A stretch of DNA of 64,000 bases from NCBI RefSeq assembly GCF_001983935.1, contig NZ_CP017641.1, positions 6,543,001 to 6,607,000 of the forward strand, read 5' to 3'. The translations under genes were made by a program, and so were the position numbers. The stretch is from Fuerstiella marisgermanici. Lineage in GTDB: Bacteria; Planctomycetota; Planctomycetia; Planctomycetales; Planctomycetaceae. Shown in pieces: positions 1 to 64,000 of the stretch (its first letter is position 1; every line of letters starts with the position of its first letter). A model generated the notes under the pieces. It searched no databases and had not been told where the DNA came from. It worked only from the letters and a program-made list of their open reading frames with translations.

Positions 1-1
1 C

Positions 2-382
2 CGCCTGAAGCCTCAACAAAAACTGTGCTGTTACTGCAGACAGTTCTATCCGTTAGGCAACGATGTTGGGCAGCTGATCGACAGTCGTCAGTTTCCAGTG
101 CCGGAAGAAGAGTTTCCCGGAGGCAGCGAAGTCTGCGACTACATGTTGCACAATAAGGATACGCTAAAGCTGCTCAACCACTCGGTCGGCGACGCGAAGT
201 TCATCACGGTGACAACGGATACTCCGATCAGCACCTTCATTAACAATCCGGCATACGTAGACGCCACGTTTCACTTTGCGGCCTGCCGAGTTGTGTCAAA
301 AGGGAACAAGCTGGGCTGTCCCGTTCACCGCGTTTGGGAACCGTACGTTCAGGGGCAACCATTGCCGTGCGTGCTGCGGTAG
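2..382 (+). CDS. C-terminal part of an unrecognised protein (5' end outside window)
   Basis: An open frame runs from the first bases of the window to a TAG at 380-382 with no start needed inside the window, so this is the 3' end of a longer gene. The visible 126 residues begin with a CCYC cysteine pair and hold four more cysteines (in SEVCDY, FAACRV, LGCPVH and LPCVLR), which could suggest metal binding or disulfides. A GTG at 98 could be an internal start, but the frame is equally open before it. I do not recognise the family. The gene is followed after 90 bp by a copy of the 105-bp dispersed repeat. Being partial and unrecognised, the call rests only on the open frame and its plausible composition. 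Confidence 0.5.
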   Translation, partial: RLKPQQKLCCYCRQFYPLGNDVGQLIDSRQFPVPEEEFPGGSEVCDYMLHNKDTLKLLNHSVGDAKFITVTTDTPISTFINNPAYVDATFHFAACRVVSKGNKLGCPVHRVWEPYVQGQPLPCVLR

Positions 383-820
383 AGCGTTCGAGGCGGAGGG
401 GGTGGCATAGCGCCGACGCCCCTGCCGGTTTCTCTCGACGAATCCGGGAAGACTCACATCGCGCTCGCGACTCTACAGCGTTTCACGCTGACTTGTGGCC
501 GCGGAAATGGGTTTGGGTCCTACGTGGGCCGGTTCCCACGAGCCAGAACCGTCCACAACAAAACGTAAATTGCTCTAGACATGCGCACGTGCCGTTCATT
601 GCCCCGCACTTTTGAAGGGCGGGCGGTTCTCAGCTACAGGTGCGCTTCAGGTTGAAGAGCAGTCTGCATGTTGGGGTGGAGTACCACGCCCGCACGATCC
701 TTCACGAGCGGCCAACGCTTAAAGCAACGTTTCGATGTGAAATTTCCTCTTCCCACCGCCTGCGCTCAAAGTGTTGAGACCTCAGGCGGTTCGCGGGTAG
801 GTTGGAGTTGCCGCCCGGAC
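383..820. other. intergenic region between convergent genes, 438 bp
   Basis: This lies between the stop of the partial gene and the stop of the giant beta-helix gene. It holds one copy of the 105-bp dispersed repeat (473-577). I see no gene or clear terminator in the remainder. Confidence 0.6.
473..577 (+). repeat. 105-bp dispersed structured repeat, copy 1 (subfamily A)
   Basis: It starts CTACAGCG and ends TGCTCTA, imperfect terminal inverted repeats. Inside are a small AGCG/CGCT hairpin at the left end, a TTGTGG near the left matched by CCACAA near the right, and an inner CGTGGG/CCCACG hairpin. The core CCGTCCACAACAAAA is shared with the other copies. It is closely similar to the copies at 29330 and 30269 and lies between two convergent genes. 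Confidence 0.9.
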
Positions 821-3800
821 TCACCCCTGCAGCACCATAGCCATGCGGATGGGGTCGGCCATCCATTCGTCCAGCAGCGTTGGGTCGAGTAGCGAGTCGC
901 CCGATGACACGGGAACTTGTTTCGCAGACTTTCTGGCGGAAGCCGTTGCGTCAGGAGACTCAGACGATGGCTCTTCAGGGCTAAACGTCGCAGACTTGTC
1001 GCTGGCCAGTTCTTCAGTCGTCGTCTTCGATTCCGTGTTGCCTTCAACGATGGACGTCATCGTGATCAGCTGCGAGTCCGAAAGCGATTCGACAACGGCA
1101 AACTTCGCTTCAGAATCGTCGTTCACCGCGCCGACAGAGAAGTCGACGGGAATGCTCCACAGGCCCGAAGTGAATAGATTCGAGTCGGCTTCAATCGCTT
1201 TCACCCACACTCGATAGTTGCCGTTTTCCAAGGCGTTGTCCGGCGTAAACGAGGTTTCTGTGACGAAGTCGTTTCGAATCGTAACCAGCAACGTGTCCAG
1301 ATTCTGAACGTGCAGCACGTAGCGACCCGCACCGGTCACTGGCAACCATGAGATCGTTGGCGGGTTGTTGCTCGACTGTCCAACCGGAGCGGTCACAGTG
1401 GTTCGAATACCGGTCTCGCCCGGCAGACTCCAGCCGCGGTTACCGACGGAATCAGAACTGCGAATCCACCAGCGAATCGGGCCACTGGCCAGATCTGTTG
1501 GAGGCGTGTACGACGTCCCTTGAATGTCGTCGACAACGATGTCGCCAGCCAGAGTGCGGATGAAGATTTCGTACCCAGGAGCTTCCGGAATCGCAGCCCA
1601 TTGGAATTCCGGTCGCGGGTTAAATGTGGGAGTCAACGGGCTGACCAACGTGGGACGAATTTCGAACGTGTTGTCATTCGACCATGGACCGGCCGATCCG
1701 TTCGCATTGAAGGCTCGAACCCAGTACCGATAAAACCCAGCCTCCAGGTCGACGGGCGGCATGTACGACGTCTCTGTCGTCATCGTGTCGTTCAGAAACA
1801 GTCGGGTCTCAGCAGGGGACCGGCGCGTAAACCACACTTCGTAACGAACTGCATCGGTCACTGGCTGCCATGTTAATTCTGGTTGAAGCTCGTCCGGGAA
1901 ACGCGGCACGGCGTCAAGGACCGGAACACCAACGGTATCGTTGTCATTGATAGTGACCGTCGTCTGCCCGGTTGTGACGACTGCTCCCGTGACTGCGGAC
2001 AAACTGACCGTAAACGTTTCCACCGCTTCACTGTGACCGTCGTCGAATGTGGCGATCACGACTGTTTGGGTCAGCGACGCACCGGGTTCGAACGTGAGTG
2101 TTTGCCCTACCAAGGGTTCGAAGTCGCTACCGCTGATTGCTGTATTGCTGGCTGCCGAAACCGTCAGCGTGACCGTCGCTGATGGAGCGCGGTCCAGCGT
2201 CACGGTGATGATGGCGTCCTGTCCTTCGACGACCGGCGAATTGCTGCTGATAGAAACCTGGGTGCCGTCCGTCGCATTGGCGTCGAACTCGACTGCACCG
2301 ATGTCGTAGGCGGTGCCCAGAGGCCGATCGATCCCTTTTTGGTCAGTGAAGACTGCCTGAACGGCGAGATTCGCCCCGGCATCGATGGCGATACTTCCCT
2401 GAATCAATTCATGGTATGCCGTCGGACCAGACGTATTCAAAGTCGTGTTTAGAATGGTATTGATGTCGCGGGTACCGGAGTCGCTGATTCCGACGATGTT
2501 GCCCGACGACCCGTCGACAAGTCCTCCGTTTGTGGCTGCGTTTCCAATCAGATTGTTGATGCTGGTCGAAAGATCCACGCTACCCGTCACATCGTCGGCC
2601 GCGCTGCCGGATGTATTGCCCGCGACAAGTGCGTTCCGCAGATCTGTAGATCCGCCGCTGACTGTGAAGATGCCGCCGCCACTGGCATCGACCGCAGCGG
2701 TGTTTAGGGTTACGGTGGAGTTCAGCACGGCCAGTCGACCGGTCGCCGAATTCCACAGTCCACCGCCTTCATTGGCTGCAAAGTTTCCGCTGACCGTGGT
2801 GTTTAATAGCACGCCGGTACCAGCTCCGGTGATGTGCAGTGCTCCCCCGTTGCCGGGTGCCGCTTCGGCTCGGTTGTCGGTCAGTGACGAGTTAGTCACG
2901 GTCGTACGTCCGGCGTTGTCTTCGATTGCTCCACCGGCGCGAGACGCCGTGTTGCCGGAAATTGCCGCTGAGAACACCGTCACGACTCCGCCATCATTCA
3001 GAATTGCTCCGCCCGAACCCGCAGTTCCGTTGGCGGCGTTATTCGAAAACGTCACCGTGCCGTCGAATCCATTTACATCGACGGTACCACCCGCGTTGAA
3101 GATTCCTCCTCCGCCTTGATCAGCAGCGTCCCCACTGGCGACGTTGTCTGAGATTACCGCGCTATCGGTGATGGTCATCGTGCCCGTACCGTTCCACAGT
3201 CCGCCACCTTCGCTCGCCGCTGAGTTCCCCGTGACCGTACCGCCGCTCACCTCAACCGTGCCAGCTCCCGTCACGTGTAATCCGCCGCCGTTGCCAGGCG
3301 AGGCCGCGTTGGTCGGGCCGGCAACGTTGTTATCGAGCGTGACGTTGGACAGTGTGACCTCGCCCGCGTTGGTTTCGATACCGCCACCTGCTCGAGAAGC
3401 GATGTTGCCGGTGATGGACGTATCGGTCACGGAGATCGTTCCCTGGTCGTTGAAGATACCGCCACCGGAACCCATCGTTGCTGGGAAGGTGATCTGACCT
3501 CGCACTTCGCCGCCCGCGTTTTGTGTTGTATGCACGTTGAAATACGTGCCTCCCGCGAATAATGCGGCTTCGTTGGCAGCGGGGAAGTCGATGTCGTTTA
3601 GCGTCAGCTGTAAACCGCCGTTGAATTCCACAAAGCTGGCATTGTCCAGCAGGTTCACGATGACATCGCCATTGGCCCCGGAATCGCCCACATGAATATG
3701 AGCACCAGTGACATCGGCCAGAGCAATGTCGGTGATGAACAACTGAAGGTCGAATGTATCGGTCTCAGCGTTGTACTGAAGATTTGCGGTACCCGTCGCG

Positions 3801-6800
3801 TTGGTCGTTACGGCGGGAACTTCCTGGCTACCGTCGAGTGCCACTGTCGTTCCGCCACTGGCCAGATTGTTGGTGATTGTGGCGCCGCTGATGTTGATGG
3901 TGCCTCCGGCGTTGAAGATTCCTCCACCGCCCTGATCGGCTCCCATACCACCGGCTGAATTATCATCCACCACCGTGCCGCCGGTCACTGTCATCGTGCC
4001 GGTTCCGTTCCACAAGCCGCCGCCTTCCTGAACCGCGACGTTCCCTGTCACGTTGCCGCCAACGATGCCGGTTGATGCCGGCCCGCTCACGTGCAAACCA
4101 CCGCCGTTAATTCCGGCGTGATTGTTCGTCAGATTAACCGACGTTAGTTCCAGCGTTCCTGCACTTTCGATTCCGCCTCCGGCTCGAGCCGTCTGATTGT
4201 TGGAAATGGTTGTACCGGTGATCGTCAGCGTGCCTGTGGCTGCGTTGTGAATGCCGCCGCCGTTGCCCAAACCGGTTACGGCCGAGTTGCCGGAAATGGT
4301 TCCGCCATTGATTTCGAGCGTACCTTCGTTAAAGACACCGCCGCCGCCTTCACCCGGCTCGTCGCCACCGGACGTGTTGCCGGTAATGTCGGTGTCGGTC
4401 ACGTGAATCGCACCAGTTTCGTTGTAGAGGCCGCCGCCATCACCGGTGGCAATGTTGTTGCTGATGGTCGCTCCGGTAATGTTGACGGTGCCGCTTACCG
4501 CAACGATTTCAGCGGCCGCAACCGGCGCGGTCACTCGAAATGCCTGGCCGTTGCCAAGATCCGTGCCGCCGGGAGCCGTTCCCATCGCCGCCGCGTCGAT
4601 AGCATCAGAAATGGCTTTGTCGATGGACGCACCATGGATGACGACCTCTCGCAGGTCCAGCGGGGCCAAATTGTTGAACTGCCGCGCTTCGTCAGGGTCG
4701 GTTAGGTCGAACGTGTAAGTGGTGTCGAGTACGAAGTCGGTGCCCTGCGGATAAAGTGCGGTGGGGTCGATGTCACCGTTTGTGAACAGGTTCAGAAAGT
4801 GAGCCAGCGGCGACACTCCGTCTGGCGGATTCGTGCCGTGAGTTCCCGCGTCTCGCATTTGAGTTGAAGTAAGGTTTAAAAGTACGGGGCCGTATTCCGG
4901 ACGACCTTCCAGAAAGTCCAGAAAGCCATCCTGAATGGTCACGCCATCATTTGCCGCGACCGATGGCAGAATCGAATTTACGGGCGGGAAGTTGTTCGCC
5001 GCGCCGCCAGCTCCGTCGAAGAACGGACCATCGCCCTGTTCAAGAATCGGTCGCGTGCGATTACCAGCGAACTGACCATGGATGTGAGCCACATGGAACC
5101 CGCCAAAACTGCTGAGGTCTTCCATGCCGGTTGCGTTGATAACAACTCGAATTTCCCGAGTTGTTGCCGTGGGCTGCGTCAGCGTGACCGAACCCGTTCC
5201 TGTCACGCCGCTGCCGTTTAGTTCCGTGATGTTCAGCGTAAACTGCTGCGCTTCTGTGCCGTCTGACGAATCGTTAAAGATGCCGCCGCCTTCAATGGCT
5301 GAGTTGCCGTCGATTGTGGTGCCGTTAACGGTCAGCGTTCCGCCAGCGGAATTCCATAGGCCGCCGCCTTCATTCGCCGCGATGTTGCCGCCTACACTGC
5401 CGCCGGTGATCGTTACTATTCCATTACCGCCGATGTGCAAACCGCCGCCGTTGCCCGGGGCGGCATCGGCAATCAATCCAACCACGTCATCGACATCATT
5501 GTTGGTGAGATCCGTGTCGGTCAGGGAGACGCTGCCGCCCGCTGTTTCGATACCGCCGCCCGCTCGAACCGCTTCGTTGCCGTCAATCACGGCATCGTTA
5601 ATGGTGACAGTGCCGCCAGCATTGAAGATACCGCCACCGCTTCCCGCCGCACCGAACGCGATGTTATTGGTGATCTGCACGGCTGCCGTCGATCCGTCGA
5701 TGACGAGCGTACCGCCGTTGTTGAAAATTCCGCCTCCGCCGTCGTCAGCAGCGTCTCCGCCCGCTTCGTTGCCCTGGATTAGAGTGCCGTTTTGGATGGT
5801 CATTGTTCCGGTGCCGTTCCACAGTCCCCCACCTTCGCGTCCAGCCAGGTTTCCGAAGACGCTACCGCCGTCCATTGTGAAGTCTGCGGCGCCGGTGATG
5901 TGAACTCCGCCACCGTTGCCCGGATTCGCTGTCGCCAGGTCGACGTCATTGTTCAGGATATTGACATCGGTCAAAGTGGCCGTTCCCTCGATCAGTTCGA
6001 TTCCCCCGCCCGCGCGGTTGGCTTCATTTTGACTTAGGGTAGTGGCGGTCATTGTCACAGCGCCGTCGGTGCTGAAAATTCCGCCGCCGCTGCCGGATGT
6101 ACCTGTGGCCTCGTTGTTGCTGATGGTGATCAGGCTGCTGGATCCATCAATCGTCAGTGTGCCGCCGTTGTTGAAGATTCCTCCACCGCCATTGTCTGAG
6201 CCAGATCCTTGAGCTGTATTGTTGTTGATGAGGGTTCCGTTGGTGATGGTCATCGAGCCGCTGCTGTTCCATAGTCCACCACCTTCAGACGCCGCCACAT
6301 TATCGTTGACGGTGCCGCCGTTGATCGTGACGTCACCCGCTCCGCTTACATGCAGACCACCGCCGTTACCTGGCGCTGCGGCGTCGGTACCGAATGCCGT
6401 GTTGCCGTCCAGCGTGACGTTTGTTAATGCCAGGCCGACAACGTCGACCACTCCGGAGGCGTCTTCAATACCACCGCCCGCGCGTTCGGCTTCGTTGCCT
6501 GTGATGACAGCATCGTTAATCGTGGCTGTGCCGCCGGCCGCATTGAAAATACCGCCACCGCTTCCCGCCGCACCGAAGGCAATGTTGTTGATGATCTGCA
6601 CGGCAGCCGCCGAGCCATCGATGACGAGTGTACCGCCGTTGTTGAAAATTCCGCCTCCGCCGTCGTCAGCAGCGTCTCCGCCCGCTTCGTTGCCCTGGAT
6701 CAGAGTGCCGTTTTGGATGGTCATCGTTCCGGTGCCATTCCACAGTCCACCACCTTCGCGTCCAGCAAGATTTCCGAAGACGCTACCGCCGTCCATGGTG

Positions 6801-7711
6801 AAGTCAGCCGCGCCGGTGATGTGAACTCCGCCACCGTTGCCTGGGTTGGCCGTGCCAAGGTCGACGTCGTTGTTGGCCAAGTTGACAGAGGTCAGGCTTG
6901 CCGTACCTTCAATCAGTTCAATACCGCCGCCCGCTCGATTGGCTTCGTTCAGGCTGATCGTTGATGAGTTGATCGTCACAGTACCGTCCGTACTGAAAAT
7001 CCCGCCGCCGCTGCCCGACGTCCCGGTGGCTCTGTTGGCGGTGATTGTCGAGGTGGTAATGTTGAGCGTGCCGCCTGCGTTGTAAATTCCGCCACCGCCG
7101 TCAGTCGCGGTGACACCAGTGGCAGTATTGCCACTGATCGTCACGTCGGTGAGGTCGAGTGTCTGGCCGCTGTTCACGTAGATCCCGCCGCCCTGATCGG
7201 CGTTACCGTTGGAGATCGTGACATCACTGATTGACACGGTACCCGCGCCGGCACCGATCTCAAAAACGCGGCTTGCATCATCGCCACTGATCACAACAGG
7301 GACCAGGTTTGCGTCGGAGATGCTGAGATCGTCGCTGATGGTCAGCGACGTGCCGCTTAAGGTGATCGTCATGCCGTTGAGCGCCGGATCGAATGTGATC
7401 GTGTCGACCACGCCCGGTCCGGTCTCTCCAGCAGGCGCGTCCAGAAACGCCGCGTTGGTATTGGCCGCCGTGATAGCTTCCCGCAGGCTAAGCATGCCAT
7501 CGCCGACAGCGCTGCCGTCTTCGATGGTATTGACCATAAACACAGTCAGCAGCATGCGGTCTTCGAGCGATTCAGCGACTGATGTTTGATATCGTGACGT
7601 GTGTCGGCGTCGCGTTTGGCCGAGTGTGGGGACAAGACGATAGCGTTGCGCCGTCGAGCGTCGTGAGTTAGAAGTTTGTGTCAGCTGTGCGAGCCAATTG
7701 GTCAATAACAT
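821..7711 (-). CDS. giant secreted right-handed beta-helix (Pmp-like) repeat protein with CHRD, Calx-beta and FN3-like domains
   Basis: This 2296-residue protein is probably exported to the cell surface. Residues 49-55 are LEDRMLL, matching the LEPR-XLL-type N-terminal motif of large planctomycete surface proteins; a CSLREA-like segment (SLREAITAANTN) follows at about 75-90. Residues about 130-1800 are tandem beta-helix turns built on GGGI-N-GGT and GNxA-x-GGG patterns, as in polymorphic outer-membrane repeats. Two CHRD-like domains interrupt the helix (about 820-1050 and 1285-1410; see HVAHIHG and GAHIHVGDSG). A Calx-beta domain (about 1812-1925, ending TINDND) and three FN3-like modules (about 1930-2190) follow, then a charged tail. 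Start is ATG at 7711; a weak AAAGG precedes it. A stretch of the helix is duplicated almost exactly at 307-codon spacing. Role is inferred as surface adhesion or matrix; no catalytic motif is evident. Confidence 0.9.
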   Translation of the reverse strand: MLLTNWLAQLTQTSNSRRSTAQRYRLVPTLGQTRRRHTSRYQTSVAESLEDRMLLTVFMVNTIEDGSAVGDGMLSLREAITAANTNAAFLDAPAGETGPGVVDTITFDPALNGMTITLSGTSLTISDDLSISDANLVPVVISGDDASRVFEIGAGAGTVSISDVTISNGNADQGGGIYVNSGQTLDLTDVTISGNTATGVTATDGGGGIYNAGGTLNITTSTITANRATGTSGSGGGIFSTDGTVTINSSTISLNEANRAGGGIELIEGTASLTSVNLANNDVDLGTANPGNGGGVHITGAADFTMDGGSVFGNLAGREGGGLWNGTGTMTIQNGTLIQGNEAGGDAADDGGGGIFNNGGTLVIDGSAAAVQIINNIAFGAAGSGGGIFNAAGGTATINDAVITGNEAERAGGGIEDASGVVDVVGLALTNVTLDGNTAFGTDAAAPGNGGGLHVSGAGDVTINGGTVNDNVAASEGGGLWNSSGSMTITNGTLINNNTAQGSGSDNGGGGIFNNGGTLTIDGSSSLITISNNEATGTSGSGGGIFSTDGAVTMTATTLSQNEANRAGGGIELIEGTATLTDVNILNNDVDLATANPGNGGGVHITGAADFTMDGGSVFGNLAGREGGGLWNGTGTMTIQNGTLIQGNEAGGDAADDGGGGIFNNGGTLVIDGSTAAVQITNNIAFGAAGSGGGIFNAGGTVTINDAVIDGNEAVRAGGGIETAGGSVSLTDTDLTNNDVDDVVGLIADAAPGNGGGLHIGGNGIVTITGGSVGGNIAANEGGGLWNSAGGTLTVNGTTIDGNSAIEGGGIFNDSSDGTEAQQFTLNITELNGSGVTGTGSVTLTQPTATTREIRVVINATGMEDLSSFGGFHVAHIHGQFAGNRTRPILEQGDGPFFDGAGGAANNFPPVNSILPSVAANDGVTIQDGFLDFLEGRPEYGPVLLNLTSTQMRDAGTHGTNPPDGVSPLAHFLNLFTNGDIDPTALYPQGTDFVLDTTYTFDLTDPDEARQFNNLAPLDLREVVIHGASIDKAISDAIDAAAMGTAPGGTDLGNGQAFRVTAPVAAAEIVAVSGTVNITGATISNNIATGDGGGLYNETGAIHVTDTDITGNTSGGDEPGEGGGGVFNEGTLEINGGTISGNSAVTGLGNGGGIHNAATGTLTITGTTISNNQTARAGGGIESAGTLELTSVNLTNNHAGINGGGLHVSGPASTGIVGGNVTGNVAVQEGGGLWNGTGTMTVTGGTVVDDNSAGGMGADQGGGGIFNAGGTINISGATITNNLASGGTTVALDGSQEVPAVTTNATGTANLQYNAETDTFDLQLFITDIALADVTGAHIHVGDSGANGDVIVNLLDNASFVEFNGGLQLTLNDIDFPAANEAALFAGGTYFNVHTTQNAGGEVRGQITFPATMGSGGGIFNDQGTISVTDTSITGNIASRAGGGIETNAGEVTLSNVTLDNNVAGPTNAASPGNGGGLHVTGAGTVEVSGGTVTGNSAASEGGGLWNGTGTMTITDSAVISDNVASGDAADQGGGGIFNAGGTVDVNGFDGTVTFSNNAANGTAGSGGAILNDGGVVTVFSAAISGNTASRAGGAIEDNAGRTTVTNSSLTDNRAEAAPGNGGALHITGAGTGVLLNTTVSGNFAANEGGGLWNSATGRLAVLNSTVTLNTAAVDASGGGIFTVSGGSTDLRNALVAGNTSGSAADDVTGSVDLSTSINNLIGNAATNGGLVDGSSGNIVGISDSGTRDINTILNTTLNTSGPTAYHELIQGSIAIDAGANLAVQAVFTDQKGIDRPLGTAYDIGAVEFDANATDGTQVSISSNSPVVEGQDAIITVTLDRAPSATVTLTVSAASNTAISGSDFEPLVGQTLTFEPGASLTQTVVIATFDDGHSEAVETFTVSLSAVTGAVVTTGQTTVTINDNDTVGVPVLDAVPRFPDELQPELTWQPVTDAVRYEVWFTRRSPAETRLFLNDTMTTETSYMPPVDLEAGFYRYWVRAFNANGSAGPWSNDNTFEIRPTLVSPLTPTFNPRPEFQWAAIPEAPGYEIFIRTLAGDIVVDDIQGTSYTPPTDLASGPIRWWIRSSDSVGNRGWSLPGETGIRTTVTAPVGQSSNNPPTISWLPVTGAGRYVLHVQNLDTLLVTIRNDFVTETSFTPDNALENGNYRVWVKAIEADSNLFTSGLWSIPVDFSVGAVNDDSEAKFAVVESLSDSQLITMTSIVEGNTESKTTTEELASDKSATFSPEEPSSESPDATASARKSAKQVPVSSGDSLLDPTLLDEWMADPIRMAMVLQG
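5671..5921 (-). repeat. near-identical internal duplication in the beta-helix gene, copy B
   Basis: This segment matches 6592-6842 with only scattered base changes, at a constant offset of 921 bp (307 codons). Recognisable shared codons encode GSVFGNLAGREGGGLWN and NNIAFGAAGSGGGIFN. The similarity extends more weakly on both sides. It indicates recent in-frame duplication or gene conversion. Confidence 0.85.
6592..6842 (-). repeat. near-identical internal duplication in the beta-helix gene, copy A
   Basis: Partner of 5671-5921, same strand and frame, offset 921 bp. Confidence 0.85.
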
Positions 7712-7857
7712 TATGATGCCTTTGTTGAGCAGCAGAGTTCACTCCGCTGTGTTGGGTAGAGGTTTCGGTGGGGAAAGTGATTCAGTGATTCCGAGCGACC
7801 GTGAGAATTATTCTCAAATGTGCACTCGGCTGGGAAGAGATATTCGGGCCGCGGTCG

Positions 7858-9246
7858 TTAAAGTTTCGCGTCTGCAGTGGCTTCCAATTCCGTGAGTTTC
7901 GCGCGTGCCTTTTCGGCTTCCAGCAGGCCGAAATGCGGGTTCCACTGCAGCGCTTGACGCAGATGCGTAATCGCTTGTTGGGGCTGATCGTTCGCGTCGC
8001 AGATCAAGCCCGCGTGATAATGCAGCTGTGGATCCTTCGTTCCCAGCTGCAGTGCCTTGCGAATAACGGCGGCTGCTTCTGTGTGACGGCCGCTATTGTG
8101 CAACGCCCACGCCAGCGTGTCGTGAGCGTATATGTCTGTTCGTGACTGCAGGTCCTGCTTTGCCATGGCCACAGCTTCGTCCAGTTTATGGCCTCGCTTG
8201 CAGTACAGCATGGCCAGATCGCGCTGATGCGCTGTTCCGGCAGATTGCATTTCCTGCAGAAGGACTTCTTCCGCGCGGTCGTACCAGACTCTTGCCGTGT
8301 CGGGGCGGCCCTGGTGTGAAAGGACGTCAGCCAGCGCTATCATGGCTGTCGCTGAACCGTTCGCATTCACACTCTCTTCCAGCAAGTCCAGCGCAAGTTC
8401 GATATCGCCATGGTCCGCCAGAAGGCGTCCCAGTCCGACACGAGCCGGCTGCAGTGCGGAATCCAGTTCCAGCGCCGACTGATAGTGAACTCGCGCCTCG
8501 TCCGCATCGCCCGCCATGTGATAAACGGCAGCCAGACGCATATCGTACCATGCCACTGCGTGCGGCGACTGACCGGCTTCGTGGGCCATATCGCGAGCCG
8601 ATTGCAACAGCTCAACGGCAGCTTGTGGATTGCCTTTCAGTTCGGCCAGCTGAGCCAGCCGACTAAGCACAGCGGGAGTCTTTCCTGCTTTCTCAAGCAG
8701 CGCTGCGTATGTGGTCTCTGCCGCTGCGATCTGTCCCAACTGAATCTGACAGTCCCCGATTGTCGCCAATGCCTTCGTGTCAATCGGATTGGCAACGTAG
8801 ACTTCCGAAGCCAGTTTGAACGCCTCTCGAAAACGATGCTGCGCCCCCAGGGCCACCGCCAGGGAACTCTTTGCAGTCAGGTAATCAGGAGCGATCCCTA
8901 GTGCTTCTCGCAGCGTCTTCTCTGCCGATCGATACGCTGAGTGGTTGCCCGTTTCTTTCGCCAGCCGAATATAAAGCTGCCCGAGGACAGTCATGCTTCG
9001 AAAGTCTTCGGTGCGCTTCGCGACGCGTTCACGAAACATCGAGATCGCCTTCATGACGGGAATTTTGCCCCCGATCTGACCGACGTGTTCCGCAGAATTG
9101 CTGCTTGCTGCGTCTCGAGCCTCCATGGCATCGAAGGCGGCCTGAACGTTTGGCGGACGGGAAGTTTTTGGGTCGTCTAGGGCGGGTAGTGAAGAGGTCA
9201 TGAATAAAGTCAGCAGCAGCGTAGTAGCGAAGCGATTGAGAATCAC
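7858..9246 (-). CDS. secreted tetratricopeptide-repeat protein
   Basis: This is a protein of about 462 residues with an N-terminal hydrophobic signal (LLLTLFMTSSLPA) followed by tandem TPR-like helical pairs from about residue 80 to the end. Typical TPR positions are visible, such as LGQLYIRLA, AYRSAEKTLREAL and AVYHMAGDADEARVHY. TPR arrays mediate protein contacts; no enzymatic motif is seen. I chose GTG at 9246 because GGAG lies six bases upstream and it gives a compact signal peptide; a TTG four codons upstream (9258) also keeps the frame. It follows the giant beta-helix gene on the opposite side of a 146-bp gap and is read in the same direction, so the two may be related in export, but this is only positional. 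Confidence 0.85.
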   Translation of the reverse strand: MILNRFATTLLLTLFMTSSLPALDDPKTSRPPNVQAAFDAMEARDAASSNSAEHVGQIGGKIPVMKAISMFRERVAKRTEDFRSMTVLGQLYIRLAKETGNHSAYRSAEKTLREALGIAPDYLTAKSSLAVALGAQHRFREAFKLASEVYVANPIDTKALATIGDCQIQLGQIAAAETTYAALLEKAGKTPAVLSRLAQLAELKGNPQAAVELLQSARDMAHEAGQSPHAVAWYDMRLAAVYHMAGDADEARVHYQSALELDSALQPARVGLGRLLADHGDIELALDLLEESVNANGSATAMIALADVLSHQGRPDTARVWYDRAEEVLLQEMQSAGTAHQRDLAMLYCKRGHKLDEAVAMAKQDLQSRTDIYAHDTLAWALHNSGRHTEAAAVIRKALQLGTKDPQLHYHAGLICDANDQPQQAITHLRQALQWNPHFGLLEAEKARAKLTELEATADAKL

Positions 9247-9744
9247 GAAGATCTCCAAAGGTCAGGGGCGAAGTGGCGATGCCGGGTCACGCTGGCAAAA
9301 CGGAGTTCGCCGATACCATCTCCAGGTGCTCAGAACGCATCCAGCTTTCGGGCGTGTTCACAAGGACCAGGATAAGAGGTCGTACGGGAGCGACGATTGC
9401 TTCGTGACAGATTATTCGGGCCGAATTCTCCGGCTAGGCCATTCGTAGGGCCGACTGACTTTGGTTTGAAAAATCGGGCGAGTCGCCTGTCTGCAATGCA
9501 TTCCTCATGCCGGTGAGCGGAGTTTCCCTGCAACCTAAGCAATCGTCTGAGCGCATCAGACCACGGCCATCTGATCACTGCGGCTCACTCTGAACGGCAA
9601 ACAACCGCGCAGGTCGCTCAGCGCGCGGCCATTTTGCGATCAGCTCGTGATTTTCGGCTGCCGTGCACAGTGTACAGATGCTTTTGGAAACAGGATCGAC
9701 GTGCCTGACCGAGGATGGGGTGACGGCTCAACCCCTGCAAAACT
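9247..9744. other. intergenic region, about 500 bp
   Basis: Between two minus-strand genes. It must hold the promoter of the TPR gene and the end of the lipid-kinase transcript. Short open frames here have no coding look. I see no RNA gene, repeat or clear terminator. Confidence 0.5.
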
Positions 9745-10707
9745 TTATGCACCAACGATCACTTGCAGCATTCCGGGTAGGACGGAGAAACGGGTCGGCT
9801 GATCGGTCAGAATGTCGCCGTCAGCGGAAATTGCAAGTGGGGGGCTCGAACGGACGGCAACAGACTGCACACGGCGAAATAGAATGTTGGGATTCGACCG
9901 GTAGTCAGACAGTGCATATTGAGTTGCGAGGGCTGCGATGTCGACGGGCGAACAGTCCAGCACCACGACCACATCGATGTATCCGTTGTCTAACTGTGCA
10001 TCCGGAGCGATCGTCATGCCGCCTCCGGTTACGCAGCCATTGGCAAAAAACAGATTTAACACGTCATAGGTGTCCGGCGATTCGTCATCGAATTGAAGCT
10101 GCACGCGGTACGTCTTCAGGTTTGAAAGCACATCCACGGCTCCGCGCAGATAGACCATGGGTCCCCAGAATTTCTTCATGTCATCGGTCACCAAATCGGC
10201 GTACAGGCCTGTGTTGCCAGCAGTCGCCATGTTGATGTAGTGGAAACATTCCGACTCAGTGCTGACACGAATTACGTCGACAGGTTTGGCGACGCGGATC
10301 TGAATAAGGTCCAGCGCCGCGGCGGGATCCAGCGGGATTCCTGCGTTGCGGCAAAAGTCGTTTCCGGTGCCCAGCGGCAGCACACCCAACGGACAGGATC
10401 GTTTGGCAGCCAGCAAACCCTGAACGACGCAGTTTACGGTTCCGTCACCGCCTGCCGCGACAACGACGTCTGCACCTGCATCGGCCGCCCGGCGACTCAT
10501 CGCAACCGCTGCCTCTGCGGTGTCTGGTCGGTGGAAGGTGACCAATCCGTTGCGTGACCAGTCTTCCAGTAGCGACCCAACCGCCTTGGCCGTTCCTGCA
10601 GATTCATTCAGAATCACGTGGATCCCGGACGCGCGTCTGGCGACCGCAGAAGCCCGCGAAGCCGTTGCGTCTGACTTGCTGTCAGGTTTTGGAGAGTGAA
10701 TGGTCAT
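9745..10707 (-). CDS. diacylglycerol/lipid kinase-family protein (DAGK catalytic domain)
   Basis: The 320-residue protein has the diacylglycerol-kinase catalytic fold: a lead strand HVILNESAG (30-38), the nucleotide-binding GGDGT at 86-90 and GTGNDF at 113-118. The family (YegS/DgkB and sphingosine-kinase-like enzymes) phosphorylates lipid hydroxyls with ATP at the membrane. Length is normal for the bacterial family (about 300). The first 25 residues are a Ser/Ala/Arg-rich extension. Start is ATG at 10707. The substrate cannot be told from sequence. No partner gene is adjacent; the next gene (AI-2E permease) is divergent, 420 bp away. Confidence 0.88.
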   Translation of the reverse strand: MTIHSPKPDSKSDATASRASAVARRASGIHVILNESAGTAKAVGSLLEDWSRNGLVTFHRPDTAEAAVAMSRRAADAGADVVVAAGGDGTVNCVVQGLLAAKRSCPLGVLPLGTGNDFCRNAGIPLDPAAALDLIQIRVAKPVDVIRVSTESECFHYINMATAGNTGLYADLVTDDMKKFWGPMVYLRGAVDVLSNLKTYRVQLQFDDESPDTYDVLNLFFANGCVTGGGMTIAPDAQLDNGYIDVVVVLDCSPVDIAALATQYALSDYRSNPNILFRRVQSVAVRSSPPLAISADGDILTDQPTRFSVLPGMLQVIVGA

Positions 10708-11129
10708 AGGTCGTGATCTTTTTGCCGAGCTTCCATGTCAGCTGCAACATCGTGGTCCTTTGCAGGTTCAGCGGAAGTTATTCGACAGCCTGCTAAGGAT
10801 TGCAGTTTCTGTTCCGTTTGTTGCACCCGGCGATATTCGAAGGTATTGCGTCAAGGGTGTCCGAGCGCGCCAAAGGTCGAGGTTGATTGGCAGCCAGGGC
10901 GGTCGGCAGTCGACCGTAAGTTCGCGTCCTGCGATGCCATAGCTAAACTGCCTATTAACGCGCGCTGCGAAACCGTCGTGGCAGGATGGCGATGGAAGGA
11001 TCTGCCAGCCACACGACAACTCTGGCTTGAAACGTGCATGCACCAACGAATGAATAGACGAACCAGTCGTTACGCCGCCGTTAAGCTGCGTCACGACAAA
11101 GATCGAGCCAACAAGAATTTGGAATCCCA
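10708..11129. other. divergent intergenic region, 422 bp
   Basis: Lies between two divergently transcribed genes and so should hold both promoters. Overlapping small frames on both strands look non-coding. No convincing sigma-70 boxes, repeat or RNA gene seen. Confidence 0.5.
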
Positions 11130-12320
11130 GTGACACAACCAGAATCAGATGAGACATTCTCGCAACCCGCTCGCCTGTCCGGAGCCACTCTTCTGGCAGC
11201 GACGGGCATTTTTGCTGCGGTCGCCGCGTTCGTGGTCGCGTGGGAAATGTTCTTCATACTTTTCCTTGGGATTCTGTTTGGCGTCTTTCTGACAAAGTCG
11301 GCAGGAAGCCTGTCGCGAGTACTGCCGCTTAGCTATCCCGCTCGCGTTGGAGCCGTCACGACACTGCTGTTGGTGCTGGCGATCGGCAGTCTGCTGATAT
11401 TTGGTGTTCGGGCTGGACACCAACTGGCGGACGCCGACAAGCACCTCTTGGCCGCTCAGGAAAAACTGGAGCAGGCGGCGGCTGATTACCCGGCGGTCTA
11501 CTCAGTGTTATCGTCAACACCGCTGATTGGTCGATTTCTGGGCCCGTCTGAATCGAAGACGGATGACGAGGCCGATGCATCGTCGCAACCTGAGGACACG
11601 AAATCGGCCGCTGACGCCAAGTCGTCTGCACCCTCGCAGACTGAGACGTCGGGCTTAACGTCAGGGACCATCTCGAAGGTGGCCGGTACCGGCCTGCAGG
11701 CTGTCTTCGGTTTGTTTCAAACCTCGTTCGGCCTCGCGGTGAATAGCCTGCTCATCTTCTTCGTTGGGTTGTTTCTCTCGCTCGCGCCGGAAACCTACCG
11801 TGACGGAGTTGTGGTACTTTTCCCTCAGCCACGCCGAGAGCGAACTCGCGACGTCTTGAACATCGCTGGCGAAACGTTGTGGCACTGGCTGATCGGACGA
11901 GGTGGCTCAATGCTGGTCACAGGACTTGGTGCCGTAGCACTACTCACCCTGGCTGGCGTTCCGATGGGCGCTATGTTGGGTCTGGCGACAGGCGTGTTGA
12001 CATTCGTGCCGAACATCGGCAGCCTGGTGGCTCTGATTCTTGCGATCCTGTTTGCGCTGCCGATGGGGCAGGGCACCGTCGCGATTGTTTTTGTTGGCTA
12101 TCTGGTGCTGCAACTTGTGGAAAGCTACGTCATTACGCCGCTGATTCAGCAACAACAGGTCTCACTGCCGCCCGCGTTATTGATTTCTTTTCAGGCGTTG
12201 ATGGGCGTACTGTTCGGGTTTTTGGGAGCCGCCGTTGCTTCGCCGCTATTGGCCGCGTGCAAAACACTGACCATGGAAGTCTATGTGAAGGACGTACTTG
12301 GCGGCGAAGACGAACGATAG
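11130..12320 (+). CDS. AI-2E family transporter (UPF0118/PerM-like permease)
   Basis: A 396-residue integral membrane protein of the AI-2E/PerM family. Two N-terminal membrane segments (about 20-45 and 60-90) are followed by a polar, partly low-complexity loop (about 95-190, rich in Ser/Asp/Glu) and then five or six hydrophobic segments including the family-typical GVLTFVPNIGSL and the C-terminal LISFQALMGVLFGFLGAAVA. Members export small molecules or drive Na+/H+ exchange; the AI-2 label is historical and substrate is unknown here. Start is GTG at 11130. The TAG stop at 12318-12320 is formed by the first three bases of a 105-bp repeat element, and the next gene converges from the other side. 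Confidence 0.9.
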   Translation: MTQPESDETFSQPARLSGATLLAATGIFAAVAAFVVAWEMFFILFLGILFGVFLTKSAGSLSRVLPLSYPARVGAVTTLLLVLAIGSLLIFGVRAGHQLADADKHLLAAQEKLEQAAADYPAVYSVLSSTPLIGRFLGPSESKTDDEADASSQPEDTKSAADAKSSAPSQTETSGLTSGTISKVAGTGLQAVFGLFQTSFGLAVNSLLIFFVGLFLSLAPETYRDGVVVLFPQPRRERTRDVLNIAGETLWHWLIGRGGSMLVTGLGAVALLTLAGVPMGAMLGLATGVLTFVPNIGSLVALILAILFALPMGQGTVAIVFVGYLVLQLVESYVITPLIQQQQVSLPPALLISFQALMGVLFGFLGAAVASPLLAACKTLTMEVYVKDVLGGEDER

Positions 12321-12422
12321 AGCAGCTTACCTTTTGTTGTGGACGGTTCGAGATCGTGGGAGACAGCCTTCATACTCTGAATCGCTTGCTCCGCGGCCAC
12401 AACTCAGGGTGAAACGCTGCAG
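12318..12422 (-). repeat. 105-bp dispersed structured repeat, copy 2 (subfamily B)
   Basis: Read on the minus strand it starts CTGCAGCG, contains TTGTGGCCGCGG and the core AACCGTCCACAACAAAA, and ends TGCTCTA. It fills the whole gap between two convergent genes: its outer TAG (12318-12320) is the stop of the permease gene, and the stop of the DUF2156 gene (12423-12425) directly abuts its other end. Confidence 0.9.
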
Positions 12423-13580
12423 CTATCGTCCAATCACACTGCGACGAAGTTGCTTCATCATATTCGTCCAGCTGCAATTGATCGCGCCAGTGGTCTTCAA
12501 AAACGACCACAATGATCCGACGGAATTGCGGGGGGCGACGCACAGATAGCGATCCACGTAGCGCGGTCGAAACCGACTCTTGAAGTGGTCCTGCCCCTTG
12601 GCATTGAAGACAAAGTCCATGCGGTGAAACCAGGTGGACAGAGCTTTTTCGATGCGCCAGTCGTCGTTGCCAATCGCCGCATCCGCGACGTTGCGGCCGG
12701 GAATCAGGCACAGCGAGATCTGTTCTACGTCTTCGTCGCGAAGTTGATCAATCACGCTGCGAAACAGGAAGGCAGTCACTCCGCGCGTCGCGTCCGTGCG
12801 CTTGCGATAGGTTTCAAATGCCCAGCTTCGACCTCCGTCGACCGGACTGCACGCCAGGAATGCTTCAATGACGCCGGTTGACTGCTGGCGGGCCACAAAC
12901 AGGCGACGCCGCCGCAACGCGAAGGGATCGAATTCGCCTTCCAGCAATCGCAGCGGTTTATCAAACGTACGTCCAGCCAGATCCTGCGTCATAATGTTGA
13001 GCAACGTTTCCGCCAGACTGCGCTGTTCGTTCGCGTCCGTGATTTCCACGATCTCCACGCCGGCTCGCGAGCAGAAATTTGTCTGACGGCGCACCCATTC
13101 AAATTTCTTTCCCACCCAATCGATGGTGCGAGGATACAACAACGGTTCTTCGCCGAACTTGTTGACCACAAAGCCCGCGTCACGGAAGCGACGGGCGTCT
13201 GTTGCCGACACGTTGTACACGGCCAGAGTCTGCTTCTGTTGTTCCGACAAAGCCCGCAGCCAGTCGATCATTTGTGGCTTCAGATTCTCCGGAGCCAGCA
13301 GGCCGCCGGCCAGGTGCCAGAAGCGTCCGTCCGCCAGCACACTGATTGCACCCTTGCCGCACGGGGTGCGCAGAACGTGTCCGTCAGAAACAACGATGTC
13401 GTAGCTTTCGGGAACGCAGGCATAGCGATACGCCATCTGCTCAAGCTGAGCGCGTTCACCGGCGTTTAAATCGTGGCGGCTGGTCAGCTTCGATTGGCCA
13501 GAGCGCGCGGTATCCCAGGCCAGCTCTGATGGCTCAGCATGATCAGGAACCCAGGGGGCATCAGTCGTGGCGGTAGACAT
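12423..13580 (-). CDS. DUF2156 / MprF-C-terminal-like acyltransferase
   Basis: The 385-residue protein resembles the soluble catalytic part of MprF-type aminoacyl-phosphatidylglycerol synthases (DUF2156, a tandem GNAT fold). Typical positions are the lead GHVLRTPCGKGAI region, KFEWVRRQTNF, the core EAFLACSPVDGGRSWAFE with the following TRGVTAFLFRSV, and the C-terminal FKSRFRPRYVDRYL. No membrane flippase domain is attached. The family transfers aminoacyl or acyl groups to lipids or other acceptors; the acceptor here is unknown. It is the last gene of a minus-strand operon with a GH3-type enzyme (51 bp upstream) and a GNAT protein. Start ATG at 13580. The stop abuts a 105-bp repeat. Confidence 0.82.
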   Translation of the reverse strand: MSTATTDAPWVPDHAEPSELAWDTARSGQSKLTSRHDLNAGERAQLEQMAYRYACVPESYDIVVSDGHVLRTPCGKGAISVLADGRFWHLAGGLLAPENLKPQMIDWLRALSEQQKQTLAVYNVSATDARRFRDAGFVVNKFGEEPLLYPRTIDWVGKKFEWVRRQTNFCSRAGVEIVEITDANEQRSLAETLLNIMTQDLAGRTFDKPLRLLEGEFDPFALRRRRLFVARQQSTGVIEAFLACSPVDGGRSWAFETYRKRTDATRGVTAFLFRSVIDQLRDEDVEQISLCLIPGRNVADAAIGNDDWRIEKALSTWFHRMDFVFNAKGQDHFKSRFRPRYVDRYLCVAPRNSVGSLWSFLKTTGAINCSWTNMMKQLRRSVIGR

Positions 13581-13631
13581 GGATGAGTCTTGTACGTAAG
13601 AGTGTGGTGGGTTGGTTTCGATGGTGGTGGT

Positions 13632-15350
13632 TTACACTGTCGCGGGTTGCATGGTGATGGTGTCGTGAACGTGGAACTGATCCAGCCACTGTTCGTCCAT
13701 CACCAAACCGGGGTGCTTATATTGGTAGTCCCCCGTCCCGCGTTTGGCGACCTCTTTTTGAATACAACGGTCCCATTCGCGTGGGGCGAGCCGCGTTAGA
13801 TGCGGTGCCTGTAACACGCCTTCTCGCCGTCGAGCACGCCAGAGGAAATTCAATTCTTCCAGTCGCTCATCGAGGTTGCAGAGAAATCGCTCCGCCTGCC
13901 GCGCGTCGGATATTTCTGTGGATTCGACCAGGAAGTCGTACCGAGGTTGTCGGTGTTCCAGCCTTCGTGGTACTGCCGTGATCAGACTCAGATTGACCCC
14001 AATCTGTTCGGCCGCCATGTGGGCGGCGGCGACGACCTGATGTTCGGTTAGCTTTTCACCTTCGAGATCACCGACTCTAGCACTTTTCTGCACAAATTCC
14101 AGCAGCGGTGCTTCGCTGGTAAATCCGCAGCACTTCACAATATCGCCGATATCAAATCGAAAATAGCCGGCCGCTGTCGTCATCACCAGTCGGTATTCGT
14201 GACCAGGTTCCAGTTCGTGGCCGCTCAAGGTGTGAGGGAACTCACCTATCGGTTCGTCCATCGGGATAAATTCGTAGTAGCCTGATTCGATCGAAGGTAC
14301 ACCCGCCGGATTTGTGTCCTGCAAAGGAATCGTGTGCCGCCCTTCGCTCGAAACCAGCCCCATATCGCGACACGGTGAATCGCCGAAGTACTGCGGAATG
14401 TTGCGAGACTGATACCCCGCCGTGCCAGCCAGCCAGCAACCGATCACCGGTGTGTTCCAGTAGTCGCGTGGCAGCAGACGTCCCCTCTGAGATGCCAGTT
14501 GACTTAAACGTCGAGCGCCCGCCACCGAGCGTTTCAGGTGTTTGGTTTCCAGCACGCGCCGAATGTGGGAAGGAATGTCAAACTTGTCTGTAAGCGTTCC
14601 ATCGCTGATGTCGCGCAGAAGTGTGTCGGAATGCGTGTCACCGATCTCGGCAAGTCGAATCAGCGTGCCCGGATTCATCAGCAAAATCCAGCCCACGTCC
14701 TCCAGCAGTGTCAGCCGCAGTGCCACATAGTGTCGCGTCACAGGGTCCGGAATATCATTCACCACATCGGGGATCAGGTAATACGGCTTCAGCATCGGGT
14801 TCTGAATCTTCGTCAGCAGCGAACTGACCATGCTGATCTGGTGTCCGCCCGGAGTTGTTCCCATGTCCCATGTGCCAGACATCTGCAGCATCTTCGATCC
14901 GATGTGCCGCGGATGATCGACAAACAGTTTCATCCCCCAAACGTCCCAGGCTTTGCGGTATTCGCGCAGCCAGGTGTTGGTCACTGGATTCAACTTTGGC
15001 ACGCCGCTGCTGCCGGTCGTGATGGTAAACTGAAGCAGCTTCTCCGTTTCCGGTATCAGAGCGGACGTTTCTCCGGCCGCTACTCTATTAATATACGGTT
15101 CGAAGTGATCGTAGCCCGCGACCGGGACCTGCTTCCGGAAGTCGTCGAGCGATCGGATGTGCTGAAAGCCATAGTCTTTGCCGAATCCGGTTTGCTCCGA
15201 CAGCCGCACGCGATTCAGCAGCCAGTCCCGTTGCACGCTTGCCGCGCGCGACAGGCGTCGTTCGAAGGCGTCGCATGATCCTCGTCGCAGTGCGGACAGC
15301 AGTCCACGAGAGACGACGCGGGGAGTTATCTTGGGCAGAATCCTGAGCAC
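13632..15350 (-). CDS. GH3-family acyl-adenylating (acyl-amido synthetase-like) protein
   Basis: A 572-residue GH3 auxin-responsive-promoter family protein. Visible features are the ATP-binding TTGSSGVPK at 111-119, YYEF (about residue 358) preceded by EGRHTIPLQ, and GHEYRLVMTTAAGYFRFDIGD, all typical of the ANL-like GH3 fold. Plant GH3 enzymes adenylate a carboxylate and join it to an amino acid; bacterial members are mostly uncharacterised. Start is GTG at 15350, supported by CAGGAG at 15358-15363 seven bases upstream. The gene begins 21 bp after the GNAT gene ends and is followed after 51 bp by the DUF2156 gene, so the three are probably co-transcribed. Substrates are not predictable. Confidence 0.9.
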   Translation of the reverse strand: MLRILPKITPRVVSRGLLSALRRGSCDAFERRLSRAASVQRDWLLNRVRLSEQTGFGKDYGFQHIRSLDDFRKQVPVAGYDHFEPYINRVAAGETSALIPETEKLLQFTITTGSSGVPKLNPVTNTWLREYRKAWDVWGMKLFVDHPRHIGSKMLQMSGTWDMGTTPGGHQISMVSSLLTKIQNPMLKPYYLIPDVVNDIPDPVTRHYVALRLTLLEDVGWILLMNPGTLIRLAEIGDTHSDTLLRDISDGTLTDKFDIPSHIRRVLETKHLKRSVAGARRLSQLASQRGRLLPRDYWNTPVIGCWLAGTAGYQSRNIPQYFGDSPCRDMGLVSSEGRHTIPLQDTNPAGVPSIESGYYEFIPMDEPIGEFPHTLSGHELEPGHEYRLVMTTAAGYFRFDIGDIVKCCGFTSEAPLLEFVQKSARVGDLEGEKLTEHQVVAAAHMAAEQIGVNLSLITAVPRRLEHRQPRYDFLVESTEISDARQAERFLCNLDERLEELNFLWRARRREGVLQAPHLTRLAPREWDRCIQKEVAKRGTGDYQYKHPGLVMDEQWLDQFHVHDTITMQPATV

Positions 15351-15371
15351 CTTGGGTCTCCTGTTTCTTAT

Positions 15372-16499
15372 TTAACGCCATAGAACGTGGATGGGGCGAC
15401 GCTTTGGGATTCGCTGCACGGACCGCGTCCACTGCAGCACCAGTGAAGAATCAGGCCAGCGAGGAGTAAAGTTTGTCGCCAGCATTAACGGGGCTGACAC
15501 ATCGCCGCAGCGAATCTTCAGCGCCAGAATGGCTCCTTGATCACGCATCAGTCCCAGCGCATTTCTTATCAGCGCTCGCTGCTGTCGAGCCGGCAACTGG
15601 TTGACACAAATCAGGTCAACGACCGCCACCAGTTCGCGCGTTCGAGCCTGGAAGGGAAGAATGTGAAAGTTGATAAAGCCCTGAACCCGCCCCTGATGTT
15701 CCGCCACAACGGTTTGCGAAATCGGACTTCCCATCAGTTGTTGACGCAATGATGATTTGTCCCAACGAACCTTCAGCACACAGTCACGGAATTGCGTCGC
15801 AGCCGCCCGAGCGCAGTCTGCCAGATCACCGTGATGGAACAGGCGAATACCATTGCTGCCGCTGTTTGAGCCCGTCCAATTGACTGCGGGCAGAACCGGC
15901 ATCACCAGACGGCTTAGCAACCCCTCAGCGCGATTGATCGTCCACTGATGCAACCGGTCGCCGTCCAATGGTCGAGCCCAGAAGCCGAGTCTCTGATGAA
16001 ACTTCTTGAGCGGAAATAGGTGGGATTCGCGTTCGGCAAGTGAGTATCTGGAACCCACAAAGCGGTAACTGACAATCAGGTCTGATCGAGCAGCCTTTTC
16101 CAGATCCACTCGAGTGGCATCCAGCCGTTTCGCTAGGCCTCGACCGCGATGAGACTTCGCGACTGACAGCCAACTCCAGTGCCCGCCGCTGAACCCGGAA
16201 TTCGGCGTCTGAAATTTGCTTTGTAGCCCCAGCAGAACGGCCACTAGTTTTTGCTGGTCGTAAACGCCGAGACAGCGGTTTGATGCATTCGAGGCTGAGC
16301 GGATCCAGTCGAAATATTCGGCGGTCCACACGGGGAATGCCATTCGACCCCGGTAGGCTTCGGTCCACGTGTCTTCCACGAAAGTCTGCAACTGTTCGCT
16401 GGTCGCCTTGTACGGCCGCACGCAAAGCGCAGCCCCCGCCACGTCCTGGGATGGCACGGCAATGGCCGGTTGCTCGTTGTATGGCTGGATGACTGGCAT
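15372..16499 (-). CDS. GNAT-fold acetyltransferase-like protein, two GNAT modules
   Basis: About 375 residues. The first half has a clear GNAT acyl-CoA loop in SVAKSHRGRGLAKRLDATRV, and the second half (from IRLFHHGDLADCARAA) looks like a second, weaker GNAT module ending in LKIRCGDVSAPLMLATNF. It is first in the likely operon GNAT, GH3, DUF2156. The open frame continues upstream to 17015, but that extension is Arg-rich, crosses a palindromic region and lacks family features, so I place the start at ATG 16499; ATG 16577 (401 residues) is an alternative. Neither has a good Shine-Dalgarno. The role in acyl transfer is inferred from fold and neighbours. Confidence 0.75.
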   Translation of the reverse strand: MPVIQPYNEQPAIAVPSQDVAGAALCVRPYKATSEQLQTFVEDTWTEAYRGRMAFPVWTAEYFDWIRSASNASNRCLGVYDQQKLVAVLLGLQSKFQTPNSGFSGGHWSWLSVAKSHRGRGLAKRLDATRVDLEKAARSDLIVSYRFVGSRYSLAERESHLFPLKKFHQRLGFWARPLDGDRLHQWTINRAEGLLSRLVMPVLPAVNWTGSNSGSNGIRLFHHGDLADCARAAATQFRDCVLKVRWDKSSLRQQLMGSPISQTVVAEHQGRVQGFINFHILPFQARTRELVAVVDLICVNQLPARQQRALIRNALGLMRDQGAILALKIRCGDVSAPLMLATNFTPRWPDSSLVLQWTRSVQRIPKRRPIHVLWR

Positions 16500-16958
16500 G
16501 GCGAAAGGCGCGGCAAGTATTTTGTGAAACCTGATCGCCGTCCCTGGCAGCCCTTGTTCAGCAAGCGATGTGCCCATACTGCGCAAACCCCGGATTTGCC
16601 TGGTCACCTCAAAAAAGCGAGCAATGTTGAAGGCGGCAAAGCCAGATTTGGTGCCTAGTCGCGTCGAAAGGCCCTCAATTGCCCGCCCGCGGCCATTTTG
16701 GCGGTCGCTGAACGACCACCGAGAGCGCCCACCGCGCGGCTTCCGGCCGCGATTGCCGTGCTTTTCGAATCTTCGTGAGCGGCGGGCGCGGGGGCAATTT
16801 GGCTCGGTCCGCATGGTTCTTCGAGCGAAGAACACGTGCGAATAGGCCCGAAAACGCTGGGTTTTTGTCGATTTGGGGCAAACCCGGGGAAATTCTGAAA
16901 AAGCAGGTCCGCATTCTGCCGCTGCTGCGATTAGGGCGGTGCACCAATAGTTTCTGCC
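16500..16958. other. divergent intergenic region, about 460 bp
   Basis: Lies between the start of the GNAT gene (minus) and the start of the LuxR-type gene (plus). It contains the nested palindrome at 16676-16800; promoters of both genes should be here but I cannot place them with confidence. Confidence 0.5.
16676..16800. repeat. 125-bp nested palindrome
   Basis: The outer arms AATTGCCC (16677-16684) and GGGCAATT (16792-16799) are followed inward by GCCCGC/GCGGGC, then GCGGCC (16689-16694) and GGCCGC (16745-16750). A separate hairpin GGTCG-CTGAA-CGACC sits at 16703-16717. It lies in the gap upstream of the GNAT operon and a LuxR-type gene. It could be a REP-like element, a regulatory RNA leader or a chance GC-rich structure. 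Confidence 0.5.
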
Positions 16959-17648
16959 TTGTCGAGCCCTCCTCGTTGTTTCAGATACCCCCCTTTTGTG
17001 GATTCTCTTCAACAACCATCCTCAAACCTGAACGCGATCCTGCGAGCGATATCAATCGCATGCAGCGATGCGTGGAGCTATGCGCCGCTGGAAGAGAGCA
17101 TCATCCGCCACTGCTCGCGCCGCTGGGCCGAGATGTTTGGGCTGGATGAGAATGCCATCAATTCCGGTGCGGGGCTCTCAATCCACGACCCGCTGATCGC
17201 CGAAGGATGTGTTCGGTTGGGGCTTCCGGCAAATTGGCTGGTGCACGAACTTCGCCACGCCCGTGATTCGTCGAGGGCGTTGCCAGAAACACAGACGGAA
17301 AGTGGAAAGACCTATCGGACCACGACAACCGTCGTTTTCGACGACGGCGGACGCCCCATCGGACGGCTCTGGATTGTGCATTGCGAGGCCGCGATTCCCA
17401 TTCCACAAGCCGTCTGGCACCGCGCCGTTGAGGCTCGGCAGGAGCTTTCACTGCTGACGCCCCGGGAATCTGACATTCTTAGTTTGGTTTCCGCCGGGTT
17501 GACCAACAAAGTGACCGCGCAGCAGGCCGGGATTAGTGAAAAGACGGTGGAAAAACACCGTGCCAGCATTATGCGCAAACTGGGCGTCCGCAGCGTGGCA
17601 GAACTTATTCGCCGCGTGACCGAAGCCGACCTTCTGACAGAAGCGTAA
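16959..17648 (+). CDS. LuxR-type HTH transcriptional regulator
   Basis: A 229-residue protein with a C-terminal LuxR/FixJ helix-turn-helix at about 166-222: LTPRESDILSLVSAGLTNK, then ISEKTVEKHRASIMRKLGV and SVAELIRRV. The N-terminal part (about 20-145) has a PAS-like look (WAEMFGLDENAI, TTTVVFDDGGRPIGRLWIV) and no phospho-acceptor receiver motif, so it may sense a ligand. It is a DNA-binding activator or repressor by family. The start is uncertain: TTG at 16959 gives 229 residues and GTG at 16998 is an alternative; no clear ribosome site. It is divergent from the GNAT-GH3-DUF2156 operon and may regulate it, which is inference from position. Confidence 0.88.
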   Translation: MSSPPRCFRYPPFVDSLQQPSSNLNAILRAISIACSDAWSYAPLEESIIRHCSRRWAEMFGLDENAINSGAGLSIHDPLIAEGCVRLGLPANWLVHELRHARDSSRALPETQTESGKTYRTTTTVVFDDGGRPIGRLWIVHCEAAIPIPQAVWHRAVEARQELSLLTPRESDILSLVSAGLTNKVTAQQAGISEKTVEKHRASIMRKLGVRSVAELIRRVTEADLLTEA

Positions 17649-17724
17649 ACCATGGCCGCCGACTGTCGCTAACCGTAATTGCGACCAATAACGGTCGCGT
17701 CACTCGGCGGAAGCTCTGCGCAAC

Positions 17725-17766
17725 AAAAAAGCAGCCCCGCTTTTGATTAAAACGAGGCTGCTTTTG
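17725..17766. terminator. bidirectional intrinsic terminator
   Basis: Runs of A (17725-17730) and T lie either side of a stem made of AAGCAGCC and GGCTGCTT with an inner TTTT/AAAA pairing around GATT. It sits between the convergent LuxR-type and DUF3500 genes and would serve both strands. Confidence 0.8.
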
Positions 17767-17779
17767 AAAGGCTGTCTGT

Positions 17780-18760
17780 CTAAGCGTGCTTCCGGTGCCC
17801 GATGTTGATGTAGGCATGAACGTGCGGCGCGCCGCGGAAGTGCCACACGAATGCCGGGCCTTCCACTCGCCAGATATCCCACACCTTGTCGGATTCCAGA
17901 TCACCTTCCTGGTAAAATGCCATGTGCAGTTTTTCGACGCCGCCTGATTCGGCCACGATCTGCATCACTTCGGCCCGATCTTCTTCGCGATAAGGGGCCA
18001 GCAGTACCTTCAGCGATTGAAGCACAAGTTGCTGTTGATCATCCTTTAGGTCACTTACGGCGATTCCCGGGAACGCGGCATTATCGCCCTGAATCTGCAC
18101 GGCGGTTTCCGAAGGCTTTTTCGCGACCAAAGCGCGAGCCGCCTGGTCTGCGTCTAAAGACTTGAAAACTTCGTTGGTCTGCTTTGTCTGGTCGTAGTAC
18201 AGGTTTTTCTTCACGTCTTCTTCTTCGCCGTGACCGTATACGATTGGTCCGCCGAAGGCAGCTTTCTCAACGCTGTTTCCGTCTGCTCGCAATGTGAGGT
18301 GGCGGCCCGTGAGTTCGAATTCGAATTCCTTTTCACCGGGGGTGCCAAACACGGCCACGCTGTATTGTTCGAGCCCGCCGTTGTCGTCTTCCATCTGCTT
18401 TTGCAGACGTGAATAGCCGTCTTCACTGGTCAGGCCGCGGACCACCTGGTCGATCATCTTGCGTTGAGACTTCGTGTAGAAATCCGACCCGATCTCAATG
18501 TCGGTGATCATCCAGTTGGCACTAATCCTGTCTCGCAGTTTGTTATTGAAACCGAAACAGATCTTACTTTTCTGAGCGTCTGACAGTGACTTGTAGAATT
18601 CTGTCACAGCCGTTTCCGCAGCACTGGAAGGCGACGGTCCGGCAAACAGGGCAGCATTCAGGTTGGTGCTGCTTAACGCGGCCAGTGCCGAAGTTCCGCC
18701 GACCAGCTTCACAAAGTTACGACGATTGAAGGATGATTCGGTGTTGGGTGAAGTCGCCAT
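17780..18760 (-). CDS. Tat-exported DUF3500 family protein
   Basis: The 326-residue protein begins with a Tat signal (RRNFVKLVGG at about 13-22, then a hydrophobic Ala-rich stretch), so it is probably exported folded. The rest fits DUF3500: repeated Asp/Lys-rich helices, GGPIVYGHGEEEDV near the middle, and the C-terminal GPAFVWHFRGAPHVHAYIN with closely spaced histidines that could bind metal. DUF3500 has no established function that I know of; related proteins occur with other exported planctomycete proteins. Start ATG at 18760. It converges with the LuxR-type gene over a shared terminator. Confidence 0.8.
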   Translation of the reverse strand: MATSPNTESSFNRRNFVKLVGGTSALAALSSTNLNAALFAGPSPSSAAETAVTEFYKSLSDAQKSKICFGFNNKLRDRISANWMITDIEIGSDFYTKSQRKMIDQVVRGLTSEDGYSRLQKQMEDDNGGLEQYSVAVFGTPGEKEFEFELTGRHLTLRADGNSVEKAAFGGPIVYGHGEEEDVKKNLYYDQTKQTNEVFKSLDADQAARALVAKKPSETAVQIQGDNAAFPGIAVSDLKDDQQQLVLQSLKVLLAPYREEDRAEVMQIVAESGGVEKLHMAFYQEGDLESDKVWDIWRVEGPAFVWHFRGAPHVHAYINIGHRKHA

Positions 18761-19165
18761 GTTTGAAGTTCCTTAATGAAGAGCGGGAGGGATGGTGTCT
18801 GCAGGCGGGCACCCATTTAGTGTACCGGGAATGGAAACGGATTTCACGGTTTCACAGAAAAAGAGCTGCCCGGACGGATGTGGTGTGGTGTAGCTGGCGC
18901 TCGAAAGCTCAGCGGCTGAGTTTGATTGCTCAGAGTTGTGTCGCTTCAGGGGACCATTGGAACGCTTAAGCAACGCTTACACGATTGATCGGGAAACGTT
19001 TTGTTTGCTCGGCTCCCTTATTCGTTATGTCGGTCTTTATACTGCAGTACAGTGACGACATTCCAACCGAATCGCATTTGTTTGAAACCGCTGATGCAAC
19101 GATCCCGCAAGCTTTCAATCCGTCTGGTCGGCCAGGCATTTCGCAAACCATTCCGCGTCGGCGAA
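18761..19165. other. divergent intergenic region, about 400 bp
   Basis: Between the DUF3500 gene (minus) and the sulfatase fusion (plus). The sulfatase frame is open back to 19001, but that part lacks family features. Otherwise I see no gene, repeat or RNA. Confidence 0.45.
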
Positions 19166-21937
19166 ATGGCGTTTCGGGGCAGCGGGTTGTTGGGCCGCCG
19201 ATTTCTGCCTTTGCTGATCGTCGTCAGCGCTGTGTCGCATATTGAGGCGGCGGTGCGGCCGAATGTTATCGTGGTGATTACTGATGATCAGGGCTATGGC
19301 GAATTGTCTGCGCATGGGAACCCTGTGTTGTCGACGCCTCATCTGGACCGCCTGGCGTCTGAGAGTATCCGATTGACGGATTTCCACGTGGCGCCGATGT
19401 GTACGCCGACTCGCGGTCAGTTGATGACAGGAGTTGATGCTTTACGGAACGGGGCCGTGAATGTCAGCAGTGGCCGTACGTTGTTGCGCCGCGAACTTCC
19501 AACTCTGGGCAACGTGTTTGCCGAGGCTGGTTGGAGTACCGGGCTGTTCGGCAAATGGCACCTTGGCGATACCTGGCCATATCGCCCTCAGGACCGAGGT
19601 TTTCAGGAGAGCGTTTGGTTTCCGTCGTCGCATATTGGTTCTGTCCCGGATCAGTGGCAGAACGATTACTTTGACGACACCTACGTCCACATTGGTCACC
19701 GAAAAGTCTACTCCGGTTATACGACCGATGTCCTGTTCGACGAAGCGATGTCATGGATGAAGCGGGAAGCCGAAGCGGAACGCCCATTCGTCTGTTGCCT
19801 GGCCACCGCTGCTGCTCATCAGCCTCACTATGTTCCTCAGAAGTATCTCGCTCCGGTGCGAAACGCACTGCAGGCGGCTCGGAATAATTTGCCGAGCTTC
19901 GCCTCAGAACTTACGCCGGACACGGAAGAACAACTGATCCGCTTTTTGGCGATGTGTGCCAACATCGACGAAAACACAGGGCGGCTGGAACAGTTTCTGA
20001 CCGAGCACAAACTACGCGACAACACAGTGTTTGTCTTCTTGACCGACAACGGCAGTACGTTTGGACCTCGCTATTTCAACGCCAACATGAAGGGCGGCAA
20101 AACGTCGTTATGGGAAGGCGGTCATCGCGTTCCGTGCTTCATCCGCTGGCCGGACGGGGAACTGCGGCCGTCCGGTGATGTGTCCGGGTTGACTCAGGTG
20201 CAGGACCTGCTGCCGACACTGGTCGACCTGGCAGGATTGCCAAATTCGTCTATCGACCACTGTGACGGTATCAGTCTTGCCTCCGTCCTTCGCGGCACGT
20301 CGGAAGTCGCGGACGATCGGATGCTGGTGATCAACTACAGCCGGATGCCGTTTAGAGCTGTGCGGACATTGCCGACCAACCGTTCGATTCCACGTCGCGA
20401 GGGCGCCGCCGTATTGTGGAAGAGGTGGAGATTGCTGGAAGACAAGGCTCTGTACGATCTCGACGCAGATCCGCTGCAAGCAAACAACGTGATTGAAAAA
20501 CATCCTGCTGTCGTCGCTGCAATGCGTTCGCACCTAAACGACTGGTGGGACGGCGTGAAACAAGTGGCGAAGGAATTTCAGCCGTCCGTGGTTGGGCACG
20601 CCATGCAGAACCCGGTGGTGCTGACGGCCTGTGAGTGGGCGGACGTTTTTGTTGACCAGCAGGCACAGGTTCGTCGTGGCGATCGAAAAAACGGACTGTG
20701 GCATATCGATGTAGCAAGAGCTGGCGACTATGCGTTCACGCTGAGTCGCTGGCCGGAGGAATCCGGGTTGAAGCTTCGCGACGGCGTCGCGGAAACTCAG
20801 TTGACCGATGGTATGCTACCCGCAGGTCCTGCCTGGCAGATCGGTTCAGCGCGAATACAAGTGGGAAGCACCAAACGGCGCGCGAAGGTTCAGGCGGATG
20901 CCACTTCCGTTCGGTTTGAACTTTCGTTGCCAGCCGGTCGCACCACGTTGCAGACATGGTTTGATGATCCCGACGGCAAGCCGATTTCCGGAGCGTACTA
21001 TGTGAGCGTCGAATGCCTGAAGCCCGTTGCGCCGATGAAGGTTATATTGGATACGGATATGTCGGGCGATTGCGACGATGCCGGAGCACTCGCGATCCTG
21101 CATGCACTGGCTGACCGCGGCGAATGCGAACTGCTCGCTACGGTTGTTAATCGAGCGGACCTGACGAATGCCTCTGCCGCGGCAACGGACGCGATTAACA
21201 CCTATTACGGCCGTCCGCGCATTCCGATCGGAACGGACAAAATCGGTCCCACGGCGCTGCAACGCTCGAGCCCCTTCGCCGTGACGTTGCGAGACGATTT
21301 CGCGAATGATGTCGGACCAGATGATGAAGCTCCTGATGCACTCGACGTTTACATGCGGGTTCTGGGCGATCAACCTGACCACAGCGTCACCATTTGCAGC
21401 GTCGGTGCGTTTTCGAATCTGGCAGAACTATGCCGAGCGGAACCGGAATTGGTTCGTGCGAAGGTTGAACGGCTGGTGGTGATGGGCGGCGCGTTTCCGG
21501 AATCGACCAGACCGGAGACCAACATCGCAACTCATCGCGAGGCGGCTCAATTTGTCGCCGATCATTGGCCGGGTGAAATTGTTTGGCATGGATTCGAGGT
21601 CGGCCATGCATTAATCGTCGGTAAAGGACTGAAGCTCACGTCGAACAGGAATCCGGTTCGGAAAGCTTATGAACTTCGTCCGTATGCCGGCAGAATGGCG
21701 ATCGATCAGGGGAAGCCGGCCTATGACCTGGCCGCCGCGCTGTTTGCCGTTCGTGGTGCCGAACCTGAGTTCTGGAAAACCATTGAAGGCGGTCGCGTAC
21801 AGGTGGACGACGCAGGCCAAACCCGCTGGCTTTCTGACCAAGACGGGCAGCATTCGTACGTCCAGCACGTTGGCGCGCCGTCTCGATTGGCCGCAGTCAT
21901 CGAGTCGCTATTAGTCGCTCGTCCCGCGAAGATGTGA
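19166..21937 (+). CDS. exported sulfatase fused to a nucleoside hydrolase-like domain
   Basis: About 923 residues. The signal peptide (RRFLPLLIVVSAVSHIEA) is followed by a type I sulfatase: NVIVVITDDQGYGE, the formylglycine motif C-T-P-T-R with Cys79, FGKWHLG and FVFLTDNGS. A beta-rich sulfatase tail (to about 610) leads directly into an inosine-uridine nucleoside hydrolase-like domain from about 622: the Ca-binding LDTDMSGDCDDAGALA and later VVMGGAFPES. Sulfatases need FGE to convert the Cys and cleave sulfate esters; nucleoside hydrolases cleave N-ribosides. I know of no established role for the pair. Start: ATG 19166 gives a normal signal peptide; ATG 19094 or TTG 19001 extend the frame. 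The reading frame is uninterrupted across the join, so this is a true fusion unless the assembly is wrong. Confidence 0.88.
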   Translation: MAFRGSGLLGRRFLPLLIVVSAVSHIEAAVRPNVIVVITDDQGYGELSAHGNPVLSTPHLDRLASESIRLTDFHVAPMCTPTRGQLMTGVDALRNGAVNVSSGRTLLRRELPTLGNVFAEAGWSTGLFGKWHLGDTWPYRPQDRGFQESVWFPSSHIGSVPDQWQNDYFDDTYVHIGHRKVYSGYTTDVLFDEAMSWMKREAEAERPFVCCLATAAAHQPHYVPQKYLAPVRNALQAARNNLPSFASELTPDTEEQLIRFLAMCANIDENTGRLEQFLTEHKLRDNTVFVFLTDNGSTFGPRYFNANMKGGKTSLWEGGHRVPCFIRWPDGELRPSGDVSGLTQVQDLLPTLVDLAGLPNSSIDHCDGISLASVLRGTSEVADDRMLVINYSRMPFRAVRTLPTNRSIPRREGAAVLWKRWRLLEDKALYDLDADPLQANNVIEKHPAVVAAMRSHLNDWWDGVKQVAKEFQPSVVGHAMQNPVVLTACEWADVFVDQQAQVRRGDRKNGLWHIDVARAGDYAFTLSRWPEESGLKLRDGVAETQLTDGMLPAGPAWQIGSARIQVGSTKRRAKVQADATSVRFELSLPAGRTTLQTWFDDPDGKPISGAYYVSVECLKPVAPMKVILDTDMSGDCDDAGALAILHALADRGECELLATVVNRADLTNASAAATDAINTYYGRPRIPIGTDKIGPTALQRSSPFAVTLRDDFANDVGPDDEAPDALDVYMRVLGDQPDHSVTICSVGAFSNLAELCRAEPELVRAKVERLVVMGGAFPESTRPETNIATHREAAQFVADHWPGEIVWHGFEVGHALIVGKGLKLTSNRNPVRKAYELRPYAGRMAIDQGKPAYDLAAALFAVRGAEPEFWKTIEGGRVQVDDAGQTRWLSDQDGQHSYVQHVGAPSRLAAVIESLLVARPAKM

Positions 21938-22315
21938 ACTCGGCCGATCACGGATCTGACAAACAGCCGGTTCTCGTAATCACCGGTTGCGGCCGTTTTC
22001 GCCGGGCACGTCAGGCAAGTCTGCGACAGTGAGCCTGAAGTCGATGCACAGTCATAACATAGCGGATCACCGGTGCTGCAGTTATTTCGGCTCTTTGAAA
22101 GAGGTTGCTGCCAGCCCAAATTAGAAGTCAAGGAGGTTAACTTCAATCGATTCCGGAACAGCTTTCCATGAAGTGGACACCATTTAGTTGGACGACGGGC
22201 GAGCGATTATTAGAGAGAGTCAAACTTGCTTTGAGCGTTTGGGACGGTAGACGGCCCGTGGTGTTTGGCGGTCGAGCGACTGATGACGGCGGTGAGTGCC
22301 ATCAAGAAAAACGGC
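21938..22315. other. intergenic region between convergent genes, about 380 bp
   Basis: No gene seen. It contains GTGGACACCATTTAG at 22173-22187, which resembles IS-end sequence and recurs, with two extra bases and inverted, at 29630-29646. Confidence 0.45.
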
Positions 22316-23218
22316 CTACGATCGGACTGACACCGCCATCAACACGGCGATCGTCAGCAGCACGGCCCCTGCCAGTCGTCGCAGCATGGTTTGTACTGCC
22401 AGCGACGCTTCGTTGGTCTGCAGTTGTCTGGCAAACATCCATGCCAGCAGCACGCCCCACAGTCCTCGCAGAGCGTAGACAATATTGATGCGGGCTGCGT
22501 CACCGAATTCGGCCAGCGAAAAGCACATGCTGGTCGCCTGTAACGCCATCAGTATGGTGCCGCCAAGAATCCAGCGAGTCGCCTTCAGTTCACGCCAGCG
22601 TTTTGGTGGATCTACTCGCGGAAGAAACATGAGCGACAAGACACCCGCGACGCCAAACATGACGGGTAGAAATGCATAGCTGTCCAGATCGGCAGCCCAT
22701 TTCTGAACGCACACATCGAACAACGATAAACAAAATGCGGAACTCAACGCCAACGCCACAGTCAGCCATAGTCGCCGATGAGTTTCGCTTCCGCGTTTGG
22801 CACCGCCGCCTGACCATTGGATCAGTACGATTCCCACGGTAGCCATGGCGCCGGCGGCCCAGACTTCAATCGGCACAGCGTCGCCGGTGAGCACGGACAC
22901 CAGTCCGGCCACCATCAGGACCTTCACCCCGAAGATCGGCGTGGCGACGGACACGTCTCCGTATTGAAAGGCCAAATAGGTGAACACCTGGCCGAGGACA
23001 AACAGCACGCCAATGATGGCGGCGTGGCCCCATGCAGACGCCGGGATCACTTCCCCTCGCACGACTGCGACAAGCGCCCAGACGATGGCCAGCCACGCAT
23101 TGCCTAAAAACGTGCCGGTCCATGGACTCACACCTTTATCGATCGCCTGCTTGACCAGCATCATGCCAAAAACGAAGACAACGCTGGAAAACAGGGGGAA
23201 CAAAAGGTGGTAGGGCAA
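22316..23218 (-). CDS. EamA-type (DMT superfamily) permease
   Basis: A 300-residue protein with about ten hydrophobic segments in two five-helix halves, as in EamA/drug-metabolite transporters. Recognisable parts are the first helix LLFPLFSSVVFVFGMMLVKQAI, the mid-protein YLAFQYGDVSVATPIFGVKVLMVAG, and in the second half AEFGDAARINIVYALRGLWGVLLAWMF. Substrate cannot be told. The start is TTG at 23218, needed to complete the first helix; there is no obvious Shine-Dalgarno. It converges with the sulfatase fusion and is divergent from the Tat-protein operon. Confidence 0.85.
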   Translation of the reverse strand: MPYHLLFPLFSSVVFVFGMMLVKQAIDKGVSPWTGTFLGNAWLAIVWALVAVVRGEVIPASAWGHAAIIGVLFVLGQVFTYLAFQYGDVSVATPIFGVKVLMVAGLVSVLTGDAVPIEVWAAGAMATVGIVLIQWSGGGAKRGSETHRRLWLTVALALSSAFCLSLFDVCVQKWAADLDSYAFLPVMFGVAGVLSLMFLPRVDPPKRWRELKATRWILGGTILMALQATSMCFSLAEFGDAARINIVYALRGLWGVLLAWMFARQLQTNEASLAVQTMLRRLAGAVLLTIAVLMAVSVRS

Positions 23219-23509
23219 CAGACGGGGCTCTCATTATTTTGCTGGATGGTCGCAGGGTAGGGGGCCAGAGGCGGCAGAATGACGCTCACGATATCAGATT
23301 TTGCGAATGCATTCAGCGCCTCTGCAGGCCACGCGTCGAAGTGCATTTTCTGGTTTCAAGTGGTGAGATCCGTTCCCGCGCCAGACCTGGCGCAGAGTGT
23401 TGGCTCGCCCGGAGCGCGACAGTTGACGGCAATCTCAGGACAACCACTGGTCAGGCTGCATCGCGTCTGTATACGATGTAGGTAACCGTTTTTCGAAGAG
23501 GGCCGAACA

Positions 23510-25036
23510 ATGTCAGCTAATCCGTCACGTCGCCGCTTTCTGAAATCGATGAGTCACACCGGTACGCTGCTTGCCGGTTCGTCCATGTTGCCAGCCTTTG
23601 AACCGCTGGCGGCCGACGAAACGAAGTTGGATCCGAGCACCGTTCGCTTTCACCCGGACTGTGAGTCGCTGGTTCGGTTGATTGAAGACACGCCGCGTCA
23701 AAAGTTGCTGGAAGAAATCGGAACGCGGGTGAAGAACGGGCTCAGCTACCGTCAACTTCTTGCCGCGTTGTTTCTGGCAGGCGTTCGGAACGTGCAGCCG
23801 CGACCATCGGTTGGGTTCAAATTTCACGCCGTGCTGGTCGTGAACTCCGCTCACATCGCCAGCCAGGCCGGTCCGGATTCCGATCGGTGGCTCCCGATTT
23901 TCTGGGCGTTGGATGAATTCAAGAGTTCTCAAGCCCGCGATACACGAGAGGGTAACTGGACCATGGCGGCGGTCAACGAAGCCGGCGTGCCTTCACCCGA
24001 GAAAGTGATTTCGGCCTTCGACGAAGCCATGCTCGCGTGGGATGAAGAACGGGCCGACACCGCCGCCGCCGGGCTGGCTCGTCACACAGGGGCGACTCAG
24101 GTTTTGGAATCCTTTGCGAAGTATGCCGCTCGCGATTTTCGTAGCATCGGTCACAAAGCGATTTATGTGGCGAATGCGTGGCGGACGTTGCAAACGATCG
24201 GCTGGCACCATGCTGAACCCGTCGTCCGATCGCTGGCGTATGCATTGTTAAACCACAATGGCGAACCGAACCCTGCCGACAACGACTTGCCGCCCGATCA
24301 GGCGTGGAAGCGGAATCAGTCGCTGGCGAAAACGATTCGCAGCGGCTGGCAGTCGGGCAAGCGAAGTTCGAAGGCGACCGAATTGTTGCTAAGCGTTCTT
24401 CGTGCCGGTTCATCAGAGGACGCGGCTGATACCGTGGTGGAACTGCTTAACGGCGAAATTTCACCGCAATCTATTTTCGATGCGTTGCACGTAGGCGCCG
24501 GGGAGTTGCTGATGCGGCAGGCGGGAATTGTGGCGCTCCATGCCGTCACGACGACGAATGCGATTCGGTTCTTGTACGACGCGACCGGCAATGAAGAGAC
24601 TCGCAACTTGCTGCTGCTTCAAAATGCTTCGTTCCTGCCGTTGTTCCGCAAAGGCATGCAGGGTCGCGGAAACGTGGCAAATCGTAGCGTCCTGGAATTG
24701 CAAGCGACTGACTCAGCCTCAGCGGCCTCGGACGAACTTCTGCCCAAAATATTCGCCGACGTCAGTGGCAATCGGCGACAGGCTGCGGATGAAGTCTTTT
24801 CATACTTGAATGCCGGCAATGATGCTCAAGATTTATTGCGAGAGGCTCGCCGATTGATTTTCCTGAAGGGCACCAACGCTCACGACTATAAATTCAGTTC
24901 TGCGGCGCTGGAAGACTTTCATAAGATCAGCCCTGACTGGAAAAACCGATTCCTCGCTACCAGCGTCTTTAATCTGCGCGGCACAGGGCACAAAGATAAT
25001 GGACTGGTCGAACGCATTCGAGCGGCGGTTGGGTAA
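23510..25036 (+). CDS. Tat-exported protein of unknown function
   Basis: A 508-residue protein with a Tat signal (SRRRFLKS at about 6-13, hydrophobic TGTLLAGSSMLPAF). The rest is mostly alpha-helical by appearance, with a conserved-looking stretch GHKAIYVANAWRTLQTIGWHH and histidine-containing ALLNHNGE; I do not recognise a catalytic family. Start ATG at 23510 is preceded by AAGAGGG. The next gene starts seven bases after the stop, so this is first in a plus-strand run of four exported proteins. Function may relate to the sugar-active neighbours, but that is inference. Confidence 0.8.
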   Translation: MSANPSRRRFLKSMSHTGTLLAGSSMLPAFEPLAADETKLDPSTVRFHPDCESLVRLIEDTPRQKLLEEIGTRVKNGLSYRQLLAALFLAGVRNVQPRPSVGFKFHAVLVVNSAHIASQAGPDSDRWLPIFWALDEFKSSQARDTREGNWTMAAVNEAGVPSPEKVISAFDEAMLAWDEERADTAAAGLARHTGATQVLESFAKYAARDFRSIGHKAIYVANAWRTLQTIGWHHAEPVVRSLAYALLNHNGEPNPADNDLPPDQAWKRNQSLAKTIRSGWQSGKRSSKATELLLSVLRAGSSEDAADTVVELLNGEISPQSIFDALHVGAGELLMRQAGIVALHAVTTTNAIRFLYDATGNEETRNLLLLQNASFLPLFRKGMQGRGNVANRSVLELQATDSASAASDELLPKIFADVSGNRRQAADEVFSYLNAGNDAQDLLREARRLIFLKGTNAHDYKFSSAALEDFHKISPDWKNRFLATSVFNLRGTGHKDNGLVERIRAAVG

Positions 25037-25043
25037 CGACATT

Positions 25044-25916
25044 ATGACGCCACGTTTTCATGTCTTCCTGTGCGGTCTGCTTGCGGCGATCCAAACGGTA
25101 GCTGCGTCCGAACCCGTCAAGCTGTCGACGATTCAGGACGAAGATATCAATGAGAGCAGTGGCATCGCCGCCAGCTACACTCACCACAACGCCATTTGGG
25201 TTCATAACGATTCCGGCGACAAGCCGCAGTTGTATCTGGTGGGCACCAATGGTGAGACTCAGGCCGTCGTAAATCTGCGCGATGCCGACGCAGTGGACTG
25301 GGAAGACATGTGTTCGTTTTCAGTCGACGGGAAGTCCTGGTTGCTGATCGGTGACATCGGTGACAACGGCCAGGTGCGAGGCAAAAAGAAGAACGCCGGC
25401 TGCTGTTTGTATCTTGTGAATGAACCTAAAGTGCCGCAGGCCAATGGTCGACCGAAAATCAGTTGGAGTATAGCGGCGAAGATCGATTTCGATTACGAAG
25501 ACGGTCGCTGGGACTGCGAAGGACTGGCCGTCGACGTTGAACGAAAAGAAATTTTGGTGCTGACGAAGGGGCTGCCAGGCAAGAGCGGGTTGTTTGTGAT
25601 GCCGCTGGATTTGCAGACCAGACATCAGCACCGGACGGCTCAAAGAATTGCGAGCCCTTACATTCCGTTCGTCACGGCGCTGGATATTTCGCCGTCAGGT
25701 CGCACAATGGTGGTTGGCACGATGCTGAACGGCCTTGCGGTGACTCGGAAGGCGGATGAATCCTGGAAAGATGCGTTCACTCGCCTGGGAACCGCCTTCA
25801 ACCTGCCACCTCGAAAACAGGGCGAGACAATTTGTTTTGACCGAAGCGGTCGCTGGCTGTTTTTGACCAGTGAAGGTAAGAATCAACCTCTATGGCGGAT
25901 GCCCGTCCCGGAATAA
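25044..25916 (+). CDS. secreted protein, probable beta-propeller
   Basis: About 290 residues. The signal peptide (FHVFLCGLLAAIQTVAAS) is followed by short beta-rich repeats: NAIWVHNDSGDKPQLYLV, WEDMCSF, WLLIGDIGDN, DCEGLAVDVERKEILVLTKG and ALDISPSGRTMVVGTM. The pattern suggests a propeller like those of esterase-like or PD40-type proteins, but I cannot fix the family. I start at ATG 25044, seven bases after the upstream stop and giving a proper signal peptide, instead of 24999 inside the upstream gene. It is probably co-transcribed with 23510. Confidence 0.78.
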   Translation: MTPRFHVFLCGLLAAIQTVAASEPVKLSTIQDEDINESSGIAASYTHHNAIWVHNDSGDKPQLYLVGTNGETQAVVNLRDADAVDWEDMCSFSVDGKSWLLIGDIGDNGQVRGKKKNAGCCLYLVNEPKVPQANGRPKISWSIAAKIDFDYEDGRWDCEGLAVDVERKEILVLTKGLPGKSGLFVMPLDLQTRHQHRTAQRIASPYIPFVTALDISPSGRTMVVGTMLNGLAVTRKADESWKDAFTRLGTAFNLPPRKQGETICFDRSGRWLFLTSEGKNQPLWRMPVPE

Positions 25917-25973
25917 TCACGCCGATTCAACTACGCCACAGCAACTATCCCACCTCAACCCCGGAGACCCACC

Positions 25974-27323
<1,350 letters not shown>

Positions 27324-27472
27324 TTCCAACTGCGCGGACATTGTGAGTGCCGCCCGCCGGTGCTCACTGTCGCAGCCTTCAAACATTGGGAGGACGCGCG
27401 GCGGCTTATGAATTCAGCGTTTGCATGGAAACTCGAAACCGACAGCTTCCGTATTCAATAGCGAGGTTCAAA

Positions 27473-29317
27473 ATGAGTCTTCGGGTTCGGATCTGCACGC
27501 TGTTTTCTGTTCTGCTGTGGCTACATGTTGGGTTCGCGCCGCTGGCCGAGGCGGCTCCTCCGGTGCTGCTGCTGCAGGAACCGTTGACGAATTCGGAGCC
27601 GCCAGCGCGACGCATGGGTTATGCCATCATGCGGATGCCCGACGGTACCTTCGCGTTTTATGACCGTTATCGACCAGAGAGCGGTCCGCTGCGAATGCCT
27701 GATCGAAACGGCAGGGTCCACTCGCTGTCGCCAGGTCTGCCGGATCGAGTCCTCAGCGATCCTTCGATCATGAACAGCGGGGTTCTGAACAATCCTCAGG
27801 TGATTCTGACGCCTGATAGCAATGTTGTCAGCATGCAGGTTCGACGTGAAGCTCTGACTTCCGAACAGGCTGCAGAGATCGGTTTGCGAAGTTATCTGGA
27901 CGTGTGGATGCAGACAGCCGGGCCCGAAGGAGTGCCGGAACCGAAAATGATCTGGCGCGGGTACAATGGGTCGCAGATGGAATATCAGCAGTTGAAGAAT
28001 GGTCGGCTGCTGGTGCCATTCGGAAGTATGCAGCCGCATGCCAGGCCCGAGCCACCAACGGGGCGCCACAAAACTGTGATTCAGTATTCCGACGACGGTG
28101 GAGCAACCTGGCATGAAAGTCCGTCCAAACTGACGGCGGCGTGTTATGCCAACTTCAACGGACTGAATGAAGGTGCCTGTGAACCGGCCATTGAAGAACT
28201 CAGCGATGGCCGCCTGTGGATGTTGATGAGAACATCGGCTGGATTCCTGTACGAATCATTTTCCAGTGACAACGGCACGACCTGGACGAAGGCGACCGCC
28301 AGTCGATTTCACACGTCCACGGGACCGCCGAATATTATGCGTCACAGCAACGGCTGGCTGGTCGTCACATGGAACAATTGCGAAATGCCTCCGCGCGCGA
28401 ACGGCGATGGCGTCTACGGTGGTCGAGATGCGTTGCACATGGCCGTGTCGGATGACGACGGGAAGACCTGGCGTGGTTTTCGTGAGATCTATCTGGATCA
28501 TCGGCGCAACGACAATCCAGCAAAATCGGGAGACCGTGGCACGGCGTATCCGCTGGGTGCCTTCACGGACGACGGCAGGATCGTCATCCTGGCAGGGCAG
28601 GGGGCTGGCGGACGCAACGCGATCGTGATTGACCCGGAGTGGATCGAAGAAACTCAGGCCGCAACCGATTTTTCGAACGGGCTAGAGGATTGGTCCGTGT
28701 ACAAACATCACGGACCCGCCAGGGGCTGGTGGCGAGCTCGAGCGGTCGGCTGCGAGGTGGTCAGCAGCCCAACCGATGCTGCATCTCGTTGTCTGCATGT
28801 TCGGAAGCCAGACGAACTGCCGGCGGATGGGGCGACATGGAACTTTCCCAACGGCTGGACGGGTTCACTGACGACACGGATCATGCTGCCCGCAGGCTCG
28901 CAGGGAGGAATCTTGTCTTTGAATGATCGCATGTTCGATCCATCGAACGACTACGGAGAACAATTTTCCGTGTTTCGTCTCGAACTGCGATCGGACGCGA
29001 TTTTGAACCACGCGATTCGGCCCGGGCAGTGGCACGATGTCGTATTGAAATGGGACCTGGCAGCGGCCGAATGCCGCGTGCTGGTCGACGGAATGCCAGC
29101 GGGTACACTGCCGCTGAACAACGCGACGTTGAACGGCATCAGTTACGTGCGTTTTCGGTCGTCTGCGACGTCGCTGGACGCGGCCGGTTTTCTGGTGGAC
29201 TCGGTCAAGGTTCAGATCGACACACCGCATGCACCGGAATGTTCTACTCAGGACCGGATTCAACAGGAACAGCGCTATGTGCAACGCGTGGTCCCGACGT
29301 GGGCAATAGGCGAGTAG
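27473..29317 (+). CDS. secreted sialidase/BNR-repeat glycosidase-like protein with C-terminal lectin-like domain
   Basis: About 614 residues. The signal peptide (LFSVLLWLHVGFAPLAEA) is followed by a six-bladed sialidase-like propeller with Asp boxes SDDGGATW, SSDNGTTW and SDDDGKTW at about 205, 264 and 325. From about 400 there is a second, jelly-roll-like part (DFSNGLEDWSVYKHHG onward), resembling concanavalin-like sugar-binding domains. Many such planctomycete proteins are not true sialidases, so the substrate is open. Start ATG at 27473 has GAGG upstream; the frame is open from 27347 but that part lacks a signal. It is last in the plus-strand operon and is followed after 12 bp by a 105-bp repeat. 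Confidence 0.85.
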   Translation: MSLRVRICTLFSVLLWLHVGFAPLAEAAPPVLLLQEPLTNSEPPARRMGYAIMRMPDGTFAFYDRYRPESGPLRMPDRNGRVHSLSPGLPDRVLSDPSIMNSGVLNNPQVILTPDSNVVSMQVRREALTSEQAAEIGLRSYLDVWMQTAGPEGVPEPKMIWRGYNGSQMEYQQLKNGRLLVPFGSMQPHARPEPPTGRHKTVIQYSDDGGATWHESPSKLTAACYANFNGLNEGACEPAIEELSDGRLWMLMRTSAGFLYESFSSDNGTTWTKATASRFHTSTGPPNIMRHSNGWLVVTWNNCEMPPRANGDGVYGGRDALHMAVSDDDGKTWRGFREIYLDHRRNDNPAKSGDRGTAYPLGAFTDDGRIVILAGQGAGGRNAIVIDPEWIEETQAATDFSNGLEDWSVYKHHGPARGWWRARAVGCEVVSSPTDAASRCLHVRKPDELPADGATWNFPNGWTGSLTTRIMLPAGSQGGILSLNDRMFDPSNDYGEQFSVFRLELRSDAILNHAIRPGQWHDVVLKWDLAAAECRVLVDGMPAGTLPLNNATLNGISYVRFRSSATSLDAAGFLVDSVKVQIDTPHAPECSTQDRIQQEQRYVQRVVPTWAIGE

Positions 29318-29329
29318 AACAAAGGGAGT

Positions 29330-29434
29330 CTACTGCCTTTCACGCTGACCTGTGGCCGCGGCAATCGGTTGTTGTCCTGCGTGGGCCGGTGCCCACTAGC
29401 CAGAACCGTCCACAACAAAACGCAAATTGCTTTA
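29330..29434 (+). repeat. 105-bp dispersed structured repeat, copy 3 (subfamily A)
   Basis: Starts CTACTGCC, contains CTGTGGCCGCGG, an inner GTGGGC/GCCCAC hairpin and the core CCGTCCACAACAAAACG, and ends TGCTTTA. It lies 12 bp after the sialidase-like gene's stop and 10 bp before the stop of a small minus-strand frame. Confidence 0.9.
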
Positions 29435-29444
29435 ACTCTATTTG

Positions 29445-29648
29445 CTACGCTCCACCGGGACGCATCATGTAGTAGTGCTTTCTGCTGAACCGCACTCCGC
29501 TGATCAGTACAAGCAATTGTCCGGAAGCAGGGGCGTCGAATGTGACCGCAAGACGTTTGTTGCGTTCGTGAGTTCCCGAACACTTCTGAACTGTGTCAGT
29601 GCCGTCGGATTCATCGGCCAGCGTATGGACTAAATGGTGTGTCCACAT
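29445..29648 (-). CDS. possible small hypothetical protein, 67 aa
   Basis: A 67-residue frame with a protein-like composition (AVTFDAPASGQLLVLISGV, then basic FSRKHYY). Its ATG at 29648 lies inside the 3' end of the upstream methyltransferase gene, a 38-bp overlap in another frame, which would permit translational coupling. A weak GAGCGG precedes the start. Against it, the first codons coincide with a sequence (29630-29646) resembling an insertion-sequence end found also at 22173, so it may be a relic. Not recognised. Confidence 0.35.
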   Translation of the reverse strand: MWTHHLVHTLADESDGTDTVQKCSGTHERNKRLAVTFDAPASGQLLVLISGVRFSRKHYYMMRPGGA

Positions 29649-30255
29649 GACCGCTCAGTTTTTCGTACGGTGTTGCATGGCTAGTTAATGAGGCCGAACT
29701 GGGTGACAACTGAGTTCCTTGCGAAGCCGGCGGTGGTGTCCAGCACGCGATGACAACGTCGGTTGACACAGGCACCTGAAAGCCGCAATCGGTGAAGTCT
29801 TCAGGCTGCCAGTGAGATCGATGAACCTCCAGCGCGTTCCCGTACACCGCACCCTGCTCGAAGAACTCAGCCGGAGTGACGATAAGCAGATGACCAGAGG
29901 CAGACACCAATCGCTGCAGTTCAACAATCAATTGGCGGCCTTCATCTTTCGGCAGATGTTCAATGACGTCGCCCAGAATCACGCAGTCGAACGGCGGTGA
30001 TTCACGCTTCAGAAAATCCTGGATCAACTCGGCGTAAACGACGTTGTATAGATCCCAAACCGGATTGCGATAGTTCACCCATCCCTCGACGCCGACAAGA
30101 AATGTTTTCCACGGCTGCACGCCCAGGTCCAGCCACTGTCGCACCATGGCCCCATACATACCGAACCCCATTCCCAAATCGAGAATGCGATGAGGTCGAT
30201 GGGTAATGAGATGTTGCGCCACCCACGGGACGGACGCATAGCTGCCAATGGGCAT
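29611..30255 (-). CDS. class I SAM-dependent methyltransferase
   Basis: A 214-residue protein with SAM-binding motif I DLGMGFG at 26-32, an acidic residue after the next strand (VGVEGW) and the post-II motif CVILGDVIEHLPKDEG at about 91-106, as in methyltransferase type 11/12 proteins. Target unknown; the adjacent upstream gene (30371) is a GT4 glycosyltransferase, so a role in glycan modification is possible. I start at ATG 30255 with AAAGGAG at 30264-30270; a longer GTG start at 30282 would lie within the 105-bp repeat. The repeat begins at 30269, touching the ribosome site. The C-terminal 40 residues look unstructured. Confidence 0.85.
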   Translation of the reverse strand: MPIGSYASVPWVAQHLITHRPHRILDLGMGFGMYGAMVRQWLDLGVQPWKTFLVGVEGWVNYRNPVWDLYNVVYAELIQDFLKRESPPFDCVILGDVIEHLPKDEGRQLIVELQRLVSASGHLLIVTPAEFFEQGAVYGNALEVHRSHWQPEDFTDCGFQVPVSTDVVIACWTPPPASQGTQLSPSSASLTSHATPYEKLSGHVDTPFSPYAGR

Positions 30256-30268
30256 ACGTGATTCTCCT

Positions 30269-30373
30269 TTACAGCGTTTCACGCTGACTTGTGGCTGCGG
30301 AAATCGGTTTTTGTCCTACGTGGGCCGGTTCCCACGAGCCAGAACCGTCCACAACAAAGCGTAAATTTTTCTA
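30269..30373 (+). repeat. 105-bp dispersed structured repeat, copy 4 (subfamily A)
   Basis: Starts TTACAGCG, contains CTTGTGGCTGCGG, an exact CGTGGG/CCCACG inner hairpin and CCGTCCACAACAAAGCG, and ends TTTTCTA. Its final CTA (30371-30373) is, on the minus strand, the TAG stop of the glycosyltransferase gene. Confidence 0.9.
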
Positions 30374-31633
30374 GCCGGACGTTACAGACCGCTGTTCCCA
30401 CAGCGTGCTCAACAGGTCGTCAAATCGTTGAGCCATCGTGCTGGCAAAGCCGTGATTCTGTGCCGTTACGTGGGCTGCCTGTGAGACAGATTCGGCCAGT
30501 GATTTGTCATTCGCCAGATCCTGCGCGGCGGCGACGATGGACTCTGGTGTTCCCGTGACAATCAGGCCGTTGCGGCGATTTTCGATGAACTCGGGAACGA
30601 ACCCGATGGGGCGCACAATCACGGGCTTCCCACACATCAGGGCTTCCATAATGACCAGGCCGTAACCTTCCGATTCTGATACCAGAGTAAAGGCATCCAT
30701 CGCGGAATACAGGTTTCCCAGATTGTCGCCGCCACGAATGAACGCATAGCGCCCCGGGATGAGTTGGTTGGCCAGATCCATCAGCGGACAGCGCAGATGC
30801 CCAAATCCAACCATCAGCGCTTTGAACTGAGGTGGAAGCTGCGCCACGGCATGAATGATGGCGGCCGGATTTTTTTCTTCAGAGAATCGCCCGACAAACC
30901 CGATCACAAAATCCTCGTCGTGAAATCCGAGCGACTGCCGAACTGTATTGCGAGGATGAGTGGCCGTCAGTCGCTGTGGATCGACGCCGTTGTGAATTAC
31001 GGTGGTTGGAACATCAAAGCACATGTTTTCCTGAACGCGGCGACTCACGGCGATGACGTGATCCACCACCGGTGTCATGCTTTCCAGACGCTCTCGGGTC
31101 CAGTGGCAGTCTCCGTGCGCCACAAAAACACTCAGCGGTGGCCGCACGGCGGAAAACCAGTCCGCGTTTGCGCCGGGGTCGGACACCAGCAGAACGTCAC
31201 AGTCTTCGCACGCTTTTCTCACCGAGTCGCGACCGCCCACTTCCACCGGAACCTGCATCCGCGCCACCTGGGCCTGGTCGACGAGGTCGGTCGTCACTAC
31301 GTAGCGAACAAACTCTGTTTTCTGGGGATTTGAGTAACGACGCAGTGCGTTGAACCATTGGTCGATCCCGGCAGGAAGCAAATGAGTCCCCACATGAATG
31401 ACTCGTAGCGGTGCCCCCGACGACGTCGGTGCGAAACGAAGCGATTCGGGCTGAGGAACCGATGCTCGATAACCATCGCCATAGCAACCATCATCCCCAA
31501 GGTAGGCCGAACGCACTGTCTCCTGTCTGGAAGTGCTCAAAACGGGTCCGGACTGGCTGAGTCCGATGTTGCTGGCGGCAACTTTGGAATACGGTCCGAG
31601 GTCGCTCGTGGAACGATAGAATCTGATTGACAT
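30371..31633 (-). CDS. GT4-family glycosyltransferase
   Basis: About 420 residues. The C-terminal half is typical GT-B/GT4: VIGFVGRFSEEKNPAAIIHA, the donor-binding LVSESEGYGLVIMEALMCGKPVIV (E-x7-E class motif), and LIVTGTPESI. The N-terminal domain includes LRVIHVGTHLLPAGIDQW and VIHNGVD. It transfers a nucleotide-sugar residue to an unknown acceptor, probably lipid or polysaccharide at the cytoplasmic face. I start at ATG 31633 with AAGGGG upstream; a GTG at 31717 would add 28 Arg-rich residues. The stop codon lies in a 105-bp repeat. The methyltransferase gene follows on the same strand. Confidence 0.88.
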   Translation of the reverse strand: MSIRFYRSTSDLGPYSKVAASNIGLSQSGPVLSTSRQETVRSAYLGDDGCYGDGYRASVPQPESLRFAPTSSGAPLRVIHVGTHLLPAGIDQWFNALRRYSNPQKTEFVRYVVTTDLVDQAQVARMQVPVEVGGRDSVRKACEDCDVLLVSDPGANADWFSAVRPPLSVFVAHGDCHWTRERLESMTPVVDHVIAVSRRVQENMCFDVPTTVIHNGVDPQRLTATHPRNTVRQSLGFHDEDFVIGFVGRFSEEKNPAAIIHAVAQLPPQFKALMVGFGHLRCPLMDLANQLIPGRYAFIRGGDNLGNLYSAMDAFTLVSESEGYGLVIMEALMCGKPVIVRPIGFVPEFIENRRNGLIVTGTPESIVAAAQDLANDKSLAESVSQAAHVTAQNHGFASTMAQRFDDLLSTLWEQRSVTSG

Positions 31634-31836
31634 GCGCTGCAGCCCCTTGTGTTTGACGCTGCCATTGGACAACGGGCGACGACAGCGTCGCAAGAGGATT
31701 TCTGCAGGTTCGATCACCCGTCCGGCGTTTCGGAAAACTGCAACGGTTGTGCAGCATTCGCTGGTCGCAAGGACGAGTGTCTTGTCAGAGGCTGTTATCT
31801 GCTACACAGAAACGGCACCTTGTTGATTGCCCATTT

Positions 31837-31941
31837 CTACAGCGTGTTGAGCTGACTTGTGGCCACGGTGAACCGTTTTCGATAGCAAACCGCTTGCCTC
31901 CAAGAGCCCGACGCGGCCACGCGTCAAGGTGGACTTTTCTA
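31837..31941 (+). repeat. 105-bp dispersed structured repeat, copy 5 (diverged)
   Basis: The left part matches well (CTACAGCG, CTGACTTGTGGCC); the right half is diverged (CAAGAGCCCGACG) but the length is again 105 bp and it ends TTTTCTA. The terminal CTA (31939-31941) is the TAG stop of the Ser/Thr kinase gene on the minus strand. Confidence 0.75.
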
Positions 31942-34209
31942 ACGAGCTTCGTCAGCGGAACTGACCTCGGGAGTGGCCATGAGATGTCCAGGCATCTGAT
32001 CGGCACCGGTCGCCTCAGGTACCAGGAATTCTTTTCGATCAGGATCTCGGGATACAAACGGCAAGGACGGTTTTACCGTGGCGATCAGGGCCGCCTGAGC
32101 ATCATCGCAATCGAAACCAGGTTCCCACCAGTTGCCGTCGAACCAGTTTGCATAGTCGTACACAGATCCCGTTGCTGTGGTGACTCGGTCAGCCGCCACA
32201 AACAAATTCGATCGAATTCGAAACGTTGACACGTCTGGAGGCAGTGCCAGCATCAACGGCGTCGCCAGGTTATGAAACGTGTTCTCTGCGATCACAATGT
32301 CCTGACAATTCTCTGCCATTTCAATCGCGACCGAGACACCGGTCGTGCCCGTCGTCATAAGATTGCGACGAATCCCAATGTCGGCCACTTTCGCCTGCAT
32401 GACAATCGGAATACCGTAGTCAGTTGTCCCCTGAATACGGCAATTGTCAATCCGCAGCGACTGCGCACAAGCTGTGTCCTCAGCACCACCCACCACGATA
32501 CCAACACCGCCGCAACGAATGTCGAGCTTCTCAAGACGGACCGGATCTTCGGGCGTGCCCGCGAAGCCGTCGTGTAGATAGACCACGGCAATAGGCGAAT
32601 CCCGTGGCTTCAGCGAATGGAACTGGCAGTCGTGTACGTGCATACCGGGACAGGCACCCATCGCTTCTACGGCATGCTGAAAGACGTCCGTATCTATGCG
32701 GAAACCGGAAATGACCAGGTGCGCCGTGTTGAGTACGCGGATCACCGACTGGTGATCATCCGCCATCAGCGCGGCACCCTGCGGCGCTTCGATGGTGATG
32801 TTCTGCACATGCGGCCCGGAAATCAGCAGCGGCCCTTTGTACGTGCTGCTGTCTGTGATCGAAATCCGAATTCCGGGTCGCGCGGCGTGCAATGCCGTGG
32901 TGATGTCGGTGTATTCGGCACTACCGTCAGCAGCGACGGTCAGTACGCCGTCGCTGAGAAACGAATTCCCCGTTGGTCCATTGTGAACAGTAGCGGCCAC
33001 ACCGCCTGGTGAATTTGACGAATCGGCCTGTTCGAATGTCGGTTCGGTTCCCTTCTGTGAAGTTTTCGGGCCGAACATGACGGCCAGCAGAGCAGCGGTC
33101 GCAACAACGACTGCCCCCAGCACCAAAGACCAGCGTGATTTTTGCGGACCGTATTTCTGCGGGAGTGCTCGTGTTGAGTCATCTCCGGTGCTCGGTTTCT
33201 GATTTTCCCGGGCGAGATACCGAGTCAGCAGGTCGGCGACTTCGTCCGCCGTTTGAAACCGGTCCTCCGGATTCTTTTCCAGTAGTCGATCGATGACGTC
33301 CGCCAGTTCCCTGGGAAGTTTGCCGCCAGCGTCCGCGATACTCGGGTGGCGTTCCGATACGACGCGGCGACCCGTAGCGATCGCGTTATTGGCCCGAAAC
33401 GGCGACTGACCGACAACCATCGCGTACATGACGCAACCGAGACTGAACAGGTCGCTGCGATGATCCAGATCCTTTCCCTCAACCTGTTCCGGCGACATAA
33501 ACGAAGGTGTGCCCACGACGTTGCCGAGTGACGTCAGGTCGGAACGTTCCATGGCGAGTCGCGCCAGTCCGAAATCGGATATCTTCACACGTTCGATCCC
33601 GTCCTCCAGAAGGATGTTGGCTGGTTTGATGTCTCGATGAATCACACCATGACGATGAGCGGCCGCCAGGCCCTGGGCCACCTGCGAACTGATTCTCAAC
33701 AGATCAACAACCTTCAGCGGCGCATCATCTTTGATGCGTGCGTGGAGTGTCTTGCCATCGATGAATTCCATCACCAGGAACGGTTTACCGAACGCCTGGG
33801 ACACTGCGTGAATAGTGACTACATTGGGATGGCTAATCCCTGCCGCCGCCCGAGCTTCGCGGAAAAATCGTTCCCGTGCGGAATCACTGGCCAGCAGATC
33901 CGGCGACATCACCTTAATCGCCACGTTGCGGTGCAACTGTCCGTCAAAGGCCCGCACGACCAGCCCCATTCCGCCGCGACCGATGTGGTTCAAAACGTCG
34001 TACTCGCCCAGACGGCCGATCGCCCCTTTGTGCGATGATGGACTCAACGGCAGACCCAAGACAAGCGTCTCGCGCTCCGGGTACGGAACCCTCGCGCCCG
34101 GCGGCTTGACAACCGTCGGCTCCGAGCCCGAAGGATTCTTGCTAATTCCCTCCGTGCTTTGCGAATCCTCATGATCCGATGGCGAAACAGAAGACGTTGG
34201 TTCAGTCAT
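31939..34209 (-). CDS. membrane Ser/Thr protein kinase with extracytoplasmic beta-helix domain
   Basis: About 756 residues. A Ser/Pro-rich N-terminus is followed by a Hanks-type kinase at about 70-335: glycine loop GRGGMG at 77-82, catalytic Lys99 (VAIKV), HRDIKPAN catalytic loop, DFGLARLA and GTPSFMSPEQ with the APE-like PEQ. One membrane segment (about 355-380, LVLGAVVVATAALLAVMF) leads to an outside domain of about 350 residues with right-handed parallel beta-helix character (AEYTDITTALHAARPG, then repeated short strands with N/G turns such as HVHDCQFHSL and IVIAENTFHN). The kinase would phosphorylate cytoplasmic Ser/Thr targets; the helix could bind carbohydrate. Start ATG at 34209; the frame is open further to 34401 without kinase features. 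Confidence 0.9.
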   Translation of the reverse strand: MTEPTSSVSPSDHEDSQSTEGISKNPSGSEPTVVKPPGARVPYPERETLVLGLPLSPSSHKGAIGRLGEYDVLNHIGRGGMGLVVRAFDGQLHRNVAIKVMSPDLLASDSARERFFREARAAAGISHPNVVTIHAVSQAFGKPFLVMEFIDGKTLHARIKDDAPLKVVDLLRISSQVAQGLAAAHRHGVIHRDIKPANILLEDGIERVKISDFGLARLAMERSDLTSLGNVVGTPSFMSPEQVEGKDLDHRSDLFSLGCVMYAMVVGQSPFRANNAIATGRRVVSERHPSIADAGGKLPRELADVIDRLLEKNPEDRFQTADEVADLLTRYLARENQKPSTGDDSTRALPQKYGPQKSRWSLVLGAVVVATAALLAVMFGPKTSQKGTEPTFEQADSSNSPGGVAATVHNGPTGNSFLSDGVLTVAADGSAEYTDITTALHAARPGIRISITDSSTYKGPLLISGPHVQNITIEAPQGAALMADDHQSVIRVLNTAHLVISGFRIDTDVFQHAVEAMGACPGMHVHDCQFHSLKPRDSPIAVVYLHDGFAGTPEDPVRLEKLDIRCGGVGIVVGGAEDTACAQSLRIDNCRIQGTTDYGIPIVMQAKVADIGIRRNLMTTGTTGVSVAIEMAENCQDIVIAENTFHNLATPLMLALPPDVSTFRIRSNLFVAADRVTTATGSVYDYANWFDGNWWEPGFDCDDAQAALIATVKPSLPFVSRDPDRKEFLVPEATGADQMPGHLMATPEVSSADEAR

Positions 34210-34647
34210 GAGTCTGTCGCAAGCAAGCGAAACGGCGGCATAGATTTCAAATCGGTCACCGCCATTTTGCCAATTTCCGACTCCGTTACAATCCCTGCGA
34301 AGATGTGGAGGGAAGTGGCCCGTCCACCCTGGTTCGAAGAGAAGCGAGATGTGCCAGGAACGTTCTTGATACAGGTCGTCGCTCTTGCTGATAGATATCA
34401 CTCAAATCGATGCTTGAAACAAGCATCGGGGCAGGTTAGATCGGCCAGCCGTCCCGGTCGTGAGCGCAGGTGCAGTTCCTGTTGCGAGAAGGTGATTTCG
34501 ACGTTGAGTTCGCGGAACAGAACAACGATTGCCAGATTCACGTCGCGAAATTTGTGCCGGTCCCACTGTGGATACGCCGCAAAGCGTCTGAATTCAGCGA
34601 GATCCGCTGGACCAAAGCCGCCGATAGCTCTTGTCGATTTAAGGATT
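34210..34647. other. intergenic region, 438 bp
   Basis: Between two minus-strand genes. A stretch at 34470-34670 on the plus strand has a somewhat coding-like composition but no good start and runs into the next gene; I do not annotate it. No repeat, RNA or clear promoter. Confidence 0.4.
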
Positions 34648-35898
34648 TCAACGGGCGATTGACCCGATGTCGATCAGGCATAGCTGGCGTCCGTTTGTGC
34701 CGTCGACCGCGTCGATGCAGACGTATCTGCCATCCCGACTCAGCCGCGGATGCGTGTCGACTCGCCATTCGCCGGTGTACACCTTTGGCAGGTGAAAGTG
34801 GCCGAGATCAATTCGGCGATTGGAAGCGATCTCATACAGATGAGGAGTCTGCAGCCGCTCCTTTCCTTTAGGATAGGTGTCGTCCAAAATCCATTTGTTG
34901 CCTGGCAGATAGCTAAGGTGTCCACTGGGATCGAGCACTCCATGACCGATTTCTTCCACCGTCCCACCTTCGCGATCTTCGAAAAGAAAGTCGCCCCAGT
35001 TGGAATTCCCCAACAGGTTTTTACTCTGCGAAAGAATGTGCGTTGGGTCTCGCCAGATAAAGTGTGACGCATAGCCGTTTGGGATAACGATCCGAATGTC
35101 GGTGCCATCCGGATTCGCCGTGATCATTCGAGTCAGTCGCTTGCCATCGGGATATCGCCACCGGTGCAGGGCGATGAATCGACTACCATCCGGATTGAAC
35201 AACAGGTGGTTAAAGTAGTGCTTGATACCCGGCTGAGCGTTCGGGATTTCACCGAGGGATGCGATTTGCGCGAGATCAATAATCAGATTTGCGGTGCCAG
35301 TTTCGAGGTCGATGCGAAAAATTCCGCTGTCGCTGGGGGCGAGGTCATCAGCCAGAGGGTCGGGGAATCCGGTGTATCCATAACCGGGGCGGACGTCAGC
35401 GATTCTGCGAAAGTCGGGCGTCACGGCCGTTTTCCCGTCGGGGCTAACGCTGTACACCGGATGAGGAATGGTACGGCCCTGCTGAGTCTTTACATCCAGC
35501 AGTCGGCAGACGAAGTAGTCGTCTTCTCGATCATTCCAAAGGACGGTTGATTCTGATCCAGGAAGCCATTGCAGCATGCATCCCTGCTGCCAGTTCCATG
35601 CAGTGCTTCGTCCCAGCGAAATCCAGCGGTCGTTGTCCTGCAGATCGACCATCCCGATTTCAATGACGTCGTCCGCCACAGGCGAACGATGTTCGAACGG
35701 CACCTGCATACCCAGAACATATCGGCCTGAGACATCGAACTGCAGCTTGTCGTAGTAGCCGAACCAGTGGTGGCGCGGACCTTTGGTGATGAATCGAGTC
35801 GGAAACGTCTGTGATTCATCACTGCGGGCGAAACTCGTTGCGCCAGCAATTGAAACGGCAGCAAGTTGAGTCAGAAATGTCCGTCGGTCGCTCGACAT
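34648..35898 (-). CDS. Tat-exported propeller protein, oligogalacturonate-lyase-like or PD40
   Basis: About 416 residues. A Tat-type signal (SDRRTFLTQLAAVSIAGA) precedes a seven-bladed propeller-like chain: HHWFGYYDKLQFDVSGRY, YSVSPDGKTAV, HLLFNPDGSRFIAL, ANPDGTDIRIV and HPRLSRDGRYVCI. TolB/PD40 blades of this form occur in oligogalacturonate lyases and in non-enzymatic binding proteins; I see no definite catalytic set, so the activity is open. ATG 35898 puts the twin arginine near the N-terminus; the ATG at 35922 adds eight residues. Confidence 0.8.
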   Translation of the reverse strand: MSSDRRTFLTQLAAVSIAGATSFARSDESQTFPTRFITKGPRHHWFGYYDKLQFDVSGRYVLGMQVPFEHRSPVADDVIEIGMVDLQDNDRWISLGRSTAWNWQQGCMLQWLPGSESTVLWNDREDDYFVCRLLDVKTQQGRTIPHPVYSVSPDGKTAVTPDFRRIADVRPGYGYTGFPDPLADDLAPSDSGIFRIDLETGTANLIIDLAQIASLGEIPNAQPGIKHYFNHLLFNPDGSRFIALHRWRYPDGKRLTRMITANPDGTDIRIVIPNGYASHFIWRDPTHILSQSKNLLGNSNWGDFLFEDREGGTVEEIGHGVLDPSGHLSYLPGNKWILDDTYPKGKERLQTPHLYEIASNRRIDLGHFHLPKVYTGEWRVDTHPRLSRDGRYVCIDAVDGTNGRQLCLIDIGSIAR

Positions 35899-36370
35899 CC
35901 ATAGTCTCCTGTAAGGCGCCATGCACTGTTACGCGCAGGCCATTTTGTGAACACGATCTTCAATAGAAGCATTGTCGCACACGATGTAGGGGACGGGAAG
36001 TTCCGCGGATTCAGGCGAGTTCTGTTGGCGTACATTCTGTGGCGCGTGCCGCAACTGGTTTTTGGCGACCGATGCGGTATTGGCCTGAAGTGACTCGCAC
36101 GCGAGAGATGCCCGACGGCCTTGGCACCAATTTTTACTGCCGCCACCGCGTGTCTGAGTTTGGATATTCCGTTCATGCGAGTTGTGCAGTTGTATCAGCC
36201 GGGTTGTCGCGAATCTGCCGGTCAGACATTTCTGCGATTTAGGCAGTCACCCCCATCCCCGTAGAAGATGGTGACCTAGACTGGCAACAGAGGATGCCGA
36301 AAACGCACGCCCACGCAGGATTGCACCAGACTATCGGTCTTACGTTTACAACGCCTTTCGACAGTACGCC
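35899..36370. other. divergent intergenic region, 472 bp
   Basis: Between divergent genes; should contain both promoters. No gene, RNA or repeat recognised. Confidence 0.45.
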
Positions 36371-38545
36371 ATGAACGCGACTCAAACATCTTTCACTCCA
36401 TCGTCTGGCGGTGTCTATTGCCCCATGACCCCCGCCGTTCCTACGGATACGTGCGCTGTACTGCAGCGTCTGATGGCATTGTCAGAACAGGCGGGCAAAG
36501 AAGTTGCCAACGGTTCGCCTCGAACAATCGTCCCGCGCGGCGTGTGTTCGATGCTGCTGCGAGCGATGAAGATTCGCGACCCGGGCATCATTCTTCATGG
36601 TCAGAGGATCGGCACGATTGCGCGCGGTGTTTCGACACTGCTCGGATGGGAAGACGCTCAGCGAGCGGAATTAGAACTGGCCGGATTGCTGCACGACCTC
36701 GGCAAGATTGGAGTTCCCGACAACATTCTCCGCAAGCCAGGAAAGCTTAGCAGCGAAGAATATGACTTCGTTAGCCTGTATCATCACGCCGCGATCAGTC
36801 TGATGCAGGTGCTACGAATCGATACGAGTTTGATCTCGATGTTGACCATGCTGCACCACAATTTCGATGGAGCAGGCGTCGAAGCTCGGGGAGCTGGCGT
36901 GTCTCACGAACTGCCGCTTGGCCCGCGCATTCTGGCGGTCGCCGACGCATACGATTCGCTTAGTTCGCCCAAATCCTATCGTCGCGGGATGACGCACGGC
37001 GAAGTGATGAAGATCCTGAATGAACATTCCGGCAGCCGCTACGATGGCAACGTCATCAAGACACTGAATCGATGGCATGAAGCCGATGGCGATCAGTTGT
37101 TTGGCATGGGCGATCCCTTTGGTGACCCCGCTCAGCGCATGGTGATTTCTGACGCCGAACGCGACGAAGTCGTTGTGCTGACTCAAATTCTGAACATCCT
37201 GTATCAGTTCCATTCGCTGTACGACGGTTTCTTCATCGTGGATTCGAACATGGAATACTGTGTTTGGTCGGACGGCATGGAAGAACTTTCGGGCAAAGGA
37301 CCGGGACACACCGTCGGTCGAAGCTGGCAGCCCTGCGATGTTTCGCTGTCGCCGATTACCCAGACGGCTCGAAACGATCTTTCCCCACGCGAAGAGATTT
37401 TGCCGCAGGTGATGCGCAATGGACGGGCTCAGTTTGCCAGCCGCGTTTGCGACGTCGATGGCAATCGCCAACTGAGTGTTGACGTTTACACCATGCCAAT
37501 TCTCGGTGACCGAGCGAAAGTCAATGGCGTTGTGCAGTTGTTTCGGTGTAAAGGCGGCGTGCGTCGGCAAAGCCGTGAATACGTCGAACTGAAACTGGCC
37601 GCCACGCGTGACGCTCTTACCGGTGTCGCCAATCGAGGCCAGTTGGAAACGCAGTTGCGTCATCTACTGGATGACTATCACAACCATGAAGGCGCTCGCA
37701 GCCTGAGCGTCATTTTTCTGGATGTGGATAAATTCAAGAACATCAATGACACATACGGTCATAAAGCGGGAGACCAGGTCCTTGTCGATCTCACTCGGCT
37801 GCTACAGCACGAAACCTACTCCGGCGAAATTATCGCTCGCTACGGCGGCGAAGAATTCATTGTGCTGTGTCCGGATACGGACGTGAAAGCGGCTGTGCGA
37901 CGTGCAGAACGGCTGCGAGACGCCATCCAGAAAAGCTCCGTCGGTGGAGTCAGCGGATTGAACGTGACGTCGTCTTTCGGTGTTTCGACGGCTCATTTGG
38001 GAGACACCGTCCAGACGCTTATGGAACGCGCGGACGCGTGTCTGTATCAAGCGAAAGAAACGGGAAGGAACAGAACATGCTGGGAAGATCAGGACAAACT
38101 GGACAAGGAGGAACACGAAATGATTGAAGAAGAAGTGGTCGAAGAATCTGTTCCACTGGTCAGCGAAGAACGTGGCCGCCTGGTATTTACTCAGGACATT
38201 CGCGTCTCGACATCGTTGGAACTGACCGCGATGAAACTCAACGCTTTCATCTCAACGGTCGAGGAAATTGAGCTGACTCACCAGGAACAGGGCTTCCTGC
38301 AGCTGCGGCTGGGGTACCTCGGTTTCACGCGCCGCTGGGGGTCTGTTCCGGAACGTCAGCCTGTTGAAATGGACATCCGTTTCGAAACCACACGCGAAGC
38401 GGGAACCGGGGCCGATCGAGGCCGGACGCTACGTCAGGTTGCGGTTGTGATGCGGCCCATCGGTCGAATCGTCAACAAGGCGAAGTTCGAACTGCGATGT
38501 TCAAACATCATGGTGCAACTGCGATCGTACCTGTTGGGCTACTAA
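36371..38545 (+). CDS. cyclic-di-GMP signalling protein: degenerate HD-GYP, PAS-like region, GGDEF
   Basis: A 724-residue cytoplasmic protein with no membrane segment. Residues about 70-235 are an HD-GYP-like domain: H76, HD at 108-109, DLGKIGVP and ADAYDSLSS. The usual HHE is HHN (162-164), the GYP tripeptide is replaced (DGAGVE at 166-171) and the HPxxG site is YHHAAIS, so phosphodiesterase activity is doubtful. A PAS-like region (about 270-400) precedes a GGDEF domain (about 410-566) with an intact GGEEF signature near 492, so diguanylate cyclase activity is likely; no RxxD inhibitory site is seen five residues before it. The last 150 residues start with a Glu-rich linker and are unrecognised. 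Start ATG at 36371. Confidence 0.88.
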   Translation: MNATQTSFTPSSGGVYCPMTPAVPTDTCAVLQRLMALSEQAGKEVANGSPRTIVPRGVCSMLLRAMKIRDPGIILHGQRIGTIARGVSTLLGWEDAQRAELELAGLLHDLGKIGVPDNILRKPGKLSSEEYDFVSLYHHAAISLMQVLRIDTSLISMLTMLHHNFDGAGVEARGAGVSHELPLGPRILAVADAYDSLSSPKSYRRGMTHGEVMKILNEHSGSRYDGNVIKTLNRWHEADGDQLFGMGDPFGDPAQRMVISDAERDEVVVLTQILNILYQFHSLYDGFFIVDSNMEYCVWSDGMEELSGKGPGHTVGRSWQPCDVSLSPITQTARNDLSPREEILPQVMRNGRAQFASRVCDVDGNRQLSVDVYTMPILGDRAKVNGVVQLFRCKGGVRRQSREYVELKLAATRDALTGVANRGQLETQLRHLLDDYHNHEGARSLSVIFLDVDKFKNINDTYGHKAGDQVLVDLTRLLQHETYSGEIIARYGGEEFIVLCPDTDVKAAVRRAERLRDAIQKSSVGGVSGLNVTSSFGVSTAHLGDTVQTLMERADACLYQAKETGRNRTCWEDQDKLDKEEHEMIEEEVVEESVPLVSEERGRLVFTQDIRVSTSLELTAMKLNAFISTVEEIELTHQEQGFLQLRLGYLGFTRRWGSVPERQPVEMDIRFETTREAGTGADRGRTLRQVAVVMRPIGRIVNKAKFELRCSNIMVQLRSYLLGY

Positions 38546-38570
38546 TTGGCCGAGCGTGGTAGTTGGCTAA

Positions 38571-38597
38571 CAGCTCGGCTTTCAGCAAGCCGAGCTG
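38571..38597. terminator. perfect 11-bp hairpin between convergent genes
   Basis: CAGCTCGGCTT (38571-38581), loop TCAGC, then AAGCCGAGCTG (38587-38597). It lies midway between two convergent stop codons. There is no U-run, so it may be a non-canonical terminator or an mRNA 3'-end stabiliser. Confidence 0.6.
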
Positions 38598-38613
38598 CTA
38601 AGACTAAGACGCA

Positions 38614-40143
38614 TTACTGCTGTCCGAACGTGAGTCCTCGCAGGCTGTCGTCACCGCTGTTGTCTACAACCGGATCAAGACCGCCTGTCAGCACGAAGCC
38701 GTCGACTATTGATTTCGCCTGGGCAAGTCGCGTTTGAGCGGCGATGAGCTGCAGGTTGGAATCAAAGTACGTGCGCCGCGCGACCAGCACCTGTACAAAG
38801 CTGGTCTCACCCGCTTCATACGCCAGCTCCGCCAGTTTCAACGATTCGTTCGCGTTCGGCAGGATGTGGCTGACGTATTTATCGACGGCCGCCAACGCCG
38901 CGTCGTAGTCTCCGGACACTTCTGCAAGCCGTGCTTCGATCGATTTTTCGACCCGTTGGACTTCCAAAGCCGCTCGACAGAATTCTGCCCGAGCAGCTGC
39001 AATATTACCTTCGTTGCCGTTGAATACTGGCACGGGGGCGGAGACCTGGAAATTCAGCATGCCGTTATTTGTGCCATTGTCTACGCCAGCGCCGAGCTGA
39101 AACGTGAGGTTGGGAACGGCCTGCACCCCGTGTCTTTGCAATTGAGCTCGCGCCCGCGAAACTCGCGTTTGAGCCGCGTTGTATTCCGGACTGCTGCTAA
39201 CAATTGTCGACTTCACCAGCGACCAGTCCTGAGTCTGCGTTTCAACCGGAAGTTCGCCGATCAGCGTTGATGGTTCGATGTACGGCGTGCCGGTCAAAGC
39301 AATCAACCTGCGCCATGCGGCCGCAAACCGGACACTGGCCTGTTGAAGAGCCAGATCAATTTCATTCTTCTGAATGGTGGCCTGCAGGACTTCGAGTTTC
39401 GAACCTTCCGCTGCTTTGACGCGAAGTTCGGCGACTTCCACGCCCTTGTCCACGACGGATTCGAAGTCTTCGATGAGTTCGATCCGCTTCTGGGCGGCCA
39501 AAGCGGCATAGAATTGGACGCGCACATCAGTAGCCACGCGCAACTTCTGAGCTTCCAGCTCCATCAACTGAGCTCGCAGAGTTTCGTTCAACACACAGCG
39601 ATTTAGTTCAAGCTTGCCAGCTGTGACAAATTCCTGTTCCACAAATGCAATATGCTGATCAGTGTTGCGGTCAGCAAGCTGCTGCGCCGCATAGCCAATC
39701 GTGGGGTTGGGGCGAAGACTGACCTGCGTTCGATAGCCGGCCGCTTTTTGAGTTGTAGCCGCCAGCTCACGAATCGCCGGGTTGTGGGCGAACGCAAGTG
39801 ATTCAAATTCTGAAAGTGACATCCCCACTTTCACCCCCGCGCTGTCGGCGATGGGAACAGCGGAGTCTGTGAGAACTGCTGCTTCGGAACCTGTCTGAAC
39901 TTCGTTCTCTGTGGCTGACACGAGTGAGATGTACGGTGTCGCGTCGGCATCAGATGCGACGGCAGTGAGCTGCAGTGCCGCTTCGATCTGTTGGTTCGGC
40001 GGTAAGCTTTCAGCGCCGGCCAACCTCTGAGGCGGCTGATAGCCGTCGACGGTTGGTCCACGTCGCGCCTGCCAGCGATTCTGGCTGCAGCCGGAAACGA
40101 TGCAAACGGCCGCTAAGACCGCGATCAGCTTTGTTGACTTCAT
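38614..40143 (-). CDS. TolC-family outer-membrane efflux lipoprotein
   Basis: A 509-residue protein with a lipoprotein signal (VSGC, Cys19) and two outer-membrane-efflux repeats. Long heptad-like helices (FESLAFAHNPAIRELAATT, ALEVQRVEKSIEARLAEVSGDY, QLIAAQTRLAQAKSIVDG) and the NPTIGYAAQ and VPNLTFQLG strands are typical of CzcC/TolC proteins. It forms the outer-membrane duct of a tripartite exporter or cation-efflux system; no RND or adaptor gene is next to it. Residues 25-100 are a long polar insert before the first helix. Start ATG at 40143 has AAGGAGG eight bases upstream, one of the best ribosome sites in the window. Confidence 0.9.
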   Translation of the reverse strand: MKSTKLIAVLAAVCIVSGCSQNRWQARRGPTVDGYQPPQRLAGAESLPPNQQIEAALQLTAVASDADATPYISLVSATENEVQTGSEAAVLTDSAVPIADSAGVKVGMSLSEFESLAFAHNPAIRELAATTQKAAGYRTQVSLRPNPTIGYAAQQLADRNTDQHIAFVEQEFVTAGKLELNRCVLNETLRAQLMELEAQKLRVATDVRVQFYAALAAQKRIELIEDFESVVDKGVEVAELRVKAAEGSKLEVLQATIQKNEIDLALQQASVRFAAAWRRLIALTGTPYIEPSTLIGELPVETQTQDWSLVKSTIVSSSPEYNAAQTRVSRARAQLQRHGVQAVPNLTFQLGAGVDNGTNNGMLNFQVSAPVPVFNGNEGNIAAARAEFCRAALEVQRVEKSIEARLAEVSGDYDAALAAVDKYVSHILPNANESLKLAELAYEAGETSFVQVLVARRTYFDSNLQLIAAQTRLAQAKSIVDGFVLTGGLDPVVDNSGDDSLRGLTFGQQ

Positions 40144-40658
40144 ATCGGTTGGCCTCCTTGCCTGTCCTGTTGCTCATTTCGTCACGGATGTGCGGCAAGG
40201 CGGAGCTGTAACGCGCATGAATGCCGTCGTTGACGATTCGGTGGTCGGCTCAAACCTACGAACGTTTCGACCGCGACAACCGGACATTGGCACCGCGCCC
40301 AATCCGGCAGATTCTGCTGCGGTCAAATACCGGCAGGGTGACTGAACGACGACGCCCTGCATGCAGATCCCCGTTCCCGCATGCTTTGTTTCCGAACACC
40401 GTCTGCTACTGGTGAGCGGCTGCTTCCACAGCGGATAATAAGCGGCAACCGACTTCGGGAGTTGTCTGTGATCCTGGCCGCTGCATCGCTGTCTTATAGA
40501 AGTAGCCCTTGTTAGGGGGTGTACCGCAGCTTGCGATATGTTTGCCGTTATTGGCAATGCAACGTCGCTGCAGCCGACTTTGCTGCGGCATTTTGATACC
40601 GTTCATGCGCTGGCAGCTGGATAGCAGGACGCCAAGTGGGTTGGGCCGAGATCCGGCC
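40144..40658. other. divergent intergenic region, about 515 bp
   Basis: Between the TolC-family gene (minus) and the metallopeptidase (plus). The open frames here are Cys/Arg-rich and not convincingly coding. No repeat or RNA gene recognised. Confidence 0.45.
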
Positions 40659-41735
40659 ATGGAGCAGATCGCGATGAGATCCTACAGCTGCGTCTGCGGC
40701 AACATAGCATTCTTCGAAAACACCCATTGTCTGGCGTGTGATGAGGATCTGGGGTGGTGTCCGGGCTGCAGCCGGCTGTCGACGCTTCTGCCGGAACAGG
40801 ACGGTATGTTTCGGTGCGGAAACAAGCACTGCAACGTGCTGCTGGCCAAGTGTCACAATTACGCGCACGAAGCGGTTTGCAACCGTTGCTACATCGTCTC
40901 TGCGGATGAAAGCCCCGCCAGGTTTTGTGACTACTGTCGGTTTAATGACACGATTCCGGATCTGACTGTTCCGGGCAATCGAGAAATGTGGGGGCGTCTG
41001 GAAGCCGCGAAACGCCGCCTGCTGTATACGCTGGATCTTCTGCGTCTTCCGTATGGTCGCCTGGAAGATGGCATAGAGCCCGCGCTAACCTTCGACTTCA
41101 AAGCCGACACTACTCAGAAACCGAAGTGGTGGTGGTCAATGGGCAAAGAAGAACGCGTCTATACCGGACACGCTCACGGAAAAATTACGATCAACGTCCG
41201 TGAAGCTGACACAGTGGAACGCGAAAAAGCGAGAGTCCTGTTTCAGGAAGCTCATCGCACGGTCATAGGCCACTTTCGCCACGAGATCGCTCATTACTAT
41301 TGGCAGATGCTGGTTCAGGACGTCAGCGAACAGGAATGCAAAGCTGTTTTTGGCGACCACGAAAACCCGAGCTACGCAGATGCTCAGCAGAAGTACTACA
41401 AAGACGGGCCGACGGCACAATGGCAAAAGAACTACGTTAGCGCCTACGCGACAATGCATCCGTGGGAAGACTTCGCCGAAACGTTTGCGACGTATCTTGA
41501 CATGGTGAGCGTACTGGATACGGCCCGACACATGGGCGTCGATGAGAACTGTGATCCGCTGACGGCTGCATTGCCGATGATGGTGCGGCGATATGCGGAG
41601 TTGGGGGTCGTGTTTAACGAGATGAACCGCTCAATGGGACTGACGGATCTGGTGCCGGAGATCTTCGGTCCACCCATTGTCACCAAACTACAGTACGTCA
41701 ACGATCTGGTCCGCACCGCAGCTCGCCCTGAGTAA
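40659..41735 (+). CDS. zinc-ribbon metallopeptidase (Peptidase_Mx-like)
   Basis: About 358 residues. The N-terminus carries several CxxC or CxC pairs (YSCVCGN, HCLACDEDLGWCPGC, CNRCY, FCDYC) forming zinc ribbons, as in DUF2248/zinc-ribbon proteins. The C-terminal domain has the zinc-protease HEIAH at 208-212 and a downstream EDFAETFATYLD glutamate that would be the third ligand, as in the putative zinc-binding peptidase family. Cytoplasmic, with no signal. I start at ATG 40659; 40674 is also possible, and the frame extends to 40509 without features. Its stop is 38 bp before the glutaminase start, so co-transcription is possible. Confidence 0.85.
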   Translation: MEQIAMRSYSCVCGNIAFFENTHCLACDEDLGWCPGCSRLSTLLPEQDGMFRCGNKHCNVLLAKCHNYAHEAVCNRCYIVSADESPARFCDYCRFNDTIPDLTVPGNREMWGRLEAAKRRLLYTLDLLRLPYGRLEDGIEPALTFDFKADTTQKPKWWWSMGKEERVYTGHAHGKITINVREADTVEREKARVLFQEAHRTVIGHFRHEIAHYYWQMLVQDVSEQECKAVFGDHENPSYADAQQKYYKDGPTAQWQKNYVSAYATMHPWEDFAETFATYLDMVSVLDTARHMGVDENCDPLTAALPMMVRRYAELGVVFNEMNRSMGLTDLVPEIFGPPIVTKLQYVNDLVRTAARPE

Positions 41736-41773
41736 ACCTCGGTCGAAATTTTCAACAACACCAGTAACTTCCG

Positions 41774-42703
41774 ATGCCTCTCGACTTCAACGCCATCTTT
41801 GCCGAAATCCTTCGCTCGATTGAACCGGATCGAGGTTGCGGTAAGGTTGCCGACTACATTCCTGCGCTGGCGGCAATCGATCGGATGAAATTCGGTATGT
41901 GCGTGTCGCTGGAAAATGGTGACACGCATTGTGTCGGCGATGCGGAAGAGCGTTTTTCGATCCAGAGTATTTCCAAAGTGTTTACGCTGTCGATGGTGCT
42001 GCGGAAAGTCGGCGACGACCTGTGGAAACGAGTTGGTCGGGAACCTTCCGGGTCGCCTTTCAATTCGATCGTGCAGTTGGAGATGGAGCGAGGTATTCCG
42101 CGAAATCCACTGATCAATGCGGGTGCTATCGTTGTGACCGATCACCTCGTCAGCGACTTCGGGCCGGCAGCGATGATTGACGAACTGCTAAACCGATTGC
42201 GGATGCTCGCAGGCGATCCATCAATCGCAGTGGACGAAGATGTCGCGTCATCCGAAGCCAGCGTCGGGGCTCGCAACCGAGCTCTTGCGAACTTCATGCA
42301 GTCCTTTGGAAACCTGCACAACCCGGTCGAAGAAACTCTGGCCGCCTATTTTTCTCATTGTGCGATTTCCATGAACTGTCGACAACTGGCGCGAGCCGCG
42401 TTGTTTCTGGCATTCAACGGACGCGACCCGATCAGCGGAAAACAGATGGTGACGGGCGAAGCCTGTCGGCGGATCAACGCCGTCATGATGTCCTGCGGCC
42501 ACTACGACAACAGTGGCGATTTCACGTATCGCATCGGTCTTCCGGGGAAGAGTGGCGTCGGTGGCGGCATTCTGGTGGTCTCGCCTGGGCACGGCAGTAT
42601 CGCCGTTTGGTCGCCGGGGTTGAACAAAGCCGGCACCTCGCACGTGGGCAGTCTAGCTTTGGAAACCCTGGTGCGACTGACGGGATGGTCGGTGTTCGTT
42701 TAG
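41774..42703 (+). CDS. glsA: glutaminase
   Basis: A 309-residue serine-dependent glutaminase of the beta-lactamase-like fold, hydrolysing L-glutamine to glutamate and ammonia. The catalytic S-x-x-K is S65-I-S-K68 in RFSIQSISKVF. Other family marks are GREPSGSPFNSIVQLE, RNPLINAGAI, ARNRALANFM, YFSHCAISMNCRQLARAA and GVGGGILVVSPG. Full length for the family (about 305). Start ATG at 41774. It follows the metallopeptidase closely and converges with the transglutaminase gene, 18 bp apart. Confidence 0.95.
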   Translation: MPLDFNAIFAEILRSIEPDRGCGKVADYIPALAAIDRMKFGMCVSLENGDTHCVGDAEERFSIQSISKVFTLSMVLRKVGDDLWKRVGREPSGSPFNSIVQLEMERGIPRNPLINAGAIVVTDHLVSDFGPAAMIDELLNRLRMLAGDPSIAVDEDVASSEASVGARNRALANFMQSFGNLHNPVEETLAAYFSHCAISMNCRQLARAALFLAFNGRDPISGKQMVTGEACRRINAVMMSCGHYDNSGDFTYRIGLPGKSGVGGGILVVSPGHGSIAVWSPGLNKAGTSHVGSLALETLVRLTGWSVFV

Positions 42704-42721
42704 TGAACAATCTGTCGTCCG

Positions 42722-43564
42722 CTATGCGGTCGACACAGCACTTGCCCCGGTGTCTTCATCGACAGGATCAGCGTTGTTGGCGGATTCCGTGGCTGACACA
42801 ATTTGTTGAGTCAACACGGTGTTTCCGGTGATTGTGGCGGTCGAAACATCGGCCGCATCGCGACCGGTTCCAATACGCACGAGTCCGTGCACGGATGTCA
42901 GTCGAGTTGGATCGAACAGGTACCACTTGCCATCCAGGAACGCTTCCATAAACCCATGGAAGTCCGGTGGCTGAAGGTTGACTGCGTATCCGGCCACATA
43001 ACGAGCGGGAATGCCCATTCCTCGACACAGTGAAATCGCAAGGTGAGCGTAGTCACGGCAGACTCCGGTGCGTTGCAACAGAACGTCGCTGGCGGTTGTA
43101 TTGGCATTGGTACTGCCAGGCGTGTAATCCAGGTGATCGAACACCCAGTTGCAAATCGCCTGGACGCGACTGAAGCCCGGATACAGTTGTCCGAATTCTT
43201 CGAACGCGAAACGTGACAGAAGATCACTTTCGGAGTAGCGGCTGGGGTTTAGGTAGGTCAGAACGGCGGGCGGCGTTTGAGAAATTGGCGACTCACCGAT
43301 GTCGTTGGAATCTTCTTTGCCCGGCTTAAGTTCCACCGTCGCGCGGTAAGAAACTTCTAACGTACACGGTTCGACGGAGACTCGCTGCAGCTGATTTCCA
43401 TCCGTGCCGATTTCGAACGTTTCGACGGTGACGTTTGGGTTCAGGCTCAGGTTTTCGGAGATGACGCACTGTCGGGGCGTGCGAGCGGCTTCGATCTGGA
43501 AGAGGAACACGGTGGTTGTGCGAACCTGATACGTCAGGTCACAGGCAACATCGATCAAAGACAT
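42722..43564 (-). CDS. transglutaminase-like (papain-fold) protein
   Basis: A 280-residue protein with an N-terminal beta domain (about 1-110) and a transglutaminase-like core with the Cys-His-Asp triad: GVCRDYAHL (Cys169), DFHGFMEAF (His203) and FDPT (Asp218). The family includes peptidases and amide-forming enzymes in the cytoplasm or periplasm; no signal peptide is seen. The arrangement matches transglutaminases found with DUF403/DUF404 pairs elsewhere, but those partners are not here. Start ATG at 43564. Confidence 0.9.
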   Translation of the reverse strand: MSLIDVACDLTYQVRTTTVFLFQIEAARTPRQCVISENLSLNPNVTVETFEIGTDGNQLQRVSVEPCTLEVSYRATVELKPGKEDSNDIGESPISQTPPAVLTYLNPSRYSESDLLSRFAFEEFGQLYPGFSRVQAICNWVFDHLDYTPGSTNANTTASDVLLQRTGVCRDYAHLAISLCRGMGIPARYVAGYAVNLQPPDFHGFMEAFLDGKWYLFDPTRLTSVHGLVRIGTGRDAADVSTATITGNTVLTQQIVSATESANNADPVDEDTGASAVSTA

Positions 43565-43884
43565 TCGGGAAACCTTGTTGAGGAATTCTCAAGCCATGAT
43601 AGCAGACGATCTATGAAACAGTCATAGAGTATTCGCTCGCGACAAGCTGAAAGCATGCGAATTCCTGAAGATGGCCGTTCGGATAACCGGACGACACGCT
43701 TTGACGAGGGCCGTGCGGTACATCGCGAATCGTGATAACGATTACTGGCCGTCTCCACACAACTCAGACGTCCGGCACTGACGCCAGCAGCTTAGCGACT
43801 GAACTGTGCTACCATGCATGTATGTGCAGGATCGGTCGCAGCAAGCTGTTTCGACGATCACGTACAATTTCCGGACACCCCCCT

Positions 43885-44571
43885 ATGTCGGTCTACAGGA
43901 TTCGCGTGGCTCAAACTGAGGAACTGCAGGAAGTCGAAGGTGATTGGCAACCCGCAGATCTGGTGGCGATTCTGGAAAAGCTGGGAGTCGACGGCGCTGC
44001 GGCGCTGAGCCCGCAGGAAGTTCGGGAGATGTGCCTTCTGTCGCTTCAGGATCTGGATGTTGCGGAAGCCGCCGCAGTTGTGCTGGACTACAAACTCGGG
44101 AAAACTTTGACCGCCGGTCAGATAAAAAACCTCAGCCACGACTGCCAGTTCGACAAGCTGTGGGAACAAGGCGGAGACATGGAACTCCATCGCGCAATGT
44201 TCAGTGTTGGTAGCTTGCTGGCAGTTGTGAACGAACAGACGTTTCCCACGCCGGACGCCGTCCGGGTGACGTTGGAAGTGGAGTGCCCGGATTCTGACGA
44301 TGCCGACCGTTTGACGTCTGATACCGCACCGCAAACGATCGTACGCATGCTGGCATCGGGTATGGACGGCGACGCTATTCTGAATCGATTGTTCGAAGAC
44401 GAACTCGCGAAGGGCACATTTCCGGAGGCCGCATTGATCCTCTGGGATCTTGAAGTCGAACACGCGGGCGAACGTACAGCCACGCTGAAAATCATCAGCT
44501 CCGGCTATTGGCTCGACCCGCTGCGGGAAACAGAAGCGTTCGACTGGGATGGGCAAGTCATCGCTGAGTGA
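43885..44571 (+). CDS. hypothetical protein, 228 aa
   Basis: An acidic, soluble protein with no signal, membrane segment or recognised motif. The middle (ALSPQEVREMCLLSLQDLDV, AAAVVLDYKLGKTLTAGQI) is helical and the C-terminal half (VEHAGERTATLKIISSGYWL) has strand-like alternation. Start ATG at 43885 is chosen because upstream codons in the open frame (from 43732) look non-coding. The composition and codon pattern are those of a real gene. A 105-bp repeat starts three bases after the stop. Confidence 0.7.
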   Translation: MSVYRIRVAQTEELQEVEGDWQPADLVAILEKLGVDGAAALSPQEVREMCLLSLQDLDVAEAAAVVLDYKLGKTLTAGQIKNLSHDCQFDKLWEQGGDMELHRAMFSVGSLLAVVNEQTFPTPDAVRVTLEVECPDSDDADRLTSDTAPQTIVRMLASGMDGDAILNRLFEDELAKGTFPEAALILWDLEVEHAGERTATLKIISSGYWLDPLRETEAFDWDGQVIAE

Positions 44572-44574
44572 CGA

Positions 44575-44679
44575 CTACAGCGAATTTCGCTGGCATCGTG
44601 GCCGCGAAACAGTCGTTTCGGACGATGACGGATGTTTCCCACGGGCCCGAACCGTCCACAAGAAAAGGAAACTGCTCTA
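44575..44679 (+). repeat. 105-bp dispersed structured repeat, copy 6 (subfamily B)
   Basis: Starts CTACAGCGAATTTCGCTGG, contains GTGGCCGCG and GAACCGTCCACAAGAAAAGG, ends TGCTCTA. Lies between the stop of the 228-residue protein and the stop of gyrB (convergent). Confidence 0.88.
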
Positions 44680-44758
44680 ACCGGGGCTGGAGACTTGCCC
44701 GTCTTCCAGCCCTCACGTCGTCGGTTCAAATGCTTACCGCGATCGCCACATCGCGATT

Positions 44759-47610
<2,852 letters not shown>

Positions 47611-47897
47611 GCGTTGGCGTCCATGTGGGATCGGGTAGCACTGCCTGGCGTCCAGCCGGGCGGCGTCGCTTCAGAGATTGCAAACTGCTGCCCATGTTAA
47701 GCCAAAAGCGTTAAGCGTCTGGGTGAATGAATTTGAACCTGCCAGAGAACTCACGTCCCCGGCTTGTTGTTGAAGCCACAGTTGTATGGTTGGATATTTC
47801 AGTTGCCATGGGCGGCAAGGAAACAGCCGCCTTTTACGCAGTTGATTGACCTGCAGCTGGCGTTTTGCGATCACGTGTGAGGCGACCGGACAGCTTG

Positions 47898-49010
47898 CTA
47901 GCGAGATTGCGAGAGTGGCATGATCACGTAAGTGTAAGAATCTTCCACGCGGAAAACGGCCGCATGTTCAGCACTGATAAGCTGTAGTTCGACAAGTGTT
48001 TCCGGCGTAAGTACCTTCAGAAAGTCGGCGACGTATCGCGGGTCGAAGGTGATTTTGATTTCTTCATGATCGTATTCGATTGGCAATTCAATTTTTGATT
48101 CGCCGATGTCCTGGGCTCGGCTGGACATGGTCAGCTTCGCTTTGTCGAACGTGAAATCGACGCCCCGGCTTTCTTCGTCTGTGACGATCTGAGCCTGACG
48201 CACGGCCGCGTGGAACGGTCCAGCCGTCTGCATGATGCTGATGCTGCCGGACTGCGGAATGACATCCCGATACTTTGGAAAACGGCCTTCGACCAGTCGG
48301 CTGTAAATCACGCAGCGACCGGACCGCATCAGCACGTCATTTTCGCGGACGGCCACGTCCACAAATTCTTCGCTGCCGTCGATTGAACGTTCCAGCAGTG
48401 CCATGGCACGAGTTGGAACCACGGTCGTTTTCTCAGGCGCTTTGGGACTGCCTTCGGTCTCACAGGCTGCCGTTGCCACGGCCAGACGTCGGCTGTCTGT
48501 GGCAGCCACGGTGACTTTGCCTTCGTCGAATTCCAGCAACAGTCCGCCGAGAGCGTAGCGAGTGCTTTCGACGTCGGTCGCGAAGGAAGTGCGACGGATG
48601 ATCTGTCGAAAAACGTTTGCTGGAATTCGGTAGTAGTCCGTTGCGTCAAATTCCGGGACCGGCGGGAAGTCGCGAGGATCTTCGGAAGACAGGCGGAACT
48701 GCGAACTGGCCGCTTTAATCATCAGCGACTGTTCTTCAACCACAATCTCAAACTGCTCATCCTGAAGCTCACGCAGAATCGGTGAGACTCGCGCCGTGGG
48801 CAGCAGAGCTTCCCCGGTCGACGTGGTGGTGACGCCATCGACCTTGTAACGGATCGCCACTTCCTGATCGGTGCCAACAACTTCCACGCCCCCGGTTCCA
48901 AGGTGCATATAGACGTTGCGGAGGACATCCTTCGGCGTTCGCGCTGGAACGGCCGACGCGGCGGTTTGAAACGCAGCCGAAAACAGGGCACGATCACAAG
49001 TTAACTGCAT
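47898..49010 (-). CDS. dnaN: DNA polymerase III beta subunit (sliding clamp)
   Basis: A 370-residue beta clamp with three repeated domains. Typical positions are VPARTPKDVLRNVYM, VEVVGTDQEVAIRY, DFPPVPEF, YALGGLLLEF, VAATDSRRLAVA, VEGRFPKYRDVIP and the C-terminal YTYVIMPLS. It forms a ring on DNA that holds polymerase III. Start ATG at 49010. The next genes on the strand are DUF721 (287 bp on) and gyrB; dnaA is not within the 15 kb upstream in this window. Confidence 0.97.
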   Translation of the reverse strand: MQLTCDRALFSAAFQTAASAVPARTPKDVLRNVYMHLGTGGVEVVGTDQEVAIRYKVDGVTTTSTGEALLPTARVSPILRELQDEQFEIVVEEQSLMIKAASSQFRLSSEDPRDFPPVPEFDATDYYRIPANVFRQIIRRTSFATDVESTRYALGGLLLEFDEGKVTVAATDSRRLAVATAACETEGSPKAPEKTTVVPTRAMALLERSIDGSEEFVDVAVRENDVLMRSGRCVIYSRLVEGRFPKYRDVIPQSGSISIMQTAGPFHAAVRQAQIVTDEESRGVDFTFDKAKLTMSSRAQDIGESKIELPIEYDHEEIKITFDPRYVADFLKVLTPETLVELQLISAEHAAVFRVEDSYTYVIMPLSQSR

Positions 49011-49657
49011 TTTTTGCTACTCAAAGAGACGTTCAAAACAGACTGCACAACAGCTTTTGACAAGTCCAAATTGTAGCAGAAACCCGCTCTTCAAGGTACT
49101 GCCGGGCCACACCGGAAAGGCAGGAAAATGCCAATCTTTTCCCAATTCGGCACCCGGTTCCGCACTGGCTGACGACAGCTCGTGTTTTGGCTGCAAATGG
49201 CTGGAAACTGAGAAGTCTTCAAGGGCTTGTTGCGGGCGATCGCTCCCGTGTTGCCAATTGGCGTCTCAGCGTCGGGCAAGCGTAGAATACCGAAGAGGCT
49301 CTGAGTACCTTGATGACTGGCGGCGAAGCTACGTAGTCGCCAGCAGTTCGCGTGTGGCTTTGCGTGTGCGGTAGCGGTGCGGATCGGTCTTCGAACGGTG
49401 TTCGTCAATTCGTGGCGGCTGCGGCATTGGGAGTGCCGGAAGACAATCCGTCATCAGTTGTCGACGGTTGTTCAGAACCTGGAATTATTATTTGGTGCCA
49501 AGGCGTTCGCAAAGAAACATGGCGGGGAATCTGACACGGATCGAATACGGCGAGTGGCGAGTGCCGTTGTTGGAGACTGGTCACCGACTCGAACGCCGGT
49601 GGTACAGCCCCCGGACACCCCACCGAAGAAAACCCGGTGGTGGATGTTTGATGGTGT
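49011..49657. other. intergenic region, about 650 bp
   Basis: Upstream of dnaN. I looked for DnaA boxes (TTATCCACA-like) and saw none, so it gives no sign of an origin. A hairpin-like CCACCG/CGGTGG near 49617-49642 could end transcription of the pseudopilin fragment. No gene seen. Confidence 0.5.
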
Positions 49658-49915
49658 TTAGAAGTCGCCGACGACGGTTCCGTCGTTCATGTCACAGATG
49701 GCCTGCCAAACACCGTAGACCGCCTGACGTTGAGCCTTGTTTCTCATGTCGGGGATCGCGTCGATCTCGGCTTCCTCAGCACTGTCAATGCTGTCGTTAA
49801 TGAAGCGAACAGAGCCGTCCATCAACAGAACCTGCAGCCCACCGGAATGCACGCTGGTCATCGGTCCCTTGCAAATCTTGCCCGTCGTACCGGGGTCGAC
49901 ACCGACCGGGCAGGC
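49658..49915 (-). pseudogene. 3' part of DUF1559 pseudopilin, separated by IS insertion
   Basis: Reading the minus strand from 49915 gives ACPVGVDPGTTGKICKGP and then the H-X9-DG box HSGGLQVLLMDGS of planctomycete DUF1559 proteins, ending at a stop at 49658. It continues exactly, in frame, from the 5' part at 51217-52047 once the IS and one copy of the target duplication are removed. An ATG (49861) within it could start a 67-residue fragment. Confidence 0.9.
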
Positions 49916-49925
49916 GTTCGGGCGG
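49916..49925 (+). repeat. target-site duplication, left copy
   Basis: GTTCGGGCGG, identical to 51217-51226, directly flanks the ISAs1-type element. Confidence 0.93.
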
Positions 49926-51216
49926 CAGGGCCAGCGCGCACTTTGGGCAATTTAGGCTGGCGCGACAAGTGAGTATTGGTTAGTCTTTTCGTGTCGTAAC
50001 ATCGGACTTCACGAGGAGAGGACAAGAGATGTCGACAGTTGAACTGGCGGTCACCCAGGAGCTGACAGGAAACATTGTTCATTACTTTGATCAATTGAAA
50101 GACCCGCGTTCCAACATCAATCGTCTGCATCTGCTTGGTGATGTGATTGTGATCGCCATTTGCGGAGTGCTGGCCAACGCCGACGGCCCCAGTGCGATTG
50201 CGGAATGGGCGCGACTGAATGCCGATGGCCTGCAGAAACACCTGGCACTTCCGCATGGCATTCCGAAAAAAGATACGTACCGGCGCGTCCTTTCTCTCCT
50301 GAAGCCGAACGACTTTCAAGCGTGCTTCGTGCAATGGATTGAATCGCTGGAAGGACTTTCCGACGAACAGAAAGAAGGCTACAGAAAACAGATTGCGATT
50401 GATGGCAAAGCACTCCGTCGATCACATGACAAAAAGAATGGGCTGGGTGCGTTGTTCATCGTGAGTGCGTGGGCTTCTGATCAGGGGATTTCTCTGGGAC
50501 AGGTGGCGACGGAAGAGAAGTCGAACGAGATCACCGCGATCCCGAAATTACTGAACGAAATCAATATCGATGAGGCGATCATTACGATTGACGCAGCGGG
50601 TTGTCAAAAAAACATTGCGCAGCAGATCGTGTCTGGCAATGCAGACTATGTGTTAGCCCTGAAAGGCAACCAACCGAAACTCTATGAGGTCGTGCAGAAG
50701 TTTTTTCTCGATCACCTGGAGGATGACTTCGCTCGCTGTCCCGTCAGTCGCTATGAAGAAACAGAGAAGGGACACGGTCGGCAGGAACAGAGAATCTACT
50801 ATCAGGCGACCGTGCCTGTCGATTTTGACGTGGGCCACAAATGGGCCGGACTCAAGACCATCGGAACGGCGATCCGAATGTACGAGCAGGACGGCATTCA
50901 TCATTCTGACGTTCGCTACTACATCAGCAGTCTGCGTCGCAAAGGCGAGCTGTTCGCAACAACGGTTCGTGGTCACTGGGCCATAGAAAACACGCTGCAC
51001 TGGAGTCTCGACATGACCTACCGCGAGGATGAGAGTCGAGTCCGAAACCGAATCTTCGCGAACAATTTGTCATGGCTCAGACGACTCACACTCAGCCTCA
51101 TCAAGAAACATCCTGGCAAACAAAGCAACGTCATGAAAAGAAGAATGGCCGGATGGAACATTGACTATTTGATGCAAATCCTTACCGGCAAAACAACTTA
51201 GTATGCGCTGGCCCTG
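49926..51216 (+). mobile_element. ISAs1-family insertion sequence, 1291 bp, complete
   Basis: Ends are perfect 12-bp inverted repeats: CAGGGCCAGCGC at 49926-49937 and its complement at 51205-51216, with partial match beyond. One transposase gene fills most of it. The flanking 10-bp direct repeats and in-frame empty-site reconstruction show that it is a recent insertion into a DUF1559 gene. Confidence 0.95.
50029..51201 (+). CDS. ISAs1-family transposase (DDE)
   Basis: A 390-residue transposase. Catalytic residues fit the DDE pattern: Asp125 in IAIDGKALRRS, Asp188 in ITIDAAGCQ and Glu320 in GHWAIENTLHWSLD; the N-terminus has the family-typical FDQLKDPR and VIAICGVLANADG. It cuts and joins the element ends. 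ATG at 50029 has a strong GAGGAGAGG upstream. The frame is intact, so the element may still be active. Confidence 0.95.
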   Translation: MSTVELAVTQELTGNIVHYFDQLKDPRSNINRLHLLGDVIVIAICGVLANADGPSAIAEWARLNADGLQKHLALPHGIPKKDTYRRVLSLLKPNDFQACFVQWIESLEGLSDEQKEGYRKQIAIDGKALRRSHDKKNGLGALFIVSAWASDQGISLGQVATEEKSNEITAIPKLLNEINIDEAIITIDAAGCQKNIAQQIVSGNADYVLALKGNQPKLYEVVQKFFLDHLEDDFARCPVSRYEETEKGHGRQEQRIYYQATVPVDFDVGHKWAGLKTIGTAIRMYEQDGIHHSDVRYYISSLRRKGELFATTVRGHWAIENTLHWSLDMTYREDESRVRNRIFANNLSWLRRLTLSLIKKHPGKQSNVMKRRMAGWNIDYLMQILTGKTT

Positions 51217-51226
51217 GTTCGGGCGG
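51217..51226 (+). repeat. target-site duplication, right copy
   Basis: GTTCGGGCGG, identical to 49916-49925. Confidence 0.93.
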
Positions 51227-52047
51227 TAGTAGCCGCTGCCCATGACGTCGCCGGCACGAGGCCCGTATCCCCACAGTGCCCTCGAAGTCGCGTAAGTGAC
51301 TTCGAGGGACGCACACTGATTCCAGTGTCGCTCACCTACGCACACTGTACTACTTGTGCCGTCGGTTGCGTCTCGCAAGCGAGTGCTGCTGTTGACCGAG
51401 AACGGACCAGTGCCGCGATTGTTGACGACATGCATAGGAAGGTGTGGTCCGGAACTGATGGCAAATCCAAACGCCGTAGTCCATGGTACGTTGGATCCAC
51501 TTGGCTGTGCGGCGACGAACCCATTCGTCCCGTAGTTGGCAATATAGCTCGCCGTCGCGGCGTCTTGCCAATACATTAAGCCGGGTGGCTCATCGTCGCT
51601 GAGGCGGTCGGGCCTGGAATCTGATGGGCACCGAAAAGCAACAAGTGTGGTCGACATGAGAATCTCGTTGTCGTTGATAGCAGGTATCGTTAGATCCGGA
51701 AACGAAACCTTAAAGCTTGGTTGATTGAAGTCGATTTGCTGGTAGAGCGCATCCTGCTCAAGGAACGGCAACAGATATGCCCCCCACGAAAATGAGCGTA
51801 TGTGGTCCGGTCCGGTCATGGTCAGATAAGTGACGCCCATCCCACCCATCGGAAAGCATCGATGCACATCGTGGTAGTTGTGCAGGGCGAGACCAAACTG
51901 CTTGAGATTGTTGCGGCACTGGGTGCGGCGAGCGGCTTCGCGGGCCTGTTGCACGGCGGGTAACAACAACGCGATCAAGATGGCAATGATCGAAATCGTT
52001 ACCAACAGTTCGATCAGCGTGAACCCTGAAGTCTTGCTGCGTCGCAT
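51217..52047 (-). pseudogene. 5' part of DUF1559 (type II pseudopilin-like) protein, interrupted by IS
   Basis: The 277 codons start at ATG 52047 (AGGGGA upstream) with the prepilin signal GFTLIELLVTISIIAILIALL and the DUF1559 lead PAVQQAREAARRTQCRNNLKQ. They include WGAYLLPFLEQDALY and FRCPSDSRPDRL, and end at GSGYYRPN where the IS begins. Joined to 49658-49915 the gene would encode 362 residues. DUF1559 proteins are planctomycete pseudopilins with unknown cargo. The frame now runs on into the IS antisense strand and stops at 51070. The open frame also extends upstream to 52179 without features. Confidence 0.92.
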
Positions 52048-52762
52048 CACTGTCCCCTGACAAGCGGCACTCATAACGGAATCCGAATTTTTCGATTTCC
52101 GTCGGATCAGCCCGAATAAGTCGTTCGATATTCTGGCCTTCTGCGATCCGACTCTCTGAGAGGCCAACGCGGCCATCACCGCTCTCGCCGTAAAATGTGA
52201 GCCTCACAAATGTCGTGCCATCGACCGCGACTCTGCACACGCCATAGCAGTTGAGTATCACCGTTCTTTCGCAACGCCACAAGGTCGTGGACGCCGGATT
52301 TCGGTGGCTTGAAAATATACAAAAAAAACACTTGTGCGGCATGTTGACGCCTTTCCATATCTGGTTATCGACAGTCGATCTGAAGAGATGGTCATCCGTC
52401 TCTCGTCCCGTGTGATTAACTGTTTCCACACGGGATGCCACCAGACTCCGGACACCGAAAGCGACTGTAAGATGCTGTTGCGTATAGCAAACGGGGACAC
52501 ACCATAATTGAGCGAAAGACGACGAAGCCGCACGTCTGTCGAGTCGTGCTATTGGCGACGTGGCTGGAGTCCGGGATGTCCTGCCCAGCTTATCGCCATT
52601 CATCACGCATATGGCACGAAAAGCGAACAAACACAATCACGGGCCCCAGCCGTTCGGGTATGTCGTTGCGAGTGCGATCAAGGTAACAACGTGAACACCG
52701 CTGGACGCGGGCATCGCGTTGGCGGCGCAGACTGGAGCGTTGCGGGCGTTTTGCTGCGTCGC
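52048..52762. other. intergenic region, 715 bp
   Basis: Between two minus-strand genes. It holds a hairpin CCCGTGTG (52407-52414) / CACACGGG (52427-52434) and an A-rich stretch near 52314-52330. I see no gene or RNA gene with support. Confidence 0.5.
52407..52434. terminator. perfect 8-bp hairpin, possible terminator
   Basis: CCCGTGTG, 12-base loop, CACACGGG, between the RND gene's stop and the pseudopilin gene. There is no U-run directly after it on either strand, so the role is uncertain. Confidence 0.35.
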
Positions 52763-54901
52763 TTACGCTGCGCGGCGGACGGCGTCATGCGCGTTCGTCG
52801 CCTCGGCTGCCAATCGCTTGCGGCGGCTTCCGATCGCCAGAAAGGCGGGCAGTAGCACGAGGTCGCCGATCAACGCCGCCAGCAGCAGGCAGAACATCAG
52901 CACGCCGAACCGCATTGTTGGCTTGAAGGGTGAAAAGCCGAGGGCCAGCAGACCGGTTCCCGAGATCAACGCTGAAGAAATGATCGGCAGGCCGGTTTGC
53001 AGAATCGCCTTGCGGACGGCTCGATAACGGCAGCCGCTGGTTTTGCGGCAATCGCGGTAGCTGAACAAAAAGTGGAACGTGCCGTCGACCGCGAGACCCA
53101 ATGCAATGCTGGCGGTCATCATGATTCCGATGTCGATCGCGTAGTCACACAAGCCCAAAGTTCCGAAGACGAGTATGATGGGTGTCAGGTTCGGAATCAT
53201 CGCCACAAGACCGGCTGTGATCGAACGCAGTGCCAGTACCATGACTAGTGTGATCAGCACAAACGCGGAGGCGAAGCTTTTCCAGAAGCCATCAAAGATC
53301 TGTCCCTGAGCAATCTCCAGCAACGGCCCAAGCCCTGTAAACGTAATCTGTCTGTCCAGTTCGCACGCTTTGAGCGACGCCATGGTGGCAGCTACGGCTG
53401 ATGGCTCGTCATCGTGCAGGCGTAGAGAAACTCGCCACAATCGACTTCCGTCTGCCATCAGTCCGCTAACCCCGCCATTTGAGTTGGAAGCCGCAGCCAG
53501 CTTCGACAGGGACAACGTGTTCTCGGAAAGTTCTTCCGGGAAGAAGTCGGCAAGGGAAAGCGTGTGACAAATGTTGTCGACTTCGCTCAATCGCGATTCA
53601 ATCTCACGCACTTCACGCAGCCGGTCGACAAACGAACTTCCGTGCGATCCGAAGTCAACAACGGCTTCGATAGATGTGGGACTGGTGAGCGTGTTTTGAA
53701 TTAGCAACGTGTCCCGCAGGACCGGATCGTTGGACGGCAAAAAGTCGAGCGGACTGATCAGCGACCTCAGTTGGAAAACGCCGACGGCGCAGAATGCCGT
53801 CAACAATAGTCCCGGCACCAGAACTCGGATTGGCCGGTTGACAATGTACATCGCCGTTCGTTCCAGCCGAACTTCGGTCGATTGGTTCTGAGGCGGTCGG
53901 TACTTCAGGCCGACAATGATGGCGGGTGTGAGAAAGATGCCTACAAAGAAGCTGTAGACTGTTCCCAGTGCGGCGGCCGCTCCGAATGCGGGAATCGGCC
54001 CGATGTCAGACACCGCAAGACTAACAAGACCGATTACCGTGGTGACCGTGGCGAAAGCACTGGGGCGAATCACGCCCCGGATCGCTCGTTCGACGGCATC
54101 GGCACGCGGATATTCGTGTCGAAAGTGGCCGATGAAATGGATGGCGGATGCTGTTGTGAAGACCATCACCATCACCGGCAGAGATGACATGATGAAGTTC
54201 ATCTCATACCCGGACAGCCAGATGGTTGTCATCGTTAAGTTGATGCACAGCAGGTTGGCCAGCATCAAAGCACCGGACGTTTTCCAGCAGCTGATGTTCA
54301 GATACAGCAGGACCAGGCAGATTGCCATCGTCAGCATGAATAGCGCGGCGGCTCGTTTTCGACTGCCCAGTTTGTCCAGCTGAGTGCCCACGATCGGTCC
54401 ACCGGCAAGCACGGCGTCGGGCATCTGGCAGTAGGCAAGCTGACGTCGAACGTCTTCGCACACCTGACTACGATTGGCTGTCCCGTGCTTGTTTAATGAC
54501 ACGAGCATGGTTTCGAGGTCATTGTCAGGCGTGGCCATCAAATGCACGAGTCGCGATTTGGCCGTCTCTTCGCTGACCTCGTTGGCCAGCATTGTTTCCA
54601 GCAGTTGCTGGCGAGTCCAGCACGACGACACGCCGTCCAACCCGGCCATTCGGCCTGCCGCGGCTTCCAGTCGGGCCGGAGCAGGGAAGGGCTTGGGGAA
54701 AGCCACAAGAATCGTTTCGTCAGCGCCGAACGTGCGCACGAAGTTGTCGTAGTCTGTGCGAACCTGACTGTTGCGAGGCAGCCAGGTTTCGATATCGTTG
54801 TTGGAAACGACCTGTTCGCCGCAGGCGATCAGGATCGGCAACGCTATCAGACAACACAGCAAGATGTTTGCTGAATGACGTCTGTAAAACTGTGAAACCA
54901 T
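52763..54901 (-). CDS. RND-superfamily (MMPL/SSD-type) membrane transporter
   Basis: About 712 residues with two repeated halves, each with one membrane helix, a large outside loop and about five further helices. Typical marks are the first helix ILLCCLIALPILIACG, PVMVMVFTTASAIHFIGHF, VTTVIGLVSLAVSDIGPIPAFG, the repeat SIALGLAVDGTFHFLFSYRD, and SALISGTGLLALGFSPFKPT. RND proteins of this class export lipids or hydrophobic molecules using proton motive force. I start at ATG 54901; 54964 adds 21 residues without features. No adaptor or outer-membrane gene is adjacent. Confidence 0.9.
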   Translation of the reverse strand: MVSQFYRRHSANILLCCLIALPILIACGEQVVSNNDIETWLPRNSQVRTDYDNFVRTFGADETILVAFPKPFPAPARLEAAAGRMAGLDGVSSCWTRQQLLETMLANEVSEETAKSRLVHLMATPDNDLETMLVSLNKHGTANRSQVCEDVRRQLAYCQMPDAVLAGGPIVGTQLDKLGSRKRAAALFMLTMAICLVLLYLNISCWKTSGALMLANLLCINLTMTTIWLSGYEMNFIMSSLPVMVMVFTTASAIHFIGHFRHEYPRADAVERAIRGVIRPSAFATVTTVIGLVSLAVSDIGPIPAFGAAAALGTVYSFFVGIFLTPAIIVGLKYRPPQNQSTEVRLERTAMYIVNRPIRVLVPGLLLTAFCAVGVFQLRSLISPLDFLPSNDPVLRDTLLIQNTLTSPTSIEAVVDFGSHGSSFVDRLREVREIESRLSEVDNICHTLSLADFFPEELSENTLSLSKLAAASNSNGGVSGLMADGSRLWRVSLRLHDDEPSAVAATMASLKACELDRQITFTGLGPLLEIAQGQIFDGFWKSFASAFVLITLVMVLALRSITAGLVAMIPNLTPIILVFGTLGLCDYAIDIGIMMTASIALGLAVDGTFHFLFSYRDCRKTSGCRYRAVRKAILQTGLPIISSALISGTGLLALGFSPFKPTMRFGVLMFCLLLAALIGDLVLLPAFLAIGSRRKRLAAEATNAHDAVRRAA

Positions 54902-55160
54902 GCAAGCGTGCCGGAGAGTACCGTGAAGCCGGAAGAGTACGGAGAGACCGTATGATGTACTCAACAGCTATCGAAACAACGGCAAACTTTGCGTGACGGT
55001 GATCGGCGGCCGCGAACTGTTCGAGCAATGTTTGTCGAACGGTTGCAGCATTCTCCGCAGATTCCGTTATTCACGAGCGAGCAAAGGAACGATCAGAAAG
55101 CGGGCGATCCGAACCATCGCCGCAATCAGATCAATCGCGTCGCCGCGCTTAATCAGTCGT

Positions 55161-55511
55161 TCAATTGTCGCTGCCAGGCAGAAACCGCCCGCCGCTCATG
55201 AACATGCCGTTGTCGCACGGCTGGCACCATTCGATGATCACGCGGTATTCGAATTCGCGAGTCTCGCTTGCCATTCGCACAGACATTTCGCCGGGCGACA
55301 CAGCACCGCGGTGCAGCAGACCAATCCCCGTGCGACTGATTTCCCGCGTCATAGCGGCAATCGTATTACCGCGGCCGGTTTTGATTTCCGCCGGAACAGA
55401 TAGTTCAAGGCGTTCATGTGTGCGAACATTCGTCACGTCGGGCTTCCCGATACTCTCGAGAATTTGACGTAAATCTTCGACCGTGGGGCGACTCCAGGGA
55501 TCCTGCGACAT
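55161..55511 (-). CDS. PilZ-domain protein
   Basis: A 116-residue protein consisting largely of a PilZ domain: the c-di-GMP-binding RxxxR box is R30-THE-R34 and the second motif EISRTGIG is at 57-64 (usual DxSxxG, with Glu in the Asp place). It would be a c-di-GMP effector, and the GGDEF protein at 36371 is a possible supplier. Start ATG at 55511. The alanine-rich lipoprotein gene lies 170 bp upstream on the same strand. Confidence 0.85.
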   Translation of the reverse strand: MSQDPWSRPTVEDLRQILESIGKPDVTNVRTHERLELSVPAEIKTGRGNTIAAMTREISRTGIGLLHRGAVSPGEMSVRMASETREFEYRVIIEWCQPCDNGMFMSGGRFLPGSDN

Positions 55512-55681
55512 CTCTCAACTCCGGGGCGGACAGCATGGCAGCCTGTACTGGTTAGCAACAGGCGAATCGCAGATCGTCGATTGGATCTGCGGATTCTTTG
55601 TCGAGCCTAGCTTGTGCCGCGGCGTCGCGACGTCGGTTCTCAACCACTGGCGGGTAAGTCCGAAGGTACCCGCCTTGTAGT

Positions 55682-57361
55682 TTAGGGATTGGTCCGCTTT
55701 TGACGTTCCGGCATGAATAGCACGAGTGCGACGATAATGCAGCCCAGCAGAAAGAACCACGTTCGAGTCGACCAGCCCTGAAAGGTGGCCGGATCGCTGG
55801 CCACCGTCGCTTCTGTGGCAATGCCTGCCGTGGCCGCTGCAAACAGTTCGTCGTCTGCCTGAGCGAACAAATCATCACCGGCTGAGGTGGCAGCCCCCGT
55901 GGCAAACGGATCGGTTTGCGAATCGTCGAATGCCGTACCACGGTTTGCGTCGTCGCTGCTTGAAAAGGAAACCTGCTGAGTTGCGACGGGCGGAATCACA
56001 AGACCTGCGGTCGACGTTTCGTCTGCAGCGTCCGTCGTCACAGTGCTGGCGGAAGCCGTAGTGAACGGTGATTTTTCGCTTGCCGTTGAGGAGTCCGATT
56101 TCGTTGCCGATGCGTTGCTAAACGGTGAGTGCGATTCTGATTTCTTAGTTTGTTCTGCGGTCGAAGAATCAGCCCAGTTAAACGGCTGAGCCTGTTGCTT
56201 ATCGTTTGCCCCGAATGCGCTTTCGGTGTTGGTCACAGAAGCCACAGCTTGCTGGTTGTTTCGGAATGCGGCCCAGGGATCAGCGTCAGCGACGGGTTCG
56301 GCAGTTGCCTTCGCGGCTTCTTCTGCAGCAAAGGGATTCGTCGATGCGGTGGCCGATTCCGAATCAGCAGCCGGAGGATTGCTTGTGCCGAAGACTGAAT
56401 CGAACGACGGGCTTGCAGCCGTATCGGCCGATTTTTCTGTCGTCACGGCATCTTCCGGGAAAGCTGTGCCTGATGTTTCGGCCAGCAGTTCATCCAAGCC
56501 AGGCACGAGATCGTCAGACGGCCCAGCATTCGCTGTCTGTTTTACCGCAGCGGTGTCGCGTGGTGTTTCGGTCGCACTCAGCAGTTCATCAAACGCACTC
56601 ACAGACCCTGTTGGATTTGCTGCCAGTGCTTCGGCTGCCTGAATAGCCGCCTCTTTTTGAATAACAGGTTCAGCTGCTTCCGCCACTTTTTGCTCGAATT
56701 CAGACTTTGACTTCTTAGCCTGTGCGGCGATGAAATCAGCAAACGATTCTTCGGCGGTCGTGACAGCGTTGGCTGTTGCAGGCGTATCGTTCGGCGCCGT
56801 CTTTACAGCCGCGTCGGTCGCCGCGATGTCTCGAAACATTTCAGCGGCAGTGTTCGCAGCTTCGGTGCTGTTGCTGACATACTGTTCGGCCTGATCGGCC
56901 GCCGTTGTTGTGGTTTTCGACGCGGTCTGCTGAATTGTCTTGTCGCCAATGCTGTTTCCGGTTGCCACGATCGCTGGCTTATCCGGTGCAGCGTTCTCTT
57001 CACGACTTGCCACAAGAAACGGATCCGGGCTGATTTCGTCTTCCGCGACGTCTCGGTTTAGCAGACCCGCCAGACTCAGGCGACTGCGTTTCTTTGGTTC
57101 CTCAGCGTCTGCATCGGCAGTTGCATCGTTCTGTTGTGCAACCAGCTTCGTGTCAGCTTCGGCGCCCGCTGTTCCAGCGGCGATGGCTTTTTCACGGTCA
57201 GCCGTTTCACGAGCCTCTTTGACCGAATCCTGAGCTTCAATCTGCTCAAGACTCTTGTAGTCTGAACGCGTGATCATGTTGCGCAGGCGGCTACCGCTAC
57301 AGCCGGATACAGCCAGTACGGTGACAGCGAGTAGAAGAGATGTTGTTTTGGTCGGAAACAT
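55682..57361 (-). CDS. Ala/Ser/Thr-rich lipoprotein with C-terminal membrane anchor
   Basis: A 559-residue protein with a lipoprotein signal (LAVSGCSGS, Cys21) and a C-terminal membrane helix (WFFLLGCIIVALVLFMP) before a short basic tail, so it may be tethered at both ends. The middle 500 residues are low complexity, rich in Ala, Ser, Thr, Asp and Glu, with recurring short boxes such as DPFLV, NPFAAEE, DPWAAF, SPFSNAS, SPFTTAS, DPFATGA and FDELLSA. No enzyme domain. Start ATG at 57361 with AAGGAAGG upstream. Role unknown; the boxes may be docking sites or the spacer may bridge two membranes. Confidence 0.8.
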   Translation of the reverse strand: MFPTKTTSLLLAVTVLAVSGCSGSRLRNMITRSDYKSLEQIEAQDSVKEARETADREKAIAAGTAGAEADTKLVAQQNDATADADAEEPKKRSRLSLAGLLNRDVAEDEISPDPFLVASREENAAPDKPAIVATGNSIGDKTIQQTASKTTTTAADQAEQYVSNSTEAANTAAEMFRDIAATDAAVKTAPNDTPATANAVTTAEESFADFIAAQAKKSKSEFEQKVAEAAEPVIQKEAAIQAAEALAANPTGSVSAFDELLSATETPRDTAAVKQTANAGPSDDLVPGLDELLAETSGTAFPEDAVTTEKSADTAASPSFDSVFGTSNPPAADSESATASTNPFAAEEAAKATAEPVADADPWAAFRNNQQAVASVTNTESAFGANDKQQAQPFNWADSSTAEQTKKSESHSPFSNASATKSDSSTASEKSPFTTASASTVTTDAADETSTAGLVIPPVATQQVSFSSSDDANRGTAFDDSQTDPFATGAATSAGDDLFAQADDELFAAATAGIATEATVASDPATFQGWSTRTWFFLLGCIIVALVLFMPERQKRTNP

Positions 57362-57802
57362 GATGCCGAACCTTCCTTGCCGTAATTGTTCGAACAGCAG
57401 ATGCGGGAGCGTGCCAAAAACTCGTCCTGTCTGAATGTTTCGACTTTGAGGGCGGGTGGGGCGAAACCCGTTGTGCCGGTCACAGCGTTTTTGCTGTCAC
57501 TTACCCCCAGGAAGGTCGGGTCCGATAAGCCGGGAGGTTTGTGAAGCCAAGGGCGGCTTTGACGTGAACGTGAGGCGTCTCCCGAATTTCGGCCGTCAAT
57601 TTTGCAGTTTGTCTCAAGTTGGCCAGTGGCTCGAAGAAGACCGCCGCGGTCTGAATTGCATGGCTGGTAACTGCGGTTAACAGTGTCTGGCGATCATTCA
57701 GGGCCGGAAGCTGCACTGGAGCAGTTTCCCTTTTGCTGTGGACGGTTGGGGCTCACGGGAAACAACCTTCATCGTGCGAAACGCTTGTTCCCCGGCCACA
57801 AG
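57362..57802. other. intergenic region, about 440 bp
   Basis: Between two minus-strand genes. It holds most of a 105-bp repeat (57717-57821). Nothing else recognised. Confidence 0.5.
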
Positions 57803-57821
57803 TCAGCGAGATTCGCTATCG
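57717..57821 (-). repeat. 105-bp dispersed structured repeat, copy 7 (subfamily B)
   Basis: On the minus strand it begins CGATAGCGAATCTCGCTGAC, has TTGTGGCCGGGG and the core CCAACCGTCCACAGCAAAAGG, and ends TGCTCCA. The TGA stop of the upstream gene lies inside its left end (57803-57805). Confidence 0.88.
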
Positions 57822-58783
57822 TTGGCGCGGAGTTCAGCCAACCGTTTTGTGAACCGGGATCGCTTTTCTTCCGGCAGGCGATTGGCAATTTTTTCACCGA
57901 GTTCGAAACCAGTCTGCCGCTCTGCTTCGCTGTTAGAGTCGGCGACAAACGCAATCACGGCTGCGGCCAGAAAGCCGAGTTGCTGGTCCGGCCACGATTC
58001 GGCGGGCAATTGATCAAGGGAAGCAATCGCCAACGCAGAATGTTGCTTTGCCACAATCAGCTCGACCAAATCCCGAGCCCGATCGGCATCCCGGCCTCGC
58101 ATGCGTGCGATCGTTGTGATCAGCAGACGTTGCAACGGGTCGTCCGCCGTGCTCTGCTCATGCGTTGAACGAGCCAACAGTAGTTGGATGTCGTCGTAAT
58201 AACTTTCCTGAACAGCAACCGACGGAATCAGCGGTAGGACGATCAGGCATTCCTTGAGTCGGTCTGTCTCTCTGGCCGTCGACGGTAGGTCGAATCGATC
58301 TGGTCCCGCTGCGAGCTCTGTCGCGGTCACCATTCTTTTTGCTGCGATTGACAGGTCGTCCTTCGACCACTGCGACATCTGTTCCTGGCCGTGTTGCCGT
58401 TGAGTGGCCGACATGTCGCTCAGAACGCGGCTCGCGTTTTGTTGCTCCGAATACGGAGCGTCCGCGGGCAACGCTTTGATCCATTCCAGCAGAATGTTCA
58501 GGTTCGTCGTGCGTCGAGATTTCGCCAAGTGCAGCAGGCAGTCGCGGAGGACCGGCAGGCTGATGCCGTTGCGTTTGAGTAGTTCCTGGCAGACCGCATC
58601 TGTCTTCTTCAGCCGCAGCAACTTTGAAGTTTCTGTGCCGGTAAACTCGTCTTGCTTCCGTTTGACGGGTTGGCTCGAAGAACGAAACGCCAGGAGCAAC
58701 AACACGACCGTCAGCAGAACCGCCACGCCGATGACGGTCAGGCTTTCGCGATGAATACCAAGCTTTGTTGACGAGCCATTCAA
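57803..58783 (-). CDS. hypothetical membrane-anchored protein
   Basis: A 326-residue protein with one N-terminal membrane segment (VIGVAVLLTVVLLLLAF, about 17-33) and a mostly helical rest with no recognised domain (LLKRNGISLPVLRDCLLHLAKS, LAIASLDQLPAESWPDQQLG). The start is TTG at 58783, supported by GGGAG at 58791-58795 seven bases upstream; a nearby ATG is out of frame. The gene ends inside a 105-bp repeat. It follows the giant redox fusion gene on the same strand and could serve it, but I have no sequence evidence. Confidence 0.7.
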   Translation of the reverse strand: MNGSSTKLGIHRESLTVIGVAVLLTVVLLLLAFRSSSQPVKRKQDEFTGTETSKLLRLKKTDAVCQELLKRNGISLPVLRDCLLHLAKSRRTTNLNILLEWIKALPADAPYSEQQNASRVLSDMSATQRQHGQEQMSQWSKDDLSIAAKRMVTATELAAGPDRFDLPSTARETDRLKECLIVLPLIPSVAVQESYYDDIQLLLARSTHEQSTADDPLQRLLITTIARMRGRDADRARDLVELIVAKQHSALAIASLDQLPAESWPDQQLGFLAAAVIAFVADSNSEAERQTGFELGEKIANRLPEEKRSRFTKRLAELRANDSESR

Positions 58784-58790
58784 GCGTTTT

Positions 58791-58795
58791 CTCCC
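58791..58795 (-). promoter_or_regulatory. ribosome-binding site selecting a TTG start
   Basis: GGGAG on the minus strand, seven bases before the TTG at 58783. Confidence 0.6.
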
Positions 58796-58827
58796 AACTG
58801 ATCAAACAGTCGCGCGTTGGTAGCAAC

Positions 58828-58925
58828 CTACAGCGAATCTCGCTGACTTGTGGCCGCGGCACAAGCGATTCGGACGATGAAGCCTGTTGCGCACGAGCCC
58901 GAACCGTCCACGACAAACTACCCTA
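58828..58925 (+). repeat. dispersed structured repeat, copy 8 (subfamily B, 98 bp)
   Basis: Starts CTACAGCGAATCTCGCTGAC, has TTGTGGCCGCGG and CGAACCGTCCACGACAAA, and ends CCCTA. It is seven bases shorter than the other copies. Its terminal CTA (58923-58925) is the TAG stop of the redox fusion gene. Confidence 0.9.
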
Positions 58926-61900
58926 ATGATGATGCGCGGCAAACAGTTTGCTCTTTTTATCCCCTTTCGAAACCACATACGCCAGCAGGTCCAGGATTTC
59001 TTCCTGAGTCAGTTTGTTTAGCACGCCCTGAGGCATGATGCTGACCTGGCTGGGAGTCTGGTCGTCGATGTCTTCCTTGTTCAGGACTCGCAGTTTGTCT
59101 GGAGCCGTTGGGTTGTCCAGTACGTGAATCGTGTCGGCATCTCCTTTTACGATTTGTCCCGTCAGCACCTTGCCCGAAGCCAACACAAACGAGTACGCCT
59201 GATACTTTTTGTCGATCTTCTTTGACGGCTCCAGCATGTGTTGCAGAATGTCGACCGGCTGGTATTCGGGTGGAAGCTTCGTGAGGTCTGGCCCCACGTT
59301 GGCACCTTTGCCATTCATCTTGTGACAACCAATGCAACTGGCCACGCTGAACAGTTTTTCGCCGACATCGAAACTGTTGGATCGATGGTGCAGATGCAAA
59401 ACTTTGTCGCTTAAATCGGCTAGTTTCCATTCGGTGTTGCGTCCAAGGTACGACAGCAATTGGTCCCTGGTTTCCAGCTTGTTTGCCGCCAGATAGCCTG
59501 CCGGGTCGGCTTCATACGCTTCTACGTCTGCGACCACATACATGGCTCCGAACATGCGCCGCCAGTGGCCCGGGTAGGTGCAGACATACGGGTAAATGCC
59601 TGGGGTTTCCGGAGCCGTGTAGCTGATGGCCTGCGTTTGGCCCGGGTCCAGCAGCTTGCTGGCCAGCAACACTTTGTCTGATGTTGGAACGTAGTGGCGT
59701 TCTTTCGCGTCGGCATCGCGAGCTGTGGCTTCGGCCAATTCGCCAATTTCTGCCATGAAGCCGGGCTGCACGATCGCGAAATTGTGAGGCATGTGGTCGA
59801 TGTTGCTGAACCGGAATTCGACCGGCTTGCCAGCCTGCACCACGATGCGTTCTTTATCGTAAATCATGCGCGCCGGAACGGTGCCGATCGCGATGACTCG
59901 CACATCCAGATTCTGTAAACGTTCCAACGCGTCTTTGGCGGCGGCTTCTGGTAGCTTGCCTGCCAGTGATTTCGCGAATTCTGTGGCTGTGACCGCGTCA
60001 CCGCCAGTGCGGAATTTGGCGGGGATGCTACTAAGGTAGCCGACCACATTGTCAACAAGACCCGGAACTCGATCGGCGTTCCAGTGTTGTTGAGGGATGT
60101 TGGCCAGCACGTTGATCACGGTCGTACGATGCCGACCGGCTTTCAACAGATCCGCAAGATCGTTGAATAATTCCGCCTCGTTGCCGGGGATGCGGCCGAG
60201 CGAGCGAATGGCGACATCGTGAATAGTGTTCGACTGGTTGCCGACCGACAGAGCTTCTCTGGCGATCTTCTGTTTGTTAAAGCCGGGGCCCGCCCACGCC
60301 ACTTCCAGCCCATCGCCGCCGCCGTTATCAAAGTACGTGACAATCAGCGAATGCGAGCCCGCCGCAAGTTCGATAGCTGCGCTCTTTTCCGAAAAGCCGT
60401 GCAGGCCATCGTGGTTGATCACGAGCTTGTCGTCGATATAAATTCTTGAACCATCATCCGACTTGATAAAGAAGGTGTACTTACCTGATTTGGGGATGGC
60501 GATGTTTCCCGTGAACCTGAGAGCAAATTTGTCTCGTTGTTTAAGCTGAGGCACGTTCATCACGATTTCCGGAACGATGCCACTGGCCTCAGGAGTCATC
60601 TTGTTCAGAGTTTCCACCGCCACGTTGGTTGCACTCGGATAATAGTAGTCCACTTGAATGCCCGGGTCCTGCAGCGAGCGGCCCGATGATTCGGCTTCGA
60701 GATTGGACGGCAATTCGAACATAAGTGAGCGCACGTCCGGATAGAGTTTGGCTCGCAGTTCGGCACTTGGCACCTGTGGCACGGCGGCCAGCAAATCCTT
60801 CAGGCTGTCTTTGCTTCTTGAAGCGGCGTAAAACGCAGCGGCTCCGTTACCTTCAGCAGCAATCCATGCGGCGAAGGCAACTTGCCGGCCCTCGTCGGTC
60901 TTTCCCTTCAACGCCAGCTTTTCAATTCTTACCTGAACGGCTTTTAGGTCGACGGATGGTTGAGCCGCCAGCAACTGGCCGAGACTGCTGATGTTGTCCA
61001 CACGGCCGGCCGCATCACGCTGCTCCAACAATTCAACCAGTACAGTGGCCGGTTGTTTGTTGTTTAGCATGGCGAGTCCCGTAACAACTTCGCTCAGCGA
61101 TTTCTGATCAATGTCGTTACGTTTCAGGATGCCGGAGTACAATTCTGAGGTGCGTTCCAGTTTCAACAGATCGCTGATGCTGGCATTCAGCAGTGCATAG
61201 TCGTAGGCCGCTTCAGACAACGGCTTCTTCGACGCGATGGATTCCTGAATCAGATTGTCCACATTAATCTGACTCTCCGCATACTTCAGAACAGTTTCCA
61301 GTTCCGGGTCGAGTTCCATGGTGGCTGCTTTGAAGATGGCTTCTGCCGCTGGCATGCCGTCGAAGTTTACCGCTGCCTTTACTGCTTCCGCACGGACCAA
61401 TGCCGATTCATCACCGGCCGCCGCCAGCAGCAGAGGTTCCCAGTCACTGATCTGTCCGGCCCAATGCCCCAACGTACGAATCGCGGCGGCTCGCACTCGT
61501 GGTTCTTTCGCTTTCGTGACCGTTTCGATCAAGCGACGATAGGGCTTGCGATGTTCTTCCAGGGCCCACAAACATTCCAGCAGTGCCTGAGCATCCTCGG
61601 GCTTGCTGACATCTTTGTCCTTCACCCACTGAGGAATCTTTCGCGCGATTTCGTCAGAATCATGGCTTGAGAGTTCAATGCGAGCTCGGTAGCGAACGCC
61701 GTTTTCCTTCGCGTAAAACGCGGCCAGCACTTCGTCAACGGGCTTGCCCTTCAGCTTGACGGGCCTCAATTGATCTCGCCCGCGTGCTGTGATGCGGAAG
61801 ATGCGGCCGTGCTGGTCGTCTCGATTAGGGTCACGCATGTTGTGCTGCATGTGGCCGATCAACGCGTTCGCCCAGTCGCCGACATAGAGTGCGCCATCCG

Positions 61901-63848
61901 CCCCGATTTCGACGTCGGTCGGGCGAAAATTGGAATCTGAAGAATCCAGCAGCGGATTGACAGCGGTCGCGGTAATGTCAGCTCCGTTGTAGTTCAGTTC
62001 ATGCTGCAGAATGCCCAGAAAGCCGATGCAGTTGCAGACCAGAAAGTTATTCTGAAAACGCTCGGGGAAGTGGCTGCTGGACAATGACATCGTCGCCGAC
62101 ACTGGCCGCCACTGCTTTTCGAACCACTGCTTGTTGCCCACGCCTTTGCCAATGTTCACGTATGAACCTGTGCCGCTGGTACCGTCGTTTGCGAACTGAT
62201 AACCCCATGCATCGAAGAAGTCGCCATGAGGGTTCGGGCCGATGGGAAAGTGAAATTCCATTTCAAATGTGCGCGGATTAAAACGGTGGACGCCTGACTG
62301 AGTCGACCGATATGTCTGCGTTGGAGTTTCCATCGTGGCCACGTTAAAGATGCCGCGCGACCAGTACACCCAGCCGTCCGGACCCAGCACCATCGCATTA
62401 GCGGAATGGTGCGAATCAGCACTCGACAAACCCTGCAACATACGAATTTTGACGTTCGCCTTGTCGTCGCCATCTGTGTCTTTCAGGAACCAAAGTTCGG
62501 GCAGAGCTGCCACCAGCATGCCGCCGTTCCAGAATTCGAAACCGGTCACACTGTTTAGTTCGTCGGCGAAAACAACGCACTTGTCAGCCACGCCGTCGCC
62601 ATCTTCATCCGGCAGGCACAGGATGCGGTCCGTGCGCGGCTTCGTCGGATTCCAGTGCGGATAGCTGGGCCAGACGGACACAAACAGCCGCCCATCGGTG
62701 TCGACCGCCATCTGCACGGGGTTGACCATTTCCGGAAACATCTCCTCGGAAGCAAACACGTTGGCTTCCAGGCCTTCATCCAGCTTGAAGGTTTTCAAAG
62801 TTTCCTCAGGCTTCAAATAACTAAAGCTGCCGTCGGGTTTGTCACCTTGCTTATTCGGTTTGACGACCAATTCCGCCGGAAGATTGTCGTCTCGCACGAT
62901 GTAATCTTTTCCCGCCGCTACAGCCCAGACTTTTTTGTCTCGGTTGGCCGTCATGGCGTCAAAGATTTGCATTTCGCGCATCATCACGTCGGCGTTCGAC
63001 TGGCCGAACCAATTTAGTTTCGAACGACCACCGAACACGTTGTACCCGTCAACGACTCGGTAGCGGCTGAACCAGTAGTAGTTCTTTTCCTTGACCGCTT
63101 CATTCAGCGTTAGCAGTTCCTGTGGCGAGCAATCCGGTTGCTTTTTGCCGAACAGCGATTCGGTGATCACCGATGCCAGAGCTTTGTTTCCATGCGGCAG
63201 CAGGTGAATGCCGTTCATGGTCAGCGGCTTTTCGCTGTTCGAATACAGTTGCTGAGTCGGTCCAAACAGATCGACGAACACCACTTTCTTCGCAGCACAC
63301 ACGTTACGCATGGCTTCGGTGTACAGATGAAGGTTGGCGTTGTTTTTGGAACCGTTCGGCAGATTGGGATCGTTTAGGTCTTCGTGAGCGATCGGCGAAA
63401 ACATGACAATCTGCGGAGCTGAGTCACCGTTGTATTTCTGAGCCAGCATGCCGTCGATAACGTCTGTCAGGTCCTTCCGAAATGAGTCCAGCCCAGCCGG
63501 CCCCTTCAACGCTTCGTTGTAACCAAAGAACGCGAACACCACGTCGGATTCGTTCTTCGTGAGCCATTCGTCCGGGCTGCCGAAGTTGTCTTCACGTGGT
63601 CGAGTCTTAAGTTCGTCGCCGGGAAAGGCGAGGTTGCGAAACGTCAGTTGCAGTTCGGCGTGCATGGCGTGGATGTACGTTTCCAGCCAACTGTCATGCT
63701 GCGTGCGATCGGCCAGAGTGTTGCCGATGATGGAGATGTGGTCGTTCTTTTTGAGCTTCAGATCAGTCGACTGAGCTTGTGTCGCGGTTGGGAAGGTGCA
63801 GGCCGTTAGAAACAGCAGAATGCACGTCGAGCGAAGGTATGAGACCAC
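58923..63848 (-). CDS. giant exported PVC-type redox fusion: SGNH-like, dehydrogenase propeller, HEAT, PA14, cupredoxin, cytochrome c
   Basis: About 1641 residues with a signal peptide (RSTCILLFLTACTFPTATQA). Domains in order are: SGNH-hydrolase-like (about 26-232), where the GDS nucleophile box reads GNTLAD; PVC-type membrane-bound-dehydrogenase propeller (about 346-696); HEAT-like helices (about 700-1030); PA14 sugar-binding-like domain (about 1053-1199, FIKSDDGSRIYIDDKLV); cupredoxin (about 1326-1440) with copper ligands in HMPHNF and CTYPGHWRRM; and a c-type cytochrome with CIGCH near 1503 and PVC heme-binding features. It probably oxidises a sugar-like substrate and passes electrons through heme and copper outside the cytoplasm. 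I start at GTG 63848 with GAGG upstream; a TTG at 63974 adds 42 residues. It ends inside a dispersed repeat. Confidence 0.92.
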   Translation of the reverse strand: MVSYLRSTCILLFLTACTFPTATQAQSTDLKLKKNDHISIIGNTLADRTQHDSWLETYIHAMHAELQLTFRNLAFPGDELKTRPREDNFGSPDEWLTKNESDVVFAFFGYNEALKGPAGLDSFRKDLTDVIDGMLAQKYNGDSAPQIVMFSPIAHEDLNDPNLPNGSKNNANLHLYTEAMRNVCAAKKVVFVDLFGPTQQLYSNSEKPLTMNGIHLLPHGNKALASVITESLFGKKQPDCSPQELLTLNEAVKEKNYYWFSRYRVVDGYNVFGGRSKLNWFGQSNADVMMREMQIFDAMTANRDKKVWAVAAGKDYIVRDDNLPAELVVKPNKQGDKPDGSFSYLKPEETLKTFKLDEGLEANVFASEEMFPEMVNPVQMAVDTDGRLFVSVWPSYPHWNPTKPRTDRILCLPDEDGDGVADKCVVFADELNSVTGFEFWNGGMLVAALPELWFLKDTDGDDKANVKIRMLQGLSSADSHHSANAMVLGPDGWVYWSRGIFNVATMETPTQTYRSTQSGVHRFNPRTFEMEFHFPIGPNPHGDFFDAWGYQFANDGTSGTGSYVNIGKGVGNKQWFEKQWRPVSATMSLSSSHFPERFQNNFLVCNCIGFLGILQHELNYNGADITATAVNPLLDSSDSNFRPTDVEIGADGALYVGDWANALIGHMQHNMRDPNRDDQHGRIFRITARGRDQLRPVKLKGKPVDEVLAAFYAKENGVRYRARIELSSHDSDEIARKIPQWVKDKDVSKPEDAQALLECLWALEEHRKPYRRLIETVTKAKEPRVRAAAIRTLGHWAGQISDWEPLLLAAAGDESALVRAEAVKAAVNFDGMPAAEAIFKAATMELDPELETVLKYAESQINVDNLIQESIASKKPLSEAAYDYALLNASISDLLKLERTSELYSGILKRNDIDQKSLSEVVTGLAMLNNKQPATVLVELLEQRDAAGRVDNISSLGQLLAAQPSVDLKAVQVRIEKLALKGKTDEGRQVAFAAWIAAEGNGAAAFYAASRSKDSLKDLLAAVPQVPSAELRAKLYPDVRSLMFELPSNLEAESSGRSLQDPGIQVDYYYPSATNVAVETLNKMTPEASGIVPEIVMNVPQLKQRDKFALRFTGNIAIPKSGKYTFFIKSDDGSRIYIDDKLVINHDGLHGFSEKSAAIELAAGSHSLIVTYFDNGGGDGLEVAWAGPGFNKQKIAREALSVGNQSNTIHDVAIRSLGRIPGNEAELFNDLADLLKAGRHRTTVINVLANIPQQHWNADRVPGLVDNVVGYLSSIPAKFRTGGDAVTATEFAKSLAGKLPEAAAKDALERLQNLDVRVIAIGTVPARMIYDKERIVVQAGKPVEFRFSNIDHMPHNFAIVQPGFMAEIGELAEATARDADAKERHYVPTSDKVLLASKLLDPGQTQAISYTAPETPGIYPYVCTYPGHWRRMFGAMYVVADVEAYEADPAGYLAANKLETRDQLLSYLGRNTEWKLADLSDKVLHLHHRSNSFDVGEKLFSVASCIGCHKMNGKGANVGPDLTKLPPEYQPVDILQHMLEPSKKIDKKYQAYSFVLASGKVLTGQIVKGDADTIHVLDNPTAPDKLRVLNKEDIDDQTPSQVSIMPQGVLNKLTQEEILDLLAYVVSKGDKKSKLFAAHHH

Positions 63849-64000
63849 GGAGCACCTCGAGGCTGGCAGTAAAGTGTCGAGCCGCAGTCGGCGGTTCGGC
63901 AAGCATAATGTCGTATCGTAACCTTCTGTGTTTTTAGATTCCACGAACGAGAGCGCCACACGTCGCCCCGCCAACTTAGCGAATCGCAGGCCGATTTCAT
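63849..64000. other. upstream region of the redox fusion gene, to window end
   Basis: Should hold the promoter. The fusion frame stays open to 63974, but those residues lack features. No other feature seen. Confidence 0.4.

What the first reader, a model, noticed from the sequence alone, without database searches (positions are those of the whole stretch)
473..58925. A 105-bp structured repeat family always parked at gene 3' ends
Eight copies (473-577, 12318-12422, 29330-29434, 30269-30373, 31837-31941, 44575-44679, 57717-57821, 58828-58925) share a left end near CTACAGCG, a TTGTGGCCGCGG, a right core CCGTCCACAACAAAA and an end near TGCTCTA. Seven are exactly 105 bp. TTGTGG pairs with CCACAA, and subfamily A has an inner CGTGGG/CCCACG stem. 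At least two subfamilies differ in the centre but keep ends and length. All copies lie directly downstream of at least one gene, four between convergent genes. This is more regular than a chance repeat and could be a non-autonomous mobile element, a 3'-UTR RNA or a terminator.
Basis: partly seen in the sequence, partly recalled or inferred. Interest (0 to 1): 0.82.

Follow-up and report, generated by a model that had tools for sequence, protein, structure and literature searches.

The report
Mobile DNA repeat seated on stop codons
A 105-letter piece of DNA that looks mobile, estimated at some 170 copies in this bacterium and found in related genera, often sits exactly on the stop signal of a gene and supplies a replacement stop signal, apparently leaving the protein unchanged.

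Summary
In detail: eight copies, seven of exactly 105 bp. They belong to a family estimated at 166 copies in this 8.92-Mb genome (22 in a 1.18-Mb sample), also found in five of seven congeners and in eight other genera of the family, with length nearly constant. It looks like a non-autonomous, MITE-like mobile element: TA at both ends, target YTAR, clade-specific subfamilies, patchy distribution. No mobilising transposase was found (two families tested, own genome only). "Always at 3' ends" is too strong (17 of 132 copies are divergent), but something sharper is true. In 46 of 132 copies, and 15 of 22 in the unbiased sample, a gene runs into the right end, always in the frame where that end gives its stop codon; about 9.5 of 132 are expected. 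The opposite orientation, which adds about five residues and a TGA, is not enriched (8 genes). Two genes checked keep their C-termini against orthologs. A left hairpin and a TTGTGG/CCACAA stem show compensatory changes across genera, though coevolving inverted repeats could do the same. No terminator signal or Rfam match. Targeting versus selection at stop codons is unresolved.

The parts
473..577 (+). element copy, subfamily A, 105 bp
   Evidence: between convergent genes, not at an exact stop
12318..12422 (-). element copy, 105 bp; its right end (TAG, 12318-12320) is the stop codon of the + gene 11130-12320; the - gene 12423-13580 ends against its other end
29330..29434 (+). element copy, subfamily A, 105 bp, 12 nt after the stop of the + gene ending at 29317
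30269..30373 (+). element copy, subfamily A, 105 bp; terminal CTA 30371-30373 is the stop codon of the - gene 30371-31717 (glycosyltransferase)
31837..31941 (+). diverged element copy, 105 bp; terminal CTA 31939-31941 is the stop codon of the - gene 31939-34401 (protein kinase)
44575..44679 (+). element copy, B-like, 105 bp, 3 nt after the stop of the + gene ending at 44571
57717..57821 (-). element copy, 105 bp; the - gene 57803-58783 runs into its left end and stops at TGA 57803-57805 inside the left hairpin (tail ...DSESR)
58828..58925 (+). element copy, B-like, 98 bp (7-nt deletion near right end); terminal CTA 58923-58925 is the stop codon of the giant - gene 58923-63974
476..490 (+). left hairpin CAGCGT-TTC-ACGCTG of copy 473; kept in most copies, damaged in some (e.g. 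copy 31837)
493..558 (+). TTGTGG (493-498) and CCACAA (553-558) inverted pair of copy 473

Best explanation
A non-autonomous, MITE-like mobile element of about 103 bp (CAGCG...TTGCTC) flanked by TA, inserted in YTAR sites and moved in trans by an enzyme not identified here. Its ends make landing in a TAG/TAA stop codon harmless: on the right end TA plus the element's first G recreates TAG (shown); on the left end the gene gains about five residues and stops at a TGA in the left hairpin (shown). It is found at stop codons in the harmless orientation about five times more often than YTAR site numbers predict. I think this is mostly insertion preference linked to gene direction, with selection removing disruptive insertions (inferred). 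The left hairpin and the TTGTGG/CCACAA pair are probably recognition sites of that enzyme, possibly as folded single strand (inferred).
For: Estimated 166 copies (22 in 1.18 Mb). Flank logo shows only Y before and R after the TA (79 of 82 and 74 of 82). 46 of 132 copies have a gene ending at the right-end stop: 43 at the exact position and 3 shifted by end indels; 8 genes end inside the left end. Expected 9.5 per orientation; p 4e-20 and 0.74. Unbiased sample 15 of 22 right, 0 left. Outside G000, 57 of 221 copies have a gene running into the right end: 51 at the exact position, 6 elsewhere, all 6 with a shifted, diverged or only partly aligned right end. In the 43 exact copies the base left of TA is Y in 41, the complement of a TAR stop. 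C-termini of RpoN (6 of 7 congeners, the seventh cut by a contig end) and of a second protein (7 of 7) align to the last residue. Clade-specific subfamilies. No match in G003 and G006. Covariation over hairpin plus stem: 28 cells changed on both sides against 9.3 shuffled, 0 of 500.
Against: No cognate transposase in G000: five PF13358 hits at four places and nine Y1 loci do not carry the ends; other enzyme families and other genomes were not searched. TA duplication not proven: left and right TA deviate independently. No empty/filled allele pair within one species was seen. Gene calls come from my own codon-usage script, under which a truncated gene would also be called as a gene end. The 132 copies were not drawn at random, and the unbiased 15 of 22 is higher than 31 of 110 for the rest, unexplained. 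The few loci of G070, G027 and G011 show no right-end stop.
Confidence: 0.7

Rival explanations
1. Same mobile element, but the stop-codon excess is purely selective: insertion in YTAR is blind, and only stop codons in the orientation that restores TAG are truly neutral; other insertions are purged.
For: Of 132 copies only one (L039) lies within a called gene, though 2780 of 3945 YTAR sites are coding. The left-end orientation, which adds residues, is rarer (8 against 46).
Against: It needs most intergenic insertions to be purged, including those between convergent genes, where occupancy per site is about four times lower than at stops (odds ratio 4.2). The stop-codon fraction shows no clear trend with copy age (0.33, 0.50, 0.16, 0.28, 0.42 from young to old).
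Confidence: 0.35
2. A structured RNA element (3'-UTR stabiliser or processing site) retained because it works downstream of genes.
For: Left hairpin and TTGTGG/CCACAA stem with compensatory changes across genera; orientation bias towards genes.
Against: 80 of 132 copies are not at a stop, 17 of them between divergent genes. Stop-codon copies are not consistently less diverged: A p 0.85, B more diverged p 0.03, C less diverged p 0.08. No Rfam match.
Confidence: 0.1
3. An IS630/Tc1-type MITE like RUP or Correia, with ordinary TA duplication and a lost partner (this overlaps with the best explanation; it names the enzyme class).
For: Size, TA at both ends, YTAR target, imperfect terminal inverted repeats, no ORF noticed.
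Against: The resident IS630 copies have unrelated ends; TA duplication not shown; a one-sided terminal hairpin is unusual for that class (recall).
Confidence: 0.4

Closest known systems
RUP of Streptococcus pneumoniae (107 bp, IS630-Spn1)
   Same: Size, copy number of 108, TA at termini, no open reading frame (PMC2229807, passages read)
   Different: RUP terminal repeats resemble those of IS630-Spn1; here no partner was found. RUP is described as intergenic (with some in IS elements); here a third or more sit on stop codons
Correia/NEMIS of Neisseria (107 and 155 bp)
   Same: TA-flanked MITE with fixed length classes (PMC2229807, passages read)
   Different: The 107-bp form has ORFs found fused to other ORFs; this element ends genes at its edge. 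Its terminal repeats are 24 bp, those here are imperfect
ERIC / RU-1 (127 bp, enterobacteria)
   Same: TA termini, mostly intergenic; in one case it removed a gene's stop codon (PMC2759123, passages read)
   Different: That case extended the protein; no systematic restored-stop placement appears in the passages I read
GTAG REPs with RAYT transposases
   Same: Mostly downstream of genes, hairpin-based, reported in planctomycetes (PMC3733652, passages read)
   Different: 20-40 bp with a GTAG tag; here 105 bp, no such tag, and the nine Y1 loci of G000 do not carry the ends

Membership tests
IS630/Tc1-type MITE | TA at both termini in a TA-containing target | tested here: met
   flank logo of 82 copies
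IS630/Tc1-type MITE | TA is a duplicated target | tested here: inconclusive
   left and right TA deviate independently in 102 copies; an empty YTAR site reads the same with or without duplication
IS630/Tc1-type MITE | terminal inverted repeats | tested here: met
   imperfect, read by eye; TTGTGG equally far from each end, pairing kept in most sequences
IS630/Tc1-type MITE | cognate IS630 element with the same ends | tested here: not met
   five PF13358 hits at four places in G000, ends unrelated. Other genomes not tested, so a lost or remote partner is not excluded
GTAG REP / RAYT | GTAG tag at the hairpin and short size | tested here: not met
   consensus read by eye
GTAG REP / RAYT | Y1 transposase flanked by the repeat | tested here: not met
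   nine Y1 loci in G000; one (L235) has a single ordinary copy nearby, about what chance gives by my arithmetic
integron attC site | RYYYAAC / GTTRRRY simple sites (recalled) and gene cassette arrays | tested here: not met
   no such conserved ends seen by eye; copies dispersed
intrinsic terminator | G+C hairpin followed by T run | tested here: not met
   two stretches with five copies: three hits, no excess over shuffles (means 2.8 and 2.7 per stretch), none wholly in an element; one at 57706-57729 spans flank and element end
known Rfam RNA | match to a curated family | tested here: not met
   window at gathering threshold; one copy at E up to 5

The most novel reading that the evidence does not exclude
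A mobile element that homes to translation stop codons in a direction set by the gene, recognised as a folded single strand, for example through a transcription- or translation-coupled or RNA-mediated insertion step at UA/R.
Probability: 0.15. Interest if true: 0.9.

Novelty: new variant of a known kind. Interest (0 to 1): 0.6.

Why it matters
Insertion at the one place in a gene where nothing is lost, with ends that recreate the stop codon, would be a clear example of how a small mobile element can reach high copy number in a gene-dense genome. The contrast between the two orientations at the same palindromic target makes targeting versus selection directly testable. The two congeners without copies give a way to look for an unidentified bacterial transposition enzyme.

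Tried and rejected
Autonomous partner: IS630 (PF13358) loci have other terminal repeats or none found; Y1 loci lack the ends; ten left-end-only copies in G000 and relatives had no convincing right end downstream in the DNA held, but several had little sequence left (L374 290 nt, L395 497 nt), so a longer element there is not excluded. Conserved inner stem: rejected, each subfamily has its own centre. Functional constraint on stop-codon copies: not supported. Hidden small genes behind the other copies: no frame-0 excess in the 63 copies tested. Age effect: none clear. G.U-type pairs as proof of an RNA strand: dropped, since any transition in the right arm keeps such a pair. Orthologs of two window genes at element ends were of no use: one belongs to a large kinase family, the other had only weak matches.

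Literature: searches (two returned no paper) gave nothing, in listings or in the passages I read, that describes a repeat with systematic restored stop codons. Passages only were read of PMC2229807, PMC3733652, PMC5177795, PMC6382973, PMC2759123 and PMC2817692. The library is open-access papers only. PMC6382973 reports single cases of a MITE or IS changing a gene's 3' end. In PMC5177795, which describes Fuerstia marisgermanicae, the words transposase, mobile, insertion sequence and stop codon do not occur.

Full report
Observation. The eight copies are real and at the stated places; seven are 105 bp, one is 98 bp. Two are on the minus strand. The genome (G000, one contig of 8.92 Mb) holds many more: in 59 evenly spaced 20-kb stretches outside the window there are 22, which scales to about 166; a left-end pattern has 158 matches against 0 for its control. 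The window, with 8 in 64 kb, is enriched.

Spread. BLAST finds the family in five of seven congeners (G001, G002, G004, G005, G007; lists capped), not in G003 and G006, and one weak hit in another genus. G003 and G006 stay negative with looser filters. Match counts were G117 150, G070 150, G011 105, G027 32, G088 6; at most 150 candidates were scored per genome. The records whose titles are shown (80 rows, scan stopped at its limit) are mostly Fuerstiella and unnamed Planctomycetaceae assemblies.

Anatomy. Consensus in this genus: Y-TA-CAGCGWNNNWCGCTG-ACTTGTGGCCGCG...CCCACGAGCC...CCACAACAA..GTAAA.TGCTC-TA-R. Subfamilies are largely species- or clade-specific: A, B and C in G000, one each dominant in G004 and G005, one shared by G001, G002 and G007. 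Centres differ, yet length hardly changes: 114 of 132 G000 copies are 105 by model alignment; in other genera most copies looked at span 103-107, with exceptions such as a 139-nt one. In the flanks only Y before the left TA (79 of 82) and R after the right TA (74 of 82) are constrained, so the target is YTAR. Whether TA is duplicated cannot be decided: among 102 copies TA is intact on the left in 86 and on the right in 82, and the deviations are independent (3 copies deviate at both ends, about 3 expected by my arithmetic).

Stop codons. With a codon-usage gene finder written here (84% coding) I examined 132 distinct G000 copies. These are the union of BLAST hits, pattern hits and the random sample, so not a random draw. 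In 46 a gene runs into the right end: 43 end exactly in the terminal TAG, and three end at a TAG or TAA at an end shifted by small indels. No gene with an intact right end enters in another frame. In 8 a gene enters the left end; 6 stop at the TGA in the hairpin (tails such as YSESR). Two copies, L038 and L053, end genes on both sides. One copy (L039) is covered by a spanning gene call. In the unbiased sample it is 15 of 22 right-end and 0 left-end; in the window 4 and 1 of 8. That the unbiased sample is higher than the rest (31 of 110 by subtraction) is not explained.

Null model. In the 59 stretches there are 167 YTAR sites at stop codons, 998 between genes and 2780 inside genes. Leaving out coding sites, about 9.5 of 132 copies are expected per orientation at stops: 46 (p 4e-20) and 8 (p 0.74) are seen. 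Copies are not independent draws, so p is only a guide. Copies with neither kind of end split (-,-) 23, (+,+) 20, (+,-) 18, (-,+) 17, with two lacking a called neighbour. Against intergenic YTAR sites (tandem 478, divergent 310, convergent 136) this is a mild shift from divergent to convergent gaps. There is also a short-distance group outside the exact class: a gene ends within 25 nt before the left end in 16 copies and within 25 nt of the right end in 9; I have not explained it. Most of the 3' bias is still the exact-stop class.

Other genomes. Of 221 distinct copies outside G000, 57 have a gene running into the right end, 51 exactly; the other six have shifted, diverged or partly aligned right ends. 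Many of these loci come from short contigs with cut flanks. In other genera: G117 5 of 19 copies (4 at the exact position, one shifted by 1 nt), G088 3 of the 5 copies aligned, G070, G027 and G011 none in the 6 loci each, so the habit may vary; the gene finder was trained on G000 and is less reliable there. In G070, G088 and G011 most copies begin CTAG on the left, so that end too would give TAG at once; one copy each in G088 (L298) and G011 (L318) has a called gene ending at that TAG.

Original stop codons. In the 43 exact cases the base left of TA is Y in 41, the complement of a TAR stop (30 imply TAG, 11 TAA). RpoN proteins of 6 of 7 congeners align to the last residue of the G000 protein that ends in the element (the seventh is cut by a contig end); a second protein does so in 7 of 7. 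In these two genes the insertion hit the stop rather than truncating the gene; the other genes were not checked this way. The same rpoN stop also carries an element in G002 (28.5 bits); G001 looks similar by eye only. Another gene's stop is occupied in G000 and G005 by copies of different subfamilies, with a 10-nt repeat between gene and element in G005. This suggests repeated hits on one stop codon but could be replacement of an old copy. One insertion is shared by G002 and G007, so copies can also be inherited.

Structure. On 20 sequences from this genus and six others the left hairpin (pair 4-18: CG 7, GC 6, AU 3, unpaired 4) and the TTGTGG/CCACAA stem vary in a compensatory way: together 28 cells changed on both sides against 9.3 shuffled, 0 of 500; 12 of the 28 are in the stem. 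A rival pairing of TGTGGC with GCCA fits too (column 26 with 73: GC 14, CG 3, UA 3). The shuffle control does not allow for relatedness. Within the genus-level alignment the signal is weak. The hairpin of G011 is in a shifted register. Because TTGTGG lies equally far from both ends, coevolving terminal repeats bound by one protein explain the stem as well. Single-strand DNA folding of three window copies gives z from -1.65 to -3.09 over both strands.

Function and partner. No Rfam match, no terminator-like hit wholly within the five copies scanned. Within subfamilies the left 28 nt differ less (3.2%) than the centre (8.4%). Stop-codon copies are not consistently better conserved and their share shows no clear trend with age. 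No IS630 or Y1 gene found in G000 bears the ends.

Verdict. A new MITE-like family with a precise, orientation-dependent stop-codon habit. Mobility and the restored stop are well supported; targeting, strand and enzyme are inferred.

Noticed in passing
window 57717-58925: Two copies in inverted orientation flank a 326-aa ORF (57803-58783, -) without a Pfam match, whose end lies inside one copy.
   Followed up: partly
window 821-7711: A 2296-aa ORF with many internal DNA repeats.
   Followed up: no
window 31939-34401: Protein kinase gene with 98 matches in this genome and 44 to 119 in each congener: a large kinase expansion.
   Followed up: no
L254 (G000 5253990-5257212): Two left ends with identical matched sequence 122 bp apart, perhaps a tandem duplication.
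   Followed up: partly
L250, element at 1497 on the minus strand: Element cut after model position 78; the sequence that follows holds a short transposase-like ORF (IS3-like by recall).
   Followed up: partly
L393 (CATMOC010000297.1): Exact left-end match on a 5.4-kb contig labelled Mesorhizobium; perhaps a misbinned planctomycete contig.
   Followed up: no
G003, G006: Two congeners with no detectable copy, useful for finding the mobilising enzyme by gene-content comparison.
   Followed up: partly
G000 copies, left end: 16 copies have a gene ending within 25 nt before the left end without entering it; perhaps older hits whose edge has changed.
   Followed up: no
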